Of a stretch of DNA of 64,000 bases, positions 1-64,000 are shown piece by piece (the first letter of the stretch is position 1; each line of letters opens with the position of its first letter). The position numbers and the translations under genes were made by a program. The stretch lies in assembly GCF_003627215.1 (NCBI RefSeq), contig NZ_CP032678.1, forward strand, positions 434,001-498,000, in the 5' to 3' direction. The notes below the pieces were generated by a model. It ran no database searches. It was not told where the DNA came from and saw nothing but the letters and a program-made list of their open reading frames with translations. This DNA is from Pseudomonas sp. Leaf58 (lineage in GTDB: Bacteria; Pseudomonadota; Gammaproteobacteria; Pseudomonadales; Pseudomonadaceae).

Positions 1-284
1 GTCTTGTCTACCCCACAGGCGGCATCGACTTGGTCTCGTAGCCGCCATCGGCGGGGTTGTGAAGGTGCACATTGACGGGTAAGCCATTCACGGCATGGCA
101 TCTTCTAGTACCTGGTGACTCCGCAGCACTTCATTCAAAACTGCAGGCAGAATGCGGCAGAAGCGATCCTTGAAATGGATCTCGGCCTTTGGGATCGGAT
201 TCTGTTTTATGGCCTTGATTGGTGGGAGTGCTCTGAAATTTTTCGGAAGATCTATTAAATTCAGAGAGTCAGCCCCACCCTCTC
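1..284. other. Left-edge region without a supported gene
   Basis: I see no convincing gene here. A short plus-strand frame from 152 has one hydrophobic stretch, but it has no good ribosome binding site and runs into the 3' end of the minus-strand gene that ends at 285. A small GC-rich inverted repeat (CCGCCATCGGCGG) lies near position 45. The window edge may cut a larger element. Confidence 0.4.
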
Positions 285-932
285 TTAAGGCTCATGGTCT
301 ATGTCAAGACTTACTACCTGGAACTTGGGCTTGGGTCTCGCAGTAACCACCTCCTCGCCAAGTTCAAGCAGAAAGTCGGAGAATTGCTTCGCAACTGGTT
401 GGCCAACTAGCGCTTCTACAAGCCTGGGCGGGGCAATATAGGCTTCGAAGCGTGCAGAAGGCTGGAAACTATTCAGTTCGCCAAGCTTCTCAGAGAGTTC
501 AAGCCAACGGGCTTCGTTCTGTGCAAAGTGTTCGGGGTACTTAGACAGGAACTTGTCCACGGCGCGGTTAACGACCACCAACTGCCGATTACGCCAGGCG
601 AGGTAAGGGTTGTCTGACTGAGCGTCTGATTGATTGTGCTGTTCTGCGCAGGGGCGCTCGCAGGGTTCAATAAACTCAATGGTCAAAAGGCCGTAGCCAT
701 CGGGCATCAATGGCTGAATGTAGTAGCCTGTGGCCTTAATTGCCAGGCCAGGTTGCAGGAGCTGGGACACTTTTAGATCATACTCGCCTTCAATGATCGT
801 CCGCTCATCCCATCCAGCGTAGGTGACCTTCTTATCTACGAAAGCGCCCTTAACGCTAAAGTGCTTCTTGTCCCTCGTAACCTTGGGAAACTTGTTTATG
901 ACGATCCTTTCGCCGACAATGCGTGTTTGCAT
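285..932 (-). CDS. Conserved-looking protein of unknown function (215 aa)
   Basis: I do not recognise this protein. It is soluble, with no signal peptide or membrane segment. The N-terminal half is rich in beta-type and charged segments (MQTRIVGERIVINKFPK) and the C-terminal half looks helical. A mid-protein stretch around residues 90-108 is rich in Q, S, N and C and is probably a linker. Coding character is good across the full length, and the start is the first ATG after a purine-rich leader (AGAGAGTT). It appears to be monocistronic, with its upstream region (933-1355) free of genes. Function is unknown. Confidence 0.6.
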   Translation of the reverse strand: MQTRIVGERIVINKFPKVTRDKKHFSVKGAFVDKKVTYAGWDERTIIEGEYDLKVSQLLQPGLAIKATGYYIQPLMPDGYGLLTIEFIEPCERPCAEQHNQSDAQSDNPYLAWRNRQLVVVNRAVDKFLSKYPEHFAQNEARWLELSEKLGELNSFQPSARFEAYIAPPRLVEALVGQPVAKQFSDFLLELGEEVVTARPKPKFQVVSLDIDHEP

Positions 933-1355
933 AACTCTCTAACTCTCTTACGTTGCGCCCCCACTGCAGTGTAACACAACTCAACGAAAATCTGTAGTAG
1001 TAAGAGGCTGCTTATTCCTCCTAAGGTTGTGTTTCTGAGCTATTTCAAAATTACAACCACCAAGCTTTTTCCAAATCTGCAATCATCACGAGCAAAGGGT
1101 AATTCGTAAACAGGATCTCGGTCTTCGAGTCCAGGGCTGGTTTCGCAGCCTTCGCCATAGCTGCGCGCCAGTCAGGCTTGCAATTCAGTAGACATTGACG
1201 TCTAATCATGGCAGTGCTTCACCAATCCCTAAGGAGTCAGCATGCACGTAATTTTCAAAGAAGAAGAGTGGGTGTGAAGCTTTTCGATCATCTGTGGGCA
1301 CCGATCCTACGCTAGCCCTCTCCACGTCGGGGAGGGCGCGAATGATCGGTGACAC
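933..1355. other. Intergenic region, no supported gene
   Basis: This stretch should contain the promoter of the minus-strand gene starting at 932. Short frames on both strands have poor composition and no ribosome binding sites. I see no clear repeats or strong terminator-like hairpins. Confidence 0.4.
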
Positions 1356-1628
1356 ATGTCCTCCAACAAAGAAGCGCGGCGTATTCGGCGCCAGGCTGAC
1401 GCTAAACAAATCTGCCGACAGTTTCGGATCGTGTTGTGCTACTCAGCAAACTCCGGCTACAGCCAAAAGCCCCTGGGTGCATGGCGCAAACAGCACGCAC
1501 TCAATTGCGGGCGATCCGGCTGCCATATGTGCTGCAATCCACGGCGTGTGTTCAAGGCTGTAACCTTGGCAGAGGTGCGCATCCAAGATGCGTTTGCCCA
1601 GGCTCTTGCCGACTACCATTGCGGTTGA
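1356..1628 (+). CDS. Small Cys-rich protein with a CxMCxNPRR motif
   Basis: This is a 90-residue basic protein. Residues about 52-63 read CGRSGCHMCCNPRR, which resembles the C-x-C-W-M-C-G-N-P-R motif of a widespread small bacterial family of unknown function often found next to mobile DNA. The N-terminus is strongly basic (NKEARRIRRQ). Two other frames are open across the same stretch, so the choice rests on the motif. The ATG at 1356 is the only usable start, because an in-frame stop lies just upstream, and its ribosome binding site is weak. Zinc binding by the cysteines is plausible but inferred. Confidence 0.45.
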   Translation: MSSNKEARRIRRQADAKQICRQFRIVLCYSANSGYSQKPLGAWRKQHALNCGRSGCHMCCNPRRVFKAVTLAEVRIQDAFAQALADYHCG

Positions 1629-1863
1629 ACAAGACGTTAATGGCTGCAGGGGCTCCTGCGGCCATCACGCCGTAGCTCTGGCTCCAACCAGCACCAGCAC
1701 GCTGACGGTAAAAGCCATAGGGTATTGTGACTCGAAGGGTTTTCTCCCGAGATTGGCTGGCCTACGATCATTGAAAATTACCTCAATGGTTATGTGACTC
1801 TCGCATGGGAATCGATCGTCTCTTTATGCGTAAATTGACTTTTATTTTCCTCCGGGTAATCAT

Positions 1864-2073
1864 ATGAAATCCAGCTGCGGCAACGCCTTGCCTATCGCCT
1901 TGCAAGGGCCCACGCCCAATTGGTATACACGCCTTTTGCAAACACTGAATCGTTGGCGATCCAACGTCCACAACCGTCGCATCCTGGCTCAGCTCGATGC
2001 TCGGCTGCTGCGTGATTGTGGCATTTCAGAAACCGAGCGTCAGGCTGAGTTGTCGAAACCATTTTGGCGATAG
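1864..2073 (+). CDS. DUF1127 family small protein
   Basis: This 69-residue protein carries the C-terminal DUF1127 signature: an arginine-rich helix followed by LAQLDARLLRDCGIS and the terminal KPFWR. DUF1127 proteins are small, arginine-rich proteins in proteobacteria, and some bind RNA or affect phosphate and carbon metabolism. The role of this copy is unknown. It lies 43 bp upstream of the CNNM-type membrane protein gene in the same direction and may be co-transcribed with it. The family match is clear; the function is not. Confidence 0.85.
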   Translation: MKSSCGNALPIALQGPTPNWYTRLLQTLNRWRSNVHNRRILAQLDARLLRDCGISETERQAELSKPFWR

Positions 2074-2116
2074 CGGGAATCCCTACGTCTGTTTCCTATT
2101 TGAGCGAACAATAATT

Positions 2117-3106
2117 ATGACTGAACTCGCCATCCTTCTGGGGTGCTCGTTGGCATCGATTCTGATTTCCGGGCTGATCTCCTGCCTGGAGACCGTGGCC
2201 ATGCTGGCGGACGAGTTCAAGGTGCGCTCAGTGGTGCAACGGCGAAGCCTGACCCCGTTTCAGCTGCGCATGATTACGTCAGTCAGCAATCGTCGCGACC
2301 AGCACATGGCCGGGGCCATGATTCTTCAGGTCATCATCGGCGTGGTGAGCAACAGTACGGTCGGTATTCTGGCGTTCAACCTGTTCTCCGGGCAAGCGAT
2401 GGCGATCTACATAGGGTTGTCGATCTACGCCAACATCGTGTTTGCCCGCTCACTGCCCAAGGTGGTGGCCCGTCATCACTTCGAAGGCCTTCTGGTGCAC
2501 CTGGCATGGCTCATGCGGCTGGTATTCTTCCTGACCTATCCGGCAGTGATGATGACCACCGTGTGGATCCGCCTGTTCCGCCTCGATCGCAAACGCACCT
2601 TGCGCATGTCCGAGCTCAAGGACATCGTGACGTACTACTCGGAAAATGGCGTGATTGGCCATCTGGAGGAAAACATCCTCCAGAATGCCTTGCTGCTGCA
2701 GCGGGTATTGGTCAAGGACATGAAGCCAAGCAGGGGTATGATCAGCGTGGACGCCGGCTCACGCCTTGCTGACTTGGAGACGCAAATCCCCGGTCAGCAC
2801 GATACCTACTTCATCATCCACAATCACACGGGCATCATAGGGGTGATCTCCACCAGGGATGCGGCCATGGGCGTGATGTCGGATCGCAATGCGCGGGCTG
2901 AAGACGTGGCGCGTGCCGTGGCACTGATTGATGAGGACAGCAGCATCATCGATGCCTTGGTCATGTTGCGTGAAGGCAAGTGCTCCCGCTTGCTGGTAAC
3001 CCGCAACGGCATGCCCCTGGGCGTCATTTCCGCAAAAACGATCTACAAACGGATCTTCCAGGGCTCCGGGCACCATGAAGCCAGGGAAGCGCCAGTTGTG
3101 GCATGA
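2117..3106 (+). CDS. CNNM/CorC-type membrane protein (DUF21 plus CBS pair)
   Basis: Inner-membrane protein of about 329 aa in the CNNM/HlyC/CorC group, which is linked to Mg or Co efflux and ion homeostasis. The N-terminal half holds several hydrophobic segments (about residues 4-25, 72-95 and 125-150), as in the DUF21 transmembrane domain. The C-terminal half contains a tandem CBS-like region (around RGMISVDAGSRLADLE and RLLVTRNGMPLGVIS). No C-terminal CorC_HlyC domain is evident after the CBS pair. I chose the ATG at 2117. The frame is open further upstream, but there it overlaps the DUF1127 gene out of frame. Confidence 0.8.
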   Translation: MTELAILLGCSLASILISGLISCLETVAMLADEFKVRSVVQRRSLTPFQLRMITSVSNRRDQHMAGAMILQVIIGVVSNSTVGILAFNLFSGQAMAIYIGLSIYANIVFARSLPKVVARHHFEGLLVHLAWLMRLVFFLTYPAVMMTTVWIRLFRLDRKRTLRMSELKDIVTYYSENGVIGHLEENILQNALLLQRVLVKDMKPSRGMISVDAGSRLADLETQIPGQHDTYFIIHNHTGIIGVISTRDAAMGVMSDRNARAEDVARAVALIDEDSSIIDALVMLREGKCSRLLVTRNGMPLGVISAKTIYKRIFQGSGHHEAREAPVVA

Positions 3107-3315
3107 GCAACTGTCTGCCACTGATTAGATCAGTAGCAGCAGTGGGGGGAGGGCACCTTAGGGGAGTCGCTGTTTCGCTTGCCGGCTGCTTCTGGTAAGC
3201 CAGTAGCCATGGCCATTTTCAAAGGGATGAACAACCAAGCCCGGACTGGCTCATACGCCACATGCGTGCCGAACACCATGATTATTCAACACGCTATGCA
3301 GCCAGCCTTAGTGGC

Positions 3316-3657
3316 TTAAAAGGGACTTGGATCATTTTCCGGCAGTTGTCCACGCAGAGACGGCACTGATGGCTGAGCTTCCATGTTTCGACGCAGCTCT
3401 GCCAAACGTGCCAGGGCAGATTTCCACTCATAGCTGTCAATGTCCTTGTGCAGCGCTTCCAGCGCCTCCAAAGCCTCAAGACCAGCTTGTGAGCCCGGTG
3501 CGTTTTTTGCCTGACTCAAGGCATGTGCTTGCCCATGGGCAATGCCTGCGTCATAGATCGCTTGCACCATAGCATTGAAGCTGACCGGTAGTCGACGAAA
3601 GGAATGACACTGCTTTTCAGTCAGGGTCGGAGAGGGTAGTTGCTTGTGCGTGCTCAT
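3316..3657 (-). CDS. Unknown helical protein (113 aa)
   Basis: A short soluble protein with a repeated LEALEALEAL segment near its middle and a helical, charged second half. It has no recognisable domain. The start at 3657 (MSTHKQ) is preferred over an ATG eight codons upstream because it has an AAGGA ribosome binding site about 7 bases away. It lies just downstream of cas3 (cas3 stop at 3748) on the same strand and could be the last gene of that transcript, but nothing in the sequence links it to CRISPR function. Confidence 0.55.
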   Translation of the reverse strand: MSTHKQLPSPTLTEKQCHSFRRLPVSFNAMVQAIYDAGIAHGQAHALSQAKNAPGSQAGLEALEALEALHKDIDSYEWKSALARLAELRRNMEAQPSVPSLRGQLPENDPSPF

Positions 3658-3747
3658 ACTAGATCCTTGATGATCAACCACCCGTAGAGTGGGTTGATGT
3701 TCATTTGAAAATACCTGAAGCGCTTCTGGCCGTTCAATAGAGAAGTG

Positions 3748-6117
3748 CTAAGGCGCCTGGCTGGCGTCGGTCTTGGCCACCAGCGCTAGCGTCTCCGGGT
3801 GCAGCACCAAGCCCAGCCCTGGGACATAGGCCGTGGTGAGCTCATCGGCCAACAAGACTTTCTGGAACTCACTGAGGCGGATGGTCAAAGCCCCGGCCAT
3901 TTCCGTGGAATGCATGGCATAGCGATCCATCAGCTCCACCAGGTTGGGCGGCACCCACAGGGGGCCGAAGCCGATGTGCACAATGGGCAGACTGATGTCC
4001 GAGTAATTGTCCTGACTTTTCGTGGTGCGCTGCACCATCACCCGCCAGTGATCCACCAGCTCGCCTACACTTTTGGTGTCTTCATCGTCGGGATACAGGG
4101 TGACGTTTTCATCCGCTTCACGCAGCAGCCGCTTGGTCGGGTGATTGGCGTTGAGCACCGCCATGTTGCAATGGGCGTAGTGCAGACCATGCGGCCAGTT
4201 GAAGCGGCGATCACTGGACAGGCGCGGAATCCCTGTGAGGTTCATGGCCTGGTTGGCCAGTTCGGCACTGCTCATCACGTTTTTGACATAGATAGACTGC
4301 TTGCCTTCCTCAGGAACGCCAAAGCACATGCCGGCATGGACATTGGCCAGGTCTCGGTTGGTGTTGGCAAAATCGTCACACCAAAGATCCACGGTCTTCA
4401 TCAAATGATCGTTAGCCCACTTGAAGGCTTTCAGTGGCCGCTTCACCACGACCCCCAGGTCATGGAGCAGGTGGGCCATGCGCTTGAGCTTGAAGTTGGG
4501 CGATTCCAGGTCGCAGAACCGGTACAGCGACACCCCTGGAATGTTGCGATCTTCATCGGAGTCTTCAATCCCAGGGAAGCGCCAGACATCATTGGATTCG
4601 CACCGGGTGAGGTACTTCACTGGGCCACTCAGGATCATCGAGTTGTACATCCCTTCCGGAAGCAGCTTGTTGCGATGGCGCCAGACCCGACCTGCTGCCT
4701 GCACCATCGAACGCGTCGAGCTGGGTTCCAGGATTGCGTAGTCATAGTCATGGTCGCGGCCAACCTCGATGATGTTGGTCGTGCACAAGATCAGCTGGAT
4801 ATTGCGAATGCCGTGCTGGCGGGCGATAGCCATTAGCTTCTGCACCAGGTCATGCTGGAAAATGGCGTCGTCTCCGGACACGCCATTCTTGGCCTTCCGG
4901 GTGTTGAGCGTCACAAGCACGTCTTCCACGGCCCGGCGTTCGGCACTGATCATCTTCGAGTGATAGCAGAAGGGGATGATCAGGGTGTCTTCCACCTGTT
5001 GCGCATTCAGCCACGCGGCATAGTGTTGCGCGGTTTTGATGTGGGTAAAGCGGATGAACCCCGAGCTCAGCTTGATTCCATCCCGTTCAACCCCGACATG
5101 TGGCAAATTGTGCAAGGGTTGGATGGCCTTGTTAAAGATTTCCCAGCACTGTTCGTCTTTCAGGAACTTGGCATTTCGCTTGTACTTCAACTGCGTCTCG
5201 GTGTAGACAGCGGGGGTGATCTGCACGATCTTGACTGCGTGCTTGCGCTGTTCGCTGCTGCGGGCATGTCGATCCACGCCACGCATGAACACTGTCAAAT
5301 CCGCCGAGAAGTGCCGAGGGTCGACCAGGCGTGTTTCATAGCCAGGCACATGACTGATCAGTACAGCGCGGGGGATCACCCCAATCTTCATCCGCTGTCG
5401 CTTTTTGATCCCCTTGTACCAGGCTTGGTACAGCGCATCGACGATCACCCGGCTGGCAGTGGCCGAAGACACCACAAACGAACGCCCAAAGAAGCCAGAA
5501 ATGAAGGCCATCCGGCTGATCGCCGGCAAGCTCTTGGGATCATAGTCATCCACTTCATCGATCACCATGTCCGTCGACATGAGGTGGAACAGCTGCTTGA
5601 GGCCAGAGGCCATATCCAGGCTGGCGCCGGAGATCAGGTGGTCAATGGTCAGTACTTGCACCGGGGTGGTGATCAGCTTGGCTTGTTTTTTGGCATCAAA
5701 AAGAAAGTCCAGCTCATGTTTTCGCCTTGAGGTGCTGTAGAGTTCGTAGCCATCACCCAGGGTTGCCACATCGAAGGCTTGATCGTTGCCGGTACCCTGA
5801 GGGAGCAGCGGGTCGTAGCCACTGTTCTGACTCAGCTTGATGGCTTCCGGGTTTGGCTTGGCATGGCCTTTTTCACCAATCAGAAGGGCGACGTTGCGCA
5901 GATCCAGGCCGATGAACGTCTCCTGGTAGGCGGAGAAGGTCTGCTGAACCAGTGCTGCAGGCCAATGGCGCACGTGAAGCGCAGGCTTTTCTTCATCGCA
6001 TGCATGGTCAGAACGTTGCCACGGGTCTTGCCCGAGCCGGTCTTGCCAATCACGCAACCGAAAAATGGCTGGTCGGAGGCCTGCTGTGCCAGCTGCTCGC
6101 CGATCTTGTTTTGCCAC
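3748..6117 (-). CDS. cas3: Cas3, C-terminal part: helicase domains (type I-F)
   Basis: This is the downstream half of a type I-F Cas3 nuclease-helicase, the enzyme that unwinds and degrades DNA recruited by the Csy complex. Visible helicase motifs are DEVD (MVIDEVDDYD), SSATAS, the motif V region TNIIEVGRDHDYD and motif VI QAAGRVWRHR, which match I-F Cas3 proteins. The first ~55 residues of this frame (before ALVQQTFSAYQ) are probably not translated, because homology crosses from the upstream frame at about 5955-5962. Adding one base there joins it to the HD/Walker A part (5880-7103) to give about 1118 aa. As written, the gene is broken. Confidence 0.85.
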   Translation of the reverse strand: MAKQDRRAAGTAGLRPAIFRLRDWQDRLGQDPWQRSDHACDEEKPALHVRHWPAALVQQTFSAYQETFIGLDLRNVALLIGEKGHAKPNPEAIKLSQNSGYDPLLPQGTGNDQAFDVATLGDGYELYSTSRRKHELDFLFDAKKQAKLITTPVQVLTIDHLISGASLDMASGLKQLFHLMSTDMVIDEVDDYDPKSLPAISRMAFISGFFGRSFVVSSATASRVIVDALYQAWYKGIKKRQRMKIGVIPRAVLISHVPGYETRLVDPRHFSADLTVFMRGVDRHARSSEQRKHAVKIVQITPAVYTETQLKYKRNAKFLKDEQCWEIFNKAIQPLHNLPHVGVERDGIKLSSGFIRFTHIKTAQHYAAWLNAQQVEDTLIIPFCYHSKMISAERRAVEDVLVTLNTRKAKNGVSGDDAIFQHDLVQKLMAIARQHGIRNIQLILCTTNIIEVGRDHDYDYAILEPSSTRSMVQAAGRVWRHRNKLLPEGMYNSMILSGPVKYLTRCESNDVWRFPGIEDSDEDRNIPGVSLYRFCDLESPNFKLKRMAHLLHDLGVVVKRPLKAFKWANDHLMKTVDLWCDDFANTNRDLANVHAGMCFGVPEEGKQSIYVKNVMSSAELANQAMNLTGIPRLSSDRRFNWPHGLHYAHCNMAVLNANHPTKRLLREADENVTLYPDDEDTKSVGELVDHWRVMVQRTTKSQDNYSDISLPIVHIGFGPLWVPPNLVELMDRYAMHSTEMAGALTIRLSEFQKVLLADELTTAYVPGLGLVLHPETLALVAKTDASQAP

Positions 6118-7103
6118 TGGTACCGAGGGTCATTGGAGGTGAATTTCACCCCTTTCATTTGCCTGGCCCTGGAAGTTCGTGACAGTGAAGGGGCCTTGTC
6201 CATCAGCGTGCGCTTGTTCAGGAACATCTTGCGAAAGTAGCCCCTGGCGTACGCTCCGGTATGCAGCAGATGTTCATCCAGGGCGTCAGCAAACATGCCG
6301 TCGATGGTGTTTGCATAGATTTCCCCCTTGTCACGATCGGAGATGCTGGGCTTCTTCTGAGACGAATCCAAGTAATCGGCAAACACCAGTGCAGGCCTGG
6401 CCATGAAGGCAAGTCCCTGGGTGTAAGGATTGTGTTCGTCCAGAATGTCGAAGTCCCGGCTACGCCGCTTGAGCTGCCGCTCAGCCAGCTTGATCTCCTT
6501 GTAGGCCGTGAGCACCGCCTGGCACCAATCCAGGTTGTTCCAGGGCAGGCCGCCTGTGGCGACAGCAGACAAAGGGATCGTCAAATTCTGCTCGATGTCC
6601 GCTACGGTGGTTGCGTCGTATTCGGTCTCGCCACGCTGACGGATGAAATAGCTCCGGCTTTTACTGAACGCCACCCAGGGGGCTTCCACCAGTCCTTCTG
6701 AATCGGCGCCTTCTGGCAACCGGTGGTGGGACAGCGCCAGCCACAGGGCACTGGTCAACCCTACCTGTTCAACACGCCAGTGTTCTGCTGTCAGCCGGGC
6801 ATTGACAGTCTGGCAGACGTAATCCAGCACCATCTCTGGATAGGGTGATACCCGTAGCACACGCCGGAGCAAGCGTGGGAGCTGACCGTTGCACCAATCG
6901 CGAAGCGATTCCGGCGTGGCCAACTGATGGATCTCTTTGAAAATCAGACTACCCATGAAAAACGACATGGTTTCGTGCCGGATCGGCTCATAACCGAGAT
7001 TGCCCGCCAACTTTTCCTGAAAGCTGACACAGCATTTCCCCAGGTCGTGGATTAACGCGCCCAGCACGGTGACAGGCGCCAGCATCTTCAGGTACACGTT
7101 CAT
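5880..7103 (-). CDS. cas3: Cas3, N-terminal part: HD nuclease and Walker A (type I-F)
   Basis: This is the upstream half of Cas3. The HD nuclease motif is at residues 19-23 (HDLGK), a second metal-binding LSHHRLPE motif lies further along, and the helicase P-loop GKTGSGKT is at about 353-360. Real homology stops near residue 383 (FTCAIGLQ); the last ~24 residues are read out of frame. In canonical I-F systems Cas3 carries an N-terminal Cas2 domain of about 100 aa. Here the frame starts directly at the HD domain, so the Cas2 fusion is absent. A separate ORF of unrelated appearance (7165-7473) occupies the place where it would be. Confidence 0.85.
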   Translation of the reverse strand: MNVYLKMLAPVTVLGALIHDLGKCCVSFQEKLAGNLGYEPIRHETMSFFMGSLIFKEIHQLATPESLRDWCNGQLPRLLRRVLRVSPYPEMVLDYVCQTVNARLTAEHWRVEQVGLTSALWLALSHHRLPEGADSEGLVEAPWVAFSKSRSYFIRQRGETEYDATTVADIEQNLTIPLSAVATGGLPWNNLDWCQAVLTAYKEIKLAERQLKRRSRDFDILDEHNPYTQGLAFMARPALVFADYLDSSQKKPSISDRDKGEIYANTIDGMFADALDEHLLHTGAYARGYFRKMFLNKRTLMDKAPSLSRTSRARQMKGVKFTSNDPRYQWQNKIGEQLAQQASDQPFFGCVIGKTGSGKTRGNVLTMHAMKKSLRFTCAIGLQHWFSRPSPPTRRRSSAWICATSPF

Positions 7104-7164
7104 GGATTGCCAGGCGTTGAGAGATCTTGGAAAAAATGCAATTTACAGCTAAAGTGAACCGGCT

Positions 7165-7473
7165 TCAGCACTCTGTTGAGCAGGGCATGTATTCAGACCT
7201 TGGGGTAGGCGACACGCTGAGCATGAACATCAGAAACAGCTCGCGTTGCACACTCCTGTCAAAGACCTGCATGGCTCGCCAGATCTGTTCGGGGTTGGCC
7301 CCGCGTTGGCATTGATAAAACCCCATCGATTGTGGTCGGCCCTGCTCAGCCACCTGAAGCATCACAACCAGCGGGTGATCGCTGCGCACCATCATCTCTT
7401 GCAGAACTTCCTCCCCACTGATCACCACGCCTGCATTCTTGATGGCAGCCAGGAACTCTTGGATGTGCTTCAT
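7165..7473 (-). CDS. Unknown 102-aa protein inside the cas operon
   Basis: This ORF sits between cas6f and cas3 on the same strand. It does not look like Cas2: there is no beta-strand/Asp start pattern. Its N-terminal 50 residues (MKHIQEFLAAIKNAGVVIS) resemble those of the 88-aa protein at 37461-37727 (FVEDIKSAGISIDNEQQF), with a similar spacing of I-K-x-A-G, E and a following MM. The two probably share a small N-terminal domain. A role in CRISPR interference, such as a regulator or a replacement for the missing Cas2 domain, is only suggested by position. Confidence 0.6.
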   Translation of the reverse strand: MKHIQEFLAAIKNAGVVISGEEVLQEMMVRSDHPLVVMLQVAEQGRPQSMGFYQCQRGANPEQIWRAMQVFDRSVQRELFLMFMLSVSPTPRSEYMPCSTEC

Positions 7474-7508
7474 GATGGCCTCGCGTGGGCAGTAGGGTAG
7501 GTCTTGGA

Positions 7509-8072
7509 CTAGAACCAGGGGACAGTCAGTTGGTTGTCCTGGGTTGCCAGGCCATAGCTGTTGAACTTGCCATCGGCCCGCGCTTGCGCATGCTCAAAGG
7601 CCACAAACATGTGCAAAGGCTTTTCAATGGTGAACACCTTGATCATTGCCAATGGGGTTGGGTCAGCCTTGTTGACGCTGTAGGGGGTGATTCGCTGTCC
7701 TGGAAACAACTCCCGCATCCGCCGCGCAATCCCCTCAGGCTTGCGACTGCGGATAAAGCAGACCTCTGGAACCCCCTCAGGCACAGGCATGATCTTCGAC
7801 ACCGCACAGTCACCGTTCAAAATATCGCTGGCGAACCATTCGCCGCCACGCACACTGAATAGTGCCACCTCACTGGTGGAGACGAGTCGAATGATGTTGC
7901 CTACCAGCGGCAGGCCATCAAGGGTGGTCTTGCCATACTCCGGAAAACTCAGGCCGATGTTGTCCAACGCCTTACTTCTGAGGTGGTGATGGATCCCAGA
8001 CAGGATGCTGTTGGCATACTTGACCGATTCGCGCTTGCTCTTGATGTAGAAATCGAAGTAGTACCGCTGCAT
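7509..8072 (-). CDS. cas6f: Cas6f (Csy4) crRNA-processing endoribonuclease
   Basis: This 187-aa protein matches the length of Csy4. Csy4 cleaves the CRISPR repeat transcript at the stem-loop and stays bound to the crRNA 3' hairpin in the Csy complex. Family features are visible: a histidine cluster near residues 27-29 (SGIHHHL) where the catalytic His lies, GLSFP shortly after it, an arginine-rich helix (RRMRELFPG), and the diagnostic C-terminus SYGL...LTVPWF. A GAGGAA ribosome binding site precedes the ATG. It lies downstream of cas7f and upstream of the unknown 102-aa ORF. Its presence implies a cognate I-F repeat array, which is not in this window. Confidence 0.92.
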   Translation of the reverse strand: MQRYYFDFYIKSKRESVKYANSILSGIHHHLRSKALDNIGLSFPEYGKTTLDGLPLVGNIIRLVSTSEVALFSVRGGEWFASDILNGDCAVSKIMPVPEGVPEVCFIRSRKPEGIARRMRELFPGQRITPYSVNKADPTPLAMIKVFTIEKPLHMFVAFEHAQARADGKFNSYGLATQDNQLTVPWF

Positions 8073-8132
8073 CGTTCTTCCTCGCAGGCAGGGCCTCGCC
8101 CTGCCGGTTTTCTTGTTGTTAGGGGCAGTGAT

Positions 8133-9335
8133 TCAAGCGACGGACTTTTTCCGATTGCCTTTCTTGGCATCGGCTTCCGAGGTGTCTTTCTCACCGCCGA
8201 ACAGCCCGCCCCGGATGAAGCATGCTGCCAGGTAATGCATGTCGTCGGTGAGGTCGGCCAGCCCGGTGGCGCTGGCCAGCTTCTGATTGATGCCACCTAC
8301 CAGGTTGCGTAGGATTTCGAAGACGTCGATGTTCAAAGCCAGGCGGTAGGCGAGGTTCAGGGAGCGCTCGATCCCCAGCGGTTCCACCGGCATGGCTTCG
8401 AGCTCAAAACTGCCATCCAGAATTTTCGGGGTCAGCGCCTTCATGACGTCCAGCGCATCGCTGCGAGCCATGGCAGCTTCGAGCAGCGGCTTGTGATACC
8501 AATCATCAATTCTGCGAATGGCATTACCCACCTTCTGGCTGTGCATGATCGCCTGGCGCTGGCCCTGGCGGGTGGACAGGTAGGCGAGCTTCTTGCCTTG
8601 GTCATCCATGTTCATCAACTGCGAGGGATAGACCTGCATGCCGGGGAATACCCGGATACGTGCCCGGACTTCGAAGAATGCGGGGGTAGGGGTGTTGTCG
8701 GCACCGACCAATGTCCCGTCGAGCGCGCTGGCCATCAATGCGATAAGGCCCTGGCTACCATCGATCACCGTGAAGTCCGGTTTGGCGCTGAGCCCTTCAA
8801 AGGTGCAGGTGATGGGCTCAACCCCGTGGGCATAAGCCGTTACTTGCACACTGCCGTCGTGGCGAAACTCAAGGTTTCTATGCAGCCACAGACCGCGCAG
8901 GATGTTGCTGATGTAGCGCTCGGCTAGGTAGGTAGAACCGCCCAGGGCATAATACTGGCGAATGAAATCCATGCTGGCCAAGGCGATGTCGAGGTTGTTC
9001 GAGGCATGCGGCTTCAAGCTGTTCGCATTGACAATCATGCGATAACTCACCTGCAGGTACTCAGCCGCCTCGTGTTCGATAACCGCCTTGTCGACCACCT
9101 GGGGATTGAGTGACAAATCTGGCGCTTCGCGAGGGTGCTCTTGCAGGTGCTTACGCACTTCGCTGGCGTTTTTGTCGGAGCCCTTCATACCCAGCAGGCC
9201 GCGAGCAGTGACCAGGACTGGTAGTTCTTCTCCATCACGGGTGATGATCTTCATCAGTGCATCGGACAGGGCAATGCTGCCGCAAAAGCTGAAAATGCTC
9301 GGTAGAGTGTTGCGAGTCACACTGGACTTGCTCAT
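8133..9335 (-). CDS. cas7f: Cas7f (Csy3) backbone subunit
   Basis: A Cas7 family protein of 400 aa. Six copies normally form the crRNA-binding backbone of the type I-F Csy complex. It fits the family in its early LPSIFSFCGSIALSDALM segment, its middle (LRGLWLHRNLEF, matching the RFLWRNR region of Csy3) and its position in the operon. It is longer than the ~340-aa Pseudomonas aeruginosa Csy3 and ends in a basic Lys-rich tail (KKGNRKK). The start at 9335 (MSKSS) is chosen because its ATG overlaps the cas5f stop codon (ATGA), indicating translational coupling; a longer frame upstream would overlap cas5f. Confidence 0.88.
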   Translation of the reverse strand: MSKSSVTRNTLPSIFSFCGSIALSDALMKIITRDGEELPVLVTARGLLGMKGSDKNASEVRKHLQEHPREAPDLSLNPQVVDKAVIEHEAAEYLQVSYRMIVNANSLKPHASNNLDIALASMDFIRQYYALGGSTYLAERYISNILRGLWLHRNLEFRHDGSVQVTAYAHGVEPITCTFEGLSAKPDFTVIDGSQGLIALMASALDGTLVGADNTPTPAFFEVRARIRVFPGMQVYPSQLMNMDDQGKKLAYLSTRQGQRQAIMHSQKVGNAIRRIDDWYHKPLLEAAMARSDALDVMKALTPKILDGSFELEAMPVEPLGIERSLNLAYRLALNIDVFEILRNLVGGINQKLASATGLADLTDDMHYLAACFIRGGLFGGEKDTSEADAKKGNRKKSVA

Positions 9336-10345
9336 GAATTTCGACCTGTAACTGTGAGGTAGGGGAAAGAGGATTGGCGTGTCCAGAAAATCGGAGCTGC
9401 TTGCTTTCGGCAACTAGCAACAATCTGTAGTCGGGCAAGCCCCGTAACCGGCTCAGCATAGGCATGGGGGTAGGGGTGTTCGTCGGTGTACCGATGACGG
9501 CGCTGCACCGGCTCCTCAAGCAGCCGATAGCCAATGTCAACAGGAATCAGGCGGCCAAAGTACTCTTCCAGCCACCCCTCCTGATCCAGAAGCACCTGCG
9601 CATCGACATCGCCCCATTCGTCTTCGCTGTCAAAGATGGAAAAGTCGAATTCCAGGTCATCTGACAGCATTTCGAGGGCCTGTTCAGGCACTTGCTCGCC
9701 ACACTCGGCGACCAATACGCTCTGGCCGTCAGGTGCTTCGGCGATACGGGGTGTATCGGGCGTGTTCGGCTGAGTCACCAGCGCCAGGAGAGCTTCGAGA
9801 TCATCCACCCCATGATGCAGTGCGTAGCGCTGAATCAAGTGCGTGTGATCCACGTAAACCCGTGCGTCGTAAGGCACCTTTGCCAATGCCAGGGCGCCGT
9901 CGCTGTCATTTTCGAACAGCTTCACCCCGCGTGGATCCGGGAAGAATTGGCCACCGGCCAGACGAAGCTTGCCCAGGTTGTGACTGATCAGGGAGAGCTG
10001 TTGGCGAACGGCAATGAACGCTTCGTCTTTGGCTTCAAAGCGCACGATAGCAAAGCCGGCGAGACTGCCTATGCGAAACTCCTGTACCGGGGCGCCGCCG
10101 ACTGCCTTGGCATAGAGGGGGCGCTTAGTCCACGAAGGTCGCTGGTAATGCGGAAAATAGTGGTGCTCGGTCAGGGCGAGTGCAACCCCGTGATCAGCCA
10201 AAGGCAGTCCAATAACGCTGGAGATCATGCGTACCACCGCATGACCGAAGCCTGCCAGCCCGGTCATGGACAGGGTGCCAAAGACGTGAACGCTAGGGCT
10301 CATGTTGACGTTGTTGGCCATGAATGGAATGAGCAGGGTATTCAC
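9332..10345 (-). CDS. cas5f: Cas5f (Csy2) subunit
   Basis: This 337-aa protein matches the length and layout of Csy2. Csy2 pairs with Cas8f and caps the 5' end of the crRNA. Shared features include the N-terminal TGLAGFGHAVVR segment, corresponding to the GAFTGFVHAL region of Csy2, and LRLAGGQFFPD, corresponding to its MRLAGGSILP. Translation starts at a GTG that overlaps the cas8f stop (GTGA), with GGAGG eight bases upstream. The 3' end overlaps the start of cas7f. A stretch at about residues 200-250 is acidic (FDSEDEWGDVDAQ) and may be species-specific. Confidence 0.87.
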   Translation of the reverse strand: MNTLLIPFMANNVNMSPSVHVFGTLSMTGLAGFGHAVVRMISSVIGLPLADHGVALALTEHHYFPHYQRPSWTKRPLYAKAVGGAPVQEFRIGSLAGFAIVRFEAKDEAFIAVRQQLSLISHNLGKLRLAGGQFFPDPRGVKLFENDSDGALALAKVPYDARVYVDHTHLIQRYALHHGVDDLEALLALVTQPNTPDTPRIAEAPDGQSVLVAECGEQVPEQALEMLSDDLEFDFSIFDSEDEWGDVDAQVLLDQEGWLEEYFGRLIPVDIGYRLLEEPVQRRHRYTDEHPYPHAYAEPVTGLARLQIVASCRKQAAPIFWTRQSSFPYLTVTGRNS

Positions 10346-11709
10346 AGCAGTTTCCTCCCGACCATTTCAGCTGTGCGCACGATGACCTTCTTGCGCACCA
10401 CCCCCAGACCTGCACCAAAACCCTTGTAAGGGAGCAGCCGCGCTTCGATCTGGTCAGCCACGTGCCTGGCGAGCATGGCATAGCTGTGCTTGTCGATGGC
10501 GCGCTTCAACAAATCTTCGTACAAGTCTTTGCAGACAAAATCTTTCTCGATTTCGTGCCGGTAGCTGAGGGCCAAGGTTTCTGGGCTAGCGCTGCTTCTC
10601 AGGTCGGCCAGGGGGCGCATGATCTTGAACAGGGCAGCAGGCAGCAGCCTGGCCCACTGCTTGAGTTCTGCCGGGGATTTGATAGCCGTGCGCAGGTACT
10701 CCAGTAATTTAGTGTCATCCAGCTCCATCACAGACGCATACTCGTAACTGTGCTGGCGCAGAACATGCTCGCTCAAGTAGAGGCGCTTGCTCAGCGGTGG
10801 CACATAGGCTCGCAAGGGGCGAAGGTTGTGCGCGAGCGGGCCGGATCCTCGGGATAGATTAAGCACCGAAGAGCCCATATTGATCGGGTTAGCGCCACCC
10901 AGGCGCATTTTCTCGAATTGGCGAATGCCCTGTCGCAAGCGTTTGTCTACCGCGTGGTCGATTGCATAGATCATGCTGACAGCCGGCGCTGGGGTCACCA
11001 CGACATAGGCCTGCTCGCGGATGGCCTCAGGCCTCAGCGGGAAGGCCACCTGCTTGCCCTGGACAAGCTCCGGATGCCGTCGATAGGTTAGGGCCTGCGT
11101 TTGCTGCTCAAGCGCCTCAGAGAAGCGCTGAAGGCCCATTGCGCGCAGCTGGTTGTGCAGGGCGTGCTGCAGGTCAGGGAATGGTTGGCCAAGCACCGCT
11201 TCGATGCCGCTGGTCAAGCGACCTCGGTAGTAGAAGAGGGTGCAGTAGAAACTGTAAAAGGCCGCCCCTTGCAGGTGAAAGAGGTTCAGAAGGGTCGGAG
11301 CATCTATCCCATCCAGGGTCAGTCCCTGGCGAACCTGCGATTTGGGTGGCGGCCTCAGGAAGTGGTTGTCGTAGTCTGCCCGCACAGCCTTGCTCAAGTA
11401 GTGCGAGGTGTGGTCGTTGCAGAGCAAGGCTGTGGCAATGCTCACCTGCGCCGGGTCGACCAGCGCATCAATCGCCACTTGTGCAGAAGAGGGAACTTTC
11501 TTGCTGCCACTGAGCTTGAACGAAACAGCGGTGAGCAGCAGCTCGGCCAACTGGTTTTCGTTGTCCAGCTCCGGATGCACCGAGGCCTTGCCAGTGATGG
11601 CGGCAGCGAAGGTGTACAGGTGACGGTTACCGGCCTCTTCCTGCTGCTTTTTCGTGAGTGCAGGATCAGGGTCAAAGCGAAGAAAGGCTTCCAGGGGTTG
11701 GCTTTGCAT
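10342..11709 (-). CDS. cas8f: Cas8f (Csy1) large subunit
   Basis: A protein of 455 aa in the position and size range of Csy1, the large subunit that recognises the PAM. The most recognisable segment is KMRLGGANPINMGSSVLNLS, corresponding to the RLGG-x-x-P-x-N-x-S-x-L-N region of Csy1 proteins. Overall divergence from textbook I-F Csy1 seems high. The start at 11709 (MQSQPL) has a GAGGAGA ribosome binding site immediately upstream, which rules out the ATG seven codons earlier. It is the first gene of the cas operon and is followed by cas5f with overlapping stop and start codons. Confidence 0.82.
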   Translation of the reverse strand: MQSQPLEAFLRFDPDPALTKKQQEEAGNRHLYTFAAAITGKASVHPELDNENQLAELLLTAVSFKLSGSKKVPSSAQVAIDALVDPAQVSIATALLCNDHTSHYLSKAVRADYDNHFLRPPPKSQVRQGLTLDGIDAPTLLNLFHLQGAAFYSFYCTLFYYRGRLTSGIEAVLGQPFPDLQHALHNQLRAMGLQRFSEALEQQTQALTYRRHPELVQGKQVAFPLRPEAIREQAYVVVTPAPAVSMIYAIDHAVDKRLRQGIRQFEKMRLGGANPINMGSSVLNLSRGSGPLAHNLRPLRAYVPPLSKRLYLSEHVLRQHSYEYASVMELDDTKLLEYLRTAIKSPAELKQWARLLPAALFKIMRPLADLRSSASPETLALSYRHEIEKDFVCKDLYEDLLKRAIDKHSYAMLARHVADQIEARLLPYKGFGAGLGVVRKKVIVRTAEMVGRKLL

Positions 11710-11732
11710 GGCATCTCCTCGATATCCCATGC

Positions 11733-11761
11733 AATGTATTTAAACGTATATTGATAGTCAA
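11733..11761 (-). promoter_or_regulatory. Predicted sigma70 promoter of the cas operon
   Basis: On the minus strand TTGACT (11761-11756) and TACATT (11738-11733) are separated by 17 bp, giving a start site about 15-20 bases before the cas8f ATG at 11709. The region lies between the 3' end of the gene at 11822 and cas8f, in an AT-rich island. Prediction by eye only. Confidence 0.5.
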
Positions 11762-11821
11762 GCGCTTTGCCAAATGACTATGGATGAGTATTGCCAATTT
11801 GTCAATAAAGCGAAGAAGAAT

Positions 11822-12970
11822 TTACAATCCGAGGGCTGTGGACAGCTCTTCTTCGGCGAGCCTCGGGCATTGCTCCAATATCTCACGGGGAAGACCGTGT
11901 GCGGCCAACCCTGTGCTGTCGTTGAACTCCAGGAACCGCTCGATCAGTTGCACACATAACTCTGGGTGCTGGGCGCCGAAGGCCTGACATTGCTTGCTGA
12001 TGAACACCGCAACGACTTTTCCACCCATGATGCTGAAGTCGATGGCAGCGGGAATGCTGCCAGCACTGGCCAAGTGCATGACGATGGCGGACAGCCCGTA
12101 ACGCCCACTGCCGGCATCCTCACAAATGGCGATACGACGGGCAACGGCTTCAGGATCCAGTGTCAGCCCTGCCGCCAGCATGCCTGTAATCAGCTTGTCA
12201 TCGACCACGATCATGCAATATTGATGAAACATGTGTTCTGCATGCTTGACCTGGCCAGCAGTGAACAGCCCCCTGATAACTGCAGGATCCAGCCATCCTC
12301 CATCCAGAAGGTCATCGCGGATATCGCTGTCTGGGTCGCACATGGCCTTCAACGTGTCGCCATGCGTTTCAAAGCCCTTGAGCGCCTGCAGCAGACCTGA
12401 TCGGGTAGCGCCGTGGTCATGAGCGTCCTGGTTATCGTTCAGGCTGTCCCAGGCAGCATGCCGAGCAAACACGTTGAGCAGCTGGGCAGTTTCCGCCAGA
12501 AATCGATTGTCGCGATCGAATTGTTTACCGCGATGCCATTCCAGAAGCCAATCCATGATTCTGCCGACGAGCTGGTAATGGCCGGCTTTACACATCTTCT
12601 CAACCGGAAGGGCCAGTTCATGGGCGCTCCTGAGCTTTTTGCTGTGCAGAAACGACTCGACAAACCGCTCATGCATGGCCAGGGTCGGCGAATCAATGAG
12701 CGCAAGCATTTCAGGGATGGGGTCGAATTCGTTGCAGTAGGCGGTGGCCATAGCGGGCGCCAGTCGGGTGTTGTCCGGCAGATAGTTACCCATGCTGCCG
12801 ACGTAGCTCATCGTGTGTTGCACAAGACCAAGGTGCCCCTCGATGGCGGCGGTGGCCATCACATCCTTGAGCTCACGGTAGGCATGGGTCAGCCGCAGCG
12901 TGCTGCCGTGCTTCACAAAATCTTCAACTTCAGCTTTGGCCTGGTTCAGGCGTTTCGAGAGGGTGTGCAT
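11822..12970 (-). CDS. Unknown protein of the C-terminal DLGL-tag family (382 aa)
   Basis: A soluble, mainly helical protein with no recognised domain. It ends in ELSTALGL, a variant of the shared C-terminal signature h-L-x-x-D-L-G-L found in many proteins of this window; here D is replaced by A. It follows the 367-aa tagged gene at 12992 with a short gap, and both are probably in one operon divergent from the AAA+ gene at 14230. It has an AAGGA ribosome binding site. Weak similarity in layout to its neighbour suggests a duplication. The cas operon lies downstream with its own promoter. Confidence 0.7.
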   Translation of the reverse strand: MHTLSKRLNQAKAEVEDFVKHGSTLRLTHAYRELKDVMATAAIEGHLGLVQHTMSYVGSMGNYLPDNTRLAPAMATAYCNEFDPIPEMLALIDSPTLAMHERFVESFLHSKKLRSAHELALPVEKMCKAGHYQLVGRIMDWLLEWHRGKQFDRDNRFLAETAQLLNVFARHAAWDSLNDNQDAHDHGATRSGLLQALKGFETHGDTLKAMCDPDSDIRDDLLDGGWLDPAVIRGLFTAGQVKHAEHMFHQYCMIVVDDKLITGMLAAGLTLDPEAVARRIAICEDAGSGRYGLSAIVMHLASAGSIPAAIDFSIMGGKVVAVFISKQCQAFGAQHPELCVQLIERFLEFNDSTGLAAHGLPREILEQCPRLAEEELSTALGL

Positions 12971-12991
12971 GAAGGATTGTCCTTGGGTGAC

Positions 12992-14095
12992 CTATAAGCC
13001 CAGATCTGCTTGCAAGCTGCCTTCCAGCAGGGAGGGGTGACGGTTGACGACTGCCTTGGGTAATGGCTTGGCGAAAAAGTGGGTTGCACCAGAACATCCT
13101 TCCAGGAAGCGCACGGCAATTTCGCCGGCCAGGGCAGGAGACTGATCACCATGGTCACGAATCATGGCTCTCATCCGCGCCCCATGGGCCTCCAGGATCT
13201 TGTTGCCAGGATCGACCAGCAGCGGAAACTGCCCTTTGGTGGCCAGGTGCAATTCGATCAAGCCCAGCAGGTAGGTGCCATTTTTTTGCTCGACCGCCCA
13301 GGCTGCATTCTGCTGGCAGGCCTCTCGGTCAGGGAACTTGTTGATAGCGATCATTTCCGCGATCAACACGTCGGAGGTATGGTGCTTGAGGTGAAGCTGA
13401 AACATCTGTTCGGCTAGGGTGTTGACCCCATGGGCATACAGCGCGGCGATCAGGTGCGATTGAAAGTTGCCAGACCAGCGCTGCTTAAGCTGCGTCTCAT
13501 TGGATTGGGCGATGGCCGCCACGATCTTCTGCTCGTGCTTGGCATACACCTGCATGTACAGGCGCTTTTTGTCCTTACTTAGGGCAAGCCAGTCTATTCC
13601 ATGGTTGAATTCGGGCAGCATGTGGGCTGTACTTCGTTGCCCCCGGTATTGCGGCACGGCCTGATCCAGCATGAGATCCATGAGTTTGGCGACCAATGAG
13701 TGGCGCTTGCGATTGATCAGGGCGGCGAAGTACGTACCCACCTTTGTTTCGTGGAACTGCTCAGGATTGGTTTCAAAACCGTGCAGCACCCGCTCATCCA
13801 CTTCCTTGGGGAGCGAGGCCATGTCTTCGACCATGCGGTGATGGGGCACGAATTCCAGCGAATAAAGAGTAAGAAATTCTCGGCGAAGCGGTGCGCCCCA
13901 ATACTTGGTTCGACGGATGGTTTCTTCGATTTCCGCCAGTACCCGCTGCGACGTAATGACATCGCCTTGCAGAATCTGCTGGGAAGCGATGATCTTGGCG
14001 GTTTGTAGTCCGGCCACTAGCCGCGCCGTGTCTTCATGGGTATTGAAGCCCTGGATGTCCTCCATGGCTTGCGCAAGATCATGTTTCCAGTTCAC
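12992..14095 (-). CDS. Unknown protein of the C-terminal DLGL-tag family (367 aa)
   Basis: A helical, soluble protein of unknown function ending in SLQADLGL. Translation starts at a GTG (14095) with GGAG about nine bases upstream; no ATG lies nearby in frame. The body looks like successive amphipathic helices, possibly a helical-repeat scaffold, but I recognise no named repeat. It is the first gene of a minus-strand unit. Its upstream region is shared with the divergent AAA+ ATPase gene and contains the palindrome at 14186-14200, so it may answer to the same regulator as the NAD genes. Confidence 0.72.
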   Translation of the reverse strand: MNWKHDLAQAMEDIQGFNTHEDTARLVAGLQTAKIIASQQILQGDVITSQRVLAEIEETIRRTKYWGAPLRREFLTLYSLEFVPHHRMVEDMASLPKEVDERVLHGFETNPEQFHETKVGTYFAALINRKRHSLVAKLMDLMLDQAVPQYRGQRSTAHMLPEFNHGIDWLALSKDKKRLYMQVYAKHEQKIVAAIAQSNETQLKQRWSGNFQSHLIAALYAHGVNTLAEQMFQLHLKHHTSDVLIAEMIAINKFPDREACQQNAAWAVEQKNGTYLLGLIELHLATKGQFPLLVDPGNKILEAHGARMRAMIRDHGDQSPALAGEIAVRFLEGCSGATHFFAKPLPKAVVNRHPSLLEGSLQADLGL

Positions 14096-14173
14096 GGGGA
14101 GTGTCTCCAGGTGTGAAATACGGTTGCTCTTTGCATTTTACGCGAGGAAGAGGCACCAAGCCTACAGCAGAGC

Positions 14174-14201
14174 TTGTCTATCAAGGTATATCGAGTATAC
14201 T
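14174..14201 (+). promoter_or_regulatory. Promoter with GTATAC-type palindromic operator
   Basis: TTGTCT (14174-14179) and TATACT (14196-14201) with a 16-bp spacer form a likely plus-strand promoter for the AAA+ gene. The spacer and -10 are covered by GTATATcgaGTATAC (14186-14200), a 6-3-6 inverted repeat nearly identical to those upstream of nudix-sspB and pncA-pncB-nadE. A bound regulator would block the -10. Confidence 0.6.
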
Positions 14202-14229
14202 TAAATAATCAATTCCCTGGAGACCCCCC

Positions 14230-15855
14230 ATGATCGTTGATATCGATGACAAAAATTGCGTGCCCTTGCGCGACTTCCTTCAAAGCCTGGGTCTTGACGA
14301 GGGGGCCGAGCTGGTCGATTCCAAGCACAGGCTCATCAAGGGAAGTGACAATAAGGCCATCTGCGATCTGGGTCGGTTGAAACTGGAGCACTACGAGGCC
14401 ATTCAGCAATTTGCCAAGGAGCAGGGCTTTCGCGGCCTGCAGATGTTGGCCACCACCATCATCAACGTGCTGACGAAGCCGGATCAAACCAAAGTCCGCA
14501 CGCTCAAGGCGCTGCCCAATGTGCTGATCGAGCATTTTATGGGGCAAGCCATTGATGGTTGGGTGTACATGGAAAACAACGGCATTTTTCTGCCGTACCT
14601 GATCGGTAAAATTCGCTATGAGCCAGAGAAAAAGACCTCGTACGGCACCAATCCTGCCGAGGTCACCCTAGAATTGCTGGCGAACGTTGCGGCAAAGAGC
14701 AAGGGCAATCAGCAAGTCGGCTCGAAGAAAATCACTTTCCTGTCCGAAACGATCGCAGGGGTGACGCTACCCGAACTGTTGCGCAACCACGGTATCCATG
14801 TGGAGACGCCGGAGCTCAAGGCGGACTATGAGCGGCAAATGGCGCTGTTCCTAGATTATCAGCCACGGCACTCCGAGCAGTTTTTGTTGAGCGGCATGAC
14901 GTTCAGCGGGGAGGATCTGGATCGAATGGGCGTCGCCCATCGCCTGGGCGAAGAGACCACCTTCCGAGCCATCAATGAGGAAGCGATCATTCAGCGCGTG
15001 TTTATTGATGAAATTGACAACGAGTTCTGGTCAGAGCGCTACCCTGGGGCATTTTCTGCGCTGCCTTATCATCCGCTCATCTACTTTTTCAATCTCGAAA
15101 CCCACGCTTATGCCTGGGCTCACGTCGACCATGCAAAACCCTATGTCTACAAGCCAGAGCTGCGGGAAAAACTGGTGCTGCCCGAAGATCACAAGACCTT
15201 GATCGACATCCTGGCTTCGGACATGGAGATGCTCAGCGATATCGTCCAGGGCAAGTCCGGGGGCACCTGCATCCTGTGCAGTGGCGCACCTGGTCTGGGC
15301 AAGACCCTGACGGCGGAGGTTTATTCGGAAGTGGTGGCCCGTCCGCTCTACCGGGTGCATTCGGGACAGCTGGGTATCCAGTCGGATGATGTCGAGAATA
15401 ACCTAAAAATGATCCTCATGCGGGCGCAACGGTGGAATGCGGTGCTCCTGATCGACGAGGCGTGTGTGTACATCCGGATGCGGGGCAATGACCTGGAGCA
15501 CAATGCCGTGGTGGCCTCCTTCCTGCGCAACCTCGAATATTTTTCCGGGCTGCTGTTCATGACTACCAACCGCCCTGATGACGTTGATCAGGCGATCGTC
15601 TCCCGGTGCGTGGCCCACATCCGCTATGTGGTGCCGGATGACGTCACGCGCCGGAAGCTGTGGCAGGTGCTGGGTGAAAATTACAATGCGGGCTTGAGCG
15701 AGACGCTGCTTGATCAGCTGTGCGAGAAGTTCACCTCTGTGGGAGGGCGGGACATCAAGGAGCTCCTGAAACTAACGCTGAAGTTTGCCAAGGGACGCAA
15801 ACTGCCCGTTAGCATCGAGCTGTTCACGCAGTGTGCCCAGTTCCGGGGCTTATAA
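14230..15855 (+). CDS. AAA+ ATPase of unknown role (541 aa)
   Basis: Cytoplasmic AAA+ protein. The C-terminal half holds the ATPase module: Walker A SGAPGLGKTLTA (about residues 355-366), Walker B VLLIDEACVYI, a sensor-like MTTNRPDDVDQAI and the arginine-containing IVSRCVAHIRY. The N-terminal ~300 residues show no named domain and probably select the substrate. It resembles single-domain AAA+ remodellers of the spastin/FtsH-like clade rather than replication loaders. The C-terminus is CAQFRGL, which ends in GL but is not a true tag. It stands alone on the plus strand, divergent from two tagged genes and under the palindromic operator. Confidence 0.8.
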   Translation: MIVDIDDKNCVPLRDFLQSLGLDEGAELVDSKHRLIKGSDNKAICDLGRLKLEHYEAIQQFAKEQGFRGLQMLATTIINVLTKPDQTKVRTLKALPNVLIEHFMGQAIDGWVYMENNGIFLPYLIGKIRYEPEKKTSYGTNPAEVTLELLANVAAKSKGNQQVGSKKITFLSETIAGVTLPELLRNHGIHVETPELKADYERQMALFLDYQPRHSEQFLLSGMTFSGEDLDRMGVAHRLGEETTFRAINEEAIIQRVFIDEIDNEFWSERYPGAFSALPYHPLIYFFNLETHAYAWAHVDHAKPYVYKPELREKLVLPEDHKTLIDILASDMEMLSDIVQGKSGGTCILCSGAPGLGKTLTAEVYSEVVARPLYRVHSGQLGIQSDDVENNLKMILMRAQRWNAVLLIDEACVYIRMRGNDLEHNAVVASFLRNLEYFSGLLFMTTNRPDDVDQAIVSRCVAHIRYVVPDDVTRRKLWQVLGENYNAGLSETLLDQLCEKFTSVGGRDIKELLKLTLKFAKGRKLPVSIELFTQCAQFRGL

Positions 15856-15902
15856 CTCCTCAGCGGGTACCACTTTTGTGTGGGCAGACAGATCCGACTG
15901 AA

Positions 15903-17491
15903 CTACAAACCCAAATCGATCGCCAGCCCCCGATCCCAATGTTGCTCCCCCAGGCGGCGAAAGAGGACATCGAAGGGGTGATGTGGACAGCAGCGCGCTC
16001 CAGAAAGCGTTTGGCCACATCCCCCTTGACCAAATCCTTGTAGGCGTTGTCATAATGTTCTGGGTAGCACCGGGAAAAAGTGCGCAGCCCCTCAAGCGCC
16101 AACTGTTCTTCATGCAGCTTGTCCGACAGCATGGCGTGGAAGAAGCGCAGGAAGGTGTTTGCATCCGCCCAGTCTAGCCAACCCATCCGAAAGCTGACCA
16201 GCGGGTGAACCCAGTGCAATTTCGACGGGGGCTGGGCATGGTAGTCGCGCAGGGCTTGTGCGGCGCCAGGGTAGCCAAGAATGTCAGCCCTGAGCAGCCG
16301 CTTGCCTAGGCAATAGGCAGCAGTTCTGTGTAGCGTTTTGTCGCCAAACGCGTGAAGGGGGGAGATCGTCTCCAGGCGCTGGCGGGTTTTGAAGAAATTG
16401 AAGACATTCTTTTGCCGAACCTGATCCTCGGACTGGTCGAAGAAGCTCAGTGGCCCTGCCAAGAGTCCAGGTGCGGCCTTCAAGATGTCCAGCCGCTTGT
16501 TCTCATCCAGGGTCTTGGCGCAGTTGTAATCGATACCTGCCAGGTCGTCGTCTTGAATAAACGGTGCGGCTTTGCGCCATTTGGCTACAAGGAAGGCTCC
16601 GCTGGCTCCTACACGTGCGATCTGGTCGACATGGTCGCCTACCTTCATAAAGCTGAGAAAGGCCCGCAACCTGCGCTGTGCAAGGGCGAATACCTGCGCC
16701 GGATCAGTGCCTTGCTCCAGAAATACATGGCTTTGCGTCACAGCCAAGGCAGTCATCGCCGGGCCAGTTTCGTTGTACCAGATGAAGGGCGACAGCGGCT
16801 CAGCCTTGATGCGGTGCCTGATATGCAGGGCATCATGGAAAATGGTTTGCACGCATTCGCGGATAGCCTCATCCGTCAGAGCATTGGCACGTGCGAAGCT
16901 GCAGCGCCCCTCCCGGTCAACCCCAAGTAATCTGGAGTACAGAGCTCCATTCGGCGTCTCACCCAATGTTTTGGTGTAGTTGTCCGGATCACCGGCTGTC
17001 AGGCAGCACAGGGTGGCCATGAATTCGCTGCGCCCTCTGGTACTGACCCTGTACCACCCCGCAGCGGGATCCAGCATGGCACCGATGGTTGATCCTGGAA
17101 TCAGCGATGGAAGTCCTGCAATGAGGGGAAGCATGTTGAGCGCCTCTGCGTTCCCTGAGCTGGCTAGGCTGTAGGCAACGAGCGAGCCGTAGTGCCAAAC
17201 CCCTTCATACATTTCCAACTCATTCCATCCACCCTCCCAGGCCCAGGCCGCTTGTCTAAAGTCCAGGCTGCACTGCTCAATTGCGGCGACCGCGAACAGG
17301 TCAGGTCTGGCCAGTTCAGACGATAGGTTGAGGCTTCGATTGCCAACAACATTGCGGCTGATGCCAGCAGCGGTGTTTAGCTTCGGACAGGCCTGCAACA
17401 GCCGATACAGATCAGGGGAAAAGTGACGAACAGTATCGTCGGGGAGATGTTCAAGCAGGTACCCGGCAGCGGTTTTAGTGCCCAAGCTCAT
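15903..17491 (-). CDS. DLGL-tag family protein with a 3' frameshift (about 529 aa)
   Basis: A large soluble unknown protein. The frame starting at 17491 runs past the expected end and reads nonsense to 15860. Adding one base at the run of four G on the plus strand (15975-15978) shifts reading into the frame whose last residues are RGLAIDLGL followed by a stop at 15903-15905. This frame gives the family C-terminal signature and a natural-looking preceding segment (HPFDVLFRRLGEQHWD). The gene follows two unknown genes (18973 to 17573) on the same strand. The break may be an assembly error or a real mutation that removes the tag. Confidence 0.65.
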
Positions 17492-17572
17492 GGCCTAGCG
17501 CCTCGCAAAGAAGTGATTTTAGGCGCAGGCGCCTCATGCGGCTGTGCCAGCCCCCTCAGAATGAACGGTTGA

Positions 17573-18319
17573 CTAAAGGGAAGGGCTATCGCCACCTGGT
17601 GAACACCTAGGGCGCGATTTTCGAGCCACCATTTCCGGGAGCTGAAGGTCGTCAATGAACTCCAGGAGTTGGGTCATCTCAGGGTGCTGATCGTATACGC
17701 CGGGCGCCCCAAAGGCTTTGTGTTGCTCAATCCCTTCCAGCACCTGCTGAATGCTGCAGCCAGGTGCAATTTCTTGAATCACCTTGCATTCTTTATACTG
17801 AAGGGCGACTTTACGATGAGCCGGGTCTTGAAGGTTCGCCAGGATGGTGATGTCGTCTCTCAGGCGCAAGCGAAACCACCCTAGGTCGTCCACTGTGCTG
17901 AGGGTCGGAGCCGTACCCTGGACGAACAGCTTGAAGGTGCTTTTGAAAAGCGCCTCGCGCTCACGGTCAATGTGCTGGTTGACCCGCTCTTCGAAGCCTA
18001 CGCGTGGGGCTGCCGCTTCGGCGCAGAGGTCAGGCGGCACTAGCCCTGAATGTGCGAGGGCGCGAAGCAACGCGTGCTTCATCACACCGCCGTCCAGGCT
18101 CAATACCCGACCTTCACTGACGTAGGCGTAAAGCCCTGTCTCGATTCTGGCCGATACCCGCGCCAGGTTGACCAGAGACAGGAGTAACAGGTCGTTGGTG
18201 AAGGTCTCGACCATCAGCCCTTCCTGTTTTTGATACTCATGAAACTGGTTGCAGCAGAGCTGGAGCAGCGGTCTGTGCGCCCCATTTGCACATTCAAAAC
18301 CCAGCGCAGAAGTTGCCAT
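17573..18319 (-). CDS. Unknown protein (248 aa)
   Basis: Soluble, mostly helical protein that I do not recognise. It has a good GAGGAAA ribosome binding site upstream of the ATG at 18319. Its C-terminus (GGDSPSL) is not the DLGL tag, and no tag appears in the other two frames near its end. It lies ten bases downstream of the gene ending at 18329 and upstream of the frameshifted tagged gene, so the three are probably one transcript. Confidence 0.65.
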   Translation of the reverse strand: MATSALGFECANGAHRPLLQLCCNQFHEYQKQEGLMVETFTNDLLLLSLVNLARVSARIETGLYAYVSEGRVLSLDGGVMKHALLRALAHSGLVPPDLCAEAAAPRVGFEERVNQHIDREREALFKSTFKLFVQGTAPTLSTVDDLGWFRLRLRDDITILANLQDPAHRKVALQYKECKVIQEIAPGCSIQQVLEGIEQHKAFGAPGVYDQHPEMTQLLEFIDDLQLPEMVARKSRPRCSPGGDSPSL

Positions 18320-18328
18320 CAGATTTCC

Positions 18329-18973
18329 TCAGAAGGACGAGGCAGCAAACCGTTCTTCGGCGCGGCTATCCAGCGCCCGCTTGACCGAAGCAATGATGCC
18401 CAGCTGGGCATTCTGCTTGATTTCCGCAATCGTCTGGAGCAGCGGTGCACGCGGCAAGCGCGCCGCCCTGATGCTTTCAAGCACGCTAAATACATGCTTG
18501 AACACCATGTAATCCTGCTCATAGGGCATCACGGTGATTCTGGGCTTGCGACTCAATTCCACACCCAGGGCCACGATAGTCAGGCGAATGGCAAGCAGGT
18601 TTCGGCAGCTGGCGATTCTGTCCTTTACCAGCAGCAAGCCGGGAAGGTGATGCGCGCCAGCATGGTCGACATCTTCACGCGACTTTTCGCTGTCGACGAA
18701 GGCATTGGCCGCATGGGTTTTTTGCTTGTACTCACCCACCAATGCGCGGAGGTCGCCAGGATGGTTGATGCTATCCAGGACTTCGATCAGACGGGTATCG
18801 GCACGACGCTCCAAGGCCTCCCGATCGAACTTCAGTGGCTCTGCTGCGGAGGCCTGGTCAATCCATGAATCGATGCGAGCATGGAGCGCCGGAATATCCG
18901 AATCTTCCAGGGGTAATCGATCAATCAGGCCGAGGACAAGCTCAAGGCCCGGCTCTTTGAGTCTGTGAATCAT
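18329..18973 (-). CDS. Unknown protein (214 aa)
   Basis: Soluble helical protein with no recognised domain. I chose the ATG at 18973 (MIHRLKEP) over one 16 codons upstream because GAGGA lies seven bases before it. It is the first gene of a three-gene minus-strand group. A central KSREDVDHAGAHHL stretch has several histidines and acidic residues, but no known metal-binding motif is evident. It lacks the DLGL tag. Confidence 0.62.
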   Translation of the reverse strand: MIHRLKEPGLELVLGLIDRLPLEDSDIPALHARIDSWIDQASAAEPLKFDREALERRADTRLIEVLDSINHPGDLRALVGEYKQKTHAANAFVDSEKSREDVDHAGAHHLPGLLLVKDRIASCRNLLAIRLTIVALGVELSRKPRITVMPYEQDYMVFKHVFSVLESIRAARLPRAPLLQTIAEIKQNAQLGIIASVKRALDSRAEERFAASSF

Positions 18974-19102
18974 GGCGAATCCTCTTGGTCTTGGGTATAG
19001 TGTGGGCAAAACCAGCGTCAATAGTCAATTATTGGCTAACTCGAAAGTGCGTGCAATTTTTACATCGGTCTCATAAAATCCGCTAAAGCACAGGAGTCTG
19101 GC

Positions 19103-19558
19103 ATGCTGAGCAAGCGCGATTTACGAGCTGAATACCCTGCACAATTGGCGCTGACCGAGGCCAACCTGACCATTGCCCGCGAGGCCATCAAGAGGCTTTG
19201 GAACGAGCGCCAGGTCGAGCGCGGGCTGGCACCGAGCGCGGATCGTTCTGGCAGCTGTAAATTTGCAGCGCTGGTATGCCGAGACTTGTTTGGCGGTCGG
19301 TTGTCGGGCAATTATGACCACATGTTCGTGCGCGCTGATAATCGCGTGATCGATCTCAATGATGACCAGCAGGACGTCCTCATCCTGGGCAAGCGTGCGC
19401 ACTTGCACGTTCGCAGCGCTATCGAGCACCCCGATTACCGAGAGTCCCTCGGGTACTGCCAGGCGCGAGCCAAGCGATGGGTCGAGTGGGTGATGCAACA
19501 CCCAGCCATCGAGCGCTCTCGGCATGACCAATCCCCCACCTACGAACCCTTCTCATGA
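19103..19558 (+). CDS. Unknown protein, possible Cys-His-Asp hydrolase fold (151 aa)
   Basis: A small protein with an AGGAG ribosome binding site. Its middle contains GSCKFAALVCRDLFGG, then NYDHMFV, then RVIDLN. The order Cys, His, Asp with this spacing is reminiscent of transglutaminase-like or papain-like fold enzymes, in which the Cys follows a small residue at a helix start and the His lies in a beta strand. This is pattern recognition only and the family is not identified. It starts a plus-strand run of three small genes (19103-20342), with the next start eight bases downstream. Confidence 0.6.
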   Translation: MLSKRDLRAEYPAQLALTEANLTIAREAIKRLWNERQVERGLAPSADRSGSCKFAALVCRDLFGGRLSGNYDHMFVRADNRVIDLNDDQQDVLILGKRAHLHVRSAIEHPDYRESLGYCQARAKRWVEWVMQHPAIERSRHDQSPTYEPFS

Positions 19559-19565
19559 GTTAACC

Positions 19566-20066
19566 ATGAAAACCCTTCAGGAAAATATTGATGCAACCCT
19601 GGCCTCACTCACCACCAAGGTGGTCTCCGATCTAGTGGAGCAGGGGGTCGTTGCCGGCCAGGCGGTTCTCTACCATGAAGATGGCTACCGCATCCTGGAC
19701 GCCAAGGCGGCGGGCTTCCTCACCCAGGTGAAAGCCTATGTGACCCGCGAAAAACCGGTGGCTTATGCCCTGATCACTGACGGGCAGTACCAGTCTGATC
19801 AGCGAGCGAATCAGTCCTGCGTGCTCAGCGCATGTGTGTTGCCAAATGGCCAGGCGCGCATCGAATGCATCCTCTACCAAGAAGGTGACAATGGCATCAG
19901 CCTTGGCGACAGCCTGCCGTTGTTCTTGGACGACGATTTTCTGAAATATTTTGAGCAGCCGCTCGACTTTTCCAGGGTCAATGCTGCGGCCTTGCATGCA
20001 GCCCTGGATGAGCTGACCACTCAGCCGTTGAGGCCCTACATGGAGTTTTTCCTGTTTCAGGCCTAA
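19566..20066 (+). CDS. Unknown protein (166 aa)
   Basis: A soluble acidic protein with mixed helix and strand character (VAGQAVLYHEDGYRILDAK). The frame is open further upstream across the previous gene's end; the ATG at 19566 directly after the previous stop is the natural start. No domain recognised. Second gene of a plus-strand trio. Confidence 0.6.
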   Translation: MKTLQENIDATLASLTTKVVSDLVEQGVVAGQAVLYHEDGYRILDAKAAGFLTQVKAYVTREKPVAYALITDGQYQSDQRANQSCVLSACVLPNGQARIECILYQEGDNGISLGDSLPLFLDDDFLKYFEQPLDFSRVNAAALHAALDELTTQPLRPYMEFFLFQA

Positions 20067-20096
20067 CTGGGCAACCGTGCATCAGGAGTATTGCCG

Positions 20097-20342
20097 ATGA
20101 GCAAAACAGCGAAATCGAATACCAGTGGGTTCGAACCACCTTGGATTCGCGTGGTAAAAAGCCGCATCCCGGAAAACGTCGAGTTGCTCTGGGCCGATTG
20201 CGAAGGCAGTTATCATCTAGGCAGGCGCAAGGGCAACTACGTCAAGCTGGAAACCTACGGCGATGCCAGAGAAGTCTACCGCAAGGTTGACGACTTCGTT
20301 TGTTGCCAACACATTTCGCCGCCGATACCCATTTCGAATTGA
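20097..20342 (+). CDS. Unknown small protein (81 aa)
   Basis: A small protein with an AGGAG ribosome binding site eight bases before the ATG at 20097. It contains WADCEGSYHLGRRKGNYVKL and a C-terminal DDFVCCQHI. No family recognised. Third gene of the plus-strand trio; it converges on the tagged gene that ends at 20391. Confidence 0.55.
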   Translation: MSKTAKSNTSGFEPPWIRVVKSRIPENVELLWADCEGSYHLGRRKGNYVKLETYGDAREVYRKVDDFVCCQHISPPIPISN

Positions 20343-20390
20343 CCGTCGCGGGGCGCACTTTCTGCAACCGTGGTGCGCTCCAGGCAGGGG

Positions 20391-21083
20391 TTAAAGGCCC
20401 AGATCAACCCCGAGCACCGACTCAATCCCCACCTCATTGGCATGCACTTTCATTTCCGGCCACTTCAGGCGCCGGTACGCTTGCGCCATCGCAGCAGAGG
20501 GAAGCAGCGAAATCCCCTTGTCCAACAAGCCAGTCACAACCAGCGCCTCCTTGAGCGTTCCAGCAAAATCCTCGGAGTGCTGCAACCGTTCATCCTCGCC
20601 ACGCAGTGACAGCAGAGTTGTCACGTCGCCAAAGCGCGACGCCCAATCTTCAATGATGTCGACCATGAAGCGCAGCGCTTGATGACGGTTACGCACGGCG
20701 AGAAAGTCATGAAACTCAATCATCATTGAGACGGCTTCACGCTTGACCCTGGGGTTTGAGATCAAGTCGACCATGATCTCCACAAAGGCTTGCGTATCCT
20801 CAGGGATTTTGTCGAAACCAGATCGGGGGATGTCATAGAAAACCGGCGTCTCATTGCAGGCATGACCATCCTTGATCGGCAGCAGCCCCATGTGCCAGGC
20901 AATGTAGAAGGGGGCGTACGCATAGGAAATAGGCCCATCACAGAGCATTTCCTCGGCGAATTCGGGCGGACGGTCATGCATTTGCTGCAGGAAGTCGTGG
21001 CAGCGTGTGAAATACACCATGTTTTGCTTGGTGTGGTAGTAAACGTAGTCGGACAGGGTAGAGTCATGCTGGTCAAGGTTCAT
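20391..21083 (-). CDS. Unknown protein of the C-terminal DLGL-tag family (230 aa)
   Basis: Helical soluble protein of unknown function ending in VLGVDLGL. Its last ~28 residues, beginning YRRLKWPEMK, resemble those of the neighbour at 21080 (YRRMGWREAM...ES-L-x-x-E-L-G-L), so this pair shares a small C-terminal domain in addition to the tag. The start codon overlaps the stop of the upstream gene (21080), indicating translational coupling. The N-terminal half is rich in Tyr, His and Cys. No catalytic motif is recognised. Confidence 0.7.
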   Translation of the reverse strand: MNLDQHDSTLSDYVYYHTKQNMVYFTRCHDFLQQMHDRPPEFAEEMLCDGPISYAYAPFYIAWHMGLLPIKDGHACNETPVFYDIPRSGFDKIPEDTQAFVEIMVDLISNPRVKREAVSMMIEFHDFLAVRNRHQALRFMVDIIEDWASRFGDVTTLLSLRGEDERLQHSEDFAGTLKEALVVTGLLDKGISLLPSAAMAQAYRRLKWPEMKVHANEVGIESVLGVDLGL

Positions 21084-21739
21084 AGGCCTAGCTCCTCGGC
21101 AAGTTGGGATTCGTGATCACTGGCTTTCATGTGTTCCATGGCCTCCCGCCAGCCCATGCGCCGATAAACGGTGCGATTGTCCGCTGCGCTCAGGTGTTCC
21201 CTAAAGTAGGCCCCGCCTGGGTAAGCGTCCTGGATGGCCAGCCGGATGCATTCGGACAGTGCCATTGAAATTGCAAGGTGATCGCCAGGCGCGTGGCCAG
21301 GGTCTGTTGCAGTCTTTAATCCCTTGGTAAGCAGCCGACTGAGTTTCTTTGGCGGCAGCTGAGTGACCAGCTCACCGACAAGGTGTCGGCTGAAGGCCGG
21401 GTGGCTTGTCGCGTAGTAATTGAACGTCACATCCAGCACCCGTTGATAGCGAGCAACCAGGTCGAAGGAAGGTTGCGTCAAACCCAACTTGGCAATATCC
21501 ACCACACGCCCAAGGTTCTTAGACCACAACTCCCCGGACGCCTGATGCACCAACAACAGCAAGTCGGTGTAGATGACGGTGGGTGGTTTTTTCATCAGCT
21601 GCAGAAGGTTTACAGCGAGACCAGGAAAACCCTGGCGGGTGAACTGGGCAACCAGCAGCCTGAAGGTTCGTTCGGATGTGTAATCACTGTGCGGAAAAAC
21701 GATTTCTGCAGTTGGAAAAAGCGCGGGATCTAGGGGCAT
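21080..21739 (-). CDS. Unknown protein of the C-terminal DLGL-tag family (219 aa)
   Basis: Helical soluble protein ending in QLAEELGL, the tag variant with E in place of D. It shares a YRRxxW C-terminal segment with the downstream overlapping gene. It starts at 21739 after a gene-poor stretch that must hold its promoter. No known domain. Confidence 0.68.
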   Translation of the reverse strand: MPLDPALFPTAEIVFPHSDYTSERTFRLLVAQFTRQGFPGLAVNLLQLMKKPPTVIYTDLLLLVHQASGELWSKNLGRVVDIAKLGLTQPSFDLVARYQRVLDVTFNYYATSHPAFSRHLVGELVTQLPPKKLSRLLTKGLKTATDPGHAPGDHLAISMALSECIRLAIQDAYPGGAYFREHLSAADNRTVYRRMGWREAMEHMKASDHESQLAEELGL

Positions 21740-22072
21740 CGGCAGGCCAACCGGGTGATGAATCAGGGAGATCCCCAGGCTACAGAGTAGTGCGTAAGGG
21801 GCGAAAGGATGTACTCAGCATAACGTGTCAGGGCTGCATGAATCTACCCATGGGTGTACGAAGACGAAGGTGTAAGCGGATTTTTGAGTGGCGAAAGCGC
21901 GTCGGAAGGGCCCGCATTGGGCGCAAGTGCGGATCAATCCAATTTAGAGCTAAATAAGATCCAGGAAAGCGCTAAATCCTTGCCTAGGGCGTCCACGAAA
22001 GCTAAGATCAACCAACCTTTACACAATTATTGATTATGACTGATCAGCAGCGCCTGGTCATAGGGAACCCAG
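21740..22072. other. Divergent intergenic region
   Basis: About 330 bp between the minus-strand tagged pair and the plus-strand RNase II gene. It should hold both promoters. The last ~70 bp are AT-rich (around TTTACACAATTATTG) and fit a promoter upstream of the RNase gene. Short frames here have no ribosome binding site. No GTATAC palindrome was found. Confidence 0.4.
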
Positions 22073-24019
22073 ATGTTCAAAGGCAACGCGGCGCTGATGG
22101 CGCTCAAGCAGGCAATGGCCGAACAGAAAAGCGAGCAGGAAGCGACACAGGCAGCCGAACCGAAGGTCGAAGGCCGTGTTAGTGGCCATCCCAAAGGCTA
22201 CGGCTTTCTGCGCGTCGATTCACTGACCTCGTATTTCATCACCCCGCCTCAAATGAAACACTGCCTGCCCGGCGATCTGGTGCGGGCACGGATTGTTGAA
22301 GACAAGCCCGGCTCCTCCAACGCGGTGATTGAAGAGATTGTCGAGCACGGTGTTTTGGATTTTTTCGGTACCGTCCGGGTCAGGAGCGACTCCTACTTCA
22401 TCGTGCCGGAATCGACCACACTCAAAGGGTGGTTCTACATTCCCCACTCCATGCGAGCGGGCCTGGTTGATGGCCATGTGGTCAAAGGGGTGGTGACCCA
22501 GCACCCGTTCCGCAGTGGCAAGGCACAGGCGCGGGTGAGCATGATCGTCGGCCATGAGTCTGACAAGGACGTGATCTGGAAACTGGCATTGGCCCGTCAG
22601 ACCATTGCACGCCACGACAACCTGGGTGCAGAACTTGCCAAGAGCATCAGACCCACCTCGACTGTGATGCACGACTTGACCAACATTCCCTTCGTGACCA
22701 TTGACGGCGAGTCTACCCAGGACATGGATGATGCGGTCTTTGCCGAAAAGTATGGGAACGGCTGGTATCTGTGGGTGGCGATTTCGGATGTCGACGGTCA
22801 TCTGCTACCAGGCTCGCCTGTTGACCTTGATGCGCAACAGCGCGCCGTTACCACCTACCTGCCTGGCATGGTTGTCCCAATGCTCCCCTCGCAGCTGAGT
22901 GAGGGTTCTCTTTCGCTAATGAAAGGGGTCAATCGCACCGTGATTTGCGCGAAGATGGAGATTGGGCGCGATGGCAGCCTGCTATCTACCGAGTTTTGCC
23001 AGGCGACCATCAATTCCCGAGCCAAACTCACGTATCAAGCCGTGTCTGATTATGTCAGCGGCCAAACCGACCTGTTGGCTGCGCCCGACATCAGAGCCAA
23101 CGTCAAGAACCTGTACTGGATGTCCAAAGCGCTGAACAACTGGCGCGAAAACCATGCGCTGGTGGCGGCAGATTCCAGCGATTATCGCTTGGCCGTGTCC
23201 GACTACCAACTGGCCAGCGTAATCCAGGAAGAGCGTAACGAGGCAATGAAAATCATCGAAGAGTGCATGGTGGTGGCCAACCGTGCGTTCGCCGAGGTCA
23301 TGCGCGATGCCCAGGCGCCCTTCGTGTGTCGCCGGCAGGATGGGTTTACCGCAGATGCACTGCCCAAGATCAGTGCCATCGCCCGCCACCTCGGCGTTGC
23401 GGTGACTGATGACGAACTGCAGACCCCGGCAAAGATCAGCGAAGTGTTGCGAGCCGTGAACGCCAGTGGGCGCCTTGACTTGCAGCTGGCCACCCGATCG
23501 ACCTTGTCATCGAGTTTCTATGATTGCGAAAACGGCCATCATGCCAGTCTCGGTCTGCCGATCTATGGCACCTGGACGTCACCGATCCGTAAATATGCCG
23601 ACCTGATCAACCATCGACAGCTCAAGGCCCTCTGCCTGGGCGGTGGACAAACCAACCCCATCGATCCAGCCATCATGGAGCAGCTCAATCTGTGCAACCG
23701 TGGTGCGAGCCGGGCGGAGCGTGAGGTGGCCAACCGACTGTACTGCAAATACCTGGAGTATCGCGTGGGCGAATTGCTAGACGGCTTGGTAGTAGGCTTC
23801 CGCCCGAATGGCATCGATGTTGAAATCAAAGGCGTGGGGGCACGGGTGTTTGTGCACAAACGCACCTTCTCAGCACCTGATGATCTGGTCACGAACAACG
23901 ACATGGGCACCGAATGCCTGGTGAATGGCCAGCTGCATGTTTCACTCGGGCAGGGCGTGCAGGTACGCCTTGATCCCAAGGATCTCCAGGAGGGGCAGCT
24001 GATTGCCACGCTGAAATAG
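22073..24019 (+). CDS. rnb: RNase II/RNase R family exoribonuclease
   Basis: This 648-aa protein is the size of RNase II, a processive 3' to 5' exoribonuclease that degrades unstructured RNA in the cytoplasm. An N-terminal cold-shock-like segment (GRVSGHPKGYGFLRVD) is followed by the RNB catalytic domain. The metal-binding signature DGESTQDMDDAVF is present, as is the C-terminal TSPIRKYADLINHRQL region, and an S1-like segment lies near the end. Key aspartates look intact. It has an AGGGAA ribosome binding site. It stands alone on the plus strand. A mobile-element copy could reshape host mRNA turnover; this is inference. RNase R is a less likely alternative because of length. Confidence 0.88.
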   Translation: MFKGNAALMALKQAMAEQKSEQEATQAAEPKVEGRVSGHPKGYGFLRVDSLTSYFITPPQMKHCLPGDLVRARIVEDKPGSSNAVIEEIVEHGVLDFFGTVRVRSDSYFIVPESTTLKGWFYIPHSMRAGLVDGHVVKGVVTQHPFRSGKAQARVSMIVGHESDKDVIWKLALARQTIARHDNLGAELAKSIRPTSTVMHDLTNIPFVTIDGESTQDMDDAVFAEKYGNGWYLWVAISDVDGHLLPGSPVDLDAQQRAVTTYLPGMVVPMLPSQLSEGSLSLMKGVNRTVICAKMEIGRDGSLLSTEFCQATINSRAKLTYQAVSDYVSGQTDLLAAPDIRANVKNLYWMSKALNNWRENHALVAADSSDYRLAVSDYQLASVIQEERNEAMKIIEECMVVANRAFAEVMRDAQAPFVCRRQDGFTADALPKISAIARHLGVAVTDDELQTPAKISEVLRAVNASGRLDLQLATRSTLSSSFYDCENGHHASLGLPIYGTWTSPIRKYADLINHRQLKALCLGGGQTNPIDPAIMEQLNLCNRGASRAEREVANRLYCKYLEYRVGELLDGLVVGFRPNGIDVEIKGVGARVFVHKRTFSAPDDLVTNNDMGTECLVNGQLHVSLGQGVQVRLDPKDLQEGQLIATLK

Positions 24020-24196
24020 CAAACATGAAAGGAGAAGCTTTGATTTACATCGGCCTTGGACTAATTTTGGCTAACACCCTTGCAAATAATCGGCCATCTA
24101 AAAGAACTGTGCTCCTGGCAAACCATACGCTTGTCTCCTGCTCTTTATGAACTGATTGGCTGTCGGATCATCACTTTAGAATCCAGTTCTTCGGGC

Positions 24197-24230
24197 AACA
24201 CTCCTCACATCCCTTGGGATGAGGAGTGTT
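24197..24230 (+). terminator. Strong inverted repeat, probable terminator
   Basis: AACACTCCTCA and its complement flank CATCCCTTGGGATG, giving a stem of about 15 bp with a two-base bulge. It lies downstream of the RNase II gene. The U tract after it is poor, so termination rather than another RNA role is inferred. Confidence 0.45.
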
Positions 24231-24283
24231 ACTCCAAACCCGGAAATCTCGGGCTTTCACTATCCTAAAAGAGGGAGCAATAC

Positions 24284-24739
24284 ATGAAGTTCTGTATGAC
24301 TATTGAGACGTACTGCCACAACCCTTTTTCCGTTGAGCAGGTCAATGCGATCAGAGCATATGTGTCAAAACGGCAAGAAGAAAATAAGCGTGCGGATAGA
24401 GTGTATGGTGCAATCGCCCTGGTTTCTAGCATAACCTTGCTCGTGTTTGCCCTTGCAGGGTCATTATCTGGCCTTGGTTTCTCGCTGGGCTTTCTGGCGG
24501 TTCTTGCTACAATCCTGCTCTATGTTGCAGGTGAGGCCAAGGCATATGAATGCATACACTTGGTCATACATGGCATAAATATGGCTACATATGAAACATT
24601 TGCCGATTACATTGCCCTGGTCGACGACAAATTGGTTAAATCACCTCTTGCAAGAGTACTTGTATCGAATATCAGATCCCAGAAAAGAAATATTATGCAG
24701 TTTGAAAAGGATTTGATTGACAAATTAAGCTCGGCCTAA
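24284..24739 (+). CDS. Unknown membrane protein with two TM segments (151 aa)
   Basis: Two closely spaced hydrophobic segments (about residues 44-62 and 66-82) form a helical hairpin in the membrane, flanked by charged soluble parts. The pattern is similar to SLATT-like or 2TM effector-type proteins, but no family is assigned. A GAGGGAG ribosome binding site precedes the ATG. Codon use is less GC-rich than in the neighbours, which hints at separate acquisition. Confidence 0.6.
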   Translation: MKFCMTIETYCHNPFSVEQVNAIRAYVSKRQEENKRADRVYGAIALVSSITLLVFALAGSLSGLGFSLGFLAVLATILLYVAGEAKAYECIHLVIHGINMATYETFADYIALVDDKLVKSPLARVLVSNIRSQKRNIMQFEKDLIDKLSSA

Positions 24740-24833
24740 TATCGAGACTTTAGTCAAAGAAGCTATGGTGGGACTTCACACTAGCTATGCAAGTGATTTG
24801 GGACGTTTCAATTTCGGAAATCTGGTGGCACTA

Positions 24834-25562
24834 CTATTTAGGCTGTCGCTGCATGCCAATCAGCCTGGCGGGCGTGAAGGAGGCACCCTCAAGTTCCATT
24901 ATGAGAATCTCAGCGAATTGGGCTTCGTTGTAGCACGACTCAGTAGCACTCATGAAGTCGCGCATTTGCGCCGCGTCCAAGGGGTAATCGGCAACGTCCA
25001 TCAGCAGATTCTGGAACAGCACATAATGCGAAATCAGCGCGATCGGCAGCGACAGCAGCACCGGGACGGAAATGGCGATGGATCCAGGGAAGCCCATTCC
25101 AGTAGCCAGGCCGAGTTGGAAGATCCCGACCTGCGCCGACAAAGCCAGCATATGGATGGTGAGGGTCTTACCTGGCGAAGCCTGTTCAATCTGATCGAGC
25201 ATCTTGCGCTGCAGGGCGAACAGCGAGCCGAACAGCACAATCATGGCTGACACCACGATGGCCACACTTAGGAGAAGGCCAGCCAGTGGTGGGGCAGGGG
25301 TGAACTTTAGGATAGCCAAGACGGCGATGCCGGCGAAATTGATGCTGAGCAGCCACTGGTATTGGGTGGCTACAGTCCGGAATGACTGGCCTCCGATTAC
25401 TAGCCATTGCTTGAGCAACTCATTCAAAGCCGCGCAATTGCACTGAAGTTCCGTGGGCGGACAGTCTCGTTGAGTGCGTCGGTAAAATGCCCGATGGAAC
25501 GCGCCAGGCAATCGCTTGGGGGCTAGCCGACGCATGGTATGGGTGTAGAGTGATGCGATCAC
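24834..25562 (-). CDS. Unknown membrane protein (242 aa)
   Basis: Integral membrane protein with about four hydrophobic segments (roughly residues 68-85, 92-115, 137-158 and 160-185) and basic N- and soluble C-terminal parts. The segment around residues 30-45 holds CPPTELQCNC, a possible short metal or disulfide motif. Translation probably begins at the GTG at 25562, which has GAGGG upstream, close behind the 57-aa gene that ends at 25573; the ATG nine codons in is the alternative. No family recognised. Confidence 0.6.
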   Translation of the reverse strand: MIASLYTHTMRRLAPKRLPGAFHRAFYRRTQRDCPPTELQCNCAALNELLKQWLVIGGQSFRTVATQYQWLLSINFAGIAVLAILKFTPAPPLAGLLLSVAIVVSAMIVLFGSLFALQRKMLDQIEQASPGKTLTIHMLALSAQVGIFQLGLATGMGFPGSIAISVPVLLSLPIALISHYVLFQNLLMDVADYPLDAAQMRDFMSATESCYNEAQFAEILIMELEGASFTPARLIGMQRQPK

Positions 25563-25572
25563 AAGGAAGCCC

Positions 25573-25746
25573 TCAGCGCACCCGCAGGGCCGCCTTGATT
25601 TGTGTGCGCCGATTCAGGCGCTTGTTCGTGGCCAGCTTGCGTTCTTTATCCGGATTCTCGAAGAGCCAGCGGACGACACCGTTGGGTTTACCCCGGTCGC
25701 TGCGGGCCCTGGAAATCCATTGCTTGATTTCACGTGGTGCTTTCAT
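25573..25746 (-). CDS. Small basic protein (57 aa)
   Basis: A short frame with good coding character: MKAPREIKQWISRARSD at the N-terminus and NKRLNRRTQIKAALRVR at the C-terminus. It is very rich in Arg and Lys, which suggests nucleic-acid binding. A GGAG ribosome binding site lies nine bases before the ATG, and the membrane protein gene starts 11 bases downstream of its stop. Plus-strand frames over the same bases look like shadows. Function unknown. Confidence 0.6.
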   Translation of the reverse strand: MKAPREIKQWISRARSDRGKPNGVVRWLFENPDKERKLATNKRLNRRTQIKAALRVR

Positions 25747-25885
25747 GCGTTTGCTCCAAGTAGCGCTGCCATGCGGACAGCATTCAATATTAGCACTAAC
25801 TGACTAAAAGTAAAACGTAGATCGTTATCTATATTAGGCCTTAAAGGTTACCCACTACCGCGTAAAGGGTGATCAGGTTGAGAAG

Positions 25886-26667
25886 ATGTCGTTTAATCTG
25901 TATATTGGCTTGATGAGAAAGATGATTGCGTTGCCGATCGCTCTGTTCTGGCTCTCGCGGAGGTTGGCCAGCAGCGGGCCTTTGCTGGCCCTGGGGCAGA
26001 TACACCTCCAGCCATAAAGTGCCTGGCGGTCTTCAACCAGACCTTGCCGACGCTCAAGGAGACGCTGCGGTACAAGCTCCAGGTCAGCGCAGAGCCTGAG
26101 CGGGCCATCGATGAATACGTAGACATGCAAAAACTCTCCATCGTGGGCAAGCTGCTAACCGCTGAACTGTCGGGCAAGACCAGTGCTCCTGTGTTGGCCC
26201 AGGCTGCGGTTGAACAGCTGCAAACACCGTGTTACAAGCATTTTGCACAGGAACATTTCCCTGATTCGAAGGCGCTGCAGCTCAGTCGTGCGCAGATTCA
26301 AGCACTCGACCAGGACATTGATCTGAGCATGGTCGATTTGCTGCCTGAGCGCCGACAGGTGCCGATCAAGCTGGCCGCCGTGTTGCGCAGGGAGCTGCCT
26401 GAGCATTTTGCGGACGGATTGAGCATGCAGCGGGTACGCCAACGCCAGGGCAGGGTCGATGTGATGTTTTCTACCAGCCAGCCGGTGGCAGACATGTACC
26501 GCGAGGCAGTCGAGCGTAATCCCGTCCAGCAAACAATCTGCACGATCGCCTTACCGCATTTAACCGTGAGAGCGGCCAATTTGGTAACATTCACGCTCAT
26601 CGCCCCAGAAGATAAAGTTCTTGGGGTTTTTGAGGCCAAAACCTGCCAGCAAGAAGAGAGTCTGTAG
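25886..26667 (+). CDS. Unknown protein with 5' frameshift, upstream partner of recD2 (about 260 aa)
   Basis: The frame that ends at 26667 is coding-like all the way up to about 25900 (DEKDDCVADRSVLALAEVGQ precedes the first common start codon) but has no ATG, GTG or TTG there. An ATG at 25886 with a GAGAAG leader is one base out of frame. Adding one base near 25895-25900 joins them into a ~260-aa protein. As written, only a TTG at 26044 gives a shortened product. Its stop overlaps the GTG of the RecD2-like gene (TAGTG), so the two are translationally coupled and may work together. No domain recognised. Confidence 0.6.
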
Positions 26668-28901
26668 TGTTGGATTCAGTCAACGGTGTCATCGAAAAGG
26701 TTATCCATGCCAATGGCAAAGGATTCATCATCTTCTCGGTTCGCAATGCCAGCGGCGCCACCGTTGTCACCGGCAATGATGCAGGCCTCTACGAAGGTGA
26801 CTATGTCGAGTGCGAGGGAACCTGGGAATGGCGCAATGGCAATCGCCAGCTCAAGGCGCGCAAAATCATGCCGCAGATTCCCACCACGACCGATGCCATC
26901 CTGGCCTACATCGCCTCAGGCCGCGTCCCTGGGATCAGTACCAAGCTGGCAGGACGGCTCGTGCAGGCTTTCGGCAAGGACACCTTGCACGTCATCGAGC
27001 ATGAGCCCGACAAGCTGAAGAAAGTACCGGGCTTTGGCAAGGCGAAAATTGCGGCGTTGACTGAGGGCCTGGCAAAGGAGCTTGGTCATCGGGGGGTGAT
27101 GCTGTTTCTGAACGGCTTTGGCCTGAGTCAGCGTCACATCAACAAGATTTTCGACACTTTCGGCTTGGCGGCTGTCGAGAAGATCAAGGAGAACCCCTAC
27201 ACACTCTTCTGGGAGATCAAGGGTATCGGTTTCAAGATCGCCGACAAGATCGCAGAGCAGTGCGGCCAGGCAGCGGACGATCCATACCGGATCCTGGTTG
27301 GCTTACTGACCGCCATCGACAATGCCGTGCACAGCCGTGGTGATACCTGCTTCACACCTCAGGCGCTCGCACAACAAGCCCACAAGCTGTTTGCCCGTAC
27401 AGCCAGGCCACTGGATCGTGCAACCATCCTCATGGCGATGGATCTGGTCAAATCCAGCGATTTCGTCCGCGTGGACACGATCGATAGCGTGGAAATGATC
27501 TGGCCGAAGGAGCTGTACTACGCCGAGAAGAAAATCGCCAAGGATCTGTTCCGGTTGCACAACAGCACAGGCAAGATAGCCAGTGCTGACGCACTGAAAA
27601 AGGCGATTGCTGTGGCAGAGCAGGCCCTGGGCATTACCCTGTCACCCATGCAGCATCAGGCCGTGACTACGGCCCTGGCGTCCCCTGTCAGTGTGATCAC
27701 TGGTGGCCCTGGCACGGGTAAAACGACCATCATGCGAGTGCTACTGCTGGCCCAACATGAACTGTTCCACGTCGCCAGCGAACAGGTCGTCCTGTGTGCC
27801 CCCACCGGCAAAGCATCCAAGCGGCTGCAGGCGAGCACCCAGATGGAGGCCATGACTCTGCACAAGGTGCTCAAGTACTCCCCTGAGGACAATGCCTTCA
27901 CCTACCACGAAGATAACAAGCTGCCCTGTGAGGTCGCGGTCACCGATGAGTCGAGTATGATCGACACCCAGTTGGCCTGCTCGTTCTTCCAGGCCATCCC
28001 CTCGGGTGTCAAGCTGGTGATCGTGGGTGACTACGATCAGTTGGCCTCGGTGGGCGCTGGCAAGGTGCTCAGAGACATCATCGAAAGCGACACCATCCCG
28101 GTGGTCAGGCTTGACCGGGTATTCCGTACTGGCGAGGACTCTCAGATCAAGGTCAATGCTCACTTGATCAACAAGGGGCAGATGATCACACTGGACAACA
28201 AGTCCAAACAGAATGATTTCTGGTTCATCAAGTCATCGACCCCGGAGGCCATCGCCGACGAGATCGTGTCGCTGATTCCGCGTCTGGTGAAGCATTACGG
28301 CTACGATCCGCTGGACGACATCCAGGTGCTGACACCGATGCGGATGGGCCCGGTGGGAATGCATGCGCTCAACGCCCGCCTACAGCGCCTTTTGAACCCG
28401 AACGCCGGCACTGGCATCCGTTGCACCCAGGACGATGTCGAGGTGCAGTTCTGCGCGGGTGACAAGGTCATTCACATCAAGAACAACAACGAGCTGAAGG
28501 TGGTGAATGGCGACACCGGAAAGATCATCAGTGTCGACCTCAAGGAGCGCAAACTGATTGCTCGCTTTGAGGACGTTCAGGTGGAGTATGCCTATGCCGA
28601 CCTCGATGAGCTGCGCCTCTGCTACGCCATGACCATCCACAAGTCGCAGGGCTCGGAGTACCCATGTGTGCTGATGCCTATGACCCTGGCCCACGACATC
28701 ATGTTGTCGATCAACCTGGTGTACACCGGCATGACCAGGGCGCGTCAGAACATGCTGATGGTGGGTCAACTGGCGGCGGTAGAGCGCGCATTGACCAGAC
28801 GGGCTACCGACCTGCGTTCCACCGGACTCCTGCACTTCCTGAAGCAACTCTGGGCCAACCAGCAAGCCTACAGCCAACCCAAACAGACCATTACAGCTTA
28901 A
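26667..28901 (+). CDS. recD2: RecD2/TraA-type superfamily 1 DNA helicase
   Basis: A 744-aa helicase of the RecD2 type, a 5' to 3' DNA helicase acting in repair without RecBC. After an N-terminal OB-like region come helix-hairpin-helix segments (KKVPGFGKAKIAAL and WEIKGIGFKIADKIAE). The motor follows with Walker A GGPGTGKTT, DESSMID, VGDYDQLASVGAGKVLRDI, MTIHKSQGSEYPCV and NLVYTGMTRARQNML. All key residues are present. Translation starts at a GTG overlapping the previous stop. In mobile elements such helicases may serve replication or recombination; the exact role here is inferred. Confidence 0.9.
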   Translation: MLDSVNGVIEKVIHANGKGFIIFSVRNASGATVVTGNDAGLYEGDYVECEGTWEWRNGNRQLKARKIMPQIPTTTDAILAYIASGRVPGISTKLAGRLVQAFGKDTLHVIEHEPDKLKKVPGFGKAKIAALTEGLAKELGHRGVMLFLNGFGLSQRHINKIFDTFGLAAVEKIKENPYTLFWEIKGIGFKIADKIAEQCGQAADDPYRILVGLLTAIDNAVHSRGDTCFTPQALAQQAHKLFARTARPLDRATILMAMDLVKSSDFVRVDTIDSVEMIWPKELYYAEKKIAKDLFRLHNSTGKIASADALKKAIAVAEQALGITLSPMQHQAVTTALASPVSVITGGPGTGKTTIMRVLLLAQHELFHVASEQVVLCAPTGKASKRLQASTQMEAMTLHKVLKYSPEDNAFTYHEDNKLPCEVAVTDESSMIDTQLACSFFQAIPSGVKLVIVGDYDQLASVGAGKVLRDIIESDTIPVVRLDRVFRTGEDSQIKVNAHLINKGQMITLDNKSKQNDFWFIKSSTPEAIADEIVSLIPRLVKHYGYDPLDDIQVLTPMRMGPVGMHALNARLQRLLNPNAGTGIRCTQDDVEVQFCAGDKVIHIKNNNELKVVNGDTGKIISVDLKERKLIARFEDVQVEYAYADLDELRLCYAMTIHKSQGSEYPCVLMPMTLAHDIMLSINLVYTGMTRARQNMLMVGQLAAVERALTRRATDLRSTGLLHFLKQLWANQQAYSQPKQTITA

Positions 28902-28925
28902 GGCTATATTGAACGGTGAACACGC

Positions 28926-29504
28926 ATGATCCTTGATCCCATTGGGGAAAGCCGGCGCAAGTTTCTCAAGGGGTTGGCAGCGGCCCCCATTGTTCTGAGT
29001 GCCGTGGCCAACGCCGCCGATCCCCACCAGGACTGGCGCAAAGCCCTGCTCCAGCAAGACCGACACCTGGAGCTGTACCGCCCTGCCAGCAAAGAGCGGG
29101 CGAAATTTTGCTACTGGCGCCTGGGGCGTGGCTATGACAAGGCGGAATACCTCAAAGGCGCCTGGCTGCTGCGCGATGTTGAGTACAACAAGGAGCACTA
29201 CATCGACCCGCAACTCCTGGACTGCCTTTTCGTCATACAGGAGTGGTTAAGAAGAGAAGGGCGTAAACCAGACATCCACATCCTGTCAGGATACCGCACC
29301 CCTGCGCATAATTTTAGGCTGGAGGGCGCCGCACGCCAATCCTTGCATATGAAAGGCCAAGCGGCAGACATTCACGTCCCAGGGGTGTCGACCAAATTGC
29401 TCGCGGCCATGAGCATGGTGATTTCTGCAGGCGGCGTGGGCATCTACATGGACAAAGGCTTCATCCATGTGGATACCGGCAGGGTGCGCACCTGGCGGGG
29501 CTGA
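28926..29504 (+). CDS. Tat-exported MepK-like peptidase (DUF882/YcbK)
   Basis: A 192-aa protein with an N-terminal twin-arginine signal (SRRKFLKGLAAAP, then a hydrophobic stretch ending near ANA). The mature part is a DUF882/peptidase M15-like domain, as in MepK, a zinc-dependent murein endopeptidase of the periplasm. Diagnostic segments are HILSGYRTPAHN, SLHMKGQAADIHV and GGVGIYMDKGFIHVDTG, which carry the zinc-binding His and Asp residues. It follows the RecD2 gene by 24 bp. A role in opening peptidoglycan for secretion or DNA transfer is a reasonable inference. Confidence 0.9.
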   Translation: MILDPIGESRRKFLKGLAAAPIVLSAVANAADPHQDWRKALLQQDRHLELYRPASKERAKFCYWRLGRGYDKAEYLKGAWLLRDVEYNKEHYIDPQLLDCLFVIQEWLRREGRKPDIHILSGYRTPAHNFRLEGAARQSLHMKGQAADIHVPGVSTKLLAAMSMVISAGGVGIYMDKGFIHVDTGRVRTWRG

Positions 29505-29520
29505 GGGGAAACCTCGGCCC
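29498..29520. terminator. Bidirectional terminator-like hairpin
   Basis: GGGCTGAGG and CCTCGGCCC form a 9-bp stem (one G-T pair) with loop GGAAA, followed by GTTT on the plus strand. It lies exactly between the convergent genes ending at 29504 and 29523. Confidence 0.5.
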
Positions 29521-29522
29521 GT

Positions 29523-29828
29523 TTAAAAACTGGCGAGCGAGACTTCCACCTCGTCCCGCGCTTTACGCATGACCTCGTAATCACGTTGCCGATGTGTGCT
29601 GTTCGCCCGCAGGGTACGGATCCCCTGGAAGTCGTTGCGAACCAGATGGTTGGCCAGGCGCTGAATCGCCCGGTCGATGTCTTCCTCGGCCAGCTGCGGG
29701 TAGTCTTCCTGCAGCGCCGAACGCATCTCCGGCAGCCGCTTGTATTTACCGGACTTCATCAACAGCAAGGCCGTCGCGCTGGCCGCTTCGATTTGGTCAT
29801 TGAGGGCTACATGCCGTGTCTGTTCCAT
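29523..29828 (-). CDS. Unknown small protein (101 aa)
   Basis: A charged, entirely helical small protein (MEQTRHVALNDQIEAASATA). The order of helices with EEDIDRAIQRLANHL in the middle suggests a helix bundle. No family recognised. It follows the acyltransferase gene by 18 bp on the same strand. Confidence 0.55.
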   Translation of the reverse strand: MEQTRHVALNDQIEAASATALLLMKSGKYKRLPEMRSALQEDYPQLAEEDIDRAIQRLANHLVRNDFQGIRTLRANSTHRQRDYEVMRKARDEVEVSLASF

Positions 29829-29846
29829 GCGAACTCCATGCTAAGG

Positions 29847-31154
29847 CTAGGGGGCAGTCGATCCCTTCGCCACGGATGTGGCAGGCTGCTGTTTTGTGGA
29901 CAATATCAGCTTTTCGATCCAGGCGCGAACACGCTCCACAAAGGCTTTCTGGAAATAAATGCAGACTAGGGTGAGCAAGACGAGAAACAGGGGGTAATGC
30001 CAGGCTGATTTGTCCCCAGCTGCCGCCAGGCAACCCGTCAATTCGGTAAAACAGAGCCCAGGATTACCATCGAACACTCGGTCGGCCCGTGCAAAGAGCA
30101 TGAACAAGGGCATGTGCAAGGCGAACAGGGATAGACTGCAATTGCCGAATGGTTTCGCCAATTTGGACAGCATCGAGGTGGGGCCGGGGTTGGGAATATG
30201 CACACAGAGGTAGATCAGCGCCAGTTGTGCCGGCAGGAGCAACCCGTCATGCACCAGGAAATAGGAGACATTGCCCTTGCTGCTGAGCTCGCCTGCGTTG
30301 GTCAGTAGTAGGCTGGCGGCCACCAGGCTGCCCACCAGGATGGCCAGCAAGGCCATCAGCCAGCCACGGGTCAAGCGTACACCCAGGCGCGCATGTTGAT
30401 GGTACAGCGAGCAGAGCAAGATGCCAGCGACGAACTCCGGCAGGCGGATAATCGGGTTTCGGTGGAGAATGCCAGTCTCTGGCGAACCAAACCATCCCAT
30501 GGCAATACAGAGTATCACCGGCAGCAGGTACAGAAGGTTGGTCACCAGGAGCGCTTTAATGGGACTATTCAGGCGATTAAGCCACGGTGCCAGTACGGGG
30601 AAAAGCAGGTACAGGAAAAACAGAGTGGAGATCGACCAGGTGGGGAAGTTGAAGGTCAGGTAATACGGGTTCCATGCATGCAGCAAGGTCGCGTTCATAA
30701 ACAGCGCCAGGTAGAGCTCAGCATCGGTCATGGTGTGCTGCATGTCGGCGAAAGGCGACCAATTGTTGGAGTCAATGGTCACTTGCCGCAAGCTCATGGT
30801 GGCGTCACTGGGGATGATGCCCAGCATGGGGAGTACCGCGAATACGGCAACCATCAGGAAGAACGAACCCAGGTGGATCGGGTAGAGGTTAGCCAGGCGT
30901 TTGACCCAGAACGATTTGCGACTGCCTGGCATGTAGGCTTGTATCTGTCCCTGGTCGCGCAGGTAAACGTGGGCGAGCAAGAAGCCCGACAAGACGAAAA
31001 ATGCACTGGTGGAGAAGAAGCCCATCTCGAAGAATTTCCTCAGCCAACCCGGTACTTCAGGGTAGTTAAAGGTGTGGAAGAGGACGATGTAGATCCCCAA
31101 CAAGTACCGCAACCATTCAAGGGACACGAATTTTTGCTTGGTGCCAGAATTCAT
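29847..31154 (-). CDS. Acyltransferase 3 family membrane protein
   Basis: A 435-aa integral membrane acyltransferase of the OafA/Acyl_transf_3 family, which modifies surface sugars or other envelope molecules. The N-terminus has the family pattern SLEWLRYLLGIYIVLFHTF, with the catalytic-type H after the first membrane helix, and a second pattern FFSTSAFFVLSGFLLAHVYLR. About ten hydrophobic segments follow. I chose the ATG at 31154; the frame is open for 25 more codons without similarity to the family. It could change O-antigen or another surface polymer of the host. Confidence 0.85.
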   Translation of the reverse strand: MNSGTKQKFVSLEWLRYLLGIYIVLFHTFNYPEVPGWLRKFFEMGFFSTSAFFVLSGFLLAHVYLRDQGQIQAYMPGSRKSFWVKRLANLYPIHLGSFFLMVAVFAVLPMLGIIPSDATMSLRQVTIDSNNWSPFADMQHTMTDAELYLALFMNATLLHAWNPYYLTFNFPTWSISTLFFLYLLFPVLAPWLNRLNSPIKALLVTNLLYLLPVILCIAMGWFGSPETGILHRNPIIRLPEFVAGILLCSLYHQHARLGVRLTRGWLMALLAILVGSLVAASLLLTNAGELSSKGNVSYFLVHDGLLLPAQLALIYLCVHIPNPGPTSMLSKLAKPFGNCSLSLFALHMPLFMLFARADRVFDGNPGLCFTELTGCLAAAGDKSAWHYPLFLVLLTLVCIYFQKAFVERVRAWIEKLILSTKQQPATSVAKGSTAP

Positions 31155-31319
31155 GGTCTGGCTCACGAGAGATGACGACACGACAGAAATCCATGCACAA
31201 GGGGTGGTGGTGCCGCCAGTATACGCCAAAAATCAATATACGCATTAGTCGTGTTTTAGGTTGAGATGGTCTTGGGTAGCTGAGATGATAAGCCGTCAAT
31301 AGAAATTGGATGCACCGCT

Positions 31320-32996
31320 ATGCGCACCTGGCTGACCATTTTTTTGATGGCATGGTCGTTGTTGTCTCACGCCTCGATTCTCAATACCCTGCGCACTCAG
31401 CAAGCCCTGCTGGGGGATGCTGGCAGTGAGCGCCTACTGCCGGCAGAGCAGGCCTTTACAGCAGGCTCTGCACGGGTGGAGCGTGGCAAGGCGTTCTTTG
31501 ATCTGCAGGTAGCGCCTGGGTATTACGCGTATCGGGAGAAATTTTACGTCAGGGATGCAGCTGGCAGGCAACTGGGCGAGTTGATTATCCCCCAAGGGCA
31601 GGTCAAATCTGATCTGGAGTTTGGGGATGTCCAAGTACTTGAGGGCCATGTGACCCTCACGCTTGCACCAGCTCCCACCGGTCAGGTCACCCTTGGTTTT
31701 CAGGGATGTGCTGCGCGGGGGGTGTGCTATCCAGCCATGACCAAGGTCTATGAACTTGGGGGCGTGTCTGAGGGTAAAACGAATGGTGACGCAGGCCATT
31801 CGCTCTGGTGGTTTTTCCTGGCGGGTTTGGGGCTGGCGTTTACGCCTTGCGTCCTCCCCACGCTACCGCTGTTGCTGCGCGTGGTGGCTGGCAATACGCA
31901 GAGCAAAGCGCGCAATGGTGCCTTGGCGGCGATTTTCGTCCTGGCGTCGGCGGTAGGCTATGCGCTGCTGGGCATTCTGGTTTCACTGCTGGGGGGTGGA
32001 TCACGACTGCAGGCCCACCTGCAGAACCCTGTCGTGATCGTGCTCGCCACCGGGATCTTTCTGCTCCTGGCGTTCACACTGCTTGAAGTGCGTGGCTTCA
32101 GTCTGCGGCTACCCACGATTCCGGTTGTACAGAGGCTCTACCTACGCATGAGCGGAGGCTCTGTTGCCGGCGCAGCGGGCTTGGGACTGGTTTCGACATT
32201 CGTGCTCTCACCGTGTGTCTCGGCGCCGTTGGCAGGCATCCTCCTGTACCTTGCGCAGGGCGGGAATGCTCTTCAGGGCGCCGTCGAGCTCTTCGCTCTG
32301 GGTGTTGGCATGGGCATCCCCATGATGATCATCGCCCTGGGTGGCCAAGCCTTTATTCCGCAAGCGGGTGCTTGGCTGATGCGGGTCAAGGAAGTCTATG
32401 CCGTGCTGATGCTGCTGACCGCCGCTGCCATTTTCTCCCGGATCCTGAGCCCCCAGGCTATCCTGGCGTTGGTCGGGGTGGTGACGGCGGGTCTTGGCGG
32501 ATGGCTGTACAGCCTCGCAGGGCGCTCCTTCGGCATCCTCAAGGCCCTGGCTGCGATCCTGATGAGCTTTGCGCTGGCAAGCTTCATCGGCGCCTGGCAA
32601 GGGCATGAGGATCCAGTCCGACCTTGGGTGGCCCTAGCAGTGCACCCGTACACTGAAGTCAACACCCTGGCCGCGCTGCAAGCCGTGCTGGACAACAGCA
32701 AGCAGGCTAAGCGCCCGGTGATGATCTATGTCTCGGCCAAGTGGTGCCTGAATTGCAAGGTCGTGGAAGCAAGGCTCACAGCTTCGGACATGCAAGGCAC
32801 CCTCAAGGGGGCAGACTGGGTGAAGCTCGACATCACCGAATCAAGCACAGAAATACAAGGCTGGCTGGCCGATCGAAATCTTTTTGGCCCTCCTGCACTG
32901 ATTTTCGTGAGCGCGGCAGGCGAGGAACAGGCAAACAGGCAGCTGGTCGGTGAGATCGAACCAGCACAGGTCAAAAAGGCCTTGGAAGGCCTTTGA
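31320..32996 (+). CDS. dsbD: DsbD-like thiol:disulfide interchange protein
   Basis: A 558-aa inner-membrane protein that would carry electrons from cytoplasmic thioredoxin to periplasmic disulfide isomerases. A signal peptide (residues 1-18) precedes the periplasmic alpha domain with the pair GCAARGVCYP. The membrane domain carries the two conserved cysteines in FTPCVLPTLPL and LSPCVSAPLAGI, and the C-terminal thioredoxin-like domain has WCLNC. All redox cysteines are present, so the protein appears functional. It stands alone on the plus strand, divergent from the acyltransferase. A mobile-element DsbD may help fold disulfide-rich secretion or pilus proteins. Confidence 0.92.
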   Translation: MRTWLTIFLMAWSLLSHASILNTLRTQQALLGDAGSERLLPAEQAFTAGSARVERGKAFFDLQVAPGYYAYREKFYVRDAAGRQLGELIIPQGQVKSDLEFGDVQVLEGHVTLTLAPAPTGQVTLGFQGCAARGVCYPAMTKVYELGGVSEGKTNGDAGHSLWWFFLAGLGLAFTPCVLPTLPLLLRVVAGNTQSKARNGALAAIFVLASAVGYALLGILVSLLGGGSRLQAHLQNPVVIVLATGIFLLLAFTLLEVRGFSLRLPTIPVVQRLYLRMSGGSVAGAAGLGLVSTFVLSPCVSAPLAGILLYLAQGGNALQGAVELFALGVGMGIPMMIIALGGQAFIPQAGAWLMRVKEVYAVLMLLTAAAIFSRILSPQAILALVGVVTAGLGGWLYSLAGRSFGILKALAAILMSFALASFIGAWQGHEDPVRPWVALAVHPYTEVNTLAALQAVLDNSKQAKRPVMIYVSAKWCLNCKVVEARLTASDMQGTLKGADWVKLDITESSTEIQGWLADRNLFGPPALIFVSAAGEEQANRQLVGEIEPAQVKKALEGL

Positions 32997-34262
32997 TTAC
33001 AAACCCAGGTCGTCTTCAAGGACAGTGGTGATGGCGGCCTCGTGTTGCACGTCCTGCAGATAGCGAGCATCGTGAGTCAGGCCGTAGTAGAGGATTTTGA
33101 CACGGTCATGGGTGTCCATGGCCGCTTGCTGCGCATCATCGCTCATGGCAAACAGCAGCGTCTTTTTGAGGCAAGGGCGGAAGTCGCTATCGATTGACCC
33201 CAAGTGATTCTGGCTGGTGAATGACAAGCTGTCTGCCAATTTCTTCGCGCCCCTGAAGGGGTCTTTTTGCACGGCATCAAAGGCTTCGCCAATATTATGA
33301 AAATGCAGGGATTGGAGGGCAATCATCGAGAGTTCGCCATCGCTCATCTTCAGTGCCTTGAGTAGCTGTATTAGTCTGGCGCTGAGCGCCTGACCATGCT
33401 TGAAGGTGCCGTGATCGTCGTTGCGCCTGTGCTCCAATTCATTTACCAGGTGGCCGAGGAGGTCTTGCTGCAGGCAGTGAGTACGGTAGCCTTGATTGCC
33501 CAGTAGCGCCGCGATATTTTCCACCATCAGGTCTTCAGCGATGATGTGGTCATTGAAAATGCGCGTTAGTATGTACTCCAGACGATCGGAGCATTCTCCG
33601 GAATGCACTCTGGTATCACCCAGCACGTGTGCTCGCAGCGCCAGCAGCGGCGCAATAGGCGCGGTTTTGAGCATAGAGGTCAGGTGCGGATGGATTAAGC
33701 CGAAATCCGGGTGGGTACGCAGTTCTTCATAGGCGGCTATGGACTGCTCTTCATTGAGTTTGCCACGGCACACGCCTTGCCAAATGGCATTGGCCAACCC
33801 CTCATGATGGATCGAGAACAGGCCTTCATAGGTCGCAATATTCACGAATTTCGAATTGTGCATGGGGAATGGTACATCCTCCTGATCCTTGATCCTGACC
33901 ACGTGAGTAAGATACCCAAGATTGCTGATGGAGGAGCGCAGGGTGCCGACCCGACTGCGGCTCAGTGAGCCAAGGTCGAGTTTTTCCAGCAGCGCATAGA
34001 AACCCTCGGACTCATGGGTCAACGCAAAAGAGAACAGTGTGTTCGACCACTGGGTGTTAGCTTCGTCTAACAATATCCGCTCTAATCCCAATGAGTCGGC
34101 CAGATTTAATAGGACTGCCTGGCAACGCTCGGACATCGCCGCAATCGCTGTGCGCATGCTGTCGATTTCAGGCGACTCGATTTGATGCATGCGATCGGTA
34201 AGGCTTTCGCATTCATCATACAGACCCATCGCAATAGCAATGTCATCAGGTTGGCTGGGCAT
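32997..34262 (-). CDS. Unknown protein of the C-terminal DLGL-tag family (421 aa)
   Basis: A soluble helical protein with no known domain ending in VLEDDLGL. Its stop codon abuts the stop of dsbD, so the two genes converge without a gap. It lies downstream of the AAA+ gene at 34354, but a terminator-like hairpin separates them, which suggests its own promoter in the 34263-34353 interval or partial read-through. Confidence 0.7.
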   Translation of the reverse strand: MPSQPDDIAIAMGLYDECESLTDRMHQIESPEIDSMRTAIAAMSERCQAVLLNLADSLGLERILLDEANTQWSNTLFSFALTHESEGFYALLEKLDLGSLSRSRVGTLRSSISNLGYLTHVVRIKDQEDVPFPMHNSKFVNIATYEGLFSIHHEGLANAIWQGVCRGKLNEEQSIAAYEELRTHPDFGLIHPHLTSMLKTAPIAPLLALRAHVLGDTRVHSGECSDRLEYILTRIFNDHIIAEDLMVENIAALLGNQGYRTHCLQQDLLGHLVNELEHRRNDDHGTFKHGQALSARLIQLLKALKMSDGELSMIALQSLHFHNIGEAFDAVQKDPFRGAKKLADSLSFTSQNHLGSIDSDFRPCLKKTLLFAMSDDAQQAAMDTHDRVKILYYGLTHDARYLQDVQHEAAITTVLEDDLGL

Positions 34263-34321
34263 CTTCGCTCTCCATTTCCTCCATGTTAGCGGTGCAGCAC
34301 CCAGGCAGCCAAGCCTGCAAT

Positions 34322-34346
34322 GAAGAAACCCGGCTGTTGCCGGGCT
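34322..34346 (-). terminator. Rho-independent terminator after the AAA+ gene
   Basis: On the minus strand CCCGGC-aaca-GCCGGG (34344-34329) is followed by TTTCTTCA. It lies just after the stop of the AAA+ gene that ends at 34354 and would end that transcript. Confidence 0.6.
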
Positions 34347-34353
34347 CTAGGAT

Positions 34354-36036
34354 TCAGTTCAGCAGCCGCTTTATCGGTGTGCTGGTGCCGCTGGATTTAG
34401 CGACCAAGACCTCCAGGGTGAGGTAGGTCTTGTGCCCCGGCTTGCACGTGCAGACGACGTTGCTCAGCGCACGCTCCAGCAGGCGACGCGTTTTTCGGAA
34501 CTGCAGGTCTTCGTAGTACGCTTCTCTCAGGGCCATCAACACTTCCGGATCAATCTGCTCGTAGATCAAGTCGTCCATCTGATAGCTGCCTATCAGGCTT
34601 TTCCAAATGCTCTGATGTACCGCGTCAATCTGAGCCTCTTCCCGAGGAGGATAGACATAGATAACCTGAAGTCGGGTCAGCAGGGCGTACGGAATCTGGC
34701 GGGGCTGGTTGCAGGTGAAGATCCAGTTGACGTTCGACACATCGTGCGGCTCGTTGTTGTAGGCGTCGACAAAGTTTTTGGCCTCCACTGGCTCTAGTAG
34801 GCGCATGAGCGATACCTGGGGTGAGATGCCATTGCCATACACTTTCGGCGGTACGCGATCGAGCTCGTCAAAGACAATCAGTGGGTTGGTTTGCCGGGTT
34901 TTAAGCATCGCGTTGGCGACATCCCCTGGATGCGCAGTTCGCCAGCCCTGGGTCAGGCCCACCAGCTGTGAGCCGCAGGTGTATTGACTGGCGTGAAAAA
35001 TATTCCGACCCATGTCAATAATCGCGCAGAGGTCACTGAGGAACTTGGACTTCCCGATCCCAGGTGGCCCGGCGACCAGCAATGGGGGGATGCGGAAAGC
35101 GGACGACTGCATCAAGGATGCTTTGGCATACGGCAGGATATGGTCGATGACCGGCGCAAAATGCGGGTGTCTCAGCGCTAGGGCTTGAAGCTTCTCCAAG
35201 CCGTCTAGACTCACGGACTTTCCACACAGTGTTAGTTTCTCTCGTTCAAAACAACCGTCACCGAGCACATCTTCCCAGAAGTACTCTTCAGCCTCAGTCA
35301 ACTTTACCCTCTCGTAGGGATCGGGTGGAATTGAAAGACTGGCTGGAGCCACCCCTGTTTTCGCCAGGCTAAGGGCGCTCTCCAGTCCTTCATTCATGTC
35401 CAACTGGGCAATCAGCTCTGCTTTAGGGATAACATTGAGTTCGATGGCAGTGATTGAAGCCATCATCTTTTCAATCAATGGATATCTGGCAATGAAGATG
35501 TAGAACAATGCTGCCAACACCTCCAGGCATTCTTCGCTGAGGTCAAAACTGTTCGACAACAGGCTTACCCCAAGAAGCTTCTTCACCTCTTGATTCAGCA
35601 TCAGCTCTGGCAGGACATTCGTTGCGAAAATGGTCTGCAACACATCAATATGTGACTTCAATGCCGAGAATTGCGGGATGCTGTGGAGTTCAGGGTATTT
35701 GTCTACCAGCGCCTTGAGGCTTTCCCAAATACGCTCCAGTCTAAGCTGGCCAATGAAATTCAGATTGGCATCGATGGTCGTCTTAAAGCGTTCAGAGTGG
35801 TCGTCAGAAATGCGCGCATAATGCGAATGCACCAAGGATCTGACCACGGGATTGACTCTGCCAATGCTTTTGGCCGGATCAAATGCTCCGGGGAAAGTGC
35901 CATATGGCAAATGCAGCGATTGCTCTTCCTGGCGCAGGCCTGACATTGAGCAAGGCTTGTGTGATTCAGGATCTCCTTCGTCAGCTTCAGCATCAGCGGC
36001 GCCTTTTCCAGCTTTGCCAGCGTGAATCCGACCCAC
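34354..36036 (-). CDS. AAA+ ATPase, C-terminal part
   Basis: An AAA+ ATPase with Walker A VAGPPGIGKSKFL, Walker B LIVFDELDRVP and a sensor-like WIFTCNQPRQIPYALLTRLQ. The layout resembles the ATPase core of Lon-like or MoxR-like remodellers, but no protease domain is present. The ~230 residues before the core are helical and unknown. The first ~45 residues of this frame (before about PGAFDPAKS) are probably not real. Adding one base at the run of four G at 35890-35893 joins it to the zinc-knuckle protein frame (35760-36341), giving one protein of about 662 aa. Confidence 0.75.
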   Translation of the reverse strand: MGRIHAGKAGKGAADAEADEGDPESHKPCSMSGLRQEEQSLHLPYGTFPGAFDPAKSIGRVNPVVRSLVHSHYARISDDHSERFKTTIDANLNFIGQLRLERIWESLKALVDKYPELHSIPQFSALKSHIDVLQTIFATNVLPELMLNQEVKKLLGVSLLSNSFDLSEECLEVLAALFYIFIARYPLIEKMMASITAIELNVIPKAELIAQLDMNEGLESALSLAKTGVAPASLSIPPDPYERVKLTEAEEYFWEDVLGDGCFEREKLTLCGKSVSLDGLEKLQALALRHPHFAPVIDHILPYAKASLMQSSAFRIPPLLVAGPPGIGKSKFLSDLCAIIDMGRNIFHASQYTCGSQLVGLTQGWRTAHPGDVANAMLKTRQTNPLIVFDELDRVPPKVYGNGISPQVSLMRLLEPVEAKNFVDAYNNEPHDVSNVNWIFTCNQPRQIPYALLTRLQVIYVYPPREEAQIDAVHQSIWKSLIGSYQMDDLIYEQIDPEVLMALREAYYEDLQFRKTRRLLERALSNVVCTCKPGHKTYLTLEVLVAKSSGTSTPIKRLLN

Positions 36037-36341
36037 TCATCCTTGGCGGTTTTTGCGCTCACTGGCCAAAGGGGCAGGAGCAAGAAGGGGAGCTCGGAGG
36101 CGGTACCTGGGTAGGTTTGAGTGTGGCCGTTGATGGTAATCTTATAGTTGGCTGACGGGTCAATTCCATCAGATGTCAGCAGTTTCTGTAGCTCAGCAAT
36201 GGAGTCAATGCAAACCTCGGGGGCCATGGTAAAGGTCTGCGCTTGCCGATCAGGCTGGCATTGCGGGCGAGCTTGAGCCTGCACGCCCTCCGCTGACGAT
36301 GACGGATTGGCTTTTTCGCTGCTCTCAATAGGATCGGACAT
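35760..36341 (-). CDS. N-terminal part of the second AAA+ protein, Cys-rich knuckle
   Basis: This frame starts at a plausible ATG (36341) and encodes a Ser/Gln-rich N-terminus, a globular segment (NYKITINGHTQTYPGTASEL) and a cluster QCQACARKSNRCICHMA that looks like a small zinc knuckle (C-x2-C-x6-C-x-C-H). Beyond the cluster it overlaps the AAA+ frame and probably becomes non-coding after about 35890. The simplest reading is one gene of 34354-36341 with a missing base. If the break is real, this would be a truncated 190-aa protein. Confidence 0.6.
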   Translation of the reverse strand: MSDPIESSEKANPSSSAEGVQAQARPQCQPDRQAQTFTMAPEVCIDSIAELQKLLTSDGIDPSANYKITINGHTQTYPGTASELPFLLLPLWPVSAKTAKDEWVGFTLAKLEKAPLMLKLTKEILNHTSLAQCQACARKSNRCICHMALSPEHLIRPKALAESIPWSDPWCIRIMRAFLTTTLNALRRPSMPI

Positions 36342-36409
36342 CGGAATTCTCCAAAAAGATTCCGAAATCCTATCAGAAGCGATACTCGTGTCAATTTACT
36401 GGTAAGTCG

Positions 36410-36739
36410 TTATTGAGTGCTAGGCGCCTTGGACGACCCGATCAACAAGAAAAAGGTGGTTTTCACGGGGGTGATAGAGGCGCCTTGCACGTTGACCAGT
36501 CGAAGGGTCGCACTGGACTTGCCTTGTGAACGGGTAATGGACACGTCCCTCAACGCGTTGGAGCTGAGCAGGCTGAACCCGGCACCGGCTTTTTTGTTCG
36601 CAAAATCGGCTGGCAAGGTTTCATTGCTGGAGAAATGTCCCCAGAAGAACAGGAGAAGCACAAGGGTAAACAGTCCGGTGGCCACATAGGTGTACCAGGT
36701 GAGTGCCCAGCGAAGGAGGGTGGCAAGGAAGCCCAGCAT
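36410..36739 (-). CDS. Unknown single-TM protein (109 aa)
   Basis: One strong membrane segment near the N-terminus (about residues 14-34, YVATGLFTLVLLLFFWG) followed by a ~70-residue soluble domain, so a membrane-anchored periplasmic or cytoplasmic small protein. Its start overlaps the stop of the NADAR gene at 36739, so translation is coupled. No family recognised. Confidence 0.6.
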   Translation of the reverse strand: MLGFLATLLRWALTWYTYVATGLFTLVLLLFFWGHFSSNETLPADFANKKAGAGFSLLSSNALRDVSITRSQGKSSATLRLVNVQGASITPVKTTFFLLIGSSKAPSTQ

Positions 36740-37281
36740 CAGAACAGGCTCCCTTGGAGGGCTGCCTCAGCCTCAAGCCGGGCTTGAGCCGCTACGAAAT
36801 CCATGTTGTGATGATCTGCCGCAGGGTTGAACTGCAACCTGACCTTTTCGAAATAGGCCAGGATCCATTCGGAATCCTTCGCCTGGGTGATTACCATTTT
36901 CCCGCCGTAGGATTTGGCATAGTAGTGCAACAGCGGCAGGGTGCTGTTGGCCAGGGCTTCCTTGATCTCGGGGTACGTGTCGAGTTTGGCCTGGTTGCCC
37001 AGGTTGATCATGCGCTGGAACTCTTCTTTGGGCAGTGTCTTGACCACTGGAAGGGAGCGCCCGTATCGCTTGGCTTCAAAGCCACTGAGCATGCGCAACC
37101 TGTCATCACGCCGACTGATCCAGTACCACAGCCCCTCGCCTGAGCAGAAGTCACCGAACACCGGGTGGTAGATCGGCAGTTCAGGAAAGTGCGATAGGTT
37201 TCGACCAACCGGGGTTTTACCGCCGCTGTAGATGTTGATGTGGGTGATGCCATCCTGGGTTGGATCTGCTTCAGGCTTCAT
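36739..37281 (-). CDS. NADAR (YbiA-like) domain protein
   Basis: A 180-aa protein with the NADAR/YbiA pattern. It has INIYSGGKT and NLSHFPELPI (compare INFYS and FSNFAAWPI of E. coli YbiA), then SGEGLWYWI at the SEHY-F-Q position, then MLSGFEAKRYGR at the conserved A-x-x-x-G-R position, then a helical C-terminal part. NADAR proteins act on N-glycosidic bonds of riboflavin intermediates, NAD-like compounds or ADP-ribosylated guanine. The match is by eye, and the catalytic residues need a structural check. The gene overlaps the downstream single-TM protein gene. It adds to the NAD/ADP-ribose theme of the replicon. Confidence 0.68.
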   Translation of the reverse strand: MKPEADPTQDGITHINIYSGGKTPVGRNLSHFPELPIYHPVFGDFCSGEGLWYWISRRDDRLRMLSGFEAKRYGRSLPVVKTLPKEEFQRMINLGNQAKLDTYPEIKEALANSTLPLLHYYAKSYGGKMVITQAKDSEWILAYFEKVRLQFNPAADHHNMDFVAAQARLEAEAALQGSLF

Positions 37282-37460
37282 GGGCGGCTCCTATTCATTG
37301 TCAATGTCAATATATCACTAATGGGAACCACGACGGAATATCGCTTTACCTGTGTATTGACAACAATGATTTTCGAAGGCAATATTGGCCTTGTCTGCGC
37401 CAGAGGGGCGCGGTAACCGAGCCTAAGGCTTTATACCGAGATTCCTGCACAGGAAACGAC

Positions 37461-37727
37461 ATGAGCACACCGAATATTCATTCGTTTGTGGAAGATATCA
37501 AAAGCGCTGGCATCAGCATCGACAACGAGCAGCAGTTCATCAAGATGATGTCCAATGCTAACGATCAAGGCCTGATGCTGAGCCGAGTGCTGCGCGACCG
37601 TCGCAACGACATCGACTTTCGCAGAACGCGCCATTTTTCAGATGAGGGCCTGGCCCAGGCTTTCAAGAACCAGGGTTTTGACGGCTTTGCCTGGAAAGAA
37701 TTTGTGGATCACATGAAGTCGGAGTGA
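37461..37727 (+). CDS. Unknown small protein (88 aa)
   Basis: A helical protein starting MSTPNIHSFVEDIKSAGISI. Its N-terminal 45-50 residues resemble those of the 102-aa ORF inside the cas operon (7165-7473), so the two share a small domain. The ATG at 37461 follows an AGGAAA ribosome binding site; the frame is open upstream but without coding character. Function unknown. Confidence 0.6.
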   Translation: MSTPNIHSFVEDIKSAGISIDNEQQFIKMMSNANDQGLMLSRVLRDRRNDIDFRRTRHFSDEGLAQAFKNQGFDGFAWKEFVDHMKSE

Positions 37728-37946
37728 CCTGTTTGGGCGGGCTGGACAAGGGTTGTCGAGCCGTGCCTTCGAACCCACGTCTTCGACCTACGCCGCGATC
37801 AAGCTGTTCTCCACACTGACCAAGCCTGGCTAACGCCGGGCATTGTCATTTATCTTGCACGATAACCCGCATGTGCGCACTTTGGTCGTTGACATGGATG
37901 GGGCACAGGCTTAACCTGAAATGTTGAATAATAAAAAAGGTGAACA

Positions 37947-38675
37947 ATGCTCATCAATCGCGATTTCCAGGATTACTACGATTCGGCCATTGGTTACGGC
38001 GTGGACAAGAAAGTCGTCTATGACCGCCAATCGGTAGAATACCGCCCCAGCCTCAAGAACAACCCCAGCATCATCGACGCCGTCAGTAATACGGTGCGCC
38101 AGCTCGAAGACCAATGTACGCGCTTCGCCACCAACCCCTATGGGGTGTTCTACATCGGCTTTTGCGGCAAGATTTACACCGGGCTCTATGCCCGCGTTGA
38201 TCCTAAGACCGGGGTGCCTCCCCAAACCTTCAGCTACAAAGAGGCGCATACATTGGCGAAGGCATTCTACTGGGGTGAGAAGGATTTCCTGCCGGGCGAG
38301 TTTGACCTGCCGCGCAAGCACGCCTGGCAGCGCAGCCGGGCGGCTGGTGGGCAGAGCCTGCGTGACTGGTATGAGCTGAACGCTCATCTCCTGGTGCATG
38401 AGGCGCTGGACGTGTTCATCGACCACAAGGTCGTCAGTTTCGTTTATCTAGAAGGTCTGTTGGTTGCCAACCCGTGCCTGAAGGATTACAACTTCCAGCG
38501 CATGATCGGCGGTGTGCAGGCCTTCCAGGACATCTCCATGTTCATCTCCGGAGTGCTGGGGAGCGCCGAGCGCGACCTGGTGGTGACCGAAGACAAATAC
38601 ATCATCATGTCCAAAGGCTTTGATGAACACAGCTTTCGCAAGGCACCGACGAAGCGGGGCAAGCCGGCGAGCTGA
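37947..38675 (+). CDS. Unknown phage-type protein (242 aa)
   Basis: A soluble protein beginning MLINRDFQDYYDSAIGYGVD, a start I associate with uncharacterised proteins in large phages and megaplasmids. A motif FYIGFCGKIYTGLY lies near residue 68. It has an AAGGTGAA ribosome binding site. It ends in a basic tail (KRGKPAS). No function is known to me. Confidence 0.65.
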   Translation: MLINRDFQDYYDSAIGYGVDKKVVYDRQSVEYRPSLKNNPSIIDAVSNTVRQLEDQCTRFATNPYGVFYIGFCGKIYTGLYARVDPKTGVPPQTFSYKEAHTLAKAFYWGEKDFLPGEFDLPRKHAWQRSRAAGGQSLRDWYELNAHLLVHEALDVFIDHKVVSFVYLEGLLVANPCLKDYNFQRMIGGVQAFQDISMFISGVLGSAERDLVVTEDKYIIMSKGFDEHSFRKAPTKRGKPAS

Positions 38676-38911
38676 TTTTGCCTGGCGGCTTTGCAGTGTG
38701 TGCAAGGCGTTTTCACCACCGGGGCGCCACCATCCATGATAGACCCAGCGTTGGAAGCAGGGCACCCCGGCTTCACACCAGCGAACATGGCGGGATCTTG
38801 TCCGCAGGAGACTACAGCTGGTTCAGGCGCCCCTAAGTAGCCCTACGCCCGCGAGACCGCAGCCAAAACGCTGCCGCCACTGTCCGGGCATGTCGCAAAC
38901 GCCAGCAGCAG

Positions 38912-39412
38912 TCAGTCGGCCTCCAGGTCAAGGGTGTATTGATCTGGCGCCGGGTAGGCGCGTCGACCGGGATGGAGGATCTCAGGGGCAAGGCTCAGCT
39001 CCGGCTGTACGGCGACATGATCAACGGCATCATAAGTGTCCACATCCTTGAGGGGGTCGAACGCCTCCGCCGCCACAGCGTGCTCGACAGCCGGGGGCGT
39101 GGCCATCGCCTCAGTGGCTGGAAGCTCCATCGGCTGGTTGACACCTTTGGTAATGCTCATCAGGTGGGTGATGTAGATTGCACCGAAGAGCGGCGCTTGC
39201 GTGTCTGCCTCGACCAGCACGGGCTGCTCGACGCCACCCACGGTCTCACGGCGATCGACAACGAAGCGCTTTTTCATGGCGTCGATTTCGGCGCCAACGG
39301 GCAGTGCGTAAAACTGAGCATGGGACAGAGGCATTTCAAAATCCATCACGTTGCCGAAAATTGTGAGGGCCATCATAGCGAGCATGACCCCCGTCATCAA
39401 GCGATCGCGCAA
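38912..39412 (-). CDS. Unknown membrane-anchored protein (166 aa)
   Basis: A hydrophobic N-terminal segment (about residues 6-22, MTGVMLAMMALTIFGNV) is a signal anchor or an uncleaved membrane helix, followed by an acidic Ala/Pro-rich domain. The C-terminus is acidic (YTLDLEAD). It is the next gene after the HD-domain gene on the same strand, seven bases downstream. No family recognised. Confidence 0.55.
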   Translation of the reverse strand: MRDRLMTGVMLAMMALTIFGNVMDFEMPLSHAQFYALPVGAEIDAMKKRFVVDRRETVGGVEQPVLVEADTQAPLFGAIYITHLMSITKGVNQPMELPATEAMATPPAVEHAVAAEAFDPLKDVDTYDAVDHVAVQPELSLAPEILHPGRRAYPAPDQYTLDLEAD

Positions 39413-39419
39413 TTTACGA

Positions 39420-40013
39420 CTAAATCATGCGCTCCTTGAGCGCCAGCAGAGCTGCGATCTGCTTGCCACGACGATCGATGTGCTTCCACTTCATCTTGAA
39501 TGACGTGGAGTCGATGCCGCCAAACATGGAGGCGTTGGCATGTATCTCACACAGCCCGGTCAGCAGCAGGGTGGCGGCTTCGGGGCGGGCGGCAAATTGC
39601 TCCAGTCCTTCGGCCTTGAGCAAGTGGATGTCCATGTCCATCTCGATCAAGCGCGCTTCTGCTTCGGCGCCGCCAGCGGCCCGCCAGGCTTGCGCAGACA
39701 CCTTGGCATGGTCTGGAAAATGCACTTTACCCTCCTGATCGACCTCGCGGCACAGCGGCTTCCCACAATCGTGGAACACCTGGTAGTTCTCAATGGTCGT
39801 GGCGGGCAACAAGCTGGCCCACAACGCTGGCGCGGTGGCCCATGCCGGCAGCTTCCACTCATACCTCAGGGGCGCGCCCTCGGTGACGTGTCCTTTCAGA
39901 TCGAGGTAGAAATCCCGAACCATTTCCCCGTGCTGCAGGATGGACATCCCCTGGGTCTGTTCACAGTCTTGCATGGCCTTGAGCAGCTGTTCTCTGTCGA
40001 GATGCGGTCTAAT
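39420..40013 (-). CDS. HD-domain-like protein
   Basis: A protein of about 197 aa with NYQVFHDCGKPLC followed by HFPDHAKVSA and later EMDMDIH. This order (HD, DHA, D) matches a phage- and plasmid-type HD phosphohydrolase subgroup. The first ATG is at 39974, but the in-frame sequence upstream (RPHLDREQLLKA) looks coding and fits the start of related proteins as I recall them. The only candidate start there is ATT at 40013, inside the 27-bp repeat shared with 41371-41397. The ATT start is inference; the minimal gene is 39420-39974. Confidence 0.65.
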   Translation of the reverse strand: MRPHLDREQLLKAMQDCEQTQGMSILQHGEMVRDFYLDLKGHVTEGAPLRYEWKLPAWATAPALWASLLPATTIENYQVFHDCGKPLCREVDQEGKVHFPDHAKVSAQAWRAAGGAEAEARLIEMDMDIHLLKAEGLEQFAARPEAATLLLTGLCEIHANASMFGGIDSTSFKMKWKHIDRRGKQIAALLALKERMI

Positions 40014-40029
40014 CCGTGCGCAAGGGTCA
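40003..40029 (-). repeat. 27-bp repeat, copy 1 (shared 5' gene boundary)
   Basis: These 27 bp recur at 41371-41397 with one mismatch; the first 22 bp are identical. In both copies the minus strand reads GCACGGATTAGACCGCA at the place where the downstream coding frame appears to begin, with ATT as the only possible start. Copy 1 overlaps the stop codon of the gene at 40027. Confidence 0.75.
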
Positions 40030-40380
40030 TCGCTCGGCTTCGGCGATCAGGCTCGGCTGCTCCAGCTCATCCCAGGTTGCCTTGTGGGAATAACACTGTC
40101 CGTCCTCGCTGCGCCAGGTCAGCAACAGGCCATCCCGTTGCGCCGTGAGTGTGGAGGGCTCCTGTGGCTGCCCCTGGGCATCGACAGGCGCTTTGCCCAA
40201 GCCACAGGCTAGCTTGAATGCAGCGGCGCTGTAGTCGGCCTCCAGACGATCCAGGGCGCGGTAATGATCCCTCGTGTTCGCCATGAACTGGTCATCCGCC
40301 GCTTTATGCAGTTGATGACGCTGGCTTTGCTGGTTTTCGATCTCGGTGTGTGCGGCGTTAACGATGTCGTGCAGGCGCAT
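40027..40380 (-). CDS. Unknown helical protein (117 aa)
   Basis: A charged protein starting MRLHDIVNAAHTEIENQQ with a likely coiled-coil or helical first half and a C-terminal part with LLLTWRSEDGQCYSHKATWDEL. The ATG at 40380 has GGAG about nine bases upstream; the frame extends further upstream, but through a terminator hairpin. The stop overlaps the repeat that begins the HD gene. No family recognised. Confidence 0.6.
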   Translation of the reverse strand: MRLHDIVNAAHTEIENQQSQRHQLHKAADDQFMANTRDHYRALDRLEADYSAAAFKLACGLGKAPVDAQGQPQEPSTLTAQRDGLLLTWRSEDGQCYSHKATWDELEQPSLIAEAER

Positions 40381-40401
40381 GTGAAGTGCTCCAGTTTGAT
40401 C

Positions 40402-40427
40402 AAGAAATGAGGCCCGGATTGGGCCTC
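40402..40427 (-). terminator. Rho-independent terminator
   Basis: On the minus strand GAGGCCC-aatcc-GGGCCTC is followed by ATTTCTT. It lies 19 bp after the stop of the gene ending at 40446 and ends that transcript before the gene at 40380. Confidence 0.6.
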
Positions 40428-40445
40428 GGTTTGGGCGAGTGGGCT

Positions 40446-40817
40446 TCAGGCGGCGAGGGCGGCCTTGAGCAAGGCCAGCAACTCGTGCTGGTCGGCGTCC
40501 TTGCCAATGTATCGTGCCCATCGGTACGGCACCGAGTCGGCATCTTTGCCCTTGGCAATGTGCTGGGCCAGCGCATCATGCAGGGCTACCAGCGCCTCCC
40601 TGGCATTCGGAGCACCCTCTGCCGCCAGGTGGCTGGTTTTTCTCCAATCGGCACCTCGGGCGACTGCGTAGAGCACGTAGTCGGCGAAGAAAATTTTCCG
40701 GGCGCGGTACCCGTACTCATTGCGCGGCGGGCGCATGTTCTCGGGGTTGGTGATCAGTGCCTTGATGTGGGCAATCAGGGCTTTGCGAGTGGTGGTGAAT
40801 TCTACGTATGCGTTCAT
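40446..40817 (-). CDS. Unknown protein (123 aa)
   Basis: A helical soluble protein (MNAYVEFTTTRKALIAHIKA) with YRARKIFFADYVLYAVARG in the middle and an Ala/Leu-rich C-terminus. It is the second gene of a unit beginning at about 41381 and ends in a clear terminator. No family recognised. Confidence 0.6.
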   Translation of the reverse strand: MNAYVEFTTTRKALIAHIKALITNPENMRPPRNEYGYRARKIFFADYVLYAVARGADWRKTSHLAAEGAPNAREALVALHDALAQHIAKGKDADSVPYRWARYIGKDADQHELLALLKAALAA

Positions 40818-40853
40818 GGTATTACTCCAGATATGGTTTTTGGTTTTTTGGTA

Positions 40854-41381
40854 TCAAAGGCATTGGAATTTTTTGACGATATGGCGCGCCTCGGCTTTCG
40901 TGCAGGGGCCAATCCCCAAAGCCGTGATGATGGGCGTACCGTCAAAGTGAGGCGGTAAAATGTGGGTTTTATCGACCACCAGGGCGCAGGGAAGTCCGGC
41001 TTCCAGGGCTTTGCCCCAAGCAACAATCAGCTCGCGGTGGTTTTTGGCTTTTAGTGCGACTTTCGAGCCACCTTTGCCAAGATCGCGATATTGCGCTGCG
41101 AGTTCAGGGTGGGTTTCCTTGGCGGCGCAATAGCTGTCGACGTAGGCATGACCGGCTTGAGGGCACGTCTTGCCGACTGGCATTTCAAGGGAAGTCGGAA
41201 CAATCGCATAGATATACAGGTGATCCTCGGCATTGCCGATGGGATGATTGCCTGCAAGCAGCTCTGCAAGAGCTTTTGGGTCGATTGTGTTAAAATCGAT
41301 CGATGCGACTAAATCAGAAAGGCTCTGATTTTCGACCGAAGGGGATTCGATCGTTTGAAGCGGGTCGGAGTGCGGTCTAAT
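40854..41381 (-). CDS. Unknown protein, probable ATT start (175 aa)
   Basis: The C-terminal 109 residues follow an ATG at 41183 (MPVGKTCPQAGHAYVDSY), but the same frame is open and coding-like for 66 codons upstream (KALAELLAGNHPIGNAEDHL, then YIYAIVPTSLE). No ATG, GTG or TTG occurs in that extension. It begins at an ATT within the 27-bp repeat, exactly where the HD gene also appears to begin. I therefore prefer the longer gene. No domain is recognised; the protein has several Cys and His and could bind metal. Confidence 0.55.
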   Translation of the reverse strand: MRPHSDPLQTIESPSVENQSLSDLVASIDFNTIDPKALAELLAGNHPIGNAEDHLYIYAIVPTSLEMPVGKTCPQAGHAYVDSYCAAKETHPELAAQYRDLGKGGSKVALKAKNHRELIVAWGKALEAGLPCALVVDKTHILPPHFDGTPIITALGIGPCTKAEARHIVKKFQCL

Positions 41382-41397
41382 CCGTGCGCAAGAGTCA
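41371..41397 (-). repeat. 27-bp repeat, copy 2 (shared 5' gene boundary)
   Basis: Second copy of the element at 40003-40029 with one mismatch. It sits about 90 bp from the tRNA gene and at the apparent 5' end of the gene at 40854. The bases around it differ from copy 1, so it is a short discrete unit rather than the end of a long duplication. Confidence 0.75.
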
Positions 41398-41485
41398 GTG
41401 ACCCATGATATTACCCTCTATTGATTTGGCTTCACTTGGATCGAGAGGAAGCGAATCTCGTGGAATATGCATCTTGAAGCGAATT

Positions 41486-41564
41486 TGGTAAGACATGCCG
41501 GAATCGAACCGACGACCTTCCAGGTTGACGACCTGGGTGCTCTACCTAGCTGAGCTAATGTCCT
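41486..41564 (-). tRNA. tRNA with irregular anticodon arm (tentatively Asp, GTC)
   Basis: On the minus strand the acceptor stem is AGGACAT/ATGTCTT with one G-T pair, discriminator A and encoded CCA. T8-A9, a GCTC/GAGC D stem with GG in the loop, and the T arm GTCGG-TTCGATT-CCGGC are all regular. The anticodon region is two bases longer than normal. Stem CCAGG/CCTGG gives loop TCGTCAA, with GTC at the anticodon position but C rather than T at position 33; the alternative pairing leaves a 9-base loop. Identity is therefore uncertain. Confidence 0.75.
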
Positions 41565-41808
41565 GCTGTGATTTCCATACTACCAGCACAATTATGGGTG
41601 TCAATATCCGCGTTAAACATTTTCCAAAAATAATTGTTTTCGCCATTTCCGGAGTAATTCGCAAGGGGACTCAGGGGGCCTCGGTGACGGTCTTTGACTT
41701 TCGTCTGGCTGAAGCGCGAGGCTTTGGAGGACGGCAAGCAGCTGATTGACGGGGTTTGGCTTGGCGGATGAAAGACGCAGCAGTTAAGATTGAAAAAAGG
41801 AGATTTCA

Positions 41809-43041
41809 ATGCCGCGCTTCGACCTGTTCAGCCTTTCACCCAACCCCACACCCGAGCAGCTGCTGTCCACGGGTAAAGAATTCGTAGACTTTCTGATCGG
41901 CGACAGGGGCAAAAAGCCTGCCGTGTATGAGCTTTTGCAGGCCGCTGAAGACCTGGCTGAGCAGATTCTCGGGCATTACCACAGCTTGCAGAACGTGGCC
42001 GATGTGTTGGCCTACCGCTGCACACCGCCGCAGAAATTGCCCTACCAGGTGTTGTACGTCTTCCTCTACGCTTGCGTTCGAGAACACCCGAGCCTCGGCG
42101 TCATGCTCGATGAGGTGGATGCCCTGTACGGAGACGGCTTAGATCACAAGGCTTATGCTACTGTGCGCAGCCTGCTTCGGGAGGTCATGCTGATGATGGT
42201 GCCACGCCCCAAGCTGTGGGGGGAGAACGGCGAGCTAAAATACCAACCGAAAGCCTTCTCACATATGCATGGTGCTTCCTTCACCCGTCAGGTGTCCGAT
42301 TTCTTCTTCGATCAGGCGAACGGCGTGCAAAAGATCCTCGATGATTACCCGCGCATGAACGAGGCCAGTCGCGCCTTGATGGATGAGGAGCTGTCCAAGC
42401 GTGTGTATCGATCAATGATGTCGGCTGACGATCCTGTGCGTGTGCTGCTGCGCGACAAGCTGGATGACGTTAAAGATGGCCGCGCCCGTTTCGCCACGCT
42501 GTTTTCAGAACTCGACAATCTGGATGACCAGATGGGTATCGAGATGAGGTTGGAGCATGCGTTTGCGCTGGTGGCCGAGTTGCCCACAACGCAGGCAAGC
42601 CAAGTCCTGGATGAAATCAACGTCTGCATCCGCGACTGGATGACCGACCATGGAGAGGGGATCATGCGGTTCAATCACCCTACTGTGGTTGTACCACGGC
42701 TTGTGGCTGTACTCGAACGCGCCCAGTCGTATGGCTTCAACGCCTTGGAAGAGGTGGCCCGGAACGTTGGCTACATGTCGCTGCAGACGCTCAACAAGGC
42801 CATGGTTGAGTGCCTGCTTGACGAAGGCTTCTGCACCAACCCCTGGGAGCTCGACGCTGCAGACGCCTGGAAAGAAGCCGCGCTGAGAGTCACCGATGAG
42901 GCATATTACCTCTCGCTGGGCCTGCGCCCGAAGCACCTGACCCAGTTGCTGAAGATCAAGGATACGCCAGGTATTCGACAGGCCTTGCTTACAAGTGACG
43001 TGGGGCGAGAACACATCCTTTGTCAAGACCTGGGTTTGTGA
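41809..43041 (+). CDS. Unknown protein of the C-terminal DLGL-tag family (410 aa)
   Basis: A helical soluble protein ending in ILCQDLGL, with a strong AAGGAGA ribosome binding site. One of the two family members on the plus strand. It begins MPRFDLFSLSPNPTPEQLL and has long runs of amphipathic helices, compatible with a helical-repeat scaffold. It is monocistronic: a hairpin follows at 43054 and the next gene converges. No catalytic motif is seen. Confidence 0.72.
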   Translation: MPRFDLFSLSPNPTPEQLLSTGKEFVDFLIGDRGKKPAVYELLQAAEDLAEQILGHYHSLQNVADVLAYRCTPPQKLPYQVLYVFLYACVREHPSLGVMLDEVDALYGDGLDHKAYATVRSLLREVMLMMVPRPKLWGENGELKYQPKAFSHMHGASFTRQVSDFFFDQANGVQKILDDYPRMNEASRALMDEELSKRVYRSMMSADDPVRVLLRDKLDDVKDGRARFATLFSELDNLDDQMGIEMRLEHAFALVAELPTTQASQVLDEINVCIRDWMTDHGEGIMRFNHPTVVVPRLVAVLERAQSYGFNALEEVARNVGYMSLQTLNKAMVECLLDEGFCTNPWELDAADAWKEAALRVTDEAYYLSLGLRPKHLTQLLKIKDTPGIRQALLTSDVGREHILCQDLGL

Positions 43042-43053
43042 CATCTCCCCCGG

Positions 43054-43079
43054 CGCCTGGCTTGATCTGGGGCCAGGCG
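43054..43079. terminator. Hairpin between convergent genes
   Basis: CGCCTGGC and GCCAGGCG form an 8-bp GC-rich stem around a 10-base loop between the stops at 43041 and 43111. There is no clear T tract on either side, so it may work through Rho or only stabilise 3' ends. Confidence 0.4.
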
Positions 43080-43110
43080 AAATGCAGGCGAGCTGCCGGC
43101 GAAGCTCAGG

Positions 43111-44295
43111 TTAGCGAATTTCGTAATCCAGCGCCGAGCCATCCACCATCAGATCCTTGTTCACAATGGACTCGGAAATCCTGACCAGCTCGGGCGTCTT
43201 GTCTTCACCCGTGCCTTTCCAGCGAATGCCGAACGTGCCCCGCCTAAAATGCGGTTTTCTGCGGCCTTGGCCATATTCCGCCCCCTGAAAACGCTCGGCA
43301 ATTGGAATGTAGGATTTTGGGCCGATGATGATACGGTCGTAGACTTTGGCCGCCTGGCGTTCCAGCTTGGCGCGTTTCTTTGGATTGGCATCCTTCAATT
43401 TGAGGTCAAGGGCTTCTGCGCGTTTTTCCACCAACTGATCGCGTAGGTTCAGGTTGAGGTAGAGCAGCAGTTTGGAGAGGTCGACCATCATTTTTTTGAT
43501 GTGCTCGGCGTTTTCTTCCACACGCTGTGGGCTAACCCCTCGTTTCAGTTGTTCCTGAGCAATGACATCGAGCTGGTGCGACACCAGCTGGGTCAGTGAA
43601 GCCTCCTCATCCTGAATGGAGATGCGCACGGCGGCATACCGGCTTTGGACATGGTAGTCATTGTTGCCACTGCCATCCTTGCAAGGGGCGTAGCTGAACA
43701 TGATGTCCAGGATGCGGGTTTTCGCCGAAAAATCCAGGCTCATCGCTTTGCAGACATCCAGGTCGGCATCCATGTGCCCCAGGTCTTCACAGATGGTTTC
43801 CTGGATGTAGCAGCCTTCAGGGTAATGATCAGCTACGTCGCCAGCATTGAGCTTGGCCAAGCGGGTCTCGTAAGGTTCGAATTCCAGGTAGCAGGTCTTG
43901 AATGGCGGACACAGGAATTTGGCTGGGATGTCACTTTTGACCCCTGTGTCCTCCAGCATTTTGCTGAGTCCTTCAGACACGGTGAAAAGTGGGGCTTTGG
44001 CCAGCTGGTGGCGGCGGGTCATGTACAGAAAGTGCAGCTGACCCAGCTCGGCATTCCGATCCATCAACTGGTGGATGATGGATTGATTGGCATTCATTTG
44101 ATCGATGAACTCAAAGAGCGGGCGCTGGGCCTTGGCCAGTGGGTCGATCAACTTGTAGGCGGGAGCATAATCATACAGGGCGCATTCGTAGATGGACGGA
44201 ATTGCCCAGCGTCGTGGCAGGGGCATTGCCTGGAAATCCGAATGAACTGAGTTGAGAAACTCTTCCCTTTGCTTGTGGTGTGCGGTGACGTACAT
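43111..44295 (-). CDS. Unknown protein (394 aa) with basic HFRRG C-terminal motif
   Basis: A soluble protein of unknown function. The C-terminal third is basic (KKRAKLERQAAKVYDRI) and ends with GRRKPHFRRGTFGIRW plus a conserved-looking final strand. An H-x-R-R-G motif followed by aromatic residues occurs in a family of mobile-element proteins that, from memory, includes the anti-CRISPR AcrVA2; the link is weak and needs a profile search. The ATG at 44295 is the first in frame. It lacks the DLGL tag. It lies downstream of the TAG-interrupted gene on the same strand. Confidence 0.55.
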   Translation of the reverse strand: MYVTAHHKQREEFLNSVHSDFQAMPLPRRWAIPSIYECALYDYAPAYKLIDPLAKAQRPLFEFIDQMNANQSIIHQLMDRNAELGQLHFLYMTRRHQLAKAPLFTVSEGLSKMLEDTGVKSDIPAKFLCPPFKTCYLEFEPYETRLAKLNAGDVADHYPEGCYIQETICEDLGHMDADLDVCKAMSLDFSAKTRILDIMFSYAPCKDGSGNNDYHVQSRYAAVRISIQDEEASLTQLVSHQLDVIAQEQLKRGVSPQRVEENAEHIKKMMVDLSKLLLYLNLNLRDQLVEKRAEALDLKLKDANPKKRAKLERQAAKVYDRIIIGPKSYIPIAERFQGAEYGQGRRKPHFRRGTFGIRWKGTGEDKTPELVRISESIVNKDLMVDGSALDYEIR

Positions 44296-44376
44296 GGCCT
44301 GGTCTCAATTTATGCTTTACTCAATGTACCACTGGAGTCAAGGGGTTTTGTACCAGGACTCCACCCTGAGTAGCCG

Positions 44377-45135
44377 TCAACACGCAATGATGGCCGGGGC
44401 CTGTAGCAGTAACAGCTCGTAGCCACCAACAGTCTTGTGCAGTGCCGCCCACAGTTGGCTATCCACGGTTCTGAACACCGCCAGAGGCGACGCTTGGTCA
44501 AACCCATCACCGAGTTCAGGTTGGCCTAAATCCGCTTGCAGCGGGCCGAGCAACCTCAAATAGACGGGGTCTTTAGCACTGACAAATTGTGGAGCCTGAT
44601 GAGCTTCCTGGCTGTAGGTCGACAAGGGCTGCAGGAAGGCTGCCACTGGATCGCCTTGCAGGAGCTGCTGTCCAGAAAGGTAGATCCTGAGGCGCAGGTC
44701 AGTCTTGCACATCTGGCAGACCGCTAGTTGCGGATTGAAAACGCCGTTGCGAACCTACGCCTGATCAACTTCATGAAGCTTTGCCTGCAACCCTGACATA
44801 AAGGGCAGGCCAGCCAGTTCTGTTTCTGGTGTGCGTACCTGCCGAACAGCCTCCAGCAGGCACAGCGAGGGCCGTTTGCTGCAGTCTGGTGCAAAGGCAA
44901 GATCATCTGAAGGCAAGGGGTTTACCTCGAACAATTCGCGGGCATTTGGGTGGGTGATCGGATTGATTGCATCGCGATCGGAGCGCTGATTCACTGCGTC
45001 CATAACCGCCGTGGAACTGCTCGTAACGCCCTGCGACTTCAACATGATCATTCGAGTCCCAGCGATCATCATTACCAGGCCCAGGACGATCATCAGCATG
45101 ATGACGGAAGGCCTGATGTTGGTTCTCCTGGCCAT
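44377..45135 (-). pseudogene. TAG-interrupted membrane-anchored paralogue of the next gene
   Basis: One frame encodes an N-terminal membrane anchor (SVIMLMIVLGLVMMIAG) and a soluble domain similar to the upstream gene (45140-45907). A TAG codon at 44757-44755 (codon 127) interrupts it; the same frame continues with VRNGVFNPQLAVCQMCKTD and ends in a domain closely matching the paralogue (APQFVSAKDP, LGQPELGDGFD). The paralogue has no stop at this place. It is therefore a tandem duplicate disabled by a nonsense change, unless TAG is read through. The start at 45135 has GGGAGA upstream and overlaps the end region of its paralogue. Confidence 0.7.
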
Positions 45136-45139
45136 CGGA

Positions 45140-45907
45140 CTATTTCTCCCAGCCAAGATAGTATTGATGGCGTTTTACGCAGCGTGAGTACTTGGGGTTG
45201 CTGAGCATGACAAGCTCATAACCGTGCTCAGCCTTCGACAGCGCAACCCATACCTGCGAGTCAGGGTAATCAAAAAAGGCCAGTGGCGGTTTGGTATCAA
45301 ATCCATTGCCAAGCTCTGGCTGACGCAGGCCGTGGCCAAGTTTGCCTTCAAATGAGACGACCAGGGGGTCTTTGGCACCCAGGAATTGTGGCGCTTGCTG
45401 GGTCAGCTGACTGATGGTGGACAACCTCGATAGAAACGCCTGAGCGGGATCGCCGAGCACGGTGGCATGAGAAAACGCGTATGCGGCGTCTTCCAGGCCG
45501 CCCTTGGTCTTGCATACGCCGATATAGCCCTGGTCGACCGCCTGCCTGAAAGCGCTTGCGTCAAGTGATCTAAAGAACCCCGATTGGTGCGGAGTCGCTT
45601 TCGATTGAATGACTGCCATCAAAAGACAGCCACCGGGACTGGTTTTGCAGGCTTTCCAGAAGGGTTGTTCTGATCGCGACCATCGTGAGTTTAGAAACGC
45701 GAAATCATCTTCATGGGCATCGAATAACTCGTGCACACCCGCATAGGTCATGGGGTTCTGAATCACCCCGGCTGCAATTTTTGGCGTACTGGTGTTTTTT
45801 TCTGCCTGATCATCGTGAAAGGTAAGCCATAGGAGCACCGCCGAAATTGCAATGGACAGCAGGCTCATGGCGAGGTCACGTCTGTTGCGTTTGTAATTGT
45901 TGCTCAT
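45140..45907 (-). CDS. Unknown membrane-anchored protein (255 aa)
   Basis: A cytoplasmic basic start (MSNNYKRNRRDLA) is followed by one membrane helix (about residues 13-31) and a soluble, probably periplasmic domain with several cysteines (CKTSPGGCLL and VCKTKGG). It is usually hidden inside a long frame joined to the upstream gene, but the upstream tagged gene ends two bases before this ATG in the neighbouring frame, so the two are separate. The tandem paralogue downstream is broken by TAG. No family recognised. Confidence 0.65.
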   Translation of the reverse strand: MSNNYKRNRRDLAMSLLSIAISAVLLWLTFHDDQAEKNTSTPKIAAGVIQNPMTYAGVHELFDAHEDDFAFLNSRWSRSEQPFWKACKTSPGGCLLMAVIQSKATPHQSGFFRSLDASAFRQAVDQGYIGVCKTKGGLEDAAYAFSHATVLGDPAQAFLSRLSTISQLTQQAPQFLGAKDPLVVSFEGKLGHGLRQPELGNGFDTKPPLAFFDYPDSQVWVALSKAEHGYELVMLSNPKYSRCVKRHQYYLGWEK

Positions 45908-45908
45908 G

Positions 45909-47428
45909 CTATAACCCCAAGTCAGCGGCAAGGATGGTCTCGTGTAAGTGCTGGGCAAGCGCTCGATCTGCCCTGGCGTTAACCGAGTGAGGGTCGCTAG
46001 CCGTGCTGCCATAGAGCGCTTGGTTACTAACGCCAGCACGCTTTCGATCACAGCCGGGAACGTTTCCAGCGAGGATTTGGCCCGCTGCAGGTTGGCGTTT
46101 CCACCTGATTCGAGATAATCGGTCACCGCGCTTTTGGCTGCAGCTTCATCAAATAACGCAGAAACCCGCGTGCCCTCCAGAGCCTGGTGCCAGATGCCTG
46201 CCTCCATCATCTGGTTGATTTCGTGCGTAGCGGGGGTGAAGTCCTTTACGCCGTTCACCCAGGCAATGTTACATGTTCCCCACCGTCTGACGATGTACCG
46301 GGGGTCAAACAAGCCGTACCTGTTTCCGAGTGCTTTCAGGGCGCATTTCCCAAAGGTGCCATCGCTGCCATCCCGAGGTATGAAGGCCATGTCTGCCAGG
46401 AACCCCCCTGCTGTTAGCCGTCGCTCCCCTGAATTTTGCAGCATGTGTTTGTAGTCAAAGCCCAGCAAATCTGCCGCTACCAGTGAAAAATCAGCCCAAT
46501 GCTCAGGGTGGTTCCACAGTAGGGACATGAGGGTGCTTTTCATGCCGGCATCATAGGCTTCTGGCGCCCCGATATTGAAACTTCCAGGCTCATCGGCAAT
46601 CTGCCGGAAAACGAAATCCAGTGTCTCCCTGACCGTCTCGGTGACACTGACAATGTCCTGACCAAACAGGACGGCCATCGGCGCAATCACCCGCACCAAG
46701 GCGTAAAGGTAGGGGCTGACGACCAAATTCTTCGGCATCAGCTTGCCTAGGTGCCAGGGAATGTCCTGCTGACAGAACGCAACCAGGCCTGCCTGGCGCT
46801 GCTCAAACGGCAAGGACAGGTCAACCAGAGCCTGGATGACACCGACAGGCAGGTTATGAGCGCTGCTGTGAGGCATTTCAAGTCCGCAGACATGGGCGAT
46901 TGCACTGTAAACGATCAGCGCGGATGAAGAGGGTCGATCGCTGCTGTAGAACGATCGCCCTGCCTGATCTTTCATGCCGTCAATCATTTGCTTGCGGTAC
47001 TGACCGTGGTTAAGCCAGTCTTCGACCAGACTCTTTTGTCCTGGAGACTTACCCAGAATCAGCGGTGCAACTTGCTCGATCAGCCCCTTGAGATCGACGT
47101 CTGGAAACTGCAGCTGGTTGCGCTGAAGGTTCAGCGATCCACACAGGTCGCCAAGACTGGTGGCTGTTCGTCCGTTGAACAAATGCCCTTCCAGATGGGT
47201 GCCGGTGCTGGCGAGGACAAGGCCGAGCAGCCCTTCGGCGCTGTGCTTGTAAGCGGCATTCAGCAGCCTGCCGGATTGGTTGTACACCAGGACGTCGTCA
47301 AATTCTTCACGTTCACCGGGGTAGTGGTTCTGCTCGTAGAACGCCCTGAGCTCTCGCCCAAGAGGGCCCTTGAGGGCCTTCTCGGGGACAGAAAAAGGCC
47401 ACGGCGCGACCTTTGTCTTTGTTGTCAT
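45909..47428 (-). CDS. DLGL-tag family protein with a frameshift (about 506 aa)
   Basis: A large helical soluble protein starting MTTKTKVAPWPF at an ATG that overlaps the stop of the previous gene (ATGA). As written, the frame continues into the next gene. Near 46028-46036 the coding character moves to the neighbouring frame, which reads ALYGSTASDPHSVNARADRA and ends in ETILAADLGL with a stop at 45911-45909, just before the next ATG. One missing base explains this. The restored protein carries the family signature. No domain recognised. Confidence 0.65.
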
Positions 47429-48402
47429 GCCTCGCACTCCAGGATGACGTTGCGCGCCTCCTCACCGAGCTCAGCATGGCCCAGCAACGTCTCGCGCATG
47501 CCATCGTCAAGCTCACGCCCTTCCATGAGGATCAGCGGGAACTGGTTGAGCGCCGCCAGGAAGAGTTTGGCGTCTTCCATGTCCTCGTCAAACGGCAGGG
47601 CTGGATCGACCTTGCACAGCAATTCCAGGATTTCCGGAGCCTCCTCGTACGTGAGGTCATGGTGCGCCAGGGCATCTTCAATCAAGCTCAACTCGCCCGT
47701 ACAGTCGTACACCATGCCGCGCTCATTGCTGGCGTGTGGGCGAACCAGCACCTGGATGCCGAAATCGCTGAGCAGCAGGAAGATTTTTCCGAGGCTTTTC
47801 AATTTACCGTAAAAGCCCTTTCCACGGCTGTCGAGCCACTGCGGATTGCCGAGCAGTGCGGCAGTCTCCTCGATCGCCTGCGGGTCGCAGACACTCAACC
47901 CGTCGTGTTCAAGGATGAGCGTGCGCTCGAAGACTTCCTCGGCGTCCAGGCTGGCCAGGAGCACATTGGAGATCGTATTGAACGACTCAGCGTGCTCGGC
48001 CAGCACCAGGTTCACCTCGCGCAGCGACTGGTACGCGAGAATATCGCGTTGCTCAAGCGGCAGGTACTGGCTTTTGACACTGAACGCCAGCAGGGTCTTC
48101 CTGGCAGCCAGCCCCTGACGGTCGAAGTCCAGGTCGAAGACACGTTCCGGGGTCTGGCGGTTCATCCGGTTGAGGATCCAGCGCAGGTATTTGCCTTCGC
48201 GGGTGGGATCACAGCTGCACAGAAACACCTTGAACGCTTCCAGATCACCCTGGAACAGGTTCAGGCCCTGGCAGGTAGCATGGGCGCGCTCGACATCGGC
48301 GTGCATGTGCGACAGCCGACGCATGGGTTTCGAGTGGGGGTCGCCCACGGCAGGCAGAACGCTGGCTTTCACGGTTTGTTCTTGTGTATTGCGGGTAGCC
48401 AT
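47425..48402 (-). CDS. Unknown protein (325 aa)
   Basis: A soluble, acidic protein with no known domain. An ACAGGAGA ribosome binding site lies before the ATG at 48402, and the intergenic stretch 48403-48469 provides room for a promoter. It ends in ILECEA, without the tag, and its stop overlaps the start of the frameshifted tagged gene, so the two are coupled. Confidence 0.62.
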   Translation of the reverse strand: MATRNTQEQTVKASVLPAVGDPHSKPMRRLSHMHADVERAHATCQGLNLFQGDLEAFKVFLCSCDPTREGKYLRWILNRMNRQTPERVFDLDFDRQGLAARKTLLAFSVKSQYLPLEQRDILAYQSLREVNLVLAEHAESFNTISNVLLASLDAEEVFERTLILEHDGLSVCDPQAIEETAALLGNPQWLDSRGKGFYGKLKSLGKIFLLLSDFGIQVLVRPHASNERGMVYDCTGELSLIEDALAHHDLTYEEAPEILELLCKVDPALPFDEDMEDAKLFLAALNQFPLILMEGRELDDGMRETLLGHAELGEEARNVILECEA

Positions 48403-48469
48403 GATGCTCTCCTGTTATTGGTAGGGGAGAGCTTATCCTGGCATAACAATATACGCAATAATCGAGATG

Positions 48470-49408
48470 CTACAAACCGAGATCCTGGCTCAGCGAAGCT
48501 TCCAGCATTTGCTCCTGGGTAAGGGCATGGGTATAGGCCCTCAAATGCCCGCCCGCCGCTACCAGTTTGCGTCCGAGTCCGAGGTGGGCTTCGCTGGTTG
48601 TCATTTGTGCCAACGCCTCAGGGGTCGCGCAGTGGGCGGCATACCACCGCTGAGCTTTGTCTAATGACAACACCGCCAGCCCACTCAGATCGAATTCGTA
48701 GCTTTTCGAGACATGATGGTAGAAGCTGTAGGCGTGAAACTTTTCCTCCTGGGTGAGGATGCGCGGCCCCTTCACCGTTTCCCAGGCCGCCAGAGTGTCG
48801 CGCTCATTGCCCTTAGGGGGGAAGTGCTGGAGGAGTACATCCATCAGCAGTGCGTGTAAACGAACCGTTGCGCAGTCCGAATCCTGGAGCAAATCCAGCG
48901 CGAAATAGGCCGCGCCGAGCGCTTCGAGACGATCGCTAGCTATTTGGCCACGAACATGCCTTCCAAACACCACGGCTTCGAGTTTTTCTGGAGAAACGGT
49001 GTGCGTGCTGAGCAACCCGGAAAGCCTGAACGCGGTTTTTTTCGCACTCTCGAAGCTGAGCAAACGGTCGAACAGTGCGTCGTTGTAGTCAAGGCCTTGA
49101 AATGCGCTCAACGCCCTGGTGAACTCACGGGTTGACTTGGTGACGATGGGAACCGGATCGATCAGGGCGTGATCGATGAGCTTCAGCCGCAATGGCTCGT
49201 CGGCCATGATGCGCGCCAGCACATAATTTTCCCCTGTGGTGTGAAAGCTCAAGGCCCCGAAACTCATCACCAGCGATGCATCCGAAAAGGGCGTGGTGGA
49301 CTCACCCAGGTGTTCCAATATTCGATCGGTGAGCTCCGGGTAACCATCACGATCAGAGGCGCTACGCAGCTCCTTTCTGACCTGCTTGATCCAGTCTTTC
49401 ATCGTCAC
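48470..49408 (-). CDS. Unknown protein of the C-terminal DLGL-tag family (312 aa)
   Basis: Helical soluble protein ending in SLSQDLGL. It is the last gene of a four-gene minus-strand operon (52027 to 48470). Its start overlaps the stop of the 365-aa gene (ATGA). All four products of this operon end in the tag, so the whole operon may be dedicated to one process. No catalytic motif is visible. Confidence 0.72.
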   Translation of the reverse strand: MTMKDWIKQVRKELRSASDRDGYPELTDRILEHLGESTTPFSDASLVMSFGALSFHTTGENYVLARIMADEPLRLKLIDHALIDPVPIVTKSTREFTRALSAFQGLDYNDALFDRLLSFESAKKTAFRLSGLLSTHTVSPEKLEAVVFGRHVRGQIASDRLEALGAAYFALDLLQDSDCATVRLHALLMDVLLQHFPPKGNERDTLAAWETVKGPRILTQEEKFHAYSFYHHVSKSYEFDLSGLAVLSLDKAQRWYAAHCATPEALAQMTTSEAHLGLGRKLVAAGGHLRAYTHALTQEQMLEASLSQDLGL

Positions 49409-50502
49409 AACCCCAGATCCGCTTCAAGCTGGTAGGTTCTGATAGCCTCCGGCGCCACATTCAGCAGTTCCTGCAGGTCGAATTTCCCCGAGTCCCGCGC
49501 ATACTGGAAGTCTTTGACGGTTCTGACCAAGGAGCCGATGTCTGTGGTTGAGAGCAGCGTATTGTCGGTCAGGTTCCGGAACAGGATGTTGGCAACCATG
49601 GGCGATTCAATATGATCCAGCAGCCTGCCCATGAGTTCGACAGTGGTGGCCGTTTTCATTTGCTCTGGCTTCAAGGCCTTTGGCAGCAGGGCGCACACGC
49701 TTCGGGCCAACAGCCTGGGCTCATCTGGACTGCACGTGCGCGCCAGGTGCAAAGCCCATTCGCGACGATCACCGTCCTTCAGCGAGATGATGCCCTTGCC
49801 GACAAATTTCCGAGCTTCGAACTCGACAATCCTGGCGAGGTATTCGTGATCATAGTCGGCAGTCCCCTGGCAGAGGGACAGAATCGCCTTGTCAGGCTTG
49901 CCCTGGGAAAACTGGGCATCGATGACTTCTCGATTGCGCAGGCGCATGACGTCACTGGAAACGCCCAGGGACTGCAGCAGCTTGTAATTGAATTCGAAGC
50001 ACCCTGGGTACCTGGCGCCTGGCACGGCGTGCTCGCCAGGGTTGTAGGTCATGAAGCTTTCCAGCAGCAGCGTCCGTGCGTCTGGCACCAGCTTCAGAAT
50101 CATCTCATAGCAAGCCCCCAGAAATTTTTCCGTTTGGTTGTGCCTGACCTGTTTCGCCCTATCGTCCTGCGCGCTGGCATCATCCACCTGTATCAGGAGT
50201 TGCTTCACCCGCATGCCGTAGAAATGCTCGATGCCCTCCGGGCGGGTTGCGGCCTCGGCGAGCAATAGGTGGCAGGCCGCGTTGATCGAGTCGGCTAGGA
50301 AACACCCGTCCGGCTTGTAGTGAGCAACCAGGATTGCCTGTGCAATGATGGGAGACTCGGTTTCGATCATCGCTGCCACCAGGTAGTGGTCAATGTTCTT
50401 GTCCCGAAGCTCGGCTGGATCGCGGCCAATGGGCGTGCGCAGCAAGTTCTCAGCGGCGGCATAGTCACATGTGACAAGGGTGGTGCGCAGATCGGAATTC
50501 AC
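49405..50502 (-). CDS. Unknown protein of the C-terminal DLGL-tag family (365 aa)
   Basis: Helical protein ending in QLEADLGL. It is a clear paralogue of the 363-aa gene in the same operon: both have a LLESFMTYNP/IRDNFLSYDP segment near the middle, then R-E-V-I/L-D-x-Q-x-x-Q-G, then YLARIVE/YLAKVAE. The start overlaps the previous stop. No membrane segment or known domain. Confidence 0.73.
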   Translation of the reverse strand: MNSDLRTTLVTCDYAAAENLLRTPIGRDPAELRDKNIDHYLVAAMIETESPIIAQAILVAHYKPDGCFLADSINAACHLLLAEAATRPEGIEHFYGMRVKQLLIQVDDASAQDDRAKQVRHNQTEKFLGACYEMILKLVPDARTLLLESFMTYNPGEHAVPGARYPGCFEFNYKLLQSLGVSSDVMRLRNREVIDAQFSQGKPDKAILSLCQGTADYDHEYLARIVEFEARKFVGKGIISLKDGDRREWALHLARTCSPDEPRLLARSVCALLPKALKPEQMKTATTVELMGRLLDHIESPMVANILFRNLTDNTLLSTTDIGSLVRTVKDFQYARDSGKFDLQELLNVAPEAIRTYQLEADLGL

Positions 50503-50906
50503 AGACCAAGCTCCTGCTCATCACGCTTGAGATGGCTTCGATCAGGCGCCAGGCTTCTCAGCACAGCCCCGGCACTCAAGCCCACCGATATTTCTTCAAG
50601 CTCCTGGTAGGTCAGGTCTTTGCAGTCGCGCTCCACAATACCTGCGATTTCATCGCGACTGCCGTAGTAGATGAAGGTGTGGTCGACAATCTTCGCGCTG
50701 CAGCCCTTGGTGACCGGGGCTTTCTGGTAGATGCCGGTGGCCATCGCCTCGTAGACGGTGTGCTCAGACTCCAGTTCCTCGCCTTTCTGGCGATAGGCGT
50801 ACTCATGTGTGGTTAGTTTCACGGACTCACCACGCTCAAAAGCCCTATCGATGGCTTTGCACAGTCGAGCGATGGCGGCGGATCTGGTGGTTTGTAACGG
50901 CTGCAT
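50499..50906 (-). CDS. Small protein of the C-terminal DLGL-tag family (135 aa)
   Basis: The smallest tagged member, ending in RDEQELGL, the most deviant tag of the set. It is a compact mixed helix/strand protein (IVDHTFIYYGSRDEIAGIVE). It lies between the two long paralogues in the operon and overlaps the next start by four bases. Function unknown. Confidence 0.65.
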   Translation of the reverse strand: MQPLQTTRSAAIARLCKAIDRAFERGESVKLTTHEYAYRQKGEELESEHTVYEAMATGIYQKAPVTKGCSAKIVDHTFIYYGSRDEIAGIVERDCKDLTYQELEEISVGLSAGAVLRSLAPDRSHLKRDEQELGL

Positions 50907-50935
50907 GGTTATCTCCGGTCGGATTAGAGTTCGTG

Positions 50936-52027
50936 TTAAAGCCCTATATCGCGTTCCAGTCGTCCGGCTTGCACGGTTTCAGGGGCGTGTGGCAAAAGGT
51001 CGAGCAGCTTGAAGTTGCTGTGACGCACGGCAAAATCAAGCTCCTTGTTGGTGTTCAAGCGTGGGCCAATCTGTTCGGCGGTTAGTATGTTGCGCTGATA
51101 CAAGGCAGCATGGCGCTTCGAGTTGTTGGTCGAGGTATGCTGGATGAAGTCCAGCAACAGGTCGCCTCCAGATCTGCCCGGCAGCAAGGACGGATCCATG
51201 CCGGCGATGGCCTTGATGCATAGGCCAATGTCCTCCACCTGGTCAACCTGCGCATTGGCGATCAAAGCATCACCCAAGACGCGCAGGTGGTTGTTGTTGC
51301 TCTGCTGCATCATTACTCTGGGTTCATTGGGCTTGTAATAGTGCTCGGCCACCTTGGCCAGGTAGGTCATGTCGAATTCAGGTTGTCCTGAGAGCAGCAA
51401 GACCAATTGCGCATCCGCAGCGCCTTGAGCAAGCTGCACGTCCAAGACCTCCCGCGCCCGATCGCGTATGAGCTGATTATCAAGCCCAATGTAATTCATG
51501 ATGATCAGCATTCTGCCATCGATCCGCCCAAGGCTTTGGGACATGGATGTCAGATCCATCGGGTCATAGGACAGGAAGTTGTCGCGGATCCACTGTCTGG
51601 ACTCGGGTGCTTTCTGGAACATCGTGCGATACAGCAGCCGGGTCAGGTACTCTCGCACTGATGCCCCTGGGTTGGTGCTGGTGAAATGATTGAGCTCGTC
51701 ATACAGGGTGCGCCCGCATTCCACGGGGAAATGTTCAGCAGCATCTGAGCTGTTGTACAGGGTCGTGGTGATATCCACGGTCTGGTTCAACAAGCGAAGC
51801 GAGAGGGTGTCGGGCGCCAGTTGTAGTAGCCTCAGCACGGCCCTGGCGAGAATCGGGGTTTTGCGCTCCAGGAGTACATTGGTGATGTATTCCGGCTTCT
51901 CGGTATCATGGATGTGCGCAATGGCGCCTTCGAAATCCTGCTCAAAAACCCATTCAATGTCGGGGTAGAAAAGCTTTTCCAGCGCGGCGTCCAGGCGGGT
52001 TGCAAATTGAAAGGGGGATTGGGTCAT
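50936..52027 (-). CDS. Unknown protein of the C-terminal DLGL-tag family (363 aa)
   Basis: First gene of the four-gene tagged operon, ending in RLERDIGL. Paralogue of the 365-aa gene at 49405, with shared central motifs. It is preceded by a good promoter-like pair at 52049-52078. Helical, soluble, no known domain. Confidence 0.72.
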   Translation of the reverse strand: MTQSPFQFATRLDAALEKLFYPDIEWVFEQDFEGAIAHIHDTEKPEYITNVLLERKTPILARAVLRLLQLAPDTLSLRLLNQTVDITTTLYNSSDAAEHFPVECGRTLYDELNHFTSTNPGASVREYLTRLLYRTMFQKAPESRQWIRDNFLSYDPMDLTSMSQSLGRIDGRMLIIMNYIGLDNQLIRDRAREVLDVQLAQGAADAQLVLLLSGQPEFDMTYLAKVAEHYYKPNEPRVMMQQSNNNHLRVLGDALIANAQVDQVEDIGLCIKAIAGMDPSLLPGRSGGDLLLDFIQHTSTNNSKRHAALYQRNILTAEQIGPRLNTNKELDFAVRHSNFKLLDLLPHAPETVQAGRLERDIGL

Positions 52028-52048
52028 GACTGCCTCACTATTTGATTC

Positions 52049-52078
52049 AGTATTCCCTTTGCATCACATCAGGGTCAA
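52049..52078 (-). promoter_or_regulatory. Predicted promoter of the tagged-protein operon
   Basis: On the minus strand TTGACC (52078-52073) and AATACT (52054-52049) are 18 bp apart, 22 bp before the ATG at 52027. No GTATAC palindrome overlaps it. Confidence 0.5.
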
Positions 52079-52249
52079 GCGCGAAGGATTGGATGAGTGG
52101 CGATCGACAAAAGGGTGTAGCAAGGTCATGTGCCTAGCAATTTCGTAGCAGCCTTGTTCTTGCTTCTCAGCAACTCGCTTTACGTGTATATAGTGTTGCG
52201 CGATGGAGATCATGCCCAAAAACAACGGATCGCCCAAAGGGCTACCATC

Positions 52250-52726
52250 ATGCGCTTGTCTTTTCTCGCTTCCAGTGTGGCGCTGCTCAACTCATCTGTC
52301 GCCCACGCCGCCCCGATCATCAGTGGCAATCATCATGTTTCAAACGAGGCCATCAATCAGTCCCTTGGCCAGGGCAAGCCTGCCAATATCAACCAGGCAG
52401 CACGCATCATACTCGACCTGTACCACTAGCACGGCTGTGCTCTTGACCCCGGACTGAACTTCGGGGCTTCTCACACGCCTGGTGAAGTGCGGCTCTCGGC
52501 TGAAAACACCGTGCTTGCCAATTTTGGGTTCAAACCCTACTTCTCGCTGAACGGCGCAGAAACGACCAGTACGCTGGGCGATGACGTTGTCATTCATTCC
52601 GGGGAAGTGGGCGTGAATGTACAGTGGAAAGGTCTTGGCGCGAAGCTGAACTACGCCAAGTCCCTGAAGGTGGAAAACGCTGCCGATGACTCCCGGATCA
52701 ACCTGAGCCTGAACTACATCTTCTGA
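52250..52726 (+). pseudogene. Outer-membrane barrel remnant (ShlB/FhaC-like?)
   Basis: A signal peptide (MRLSFLASSVALLNSSVAHA) and ~40 further residues are followed by an in-frame TAG, after which the same frame continues with DPGLNFGASHTPGEVRLSAE and ends in strands terminating in SLNYIF. A C-terminal Phe after alternating hydrophobic residues is typical of outer-membrane beta-barrels. With about 158 codons it is far too short for a porin or two-partner secretion transporter, so it looks like an internally deleted, nonsense-interrupted relic. The ShlB/FhaC guess rests on weak resemblance. Confidence 0.5.
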
Positions 52727-52733
52727 CCACGTT

Positions 52734-53135
52734 TTAGTTCGAAACGACCACTGAGAGTGCCGGTCGACCCTTGCGGGCAAGGTGCGCAGGGTCAATCGGC
52801 GCTTGGTTCGACACCTCGAATTCGAGCCCCTCCTTGGTTTCCCCGGAAAAACACGATTCCACAGCCTCCGCTGGAAAGCTCACTGACGTGTGCACGCTAC
52901 TGAACGAGGCATAGAACGAAATTACCCCTGTCTCAACATTGATCGACAGTCCTTGCACGCATTTGGGGGAAATATTGAAGCGCATGCGATCTGCCTGGCT
53001 GGCGAACTGGGTTGGAGCACGAACACCTGGGTAATCAGTGCGCACAACCAGGTTGGGGCTTTGGTTCAGTGAGACAATCCATTCGTAGAGCGCCCTGATC
53101 GAGAATACCTTGAAACTGGGCGAAGGTGTGTTCAT
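52734..53135 (-). CDS. sspB: SspB-like ClpXP adaptor
   Basis: A 133-aa homologue of stringent starvation protein B, which delivers ssrA-tagged and other substrates to ClpXP. Family features in order: RALYEWIVSLNQSPNLVV, TDYPGVRAPTQFA, FNISPKCVQGLSI and SFYASFSSVHTSVSFPAEAV. The flexible tail ends with ARKGRPALSVVVSN, matching the ClpX-docking XB motif (GRPALRVVK in E. coli). The middle tail is shorter than in chromosomal SspB. It follows the Nudix gene by 11 bp in one operon under a palindromic operator. A second, mobile SspB could redirect ClpXP to new substrates. Confidence 0.88.
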   Translation of the reverse strand: MNTPSPSFKVFSIRALYEWIVSLNQSPNLVVRTDYPGVRAPTQFASQADRMRFNISPKCVQGLSINVETGVISFYASFSSVHTSVSFPAEAVESCFSGETKEGLEFEVSNQAPIDPAHLARKGRPALSVVVSN

Positions 53136-53146
53136 GTCGAAGCGCC

Positions 53147-53629
53147 TTATTGCGCCACCAGGTACGCAAAGGATGCGAGGCTGTGGCTATCCGTTATCTG
53201 GCCGGTACTTACCAGCACTTTGAGCTCATTTTTGCTGACTTCCCTGGTGTTTGCAACTTCACCATCGGTTGCTTCAACCACGCGGACGGCATTGCGGATG
53301 ACATACAGGTCGATGTGGCTGGCCAGCAGGGAGTTATTGGTGTGCAATTTGCCAAGCAATTTCGGTACATCACCGGCATAGCCGGTTTCTTCCAGCAGCT
53401 CGCGGGTGGCGGTCTGAGCGGTGTCTTCACCGGGATCGCGGGCGCCACGCGGGAACTCCAAGGACGTTTGGTTGATGGCGGGGCGGAAGTGCTCGACCAT
53501 CAGGTAGTTTCCGTTGGCCAGCTGGGGGACAATGACAGCGCCATTGCATTCGTTTTGTTCGGTGACGACAAAGTGGCGATTGCGCAATTCGACGCTGAAG
53601 TACTTGTTGCTGTAGAGGATATCGGGCAT
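53147..53629 (-). CDS. Nudix hydrolase, ADP-ribose pyrophosphatase-like
   Basis: A 160-aa Nudix protein. The Nudix box is complete: GARDPGEDTAQTATRELLEETGYAG fits G-x5-E-x7-REUXEEXGU, with FPRG just before it, as in ADP-ribose pyrophosphatases (NudF type). The likely reaction is ADP-ribose to AMP and ribose 5-phosphate. No DNA-binding domain is attached, so this is not NrtR itself. It is the first gene of an operon with sspB and carries the GTATAC palindrome over its promoter, the same element as upstream of the NAD salvage operon. Confidence 0.88.
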   Translation of the reverse strand: MPDILYSNKYFSVELRNRHFVVTEQNECNGAVIVPQLANGNYLMVEHFRPAINQTSLEFPRGARDPGEDTAQTATRELLEETGYAGDVPKLLGKLHTNNSLLASHIDLYVIRNAVRVVEATDGEVANTREVSKNELKVLVSTGQITDSHSLASFAYLVAQ

Positions 53630-53647
53630 GGCGAGGCTCCTGTGTAA

Positions 53648-53684
53648 GTATACTTAGTATACCTTAAAGAGACCCATCATTCAA
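53648..53684 (-). promoter_or_regulatory. Promoter and palindromic operator of nudix-sspB
   Basis: On the minus strand TTGAAT (53684-53679) and TATACT (53661-53656) are 17 bp apart. GTATACttaGTATAC (53648-53662) is a perfect 6-3-6 inverted repeat covering the -10. It matches the elements at 14186, 59925 and 59959. Confidence 0.65.
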
Positions 53685-53689
53685 TCCAT

Positions 53690-55348
53690 TCAAAGACCCA
53701 GATCACTTTCCAGGTGGTTTGCCTGCTGGGCTGGGGTCATTTTTTCAACCAATCGGCGCGGGTTGTCATGGTCACCGACCAGGGCTGCGACTTCCGCCAA
53801 GGAAAGTGCAACATGCTCCGAGGCCTGGTCGAGCATGTCATGGGCCACCATTCGCAACAGTCGCCCTGGATCGAGGTCGCGGAAAGTTCTGAGCAGGCTA
53901 TCCGCAGGGAAGGCAAGCAATGGCTCTGCTTCGCCTTGCGAGGCGAATTTAAGATCCCGCGTCACAGCCATGTTCAGATAGTCGCGCAGTGTCTGCTTGA
54001 AAATCTCCAGTGACGGGGTCTTGCCATCCACCTGCAAACCAATCCCGTAAGGGTTCATGAGACTGGGTTTCCCCAGCGTGACCGTAACACCGCCGTGATC
54101 AAATTGCGTGGACACCGCCGCAGGCGGTACCGTTTGGGCAACCATCGCTTCCAGTGCATAGCTGACCACCTTGTAGGCCTTGAAGAAGCGGTCATGACCG
54201 GTCTTTTCGAGGAAATACGCTGGTTGCCGCTCAATCGCCAGCGGCGCTGCCCAGGGCATGCTGTTTTTCCAGTCGAACTCAGAAAAGACAGCATCGATGA
54301 CAGCCCTACTCACGCCGTCTGGCATCCCCTCTGGGATCAGCATTAGGAAACTGGCCTCGACCATGGCGCGGCTCTTTTCCCAATTACCAGGGTTGAACAC
54401 CCCGCGAGTGGGCAGAGCATGGCAAGCGCCAAAGGTCAGCATCTTCTCTTGCTCAGCCGGCGCCAGGTCTTGGAACAAGGCGGCCAGTTGCGCTGGCATA
54501 GGGCTCAACATCCACGCCAGGAGGTATCGGTCTTCCTGCTCGATGCCAATGACACGCGACACCCTGTCCATTATAGCCTCGGGATCTGGCTTAAGCCCAC
54601 GCTCGACCATAGCGCGAATCGCGGCAAAGGGCATCTCATAGGCCGCCCGAAGCTCTGCGCTCACATAGTCATCCCATTCTAGGTGGTTGACAAACTCCTG
54701 GTGTTCTTCGAGCCATGACAACATCAGTGGCGAAGCCTTGGGGTGCAGATACAGCCCCCAATTCAGATCAGGCCTTAGGCCTTTTTCCTGCATGTGAGGT
54801 ACGCAATTCGACAGGTACTGCAGGATGACACGCTCGTCGTTCGTGGTCTTCACATGATCCATGATGGTACAAATCAGGTCGCAATGGTAGAGTGAGAAAT
54901 AGGTCGAGCAGCCGACGTCATCATCGCTCCAAGCGAGCGCGTCCAGGCCCAGGCGCCCATCGTACTGCTCCAGGATCTTCATTCTGAGCGCAGCGTCCTG
55001 GTCAGAGAGCAGCCCAAACACCGATTGGCTTTCACACTTCATATAGGCTGCTGAGCGCTCTTTGACAAGCTCCAGGAAGGTGATGCCTTGCTGTTGGAGG
55101 GCGCCAACAGCAGCGGGATCGTCCGTTAGCAATTGACGCAAGCAGGGGATGAAGGTTTCAATCTCCATCTTGGCCATGAACGGGACGAAACGCATGCTTT
55201 CCCGCTGGGTGCGGATCATCAGGCACCGCATGAGGTCAGCCACATCACAGTAGTCACCTGTGACGCCCAAAGATGCAAGACGTTCGTGTCCACTGCTCAG
55301 ATTGATCTTCTGTTTCAGATTCTGAAAAAAACGCTGCAAGGGAGTCAT
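53690..55348 (-). CDS. Unknown protein of the C-terminal DLGL-tag family (552 aa)
   Basis: A large helical protein ending in HLESDLGL. It is a paralogue of the next upstream gene (55397-57045): both start M-T/S-P-L-Q-x-F-F, share NWGLYLHPKASP/NWGVYLHPNATP and QPAYFLE/QPAYFLD, and end EKMTPAQQ/EKMTPGQQ before the tag. The start at 55348 is chosen from that alignment; the frame is open nine codons further up to a GTG. The 3' end lies close to the nudix promoter. No enzymatic motif recognised. Confidence 0.74.
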   Translation of the reverse strand: MTPLQRFFQNLKQKINLSSGHERLASLGVTGDYCDVADLMRCLMIRTQRESMRFVPFMAKMEIETFIPCLRQLLTDDPAAVGALQQQGITFLELVKERSAAYMKCESQSVFGLLSDQDAALRMKILEQYDGRLGLDALAWSDDDVGCSTYFSLYHCDLICTIMDHVKTTNDERVILQYLSNCVPHMQEKGLRPDLNWGLYLHPKASPLMLSWLEEHQEFVNHLEWDDYVSAELRAAYEMPFAAIRAMVERGLKPDPEAIMDRVSRVIGIEQEDRYLLAWMLSPMPAQLAALFQDLAPAEQEKMLTFGACHALPTRGVFNPGNWEKSRAMVEASFLMLIPEGMPDGVSRAVIDAVFSEFDWKNSMPWAAPLAIERQPAYFLEKTGHDRFFKAYKVVSYALEAMVAQTVPPAAVSTQFDHGGVTVTLGKPSLMNPYGIGLQVDGKTPSLEIFKQTLRDYLNMAVTRDLKFASQGEAEPLLAFPADSLLRTFRDLDPGRLLRMVAHDMLDQASEHVALSLAEVAALVGDHDNPRRLVEKMTPAQQANHLESDLGL

Positions 55349-55396
55349 GGGTGAGTCTGCCTGATGAAGAAACACGTTAGCAAAATGGCCTGTTGA

Positions 55397-57045
55397 TCAC
55401 AAACCCAGGTCTCTTTCGAGCACGGCAGCCTGCTGCCCTGGGGTCATTTTCTCAATGACCGCATGAGGGAAATCGACTCCGGTGAGTAAAGGCTTGAGGC
55501 TCTTCAAGCTCAAGGCAACCTGCACACCCGTCTTATCAAGAAGGTCGTGAATCACCAGGTTCAGGCAGTCCTTCTCCTTCACGCTCTGGAAGTAGTCCTT
55601 GAGAACAGCCTTGATCGGGCGGGGCTTTGATCCGACCTGCCCGCGCTGGATAACCTCAAACGCCATCGCTTGCTGCACGGTGTGATCGAGTGCTGTCCTG
55701 ATGGTGTCAAACAGCGGTTCAAGGTTGACCAGGGCGCCCTGATGTTTGAGCAGAATGCCCTGGCTATTCCGGGTCGACTGCTGACCGATGGTGATCGACA
55801 CATCACCATGCGCAAGCTCAGGTTCTGGGCGCTCAGGAACCGAGGTGTACGCGCCGATTGCCTTCACCGTTTTGACAATGAACCGGAAGGCATCCTGGGC
55901 ATCCAGCTTGGCCAACTGATCCAGAAAATACGCCGGCTGAGCCTGGACAATAGGGGTGACCACCAGGAGCTTTCATCGGAGTTCCGGCGCGCCAGGTCAT
56001 GGTCAATCGCGGCTCGGGCAAAGCGCTCTGACAGGCCTGCCTGGGCGAGGCTCAGGAAACAGCTTTCCACCATGCCTCGCTTGAGCTCGCTCTGCCCAGG
56101 CACATAGGAGCCGGGCAGCGGCAGGCGGTTTTTGAAACCAAACAGCAACAGCTCCTGTTGCTCGTCAGCATCCAGGGCGTCGTACATCGCTTTGAAGGCT
56201 GCTGGATCAGGGCATAGCAACCAGCCCAGCTTTACCTGATCCTGTGCGGAGACGTCGAGTGCCTGTGCGATACGCTCAACAGCCTGGCGGACATCCACGG
56301 CAACGCCCCTGGACATCAAGAAGGCAAGGGTGGCTGCAGGTCTTGCGTAGGCGTTTTTAAGCGTGGCGCTGATCAGCGGGCTGTCTGTCATCAGGCTGTT
56401 TGGTCGCTGGTTCGCTGGAATCCAAGCCTGGATGTAAGGGGTGGCATTGGGGTGCAGGTATACGCCCCAGTTGATTTCCGGGGTGTACCCAGTGGCGCGG
56501 CAGCTCGCCAGGTAGTCAATGACAGCCTGTTCGTCGGTATCGTCCTGTACCGCTTCCACGATCTTCACGATCAAATCTGTGTGGTAGCCTTCTTCGTTGG
56601 ACGAGCATCCCAGCTTATGCGCACTGAACATCATCGCATTCAAGCCCTGGCGGGCATCGTAGTGCTTCCAGAAGGCCGCCTTGAGGGTTCGATCGGTATC
56701 GGCAAGGTGCGCGAACAATGAGCGCCCTGCGGTAAGTTGGTCGAAAAAGCTGGTTTGAGCCGCTCGCTCCAGAAAGGATATGCCGTAGGCCTGCAATTCG
56801 GGAATGGCTTCCGGGGCGTTCAACAGCAGCGACCTAAGAAAATTCATCGTCCAATTCGCCGCTTCCATCTTCTCCTTGGGAATGAACCGAAGCTCACTCG
56901 GCGGGTACTCCATGAGCATGCACTTGATCAGGTCGGCGGCATCGCGGTAGTCACCCTGCTCAACGCAGTGCAGTGCGTCGCCGCCACCTTTTTGAAATTC
57001 AATGGTTGCCCGCACCGCCGAGAAGAATACCTGAAGTGGGCTCAT
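55397..57045 (-). CDS. DLGL-tag family protein with a frameshift (about 549 aa)
   Basis: Paralogue of the gene at 53690. The first frame (start MSPLQVFF, with AAGGA upstream) stops matching after SSWWSP, and the match continues in the neighbouring frame at PIVQAQPAYFL. One added base at the run of four G at 55953-55956 restores a full-length protein that aligns with the paralogue throughout and ends in VLERDLGL. As written it yields a truncated ~393-aa product plus an orphan 188-aa frame. The C-terminal tag is thus present only in the second frame. Confidence 0.7.
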
Positions 57046-57184
57046 GCCATTGCGTCCTTCGCCAGGTTGTTTCCAGACGATGGTTTGGGGTGGGGTCAAT
57101 GCTTGGCGCAGGCTCATGATGCAGTTCCGCAGTCGGTTTTCTTCATGATACCGAGCCCCGGCAAATCAATTCACCCCTAAATGC

Positions 57185-57208
57185 AAAAAAAACACGCCCG
57201 AAGGCGTG
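57185..57208 (-). terminator. Rho-independent terminator of the NAD operon
   Basis: On the minus strand CACGCC-ttcg-GGCGTG (57208-57193) is followed by eight T (57192-57185). A textbook terminator 25 bp after the nadE stop at 57233. Confidence 0.85.
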
Positions 57209-57232
57209 CTTTTCGTACGGCCAGAGCCGTAA

Positions 57233-58051
57233 TTACTTGTCGAAGATCGTGTAGGGCAGCGCCCGTTTGTGCCGGGTGGCCTCGTAGGCCGTCAGAATGA
57301 TGTCCTGGGCACGCTCACTGACCTCATGCCCCAGCAGGAACGCGTCGATCTCCTGGTAGGTGACGCCGTAGGCGTCTTCATCGGCTTTTTGTGGCGACAG
57401 ATCTTCGAGATCCGCTGTAGGGGTTTTGAAGACCAGTCGCTCCGGCGCCCCGAGGGTCGTGGCCATTTCCCGCACCTGCCCCTTAACCAAACCTGACAGC
57501 GGCACAATGTCACAGCCCCCGTCGCCAAATTTGGTATAGTACCCGAACACACATTCACTGGCGTGATCGCTGCCGATCACCAGGCCTTTGTGCCGACCTG
57601 CTACGGCATATTGGGCGATCATCCGTTGCCGCGCCTTGACGTTGCCTTTGACGAAGTCTTGCTCGGCGTCGCTGGTAAATGCCTCGCTCGCTACCAACGT
57701 CTCCATCATACCATCGGTGGCGGGCTTGATGTTCACGGTCAGGGTGACATCCGGCTTGATGAACGCCAAGCAAGCCTGGGCATCGGCTTCATCCTTCTGC
57801 TCGCCGTAAGGCAGGCGCATGGCGATGAAGCGGGCCTCGTAGCCCTCCTGGCGGAGCTCAGTGGCCGCTTGCTGGGCCAGGGTGCCGGCAACGAGGGAGT
57901 CGACGCCACCGCTGATCCCCAACACCAGGGCCTTGAGGCCGCTGCTGGTAAGCTGCTGCTTGATAAAGTCCACGCGCTGGCGAATCTCGACTGCGGAGGG
58001 CAGGGCGCGGACATTCAGTTCGCGGATAATGTTTTCACGTTCAATGTTCAT
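57233..58051 (-). CDS. nadE: NH3-dependent NAD+ synthetase
   Basis: A 272-aa NadE that amidates nicotinic acid adenine dinucleotide to NAD using ammonia and ATP. It has the P-loop-like SGGVDS near residue 47, the GSDHASE segment, TKFGDGG and the C-terminal [19 protein letters not shown] region that orders on substrate binding. Length matches the ammonia-dependent form; no glutaminase domain is present. It is the last gene of pncA-pncB-nadE, nine bases after pncB, and is followed by a strong terminator. All motifs appear intact. Confidence 0.95.
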
Positions 58052-58060
58052 GGCGACCCC

Positions 58061-59266
58061 TTACTCTTTCACTTTGAAAACGTTTTTGAGGTAATTCAGA
58101 AACTCGGGCGACTCGCACTGGCTCTTGCCGGGCTCGTCAGAAATTTTCGCGACTGGCTGGCCTTGGCAGGACACCATCTTCATGACGATGCTCAGCGGCT
58201 TCACGCCCTCGACCCCGTTGGTGAGGTCGGTGCCAATGCCGAAGGACACATTGATGCGACCCCGGAAGTGACGCAGGATCCGAAGGGCACGATCACCCAG
58301 GTTCAGGCCGTCGCTGAAGATCAGGGTCTTGGTGCGCGGGTCAATGCGCATCGATTCGTAGTGGGCGATCAGGCGGTCGCCCCAGACCAATGGGTCACCA
58401 GAATCGTGGCGCAAGCCATCGAACAGCTTTGCGTAATACAGGTCGAAGTCGGCGATGAAGGCATCGAGGTTGATGACATCCGTGAGGCAAACGCCAGCTT
58501 CGCCACGGTATTCTCTGATCCAGCCGTCCAAGGCTGCTTTTTGGCTGTCGATCAGGCGCGGGCCCACTTGCTGGTGGCCCTGCAGCCACTCGTGGGCCAT
58601 CGTCCCTGATACCTTGATGCCCAGTTCGCGGGCCAGGTGCACGTTGCTGGTGCCAACAAATACACCAGGGAAGTCATGCGCCATGGTTTTGACGACTTCC
58701 TCTTGGGCGTTGAAGGAGATACGGCGGCGGGTGTCAAAATCCGCAACCTTGAAGACCTGGAGTTCTTCCGGTGTGGCATTGGCGGTGAGCCATTCGAACT
58801 TCTTGTACAGGCTCTCCCTGACCTGTTGCAGCGACAGTTCGGGGTATTTGTGCCGGTTGCGAATCTCACTGACGATGGCCAGAATCTTGATCTCGAAGCC
58901 GCTGACCGCCACCCAGGGGCCGCGTGCGCGGATTTCCAGCTGGCCATTGGCCTGCCCCACCTTGACGAAGCTCGGGTCGAGGCGGAAATTGCCCAGGTAG
59001 TTGATGTAGTCGGGCTTCAGGAACGGAATGCCGCGCAGGTGACGCAACATATCCTGCGTGCTGTGCAGCTCCTGAAGCTGTTCGACGGCCTGGCGGATCT
59101 CACCGATGTAAGGCGTCAGATCCTCGTCCGAACGCACGCGCAGGGCCCATTCGGTATCGGCGGCAGGGTAGGAGTGGTGGATGGCCTGACCCATGGTCAG
59201 CTTGTAGAAGTCGTCGTCGTAAGGCGAGCGGACGATGGGCTTGCTGGTGTCGAATACGCTTTCCAT
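58061..59266 (-). CDS. pncB: Nicotinate phosphoribosyltransferase
   Basis: A 401-aa PncB that makes nicotinic acid mononucleotide from nicotinate and PRPP with ATP. Recognisable segments are [16 protein letters not shown] at the start, [34 protein letters not shown] with the active-site region, [10 protein letters not shown] and [10 protein letters not shown] near the phosphate site. The ATG at 59266 has AGGAAT upstream; an upstream in-frame extension overlaps pncA and is not coding. Middle gene of the NAD salvage operon. Confidence 0.95.
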
Positions 59267-59268
59267 GA

Positions 59269-59895
59269 TCAATTCCTTTCGCTGAGTTCTTTGATCGTTT
59301 CGACGATCTCGACGCCGGCTGCGAGCATGGCCTGAGTGGCCGCTTCGGCGGATTCGTCGGCGATTGCCCGGCAAGCTTCTCGCACCACGATGACTTCGAA
59401 ACCGGCCTTGGCCAGTTGAATGGCGGTGTCTTTGACGCAGAAGTCGAAGGCCAGGCCGCCGACAATGACGCGCTCGATGCCCCGCACTTGCAACACTTCA
59501 ATCACACCTGTGGTGAGACGTGCAGAGTGGTAGCAGATCCCGAATGGATGCAAATGATTCTCAATTCCCTTCCAGACAAAAAAATCAAAGTCCTCTGGCC
59601 GAGGAAGACCATCGAGCAACTCGAAGCCCTTTGTGCCCACAACGCAGTGACTTGGCCAATACAAAGGGGCCTCGGCAAGTCCGGTGGGGGTCGCTATCAA
59701 GGCGGGATCATTAGTGGCCCATACAGGGTTCGGGCCATGCGCGTCCTTGGAGCCTACGCGGAAACAGCCCAGTGCGGCCATTTCGTTGAGAATAGGGGCA
59801 AGGGTCTCCCCGCCTGGGACGGGTAATTCCTCGGGACAAAAATTGGTGAAGCTGAGCTGAACGTCAATATTTACCGTAGCTGTTTTGTTTTTCAT
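59269..59895 (-). CDS. pncA: Nicotinamidase
   Basis: A 208-aa isochorismatase-fold nicotinamidase converting nicotinamide to nicotinate. The catalytic Asp lies in NIDVQLSF near residue 11, the Lys in VWKGIE and the Cys in [12 protein letters not shown]. The metal-binding segment reads [10 protein letters not shown]. First gene of pncA-pncB-nadE, the same gene order as the NrtR-controlled operon of P. aeruginosa as I recall it. Its leader holds a hairpin over the ribosome binding site and two palindromic operators. Together with a host NadD, the operon would rebuild NAD from nicotinamide. Confidence 0.92.
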
Positions 59896-59900
59896 CGTCG

Positions 59901-59923
59901 TTGTCTCCTGACCATGGAGACAA
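59901..59923 (-). promoter_or_regulatory. Hairpin sequestering the pncA ribosome binding site
   Basis: On the minus strand TTGTCTCC (59923-59916) pairs perfectly with GGAGACAA (59908-59901) around a 7-base loop. GGAG is the pncA Shine-Dalgarno sequence, nine bases before the ATG. The 8-bp stem would reduce translation unless opened. Confidence 0.55.
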
Positions 59924-59973
59924 TGTACACCCGGTATACTTAATGCGCAAGCACTTTCGTATACCGAGTATAT
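59922..59973 (-). promoter_or_regulatory. Promoter with two palindromic operators, pncA-pncB-nadE
   Basis: TTGCGC (59950-59945) and TACATT (59927-59922) on the minus strand are 17 bp apart. Operator 1, GTACACccgGTATAC (59925-59939), covers the -10. Operator 2, GTATACcgaGTATAT (59959-59973), lies just upstream of the -35. Both belong to the 6-3-6 motif seen at 14186 and 53648. Centres are 34 bp apart, about three helical turns. Confidence 0.65.
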
Positions 59974-59978
59974 GTAGA

Positions 59979-60821
59979 CTAGCAGTAGTCGAATGAGGAA
60001 GGTTTCTGGCCGGGCATAGGCAGGCGCTGGAAATCATGGCCTTGCGATTGCATCAGGGTTTTGAACACATAGGTGTTGATCGCCATGCCATTGCCAGCGC
60101 GCTGGGTGAGGTCAATGCCCAGCGCCTCATACTCAAGGTTCATTTCCCGTGCAGGCAGCAAGCCGATCTCCACCTGACCCAGACGCAAGGAAACCAGGGC
60201 CAGCAGGTGATCCGGGAAGGTGGTCAGATGCCGCAAGCGGTTGCCGTAGTACCCGTGCTCCCGATCATAGAATCCGAAGGTACGTGGCTGGGCATTGCCA
60301 GTTCTGCAGAATTTCAGCAGATCGGCAAGGGTCTCCTCCTTCTCTTGTCGAGCGCCCGACCAGTCCCACGAATCGGTGTAGTAGCTGAACAAGCTGATCA
60401 TGTTGGAACTGTGTTTCAGCAGCGGGGAAGGCGAGCTTGCTGTCAGGGTGTGCTTCACGCGTGCATTGCTGAAGGGGTAGCGGCGTTGGCGGATGCGCCC
60501 CGCGACAAACCGGGTGACATCGGCGAAGCTGTTGAGCTTGCTGTAATCAAGGCCAACCAGCTGTGGCATCGAGCAGAGAAAGGATCCGTTCACCAGCAGC
60601 GTGGCGTGGCCATCCATGTCATGGTGGTGCGAGCAGAGTATGCCCTGCTTCGTACGGCCATCACCCAGTTCGATATAGGAGCCGGCATCGGTCGCCACTG
60701 GCTCGAAATGGCGAGGGATCTCGTCGTTGCGACTGGCCATTCGACCTAGGGCCGACGTGATGTCGGAGGTGACTTTGTGAAGCATGTCATGACGCACAGC
60801 CATGATTACCTGGGCGCCCAT
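59979..60821 (-). CDS. Unknown VRHD protein, copy 1 (280 aa)
   Basis: A soluble protein starting MGAQVIMAVRHDMLHKVTSD. The downstream member of a tandem pair with 60806-61612. Both share the N-terminal pattern M-G-x-x-V-x-x-x-V-R-H-D-x-x-H, a later C-S-H/Q-Y-H-H segment, and a FCRTGNAQ/HCRTGQAN motif. I associate this start with unnamed proteins in large phages. The conserved R-H-D and histidines suggest a catalytic or metal site. Its start overlaps the previous gene's end by 16 bases. Confidence 0.62.
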   Translation of the reverse strand: MGAQVIMAVRHDMLHKVTSDITSALGRMASRNDEIPRHFEPVATDAGSYIELGDGRTKQGILCSHHHDMDGHATLLVNGSFLCSMPQLVGLDYSKLNSFADVTRFVAGRIRQRRYPFSNARVKHTLTASSPSPLLKHSSNMISLFSYYTDSWDWSGARQEKEETLADLLKFCRTGNAQPRTFGFYDREHGYYGNRLRHLTTFPDHLLALVSLRLGQVEIGLLPAREMNLEYEALGIDLTQRAGNGMAINTYVFKTLMQSQGHDFQRLPMPGQKPSSFDYC

Positions 60822-61612
60822 GCCGCCTCCCGCGCTTGAACGGCGTTTTTTGCAACCAAATCCAGTCCCAGTCCACCAGACAAGGCCCTGATCTTGGCGC
60901 GATCCATGAGGCGGTTTTTGTGCCCTGATTGGAACTGCTGGCTGGTGATTGCCACCTGATGCTCAGGAGAAACCTCCAGCGGCGCGTAGGCCAGAGGAAT
61001 TACCGAGAAAGCCCCGCGTGACATGGTCACCAGCACGGAGGTATCGGCATTAAAGGTACCCAGCGACTCGATTCTGAAGTCCCTGTCATTGATGCCCTTG
61101 TTAGCCTGGCCCGTTCGACAGTGTTGAAGAATGTACGCCATCAGGTCGGGCTTTTTTTCCAGGTCATGGCAATAGTCGGTCTTGAAACCGAAGACGGTGA
61201 ACGCAGAGCGAACCGCATTTTTCTGAAGCGCCTGGGTTGAAGGCTGAAGCCTTTGATCAGGGTGGTCTTTGACCAGGGAGCGCAGGGCTTTAATTGCCAG
61301 TTCAGGTGGATAGGCCGAGGCATAGGAAGGGGTCGGGCGATGCTTGACCAGGTTGAGCCCCCAAGGCATTAGGGTTAACCACTGGTTCGAGACCAGCAGG
61401 TCACAGTGATCCTCCGAATGGTGGTACTGACTGCAGGCCACCCCCGAGAGTGTTGAAATGTGCGTAAAGCCGCTCTCCCAGCAGGCCTCTGCCTGATAGG
61501 TCTTGACCTGATTATCAGGTTCACTCATCAGGCCGGAGAGGTCTTGAAACCGATCCGTGCTGATCGTGTGCATCAGGTCATGCCGGACGCTGAAAGTCAC
61601 CAAATTGCCCAT
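60806..61612 (-). CDS. Unknown VRHD protein, copy 2 (268 aa)
   Basis: Starts MGNLVTFSVRHDLMHTISTD with an AAGGAG ribosome binding site. Paralogue of the following gene (59979-60821) and in the same transcript. Motifs in common are V-R-H-D, CSQYHHSEDH and HCRTGQAN. No known domain or function. It lies between the ADP-ribosylglycohydrolase gene and the NAD operon on the same strand. Confidence 0.62.
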   Translation of the reverse strand: MGNLVTFSVRHDLMHTISTDRFQDLSGLMSEPDNQVKTYQAEACWESGFTHISTLSGVACSQYHHSEDHCDLLVSNQWLTLMPWGLNLVKHRPTPSYASAYPPELAIKALRSLVKDHPDQRLQPSTQALQKNAVRSAFTVFGFKTDYCHDLEKKPDLMAYILQHCRTGQANKGINDRDFRIESLGTFNADTSVLVTMSRGAFSVIPLAYAPLEVSPEHQVAITSQQFQSGHKNRLMDRAKIRALSGGLGLDLVAKNAVQAREAAWAPR

Positions 61613-61661
61613 ACTGGACTCCTTTTCTGCATTCAGCGTACCACGGGGCAGCGATGGCTTT

Positions 61662-62519
61662 CTATTGTTTGCCTTTCTTGAAGAAGCGGGTGAAGAAGCC
61701 CTCGAACCTGGGGCTCTGCGTAGTCTTCACCACCTTGCCGCAGCCGTACTGACGCTCAAATTCCAGCACCATGCCCAGCAAGGCGGGGCTGTGCTTCATC
61801 AGCATTGCCTCGGACTGGCTGCGGATATCCTCAGGAATGCCGTACAGGGGCTCGGCAACCGAGCCGGCGATTGCGAGCAGGGTGTCTACATCACCCCCTG
61901 CGTGCAGCCCCAAGCGCATCGTCTCTTCGAAACTGTCTGCTTGAAACACGCAGGCCAGCGCCACGGGCACAGTGCCTTGGCAGGTGGGGGTGAAGGTGTA
62001 CTCTTCGTGCAGGACGTCGAAATCAAAGACCGTCTGATACTCGAACCACTCCTCGATTGCCAGGCGGATCGACTCCTTGTCCATGCCGGTTCGGGCCATG
62101 AAAATGGCCGAGGCGATGGCTTGACTACCTTTTATGCCTTCGGGGTGCATATGGGTCACACTGGCGCTCTGATGGGCCTCCATCATTGTTCGCTGGATGG
62201 TGTCGAATGCCCAGCCAATCGGCCCGACACGCATAGCCGATCCGTTACCGTAGCTGCTGTTGGGGGTGCAATAATTGGGCGACACCTGAGCCCACTCCAC
62301 AAACGATCCGCCGTACCCATAGGTGGGGTAGGCTCTACAATATTTTCGGTACATGTCTGCATAGTGTTGATTGCGCAGGATGCTTTCGGCGGTCGCAACA
62401 CTCAGGATGCTGTCATCGGTGATGGTGGAATCGGGAAGAAAAAGTTCGGTGTCGCGGTCTTTTTCATCCCGAAATTCCCAGTAACTGCCAATGATGTCCC
62501 CTGCAATTGCGCCAATCAT
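61662..62519 (-). CDS. ADP-ribosylglycohydrolase (DraG/ARH family)
   Basis: A 285-aa ADP-ribosylglycohydrolase that removes ADP-ribose from proteins or other acceptors. It starts with the family pattern MIGAIAGDIIGSYWE, has the metal-binding TITDDS and the C-terminal AGGDVDTLLAIAGSVAEPLYG. All conserved acidic residues are present. An AAGAGGTG ribosome binding site lies before the ATG. It is upstream of the VRHD pair and the NAD operon. It could reverse ADP-ribosylation by host defences or phage enzymes; this role is inferred. Confidence 0.9.
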   Translation of the reverse strand: MIGAIAGDIIGSYWEFRDEKDRDTELFLPDSTITDDSILSVATAESILRNQHYADMYRKYCRAYPTYGYGGSFVEWAQVSPNYCTPNSSYGNGSAMRVGPIGWAFDTIQRTMMEAHQSASVTHMHPEGIKGSQAIASAIFMARTGMDKESIRLAIEEWFEYQTVFDFDVLHEEYTFTPTCQGTVPVALACVFQADSFEETMRLGLHAGGDVDTLLAIAGSVAEPLYGIPEDIRSQSEAMLMKHSPALLGMVLEFERQYGCGKVVKTTQSPRFEGFFTRFFKKGKQ

Positions 62520-62733
62520 GGGTTTTCACCTCTTGTTGTTTTTATGGCAAGGCACCACGACCCCGCAGAAATTATCTGAAGGATACGAATATGGATAACT
62601 TAAATCAAATCAATATTCATCAAAACGACTGATTTTTTAACGAAAAGCGACGAAATTGATTGGTCTTTACTTGTTGCTCCAAGGGCCTCCCAGGTACCAT
62701 TTGTCTATACGTTGATTAGCGGTGAGCAGCATT

Positions 62734-63900
62734 ATGTCGCCATCCCACAGGGTACTCAAATCATTGCTGGAAGACTTCACGGATTCGGTCACACAGGAAG
62801 TCAATGGCACCTGGGTGCTGACTGCAAAAGCGTCTGAGCGTGTCGTGGCGAAGGCGCCTGTGTATCGCCCCATGATTGCCGCCTGGTTTGCCGAAGGGGG
62901 CAAGGCGCTGGATTTTGAATTCTATAACCTGCTCAATATCCTCAATGACGTTAATCCTACTCAGAATTTGCCCTCGGTAAATTTCTGCTTCGCCCTGATC
63001 GCCGGGCAATTGGTCAGCGCCGCCACCCCAAAAGAAGTGATCGCGGCCATCACCGGGCATTTCGACAAGGAGTTGTCCTGCGGTCTTTCCATCGCGGGCG
63101 TGGAGATACGACAGCACCTGGGTGAAAACCACCCTCTGTTGATACAAGACCTGCGCACCGATGCGCTGGATCTCAAGGCGCGCCGGGGCTGGCTGGATGC
63201 CAACGGACTGTGGGGGCGCCACCTGATGGAGTATGCGCTGAAGTATGACGATGCCGGCGCTGCTGAGGTCTACATCCAGCACGCTAGCAGTGATAACCTG
63301 CTGTCAAACCTGTATGTGGCGCAAGTGGGGAAGTGTCCGTCTATCCGTATGTTATTGCTTGGCCAGGAAGAGGCGATGCCAGAAGAACTGTTGCGGCGCC
63401 TGGAGATGGCCCTGTCCAATACCGATCCAGATCCAAAGCGTCTTCAGGCCCTCGACTTCGATCCGCGCATATCGCCTGAATTCATCCGTGACAACGCCGA
63501 GCGACTGCAAGGGATCATGAATGCCTTCACCGGTTGGGGCATGGACAACGCCATCACCCGCAAGATGCTGCTGTGTCTGGACGATGCCGGCTTTGAGTGG
63601 AGCGACTACCTGGCAGACCTAACGCTGAAAACTCGCCTTTCTACGCACATGGAGGCGATGAATCCCATCAAGGTGGCGATGGTACGGTGCCTGGAGGCCA
63701 TGGGCGATCGCCCGCAGCTCGCCGGCATCTTCGCCTGCCTGTCACGGCAACTCAAGCCGATCAAGCTGCTCCAGCACATCAAGGAGCATGACGCACTGCT
63801 GCTCAGGGCCTATCAGTGCAGCGGGGATCAGGGTTTCCTACGTTGTGTGTCCAACCCTGACCTGCTGGATGATACATTGACGGAAGACCTGGGACTTTGA
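62734..63900 (+). CDS. Unknown protein of the C-terminal DLGL-tag family (388 aa)
   Basis: Helical soluble plus-strand member ending in TLTEDLGL. The ATG at 62734 with GGTGAG upstream is preferred to the GTG four codons earlier. Successive ~35-residue helical units in the second half suggest a repeat scaffold. Its stop is immediately followed by the stop of a convergent tagged gene. No known domain. Confidence 0.7.
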   Translation: MSPSHRVLKSLLEDFTDSVTQEVNGTWVLTAKASERVVAKAPVYRPMIAAWFAEGGKALDFEFYNLLNILNDVNPTQNLPSVNFCFALIAGQLVSAATPKEVIAAITGHFDKELSCGLSIAGVEIRQHLGENHPLLIQDLRTDALDLKARRGWLDANGLWGRHLMEYALKYDDAGAAEVYIQHASSDNLLSNLYVAQVGKCPSIRMLLLGQEEAMPEELLRRLEMALSNTDPDPKRLQALDFDPRISPEFIRDNAERLQGIMNAFTGWGMDNAITRKMLLCLDDAGFEWSDYLADLTLKTRLSTHMEAMNPIKVAMVRCLEAMGDRPQLAGIFACLSRQLKPIKLLQHIKEHDALLLRAYQCSGDQGFLRCVSNPDLLDDTLTEDLGL

Positions 63901-64000
63901 TCACAAGCCCAGATCAAGTTCAAGCAGCATGGAACGCCCAACTTCATTGACGATTTCCAGGTGGTTGTGATTCAGAACCCCGATGGAAATCAGCTTTTGG
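63901..64000 (-). CDS. 3' end of another DLGL-tag family gene (partial)
   Basis: The last 33 codons of a minus-strand gene cut by the window edge. They read VNEVGRSMLLELDLGL at the C-terminus, a full match to the signature. The gene converges on the tagged plus-strand gene with no gap between stop codons. Confidence 0.65.
   Translation of the reverse strand, partial: QKLISIGVLNHNHLEIVNEVGRSMLLELDLGL

Follow-up and report, generated by a model that had tools for sequence, protein, structure and literature searches.

Why do so many otherwise dissimilar proteins of one plasmid end in the same few residues, and what might read such an ending? The question arises from a stretch of 64,000 nucleotides (the window), which is part of a 904-kb Pseudomonas megaplasmid (C2) of the pMPPla107 family. 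An earlier note on this DNA had quoted ten examples of the tag, all of which were found in genes at the positions given; tagged genes lie on both strands of the window, with lengths of 135–561 aa, as it had described. It had counted at least 16 tagged genes, with Leu at −7 in 15 of 16, but 14 tagged ORFs were found between 11822 and 64000, with Leu −7 in 13 of the 14 (absent in that at 50499). These genes and two neighbours are as follows.

11822..12970, minus strand: tagged protein, 382 aa, ends LAEEELSTALGL, with A in place of D−4
12992..14095, minus strand: tagged protein, 367 aa, ends SLQADLGL
20391..21083, minus strand: tagged protein, 230 aa, ends VLGVDLGL
21080..21739, minus strand: tagged protein, 219 aa, ends QLAEELGL; 4-base overlap with the gene at 20391..21083
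32997..34262, minus strand: tagged protein, 421 aa, ends VLEDDLGL; in the largest remote-homology supercluster (cluster c001)
41809..43041, plus strand: tagged protein, 410 aa, ends ILCQDLGL; 29 homologues
45140..47437, minus strand: untagged C2 orthologue of a tagged family, 765-aa ORF, ends YYLGWEK; its orthologues on the three other plasmids (489–513 aa) are tagged
48470..49408, minus strand: tagged protein, 312 aa, ends SLSQDLGL
49405..50502, minus strand: tagged protein, 365 aa, ends QLEADLGL
50499..50906, minus strand: weak member, 135 aa, ends DEQELGL, without Leu −7
50936..52027, minus strand: tagged protein, 363 aa, ends RLERDIGL; 21% identical to its paralogue at 49405-50502
52734..53135, minus strand: SspB homologue, plasmid-encoded, 133 aa, ClpX-docking tail GRPALSVV (Pfam 6.2e-10)
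53690..55375, minus strand: tagged protein, 561 aa, ends HLESDLGL
55397..55963, minus strand: tagged 3′ piece, 188 aa, ends VLERDLGL; looks frameshifted, since its 5′ part appears in the overlapping ORF 55864-57117, the body of which resembles that of 53690-55375
62722..63900, plus strand: tagged protein, 392 aa, ends TLTEDLGL; 62734 is an internal in-frame start
63901..64000, minus strand: 3′ end of a tagged protein, LLELDLGL; the ORF (63901-64899, 332 aa) leaves the window, and its stop codon stands back to back with that of 62722..63900

The tag holds up, and it extends far beyond what the earlier note reported. Among the ORFs of C2, called mechanically by a greedy procedure (at least 80 aa, n = 982), 117 end in [DE][LIM]GL compared with 0.15 expected, and 114 in Lxx[DE][LIM]GL compared with 0.03 expected, the chance level being estimated from internal occurrences of the motif. 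A scan of the whole genome, which the earlier note had proposed, showed this huge enrichment to be confined to the plasmid: a DNA pattern for the tag gave 60 matches on C2 versus 5 on the six-fold larger chromosome (C1, 5.43 Mb), with 12 for the reversed-pattern controls over the whole genome. This pattern also admits TGG past the last codon, and counting true stops only gave 59 (C2) versus 3 (C1). The tag class on C2 comprises ∼143 genes and 18.7% of the plasmid DNA; about one in seven C2 proteins share the same short end tag. The full C2 motif covers ∼14 residues (E−14, E−10, L−7, E−6, D−4, L−3, G−2, L−1), with the most constrained letters at the free C-terminus and weak conservation upstream, to about −30.

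Four tagged megaplasmids were compared (C2, pMPPla107, pPL1 and FeN3W), each with ∼60–165 rapidly evolving tagged proteins. The ending [DE][LIM]GL is present in 155/1037 ORFs of pMPPla107, and 69/1322 ORFs of pPL1 are tagged (0.15 expected). FeN3W has its own spelling in 56/919 ORFs compared with 0.06 expected, by a pattern written after its ends were seen. In a distant Vibrio megaplasmid with a type IVB secretion system (T4BSS), the motif was absent from 455 sampled ORFs and the DNA pattern showed no excess (1 match versus 5 in controls).

The new result here is that the tag recurs on the sister megaplasmids, each of which spells it in a dialect of its own: R−11 D−10 [FLM]−7 [GA]−6 DLGL in pMPPla107, L−14 G−10 F−7 S−6 DLGL in pPL1 and [KR]−11 [KR]−10 I−7 S−6 [DE][LF]x[LI] in FeN3W. 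Leave-one-out assignment returned tags to their own plasmid in 137/145 cases for C2, 155/165 for pMPPla107, 66/67 for pPL1 (from 280 kb) and 64/64 for FeN3W, the last partly by construction. A direct comparison used 45 orthologue pairs that score higher than all tagged paralogues within the plasmid and that keep gene order (rho 0.93). Their median body identity is 25%, yet in 37 of the pairs both members are spelled in the dialect of the plasmid that carries them (39/45 when only −16..−5 is scored). At −7, F, M or I occurs in 0/45 versus 29/45 (p 4e-12), and at −10, D occurs in 1/45 versus 29/45 (p 9e-11). All four spellings were seen in orthologues present on all four plasmids.

Recent expansion within a plasmid was rejected as the source of the dialects for the 45 pairs, which outscore the paralogues and keep their order. 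Gene conversion or a mobile cassette, as homogeniser, was also rejected, since the codons at −4..−1 are as diverse as those of the bodies and most DLGL 12-mers are distinct (61/82 on C2 and 102/147 on pMPPla107). Codon diversity of the tags equals that of the bodies and synonymous tag codons are unconstrained, which rules out copying of the tags at the DNA level. The orthologues have switched spelling in concert. Such plasmid-specific dialects in orthologues, a test unforeseen by the earlier note, argue against mere descent. They suggest that each plasmid has its own recognition machinery, and selection by a common plasmid-encoded reader would be the simplest account of them.

The tagged bodies offer few clues from known domains. 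A Pfam scan covered 125 of 131 tagged proteins (three that cross a 20-kb piece boundary and three above a residue limit were omitted) and gave a single clear match, TerD (1.8e-8), with two further families matched weakly (E 0.002 and 0.003, one member each); the statement that the bodies show no known domain was thus nearly borne out. TM-like segments were found in 11/143 tagged proteins versus 203/845 by a crude hydropathy test. The bodies evolve fast, with a best-hit median identity to pMPPla107 of 25% (76 tagged) versus 47% (482 untagged). Tagged genes cluster on the C2 map (49 adjacent same-strand pairs versus 12.5) and few or none of them lie in the replication and T4BSS stretches.

Could the tail simply be a last helix conserved within a single ancient and much diverged superfamily of helical proteins, a structural motif with no partner? 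We consider this improbable. Profile comparison (E<1e-3) joined 9 of the 38 larger clusters into one supercluster, which holds 75 of the 202 clustered proteins and leaves 24 others, and jackhmmer joined 82 of 310, both in line with common descent. The description of the bodies as unrelated-looking is borne out in part only. AlphaFold2 models of 41809..43041 (pLDDT 89.5; last helix 397-407, with the LGL end beyond) and 49405..50502 (pLDDT 79.7; last helix 352-362) are all-helical. The two families are not linked at E<1e-3 (one, c016, stands alone), and the helices that precede the tail come in the same order in both (∼10, 7 and 11 residues), which would also fit a shared last helix, as would the conservation to about −30 and the fact that tagged bodies are almost never found untagged. 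However, a helix with a purely structural role would be expected to differ from gene to gene and not from plasmid to plasmid, yet orthologues of 25% identity, each with a different body, switch spelling by plasmid; moreover, the strictest letters lie at the free C-terminus, and 25 superclusters remain from the 38 clusters.

The explanation that we favour, tentatively, is that the tagged proteins are cargo of a Dot/Icm-like T4BSS, with its coupling complex as the reader of the tag; we infer partner and job alike. The tag would be an uncleaved C-terminal address, made of a short helical stretch, from −14 to roughly −4, followed by the LGL-type tail, and would be read in trans by a plasmid-encoded partner. 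As this partner drifted between plasmids, it would pull each plasmid's tags into one dialect. Recruitment to the plasmid's own secretion system would proceed via the DotL/DotM coupling complex, and the cargo, effector-like or recipient-conditioning, would be exported at cell contact or conjugation.

Several observations bear on this proposal. On C2, a DotL-like coupling ATPase and DotM are encoded, both of them represented by orthologues throughout the four plasmids, and the annotation of pMPPla107 lists DotA, DotD, DotG, DotH and DotI (in FeN3W also IcmT). A T4BSS with a coupling complex therefore coexists in the cell with the tag, as expected of Dot/Icm substrates; since 185 genes are common to all four plasmids, this co-occurrence is weak evidence. 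The map clustering of the tagged genes, their scarcity in the replication and T4BSS stretches, their fast evolution and the rarity of TM-like segments also count in its favour. Known T4BSS substrates are described as carrying acidic and hydrophobic signals at the C-terminus that are recognised by a coupling complex including DotM and IcmSW (PMC5802825, PMC11602083), although one study found transfer of several E-block effectors not to be reduced in a DotM mutant (PMC11602083). The C2 tags have an acidic preference at −14, −10, −6 and −4; charge is mixed in pMPPla107, and the basic residues at −11/−10 in FeN3W, unlike E-block signals, speak against the T4BSS reading. So do the good conservation of DotL (79%) and DotM (71% identical) between C2 and pMPPla107 and the negative result from the Vibrio T4BSS megaplasmid. 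In a crude whole-protein test, DotM showed no net change of charge from C2 to FeN3W to parallel that of the dialect from acidic to basic (z −0.31, 137th of 185 core proteins), such a shift being an expectation of our own and no defining feature in the literature. IcmS, IcmW and DotN were not among the proteins identified. Were the tag a T4BSS signal, cargo repertoires near that of Legionella in number (over 300, PMC5802825) would occur in other Pseudomonas settings, possibly exported with conjugation.

The same core evidence (enrichment, dialects and the orthologue switch) would serve, with no need for export, a docking tag for some other plasmid-encoded hub in the donor, such as a scaffold, chaperone, filament or compartment with interchangeable clients. 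The two all-helical models, the first of which has a weak resemblance to repeat-type solenoids, and the 185 core genes, many with no assigned identity, leave room for such a hub. We regard it as unlikely, as no candidate stands out and bodies that evolve fast and differ between plasmids are more cargo-like than parts of one machine. PF13180, the one PDZ model used, gave 5 matches, all on C1 and none on C2.

It is also possible, if doubtful, that every giant plasmid has an addressing system to itself, in which a dedicated plasmid-encoded reader would recognise a C-terminal ‘postcode’ on ∼60–165 dark proteins, reader and tags co-drifting to mutual unintelligibility and both reader and protein class being of no known kind. 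Each plasmid's proteome would then be told apart from that of the host and of rival megaplasmids in the same cell. 

Many genes on C2 and its sisters have no known function; placing ∼143 of those on C2 in one class, with a shared partner open to test, reduces this dark matter to a single question. The dialects provide a ready genetic test, in which the natural tags of sister plasmids are compared, and nature has thereby supplied a set of tags and readers that may be orthogonal pair by pair.

The SspB homologue in the window is a further candidate reader, though not the favoured one. Its presence on the replicon, which the earlier note had pointed out, is real, and the protein has the substrate domain and keeps a conserved RPxLxVV-type tail for ClpX docking. 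A degradation tag akin to ssrA, with plasmid SspB binding −14 to −6 and host ClpXP taking the hydrophobic C-terminus, nevertheless seems a poor prospect. SspB is also encoded on pMPPla107 and FeN3W, at 40% and 33–35% identity to that of C2 (below the core median of 52%), and the dialect positions lie near the stretch of ssrA contacted by SspB. On tagged pPL1, however, none was found by Pfam, a 3-row profile or hmmsearch with filters off (best E 0.058), although the host's SspB, or a plasmid copy that has diverged strongly, may serve there. Each of the four plasmids has a tmRNA gene of its own, with an AN..LAA tag, a sufficient and expected SspB client; xDLGL does not resemble it, lacking both the AN at the start and the LAA at the end. 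PF10431 detected no HSP100 unfoldase on C2 (three matches, all chromosomal), and tagged genes making up ∼19% of the plasmid would be a costly load if made for destruction. The earlier reading of the tail as an in-trans signal for sorting, assembly or degradation is strongly supported in general, by the enrichment on the plasmid alone and by the dialects, but the pPL1, tmRNA and HSP100 results weaken its degradation branch, the first two making a ClpXP degron less likely.

Compared with known systems, the tag resembles that of ssrA/SspB/ClpXP in being a short C-terminal peptide with an inner part that could contact an adaptor and hydrophobic last residues, with a plasmid SspB on three of the four plasmids; it differs in being encoded in each gene and in its start and end, and the plasmids have true tmRNA tags of their own. 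With Dot/Icm (E-block) signals it shares a position, probably uncleaved, at the extreme C-terminus, and its presence on dozens to hundreds of proteins of a cell that also has DotL/DotM genes; a helical/acidic stretch with hydrophobic residues is a likeness that fits the C2 tags better than those of FeN3W, which are basic at −11/−10. The tag is far stricter in sequence (DLGL is dominant on three plasmids) and has plasmid-specific dialects, and translocation of tagged proteins is predicted here. Encapsulin cargo peptides and PTS1 present one short C-terminal peptide on many unrelated clients to one receptor. The likeness lies in that arrangement, and the difference in the dialects that separate sister replicons.

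The C-terminal tail that ends DLGL (positions are counted back from the last residue, -1) is concentrated on the megaplasmid contig C2 (904,163 bp; the other contig of the genome, the chromosomal C1, has 5,431,558 bp). Ends matching [DE][LIM]GL were found in 117 of 982 greedily chosen C2 ORFs, with 0.15 expected from the internal frequency, and on C1 the motif was at the C-terminus of none of 191 ORFs in a sample of ten 20-kb pieces, of which four had been picked for containing a match to the tag DNA pattern; the genome-wide scan proposed in the earlier note thus bears out the tag. The DNA pattern itself matched 60 times on C2 and five times on C1 (59 and three without matches ending in TGG). 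Within the window, which spans C2 434001-498000, 14 ORFs with the tail were counted, fewer than the at least 16 genes claimed earlier, and the near-constant Leu at -7 holds in 13 of these 14, not in the 15 of 16 first stated.

A looser C2 set comprised 145 ORFs; the 143 left after cleaning occupy 18.7% of the contig and are longer than the remaining ORFs (medians of 399 and 208 aa). The logo (n=145) shows E-14 in 59, E-10 in 64, L-7 in 141, E-6 in 54, D-4 in 108 or E-4 in 27, L-3 in 126 and L-1 in 131, the G-2 in all 145 being a result of the selection criterion. Pro and Gly are rare at -12 to -5 (4.4% against 10.0%), as expected in a helix, and in two structure models -14 to -4 is predicted to fall in the last helix.

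The closest named relative found for C2 is the Pseudomonas megaplasmid pMPPla107 (NZ_CP031226.1, 971,889 bp), and relatives of DotH occur at 80, 61 and 59% identity on three megaplasmids besides C2, pMPPla107 among them. Each sister plasmid spells the tail in its own way, here called a dialect. On pMPPla107, with [DE][LIM]GL ends in 155 of 1037 ORFs, the 165 loose members favour R-11 (100), D-10 (111), F/L/M-7, G/A-6 and D-4 (159). On pPL1 of P. silesiensis (1,168,067 bp), with 69 such ends in 1322 ORFs against 0.15 expected, the 89 loose members favour L-14 (51), G-10 (53), F-7 (87 of 89) and S-6 (47). In FeN3W (909,734 bp) the DNA pattern for DLGL is no more frequent than its controls (7 and 9 matches); most homologues of tagged bodies there end in forms like [KR][KR]xxhxx[DE][LF]x[LI], and [KR][KR]xx[LIVMFAY]xx[DESGN][LFMI]x[LIMF], a pattern composed after its ends had been seen, is terminal in 56 of 919 ORFs against 0.06 expected. 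On a distant Vibrio plasmid with a Dot/Icm-like type IVB secretion system the DNA pattern was not in excess (1 against 5), and 455 sampled ORFs contained neither the motif nor, by blastp, a homologue of any tagged C2 body.

Orthologous tails have changed in concert. Comparison of the sequences without their tails gave reciprocal best hits on pMPPla107 for 66 tagged C2 ORFs (median identity 25%), and 60 of the 66 pairs carried their own dialect on both sides, in a test whose models included the tested tails and in which a few pairs were non-members. A stricter set of 45 pairs, each outscoring all tagged in-plasmid paralogues in both plasmids, keeps gene order (rho 0.93). When the tested tails were excluded from the models, 37 of the 45 had their own dialect on both sides and eight on one side only; scoring -16 to -5 alone gave 39, five and, on neither side, one. 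Individual positions contrast sharply between the C2 and pMPPla107 members of these pairs: F/M/I at -7 occurs in 0 and 29 of 45, respectively, D at -10 in 1 and 29, G/A at -6 in 11 and 38, and E at -14 in 19 and 2; E at -10 (21 and 13 of 45) did not differ significantly. Families common to all four plasmids have four spellings, for example LAEHVLGGELGL on C2, FRDAFIGADLGL on pMPPla107, IKRAILSEGLSI on FeN3W and AQGALFSADLGL on pPL1. Codon entropy at four core tag positions equals that of the bodies, indicating that each tail evolved separately and is maintained by selection on the protein.

The earlier description of the bodies as unrelated is partly wrong. By jackhmmer, 82 of 310 C2 and pMPPla107 members fell in one of 101 components (46 singletons), and phmmer gave 220 clusters, 135 single, for the four plasmids. 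When the 38 clusters that have at least three members were compared as profiles, nine merged at E<1e-3 (75 of 202 proteins), so that a large share forms one diverged superfamily; 24 other superclusters stay separate. Two families without a link in this comparison (window 41809-43041, plus strand, and 49405-50502, minus strand) are both modelled as all-helical (pLDDT 89.5 and 79.7). In each, the predicted chain finishes with helices of about 10, 7 and 11 residues in that order, which makes a common terminal helical module possible. The first model had no convincing match to any solved fold. Tagged bodies are hardly ever found untagged: ten similar untagged ORFs were found on C2, four with variant ends (DLAL, DLNL and twice DLSL) and several others adjoining a tagged piece in a frameshift-like manner, and none on pMPPla107. 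Median best-hit identity from C2 to pMPPla107 is 25% for tagged (n=76) against 47% for untagged genes (n=482), and 52% for the more conserved untagged set also common to FeN3W (266 genes). A tagged gene at window 55397-57117 is apparently frameshift-split into ORFs 55864-57117 and 55397-55963, and similar splits may exist at C2 358804-360383, 498902-501323 and 708931-710528. At window 45140-47437 the C2 member is longer-ended and untagged, its family being tagged on the three other plasmids.

The simplest explanation of the dialects is a shared plasmid-encoded partner. DotL and DotM orthologues of a Dot/Icm-like system are present in all four plasmids, and C-terminal acidic/hydrophobic signals are known in systems of this type; however, DotM shows no charge change matching the change of dialect. 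Weighing these, we consider it plausible, while short of probable, that the Dot/Icm-like system is the reader and the tag an export signal. In one study, transfer of several E-block effectors was not reduced in a DotM mutant (PMC11602083). The main rival reading is that an intracellular plasmid hub reads the tag.

Proteolysis, the idea first put forward with SspB as a possible tag reader, appears improbable. The SspB gene lies inside the window, retains its ClpX-docking tail and is conserved below the core median, all of which would suit a degradation signal, yet no SspB was found on pPL1, which bears the tag. Retention of SspB by a plasmid is explained by the plasmid tmRNA genes, present on all four with different tags (ANDNAFEGARLAA, ANNDNFDAPVALAA, ANDESFALAA and ANDNQFALAA). 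That of C2 was confirmed by Rfam, and a separate chromosomal tmRNA is also present:

C2:765169-765563, minus strand, outside the window: tmRNA gene with tag ANDNAFEGARLAA

Replication, repair and export genes of C2's own include RecA, ribonucleotide reductase, SecA, a DotL-like coupling ATPase, DotM and a ParM-like protein; the window genes include RecD2, an RNB-domain ribonuclease, DsbD, NAPRTase and NAD synthase. Outside the window, at C2:885153-898400, a SecA homologue is clustered with DotL, DotM, a 167-aa protein and the ParM-like protein, with orthologues in identical order on all four plasmids. Also outside it are a PARP-domain protein with a WGR domain (C2:826657-827970) and a Ro60/TROVE-type protein (C2:681259-682860), both with counterparts on pMPPla107. 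Protein search hits P0030, P0112 and P0117, closely related to the window SspB and to 49405-50502, are assigned to a 4.3-Mb P. taiwanensis contig, which may be a megaplasmid joined to a chromosome. The family plasmids carry a nearly complete private tRNA set: C2 has 46 tRNA genes covering all 20 amino acids (at 701-704 kb, 511-518 kb, 836-838 kb and elsewhere), the sister plasmids 41-55 for 19 or 20. The window contains:

41486-41564: tRNA-Asp

An address tag as such is of a known kind. As far as our searches of the open-licence literature show, mostly as listings, its scale on one replicon and the concerted, plasmid-specific dialects are new.
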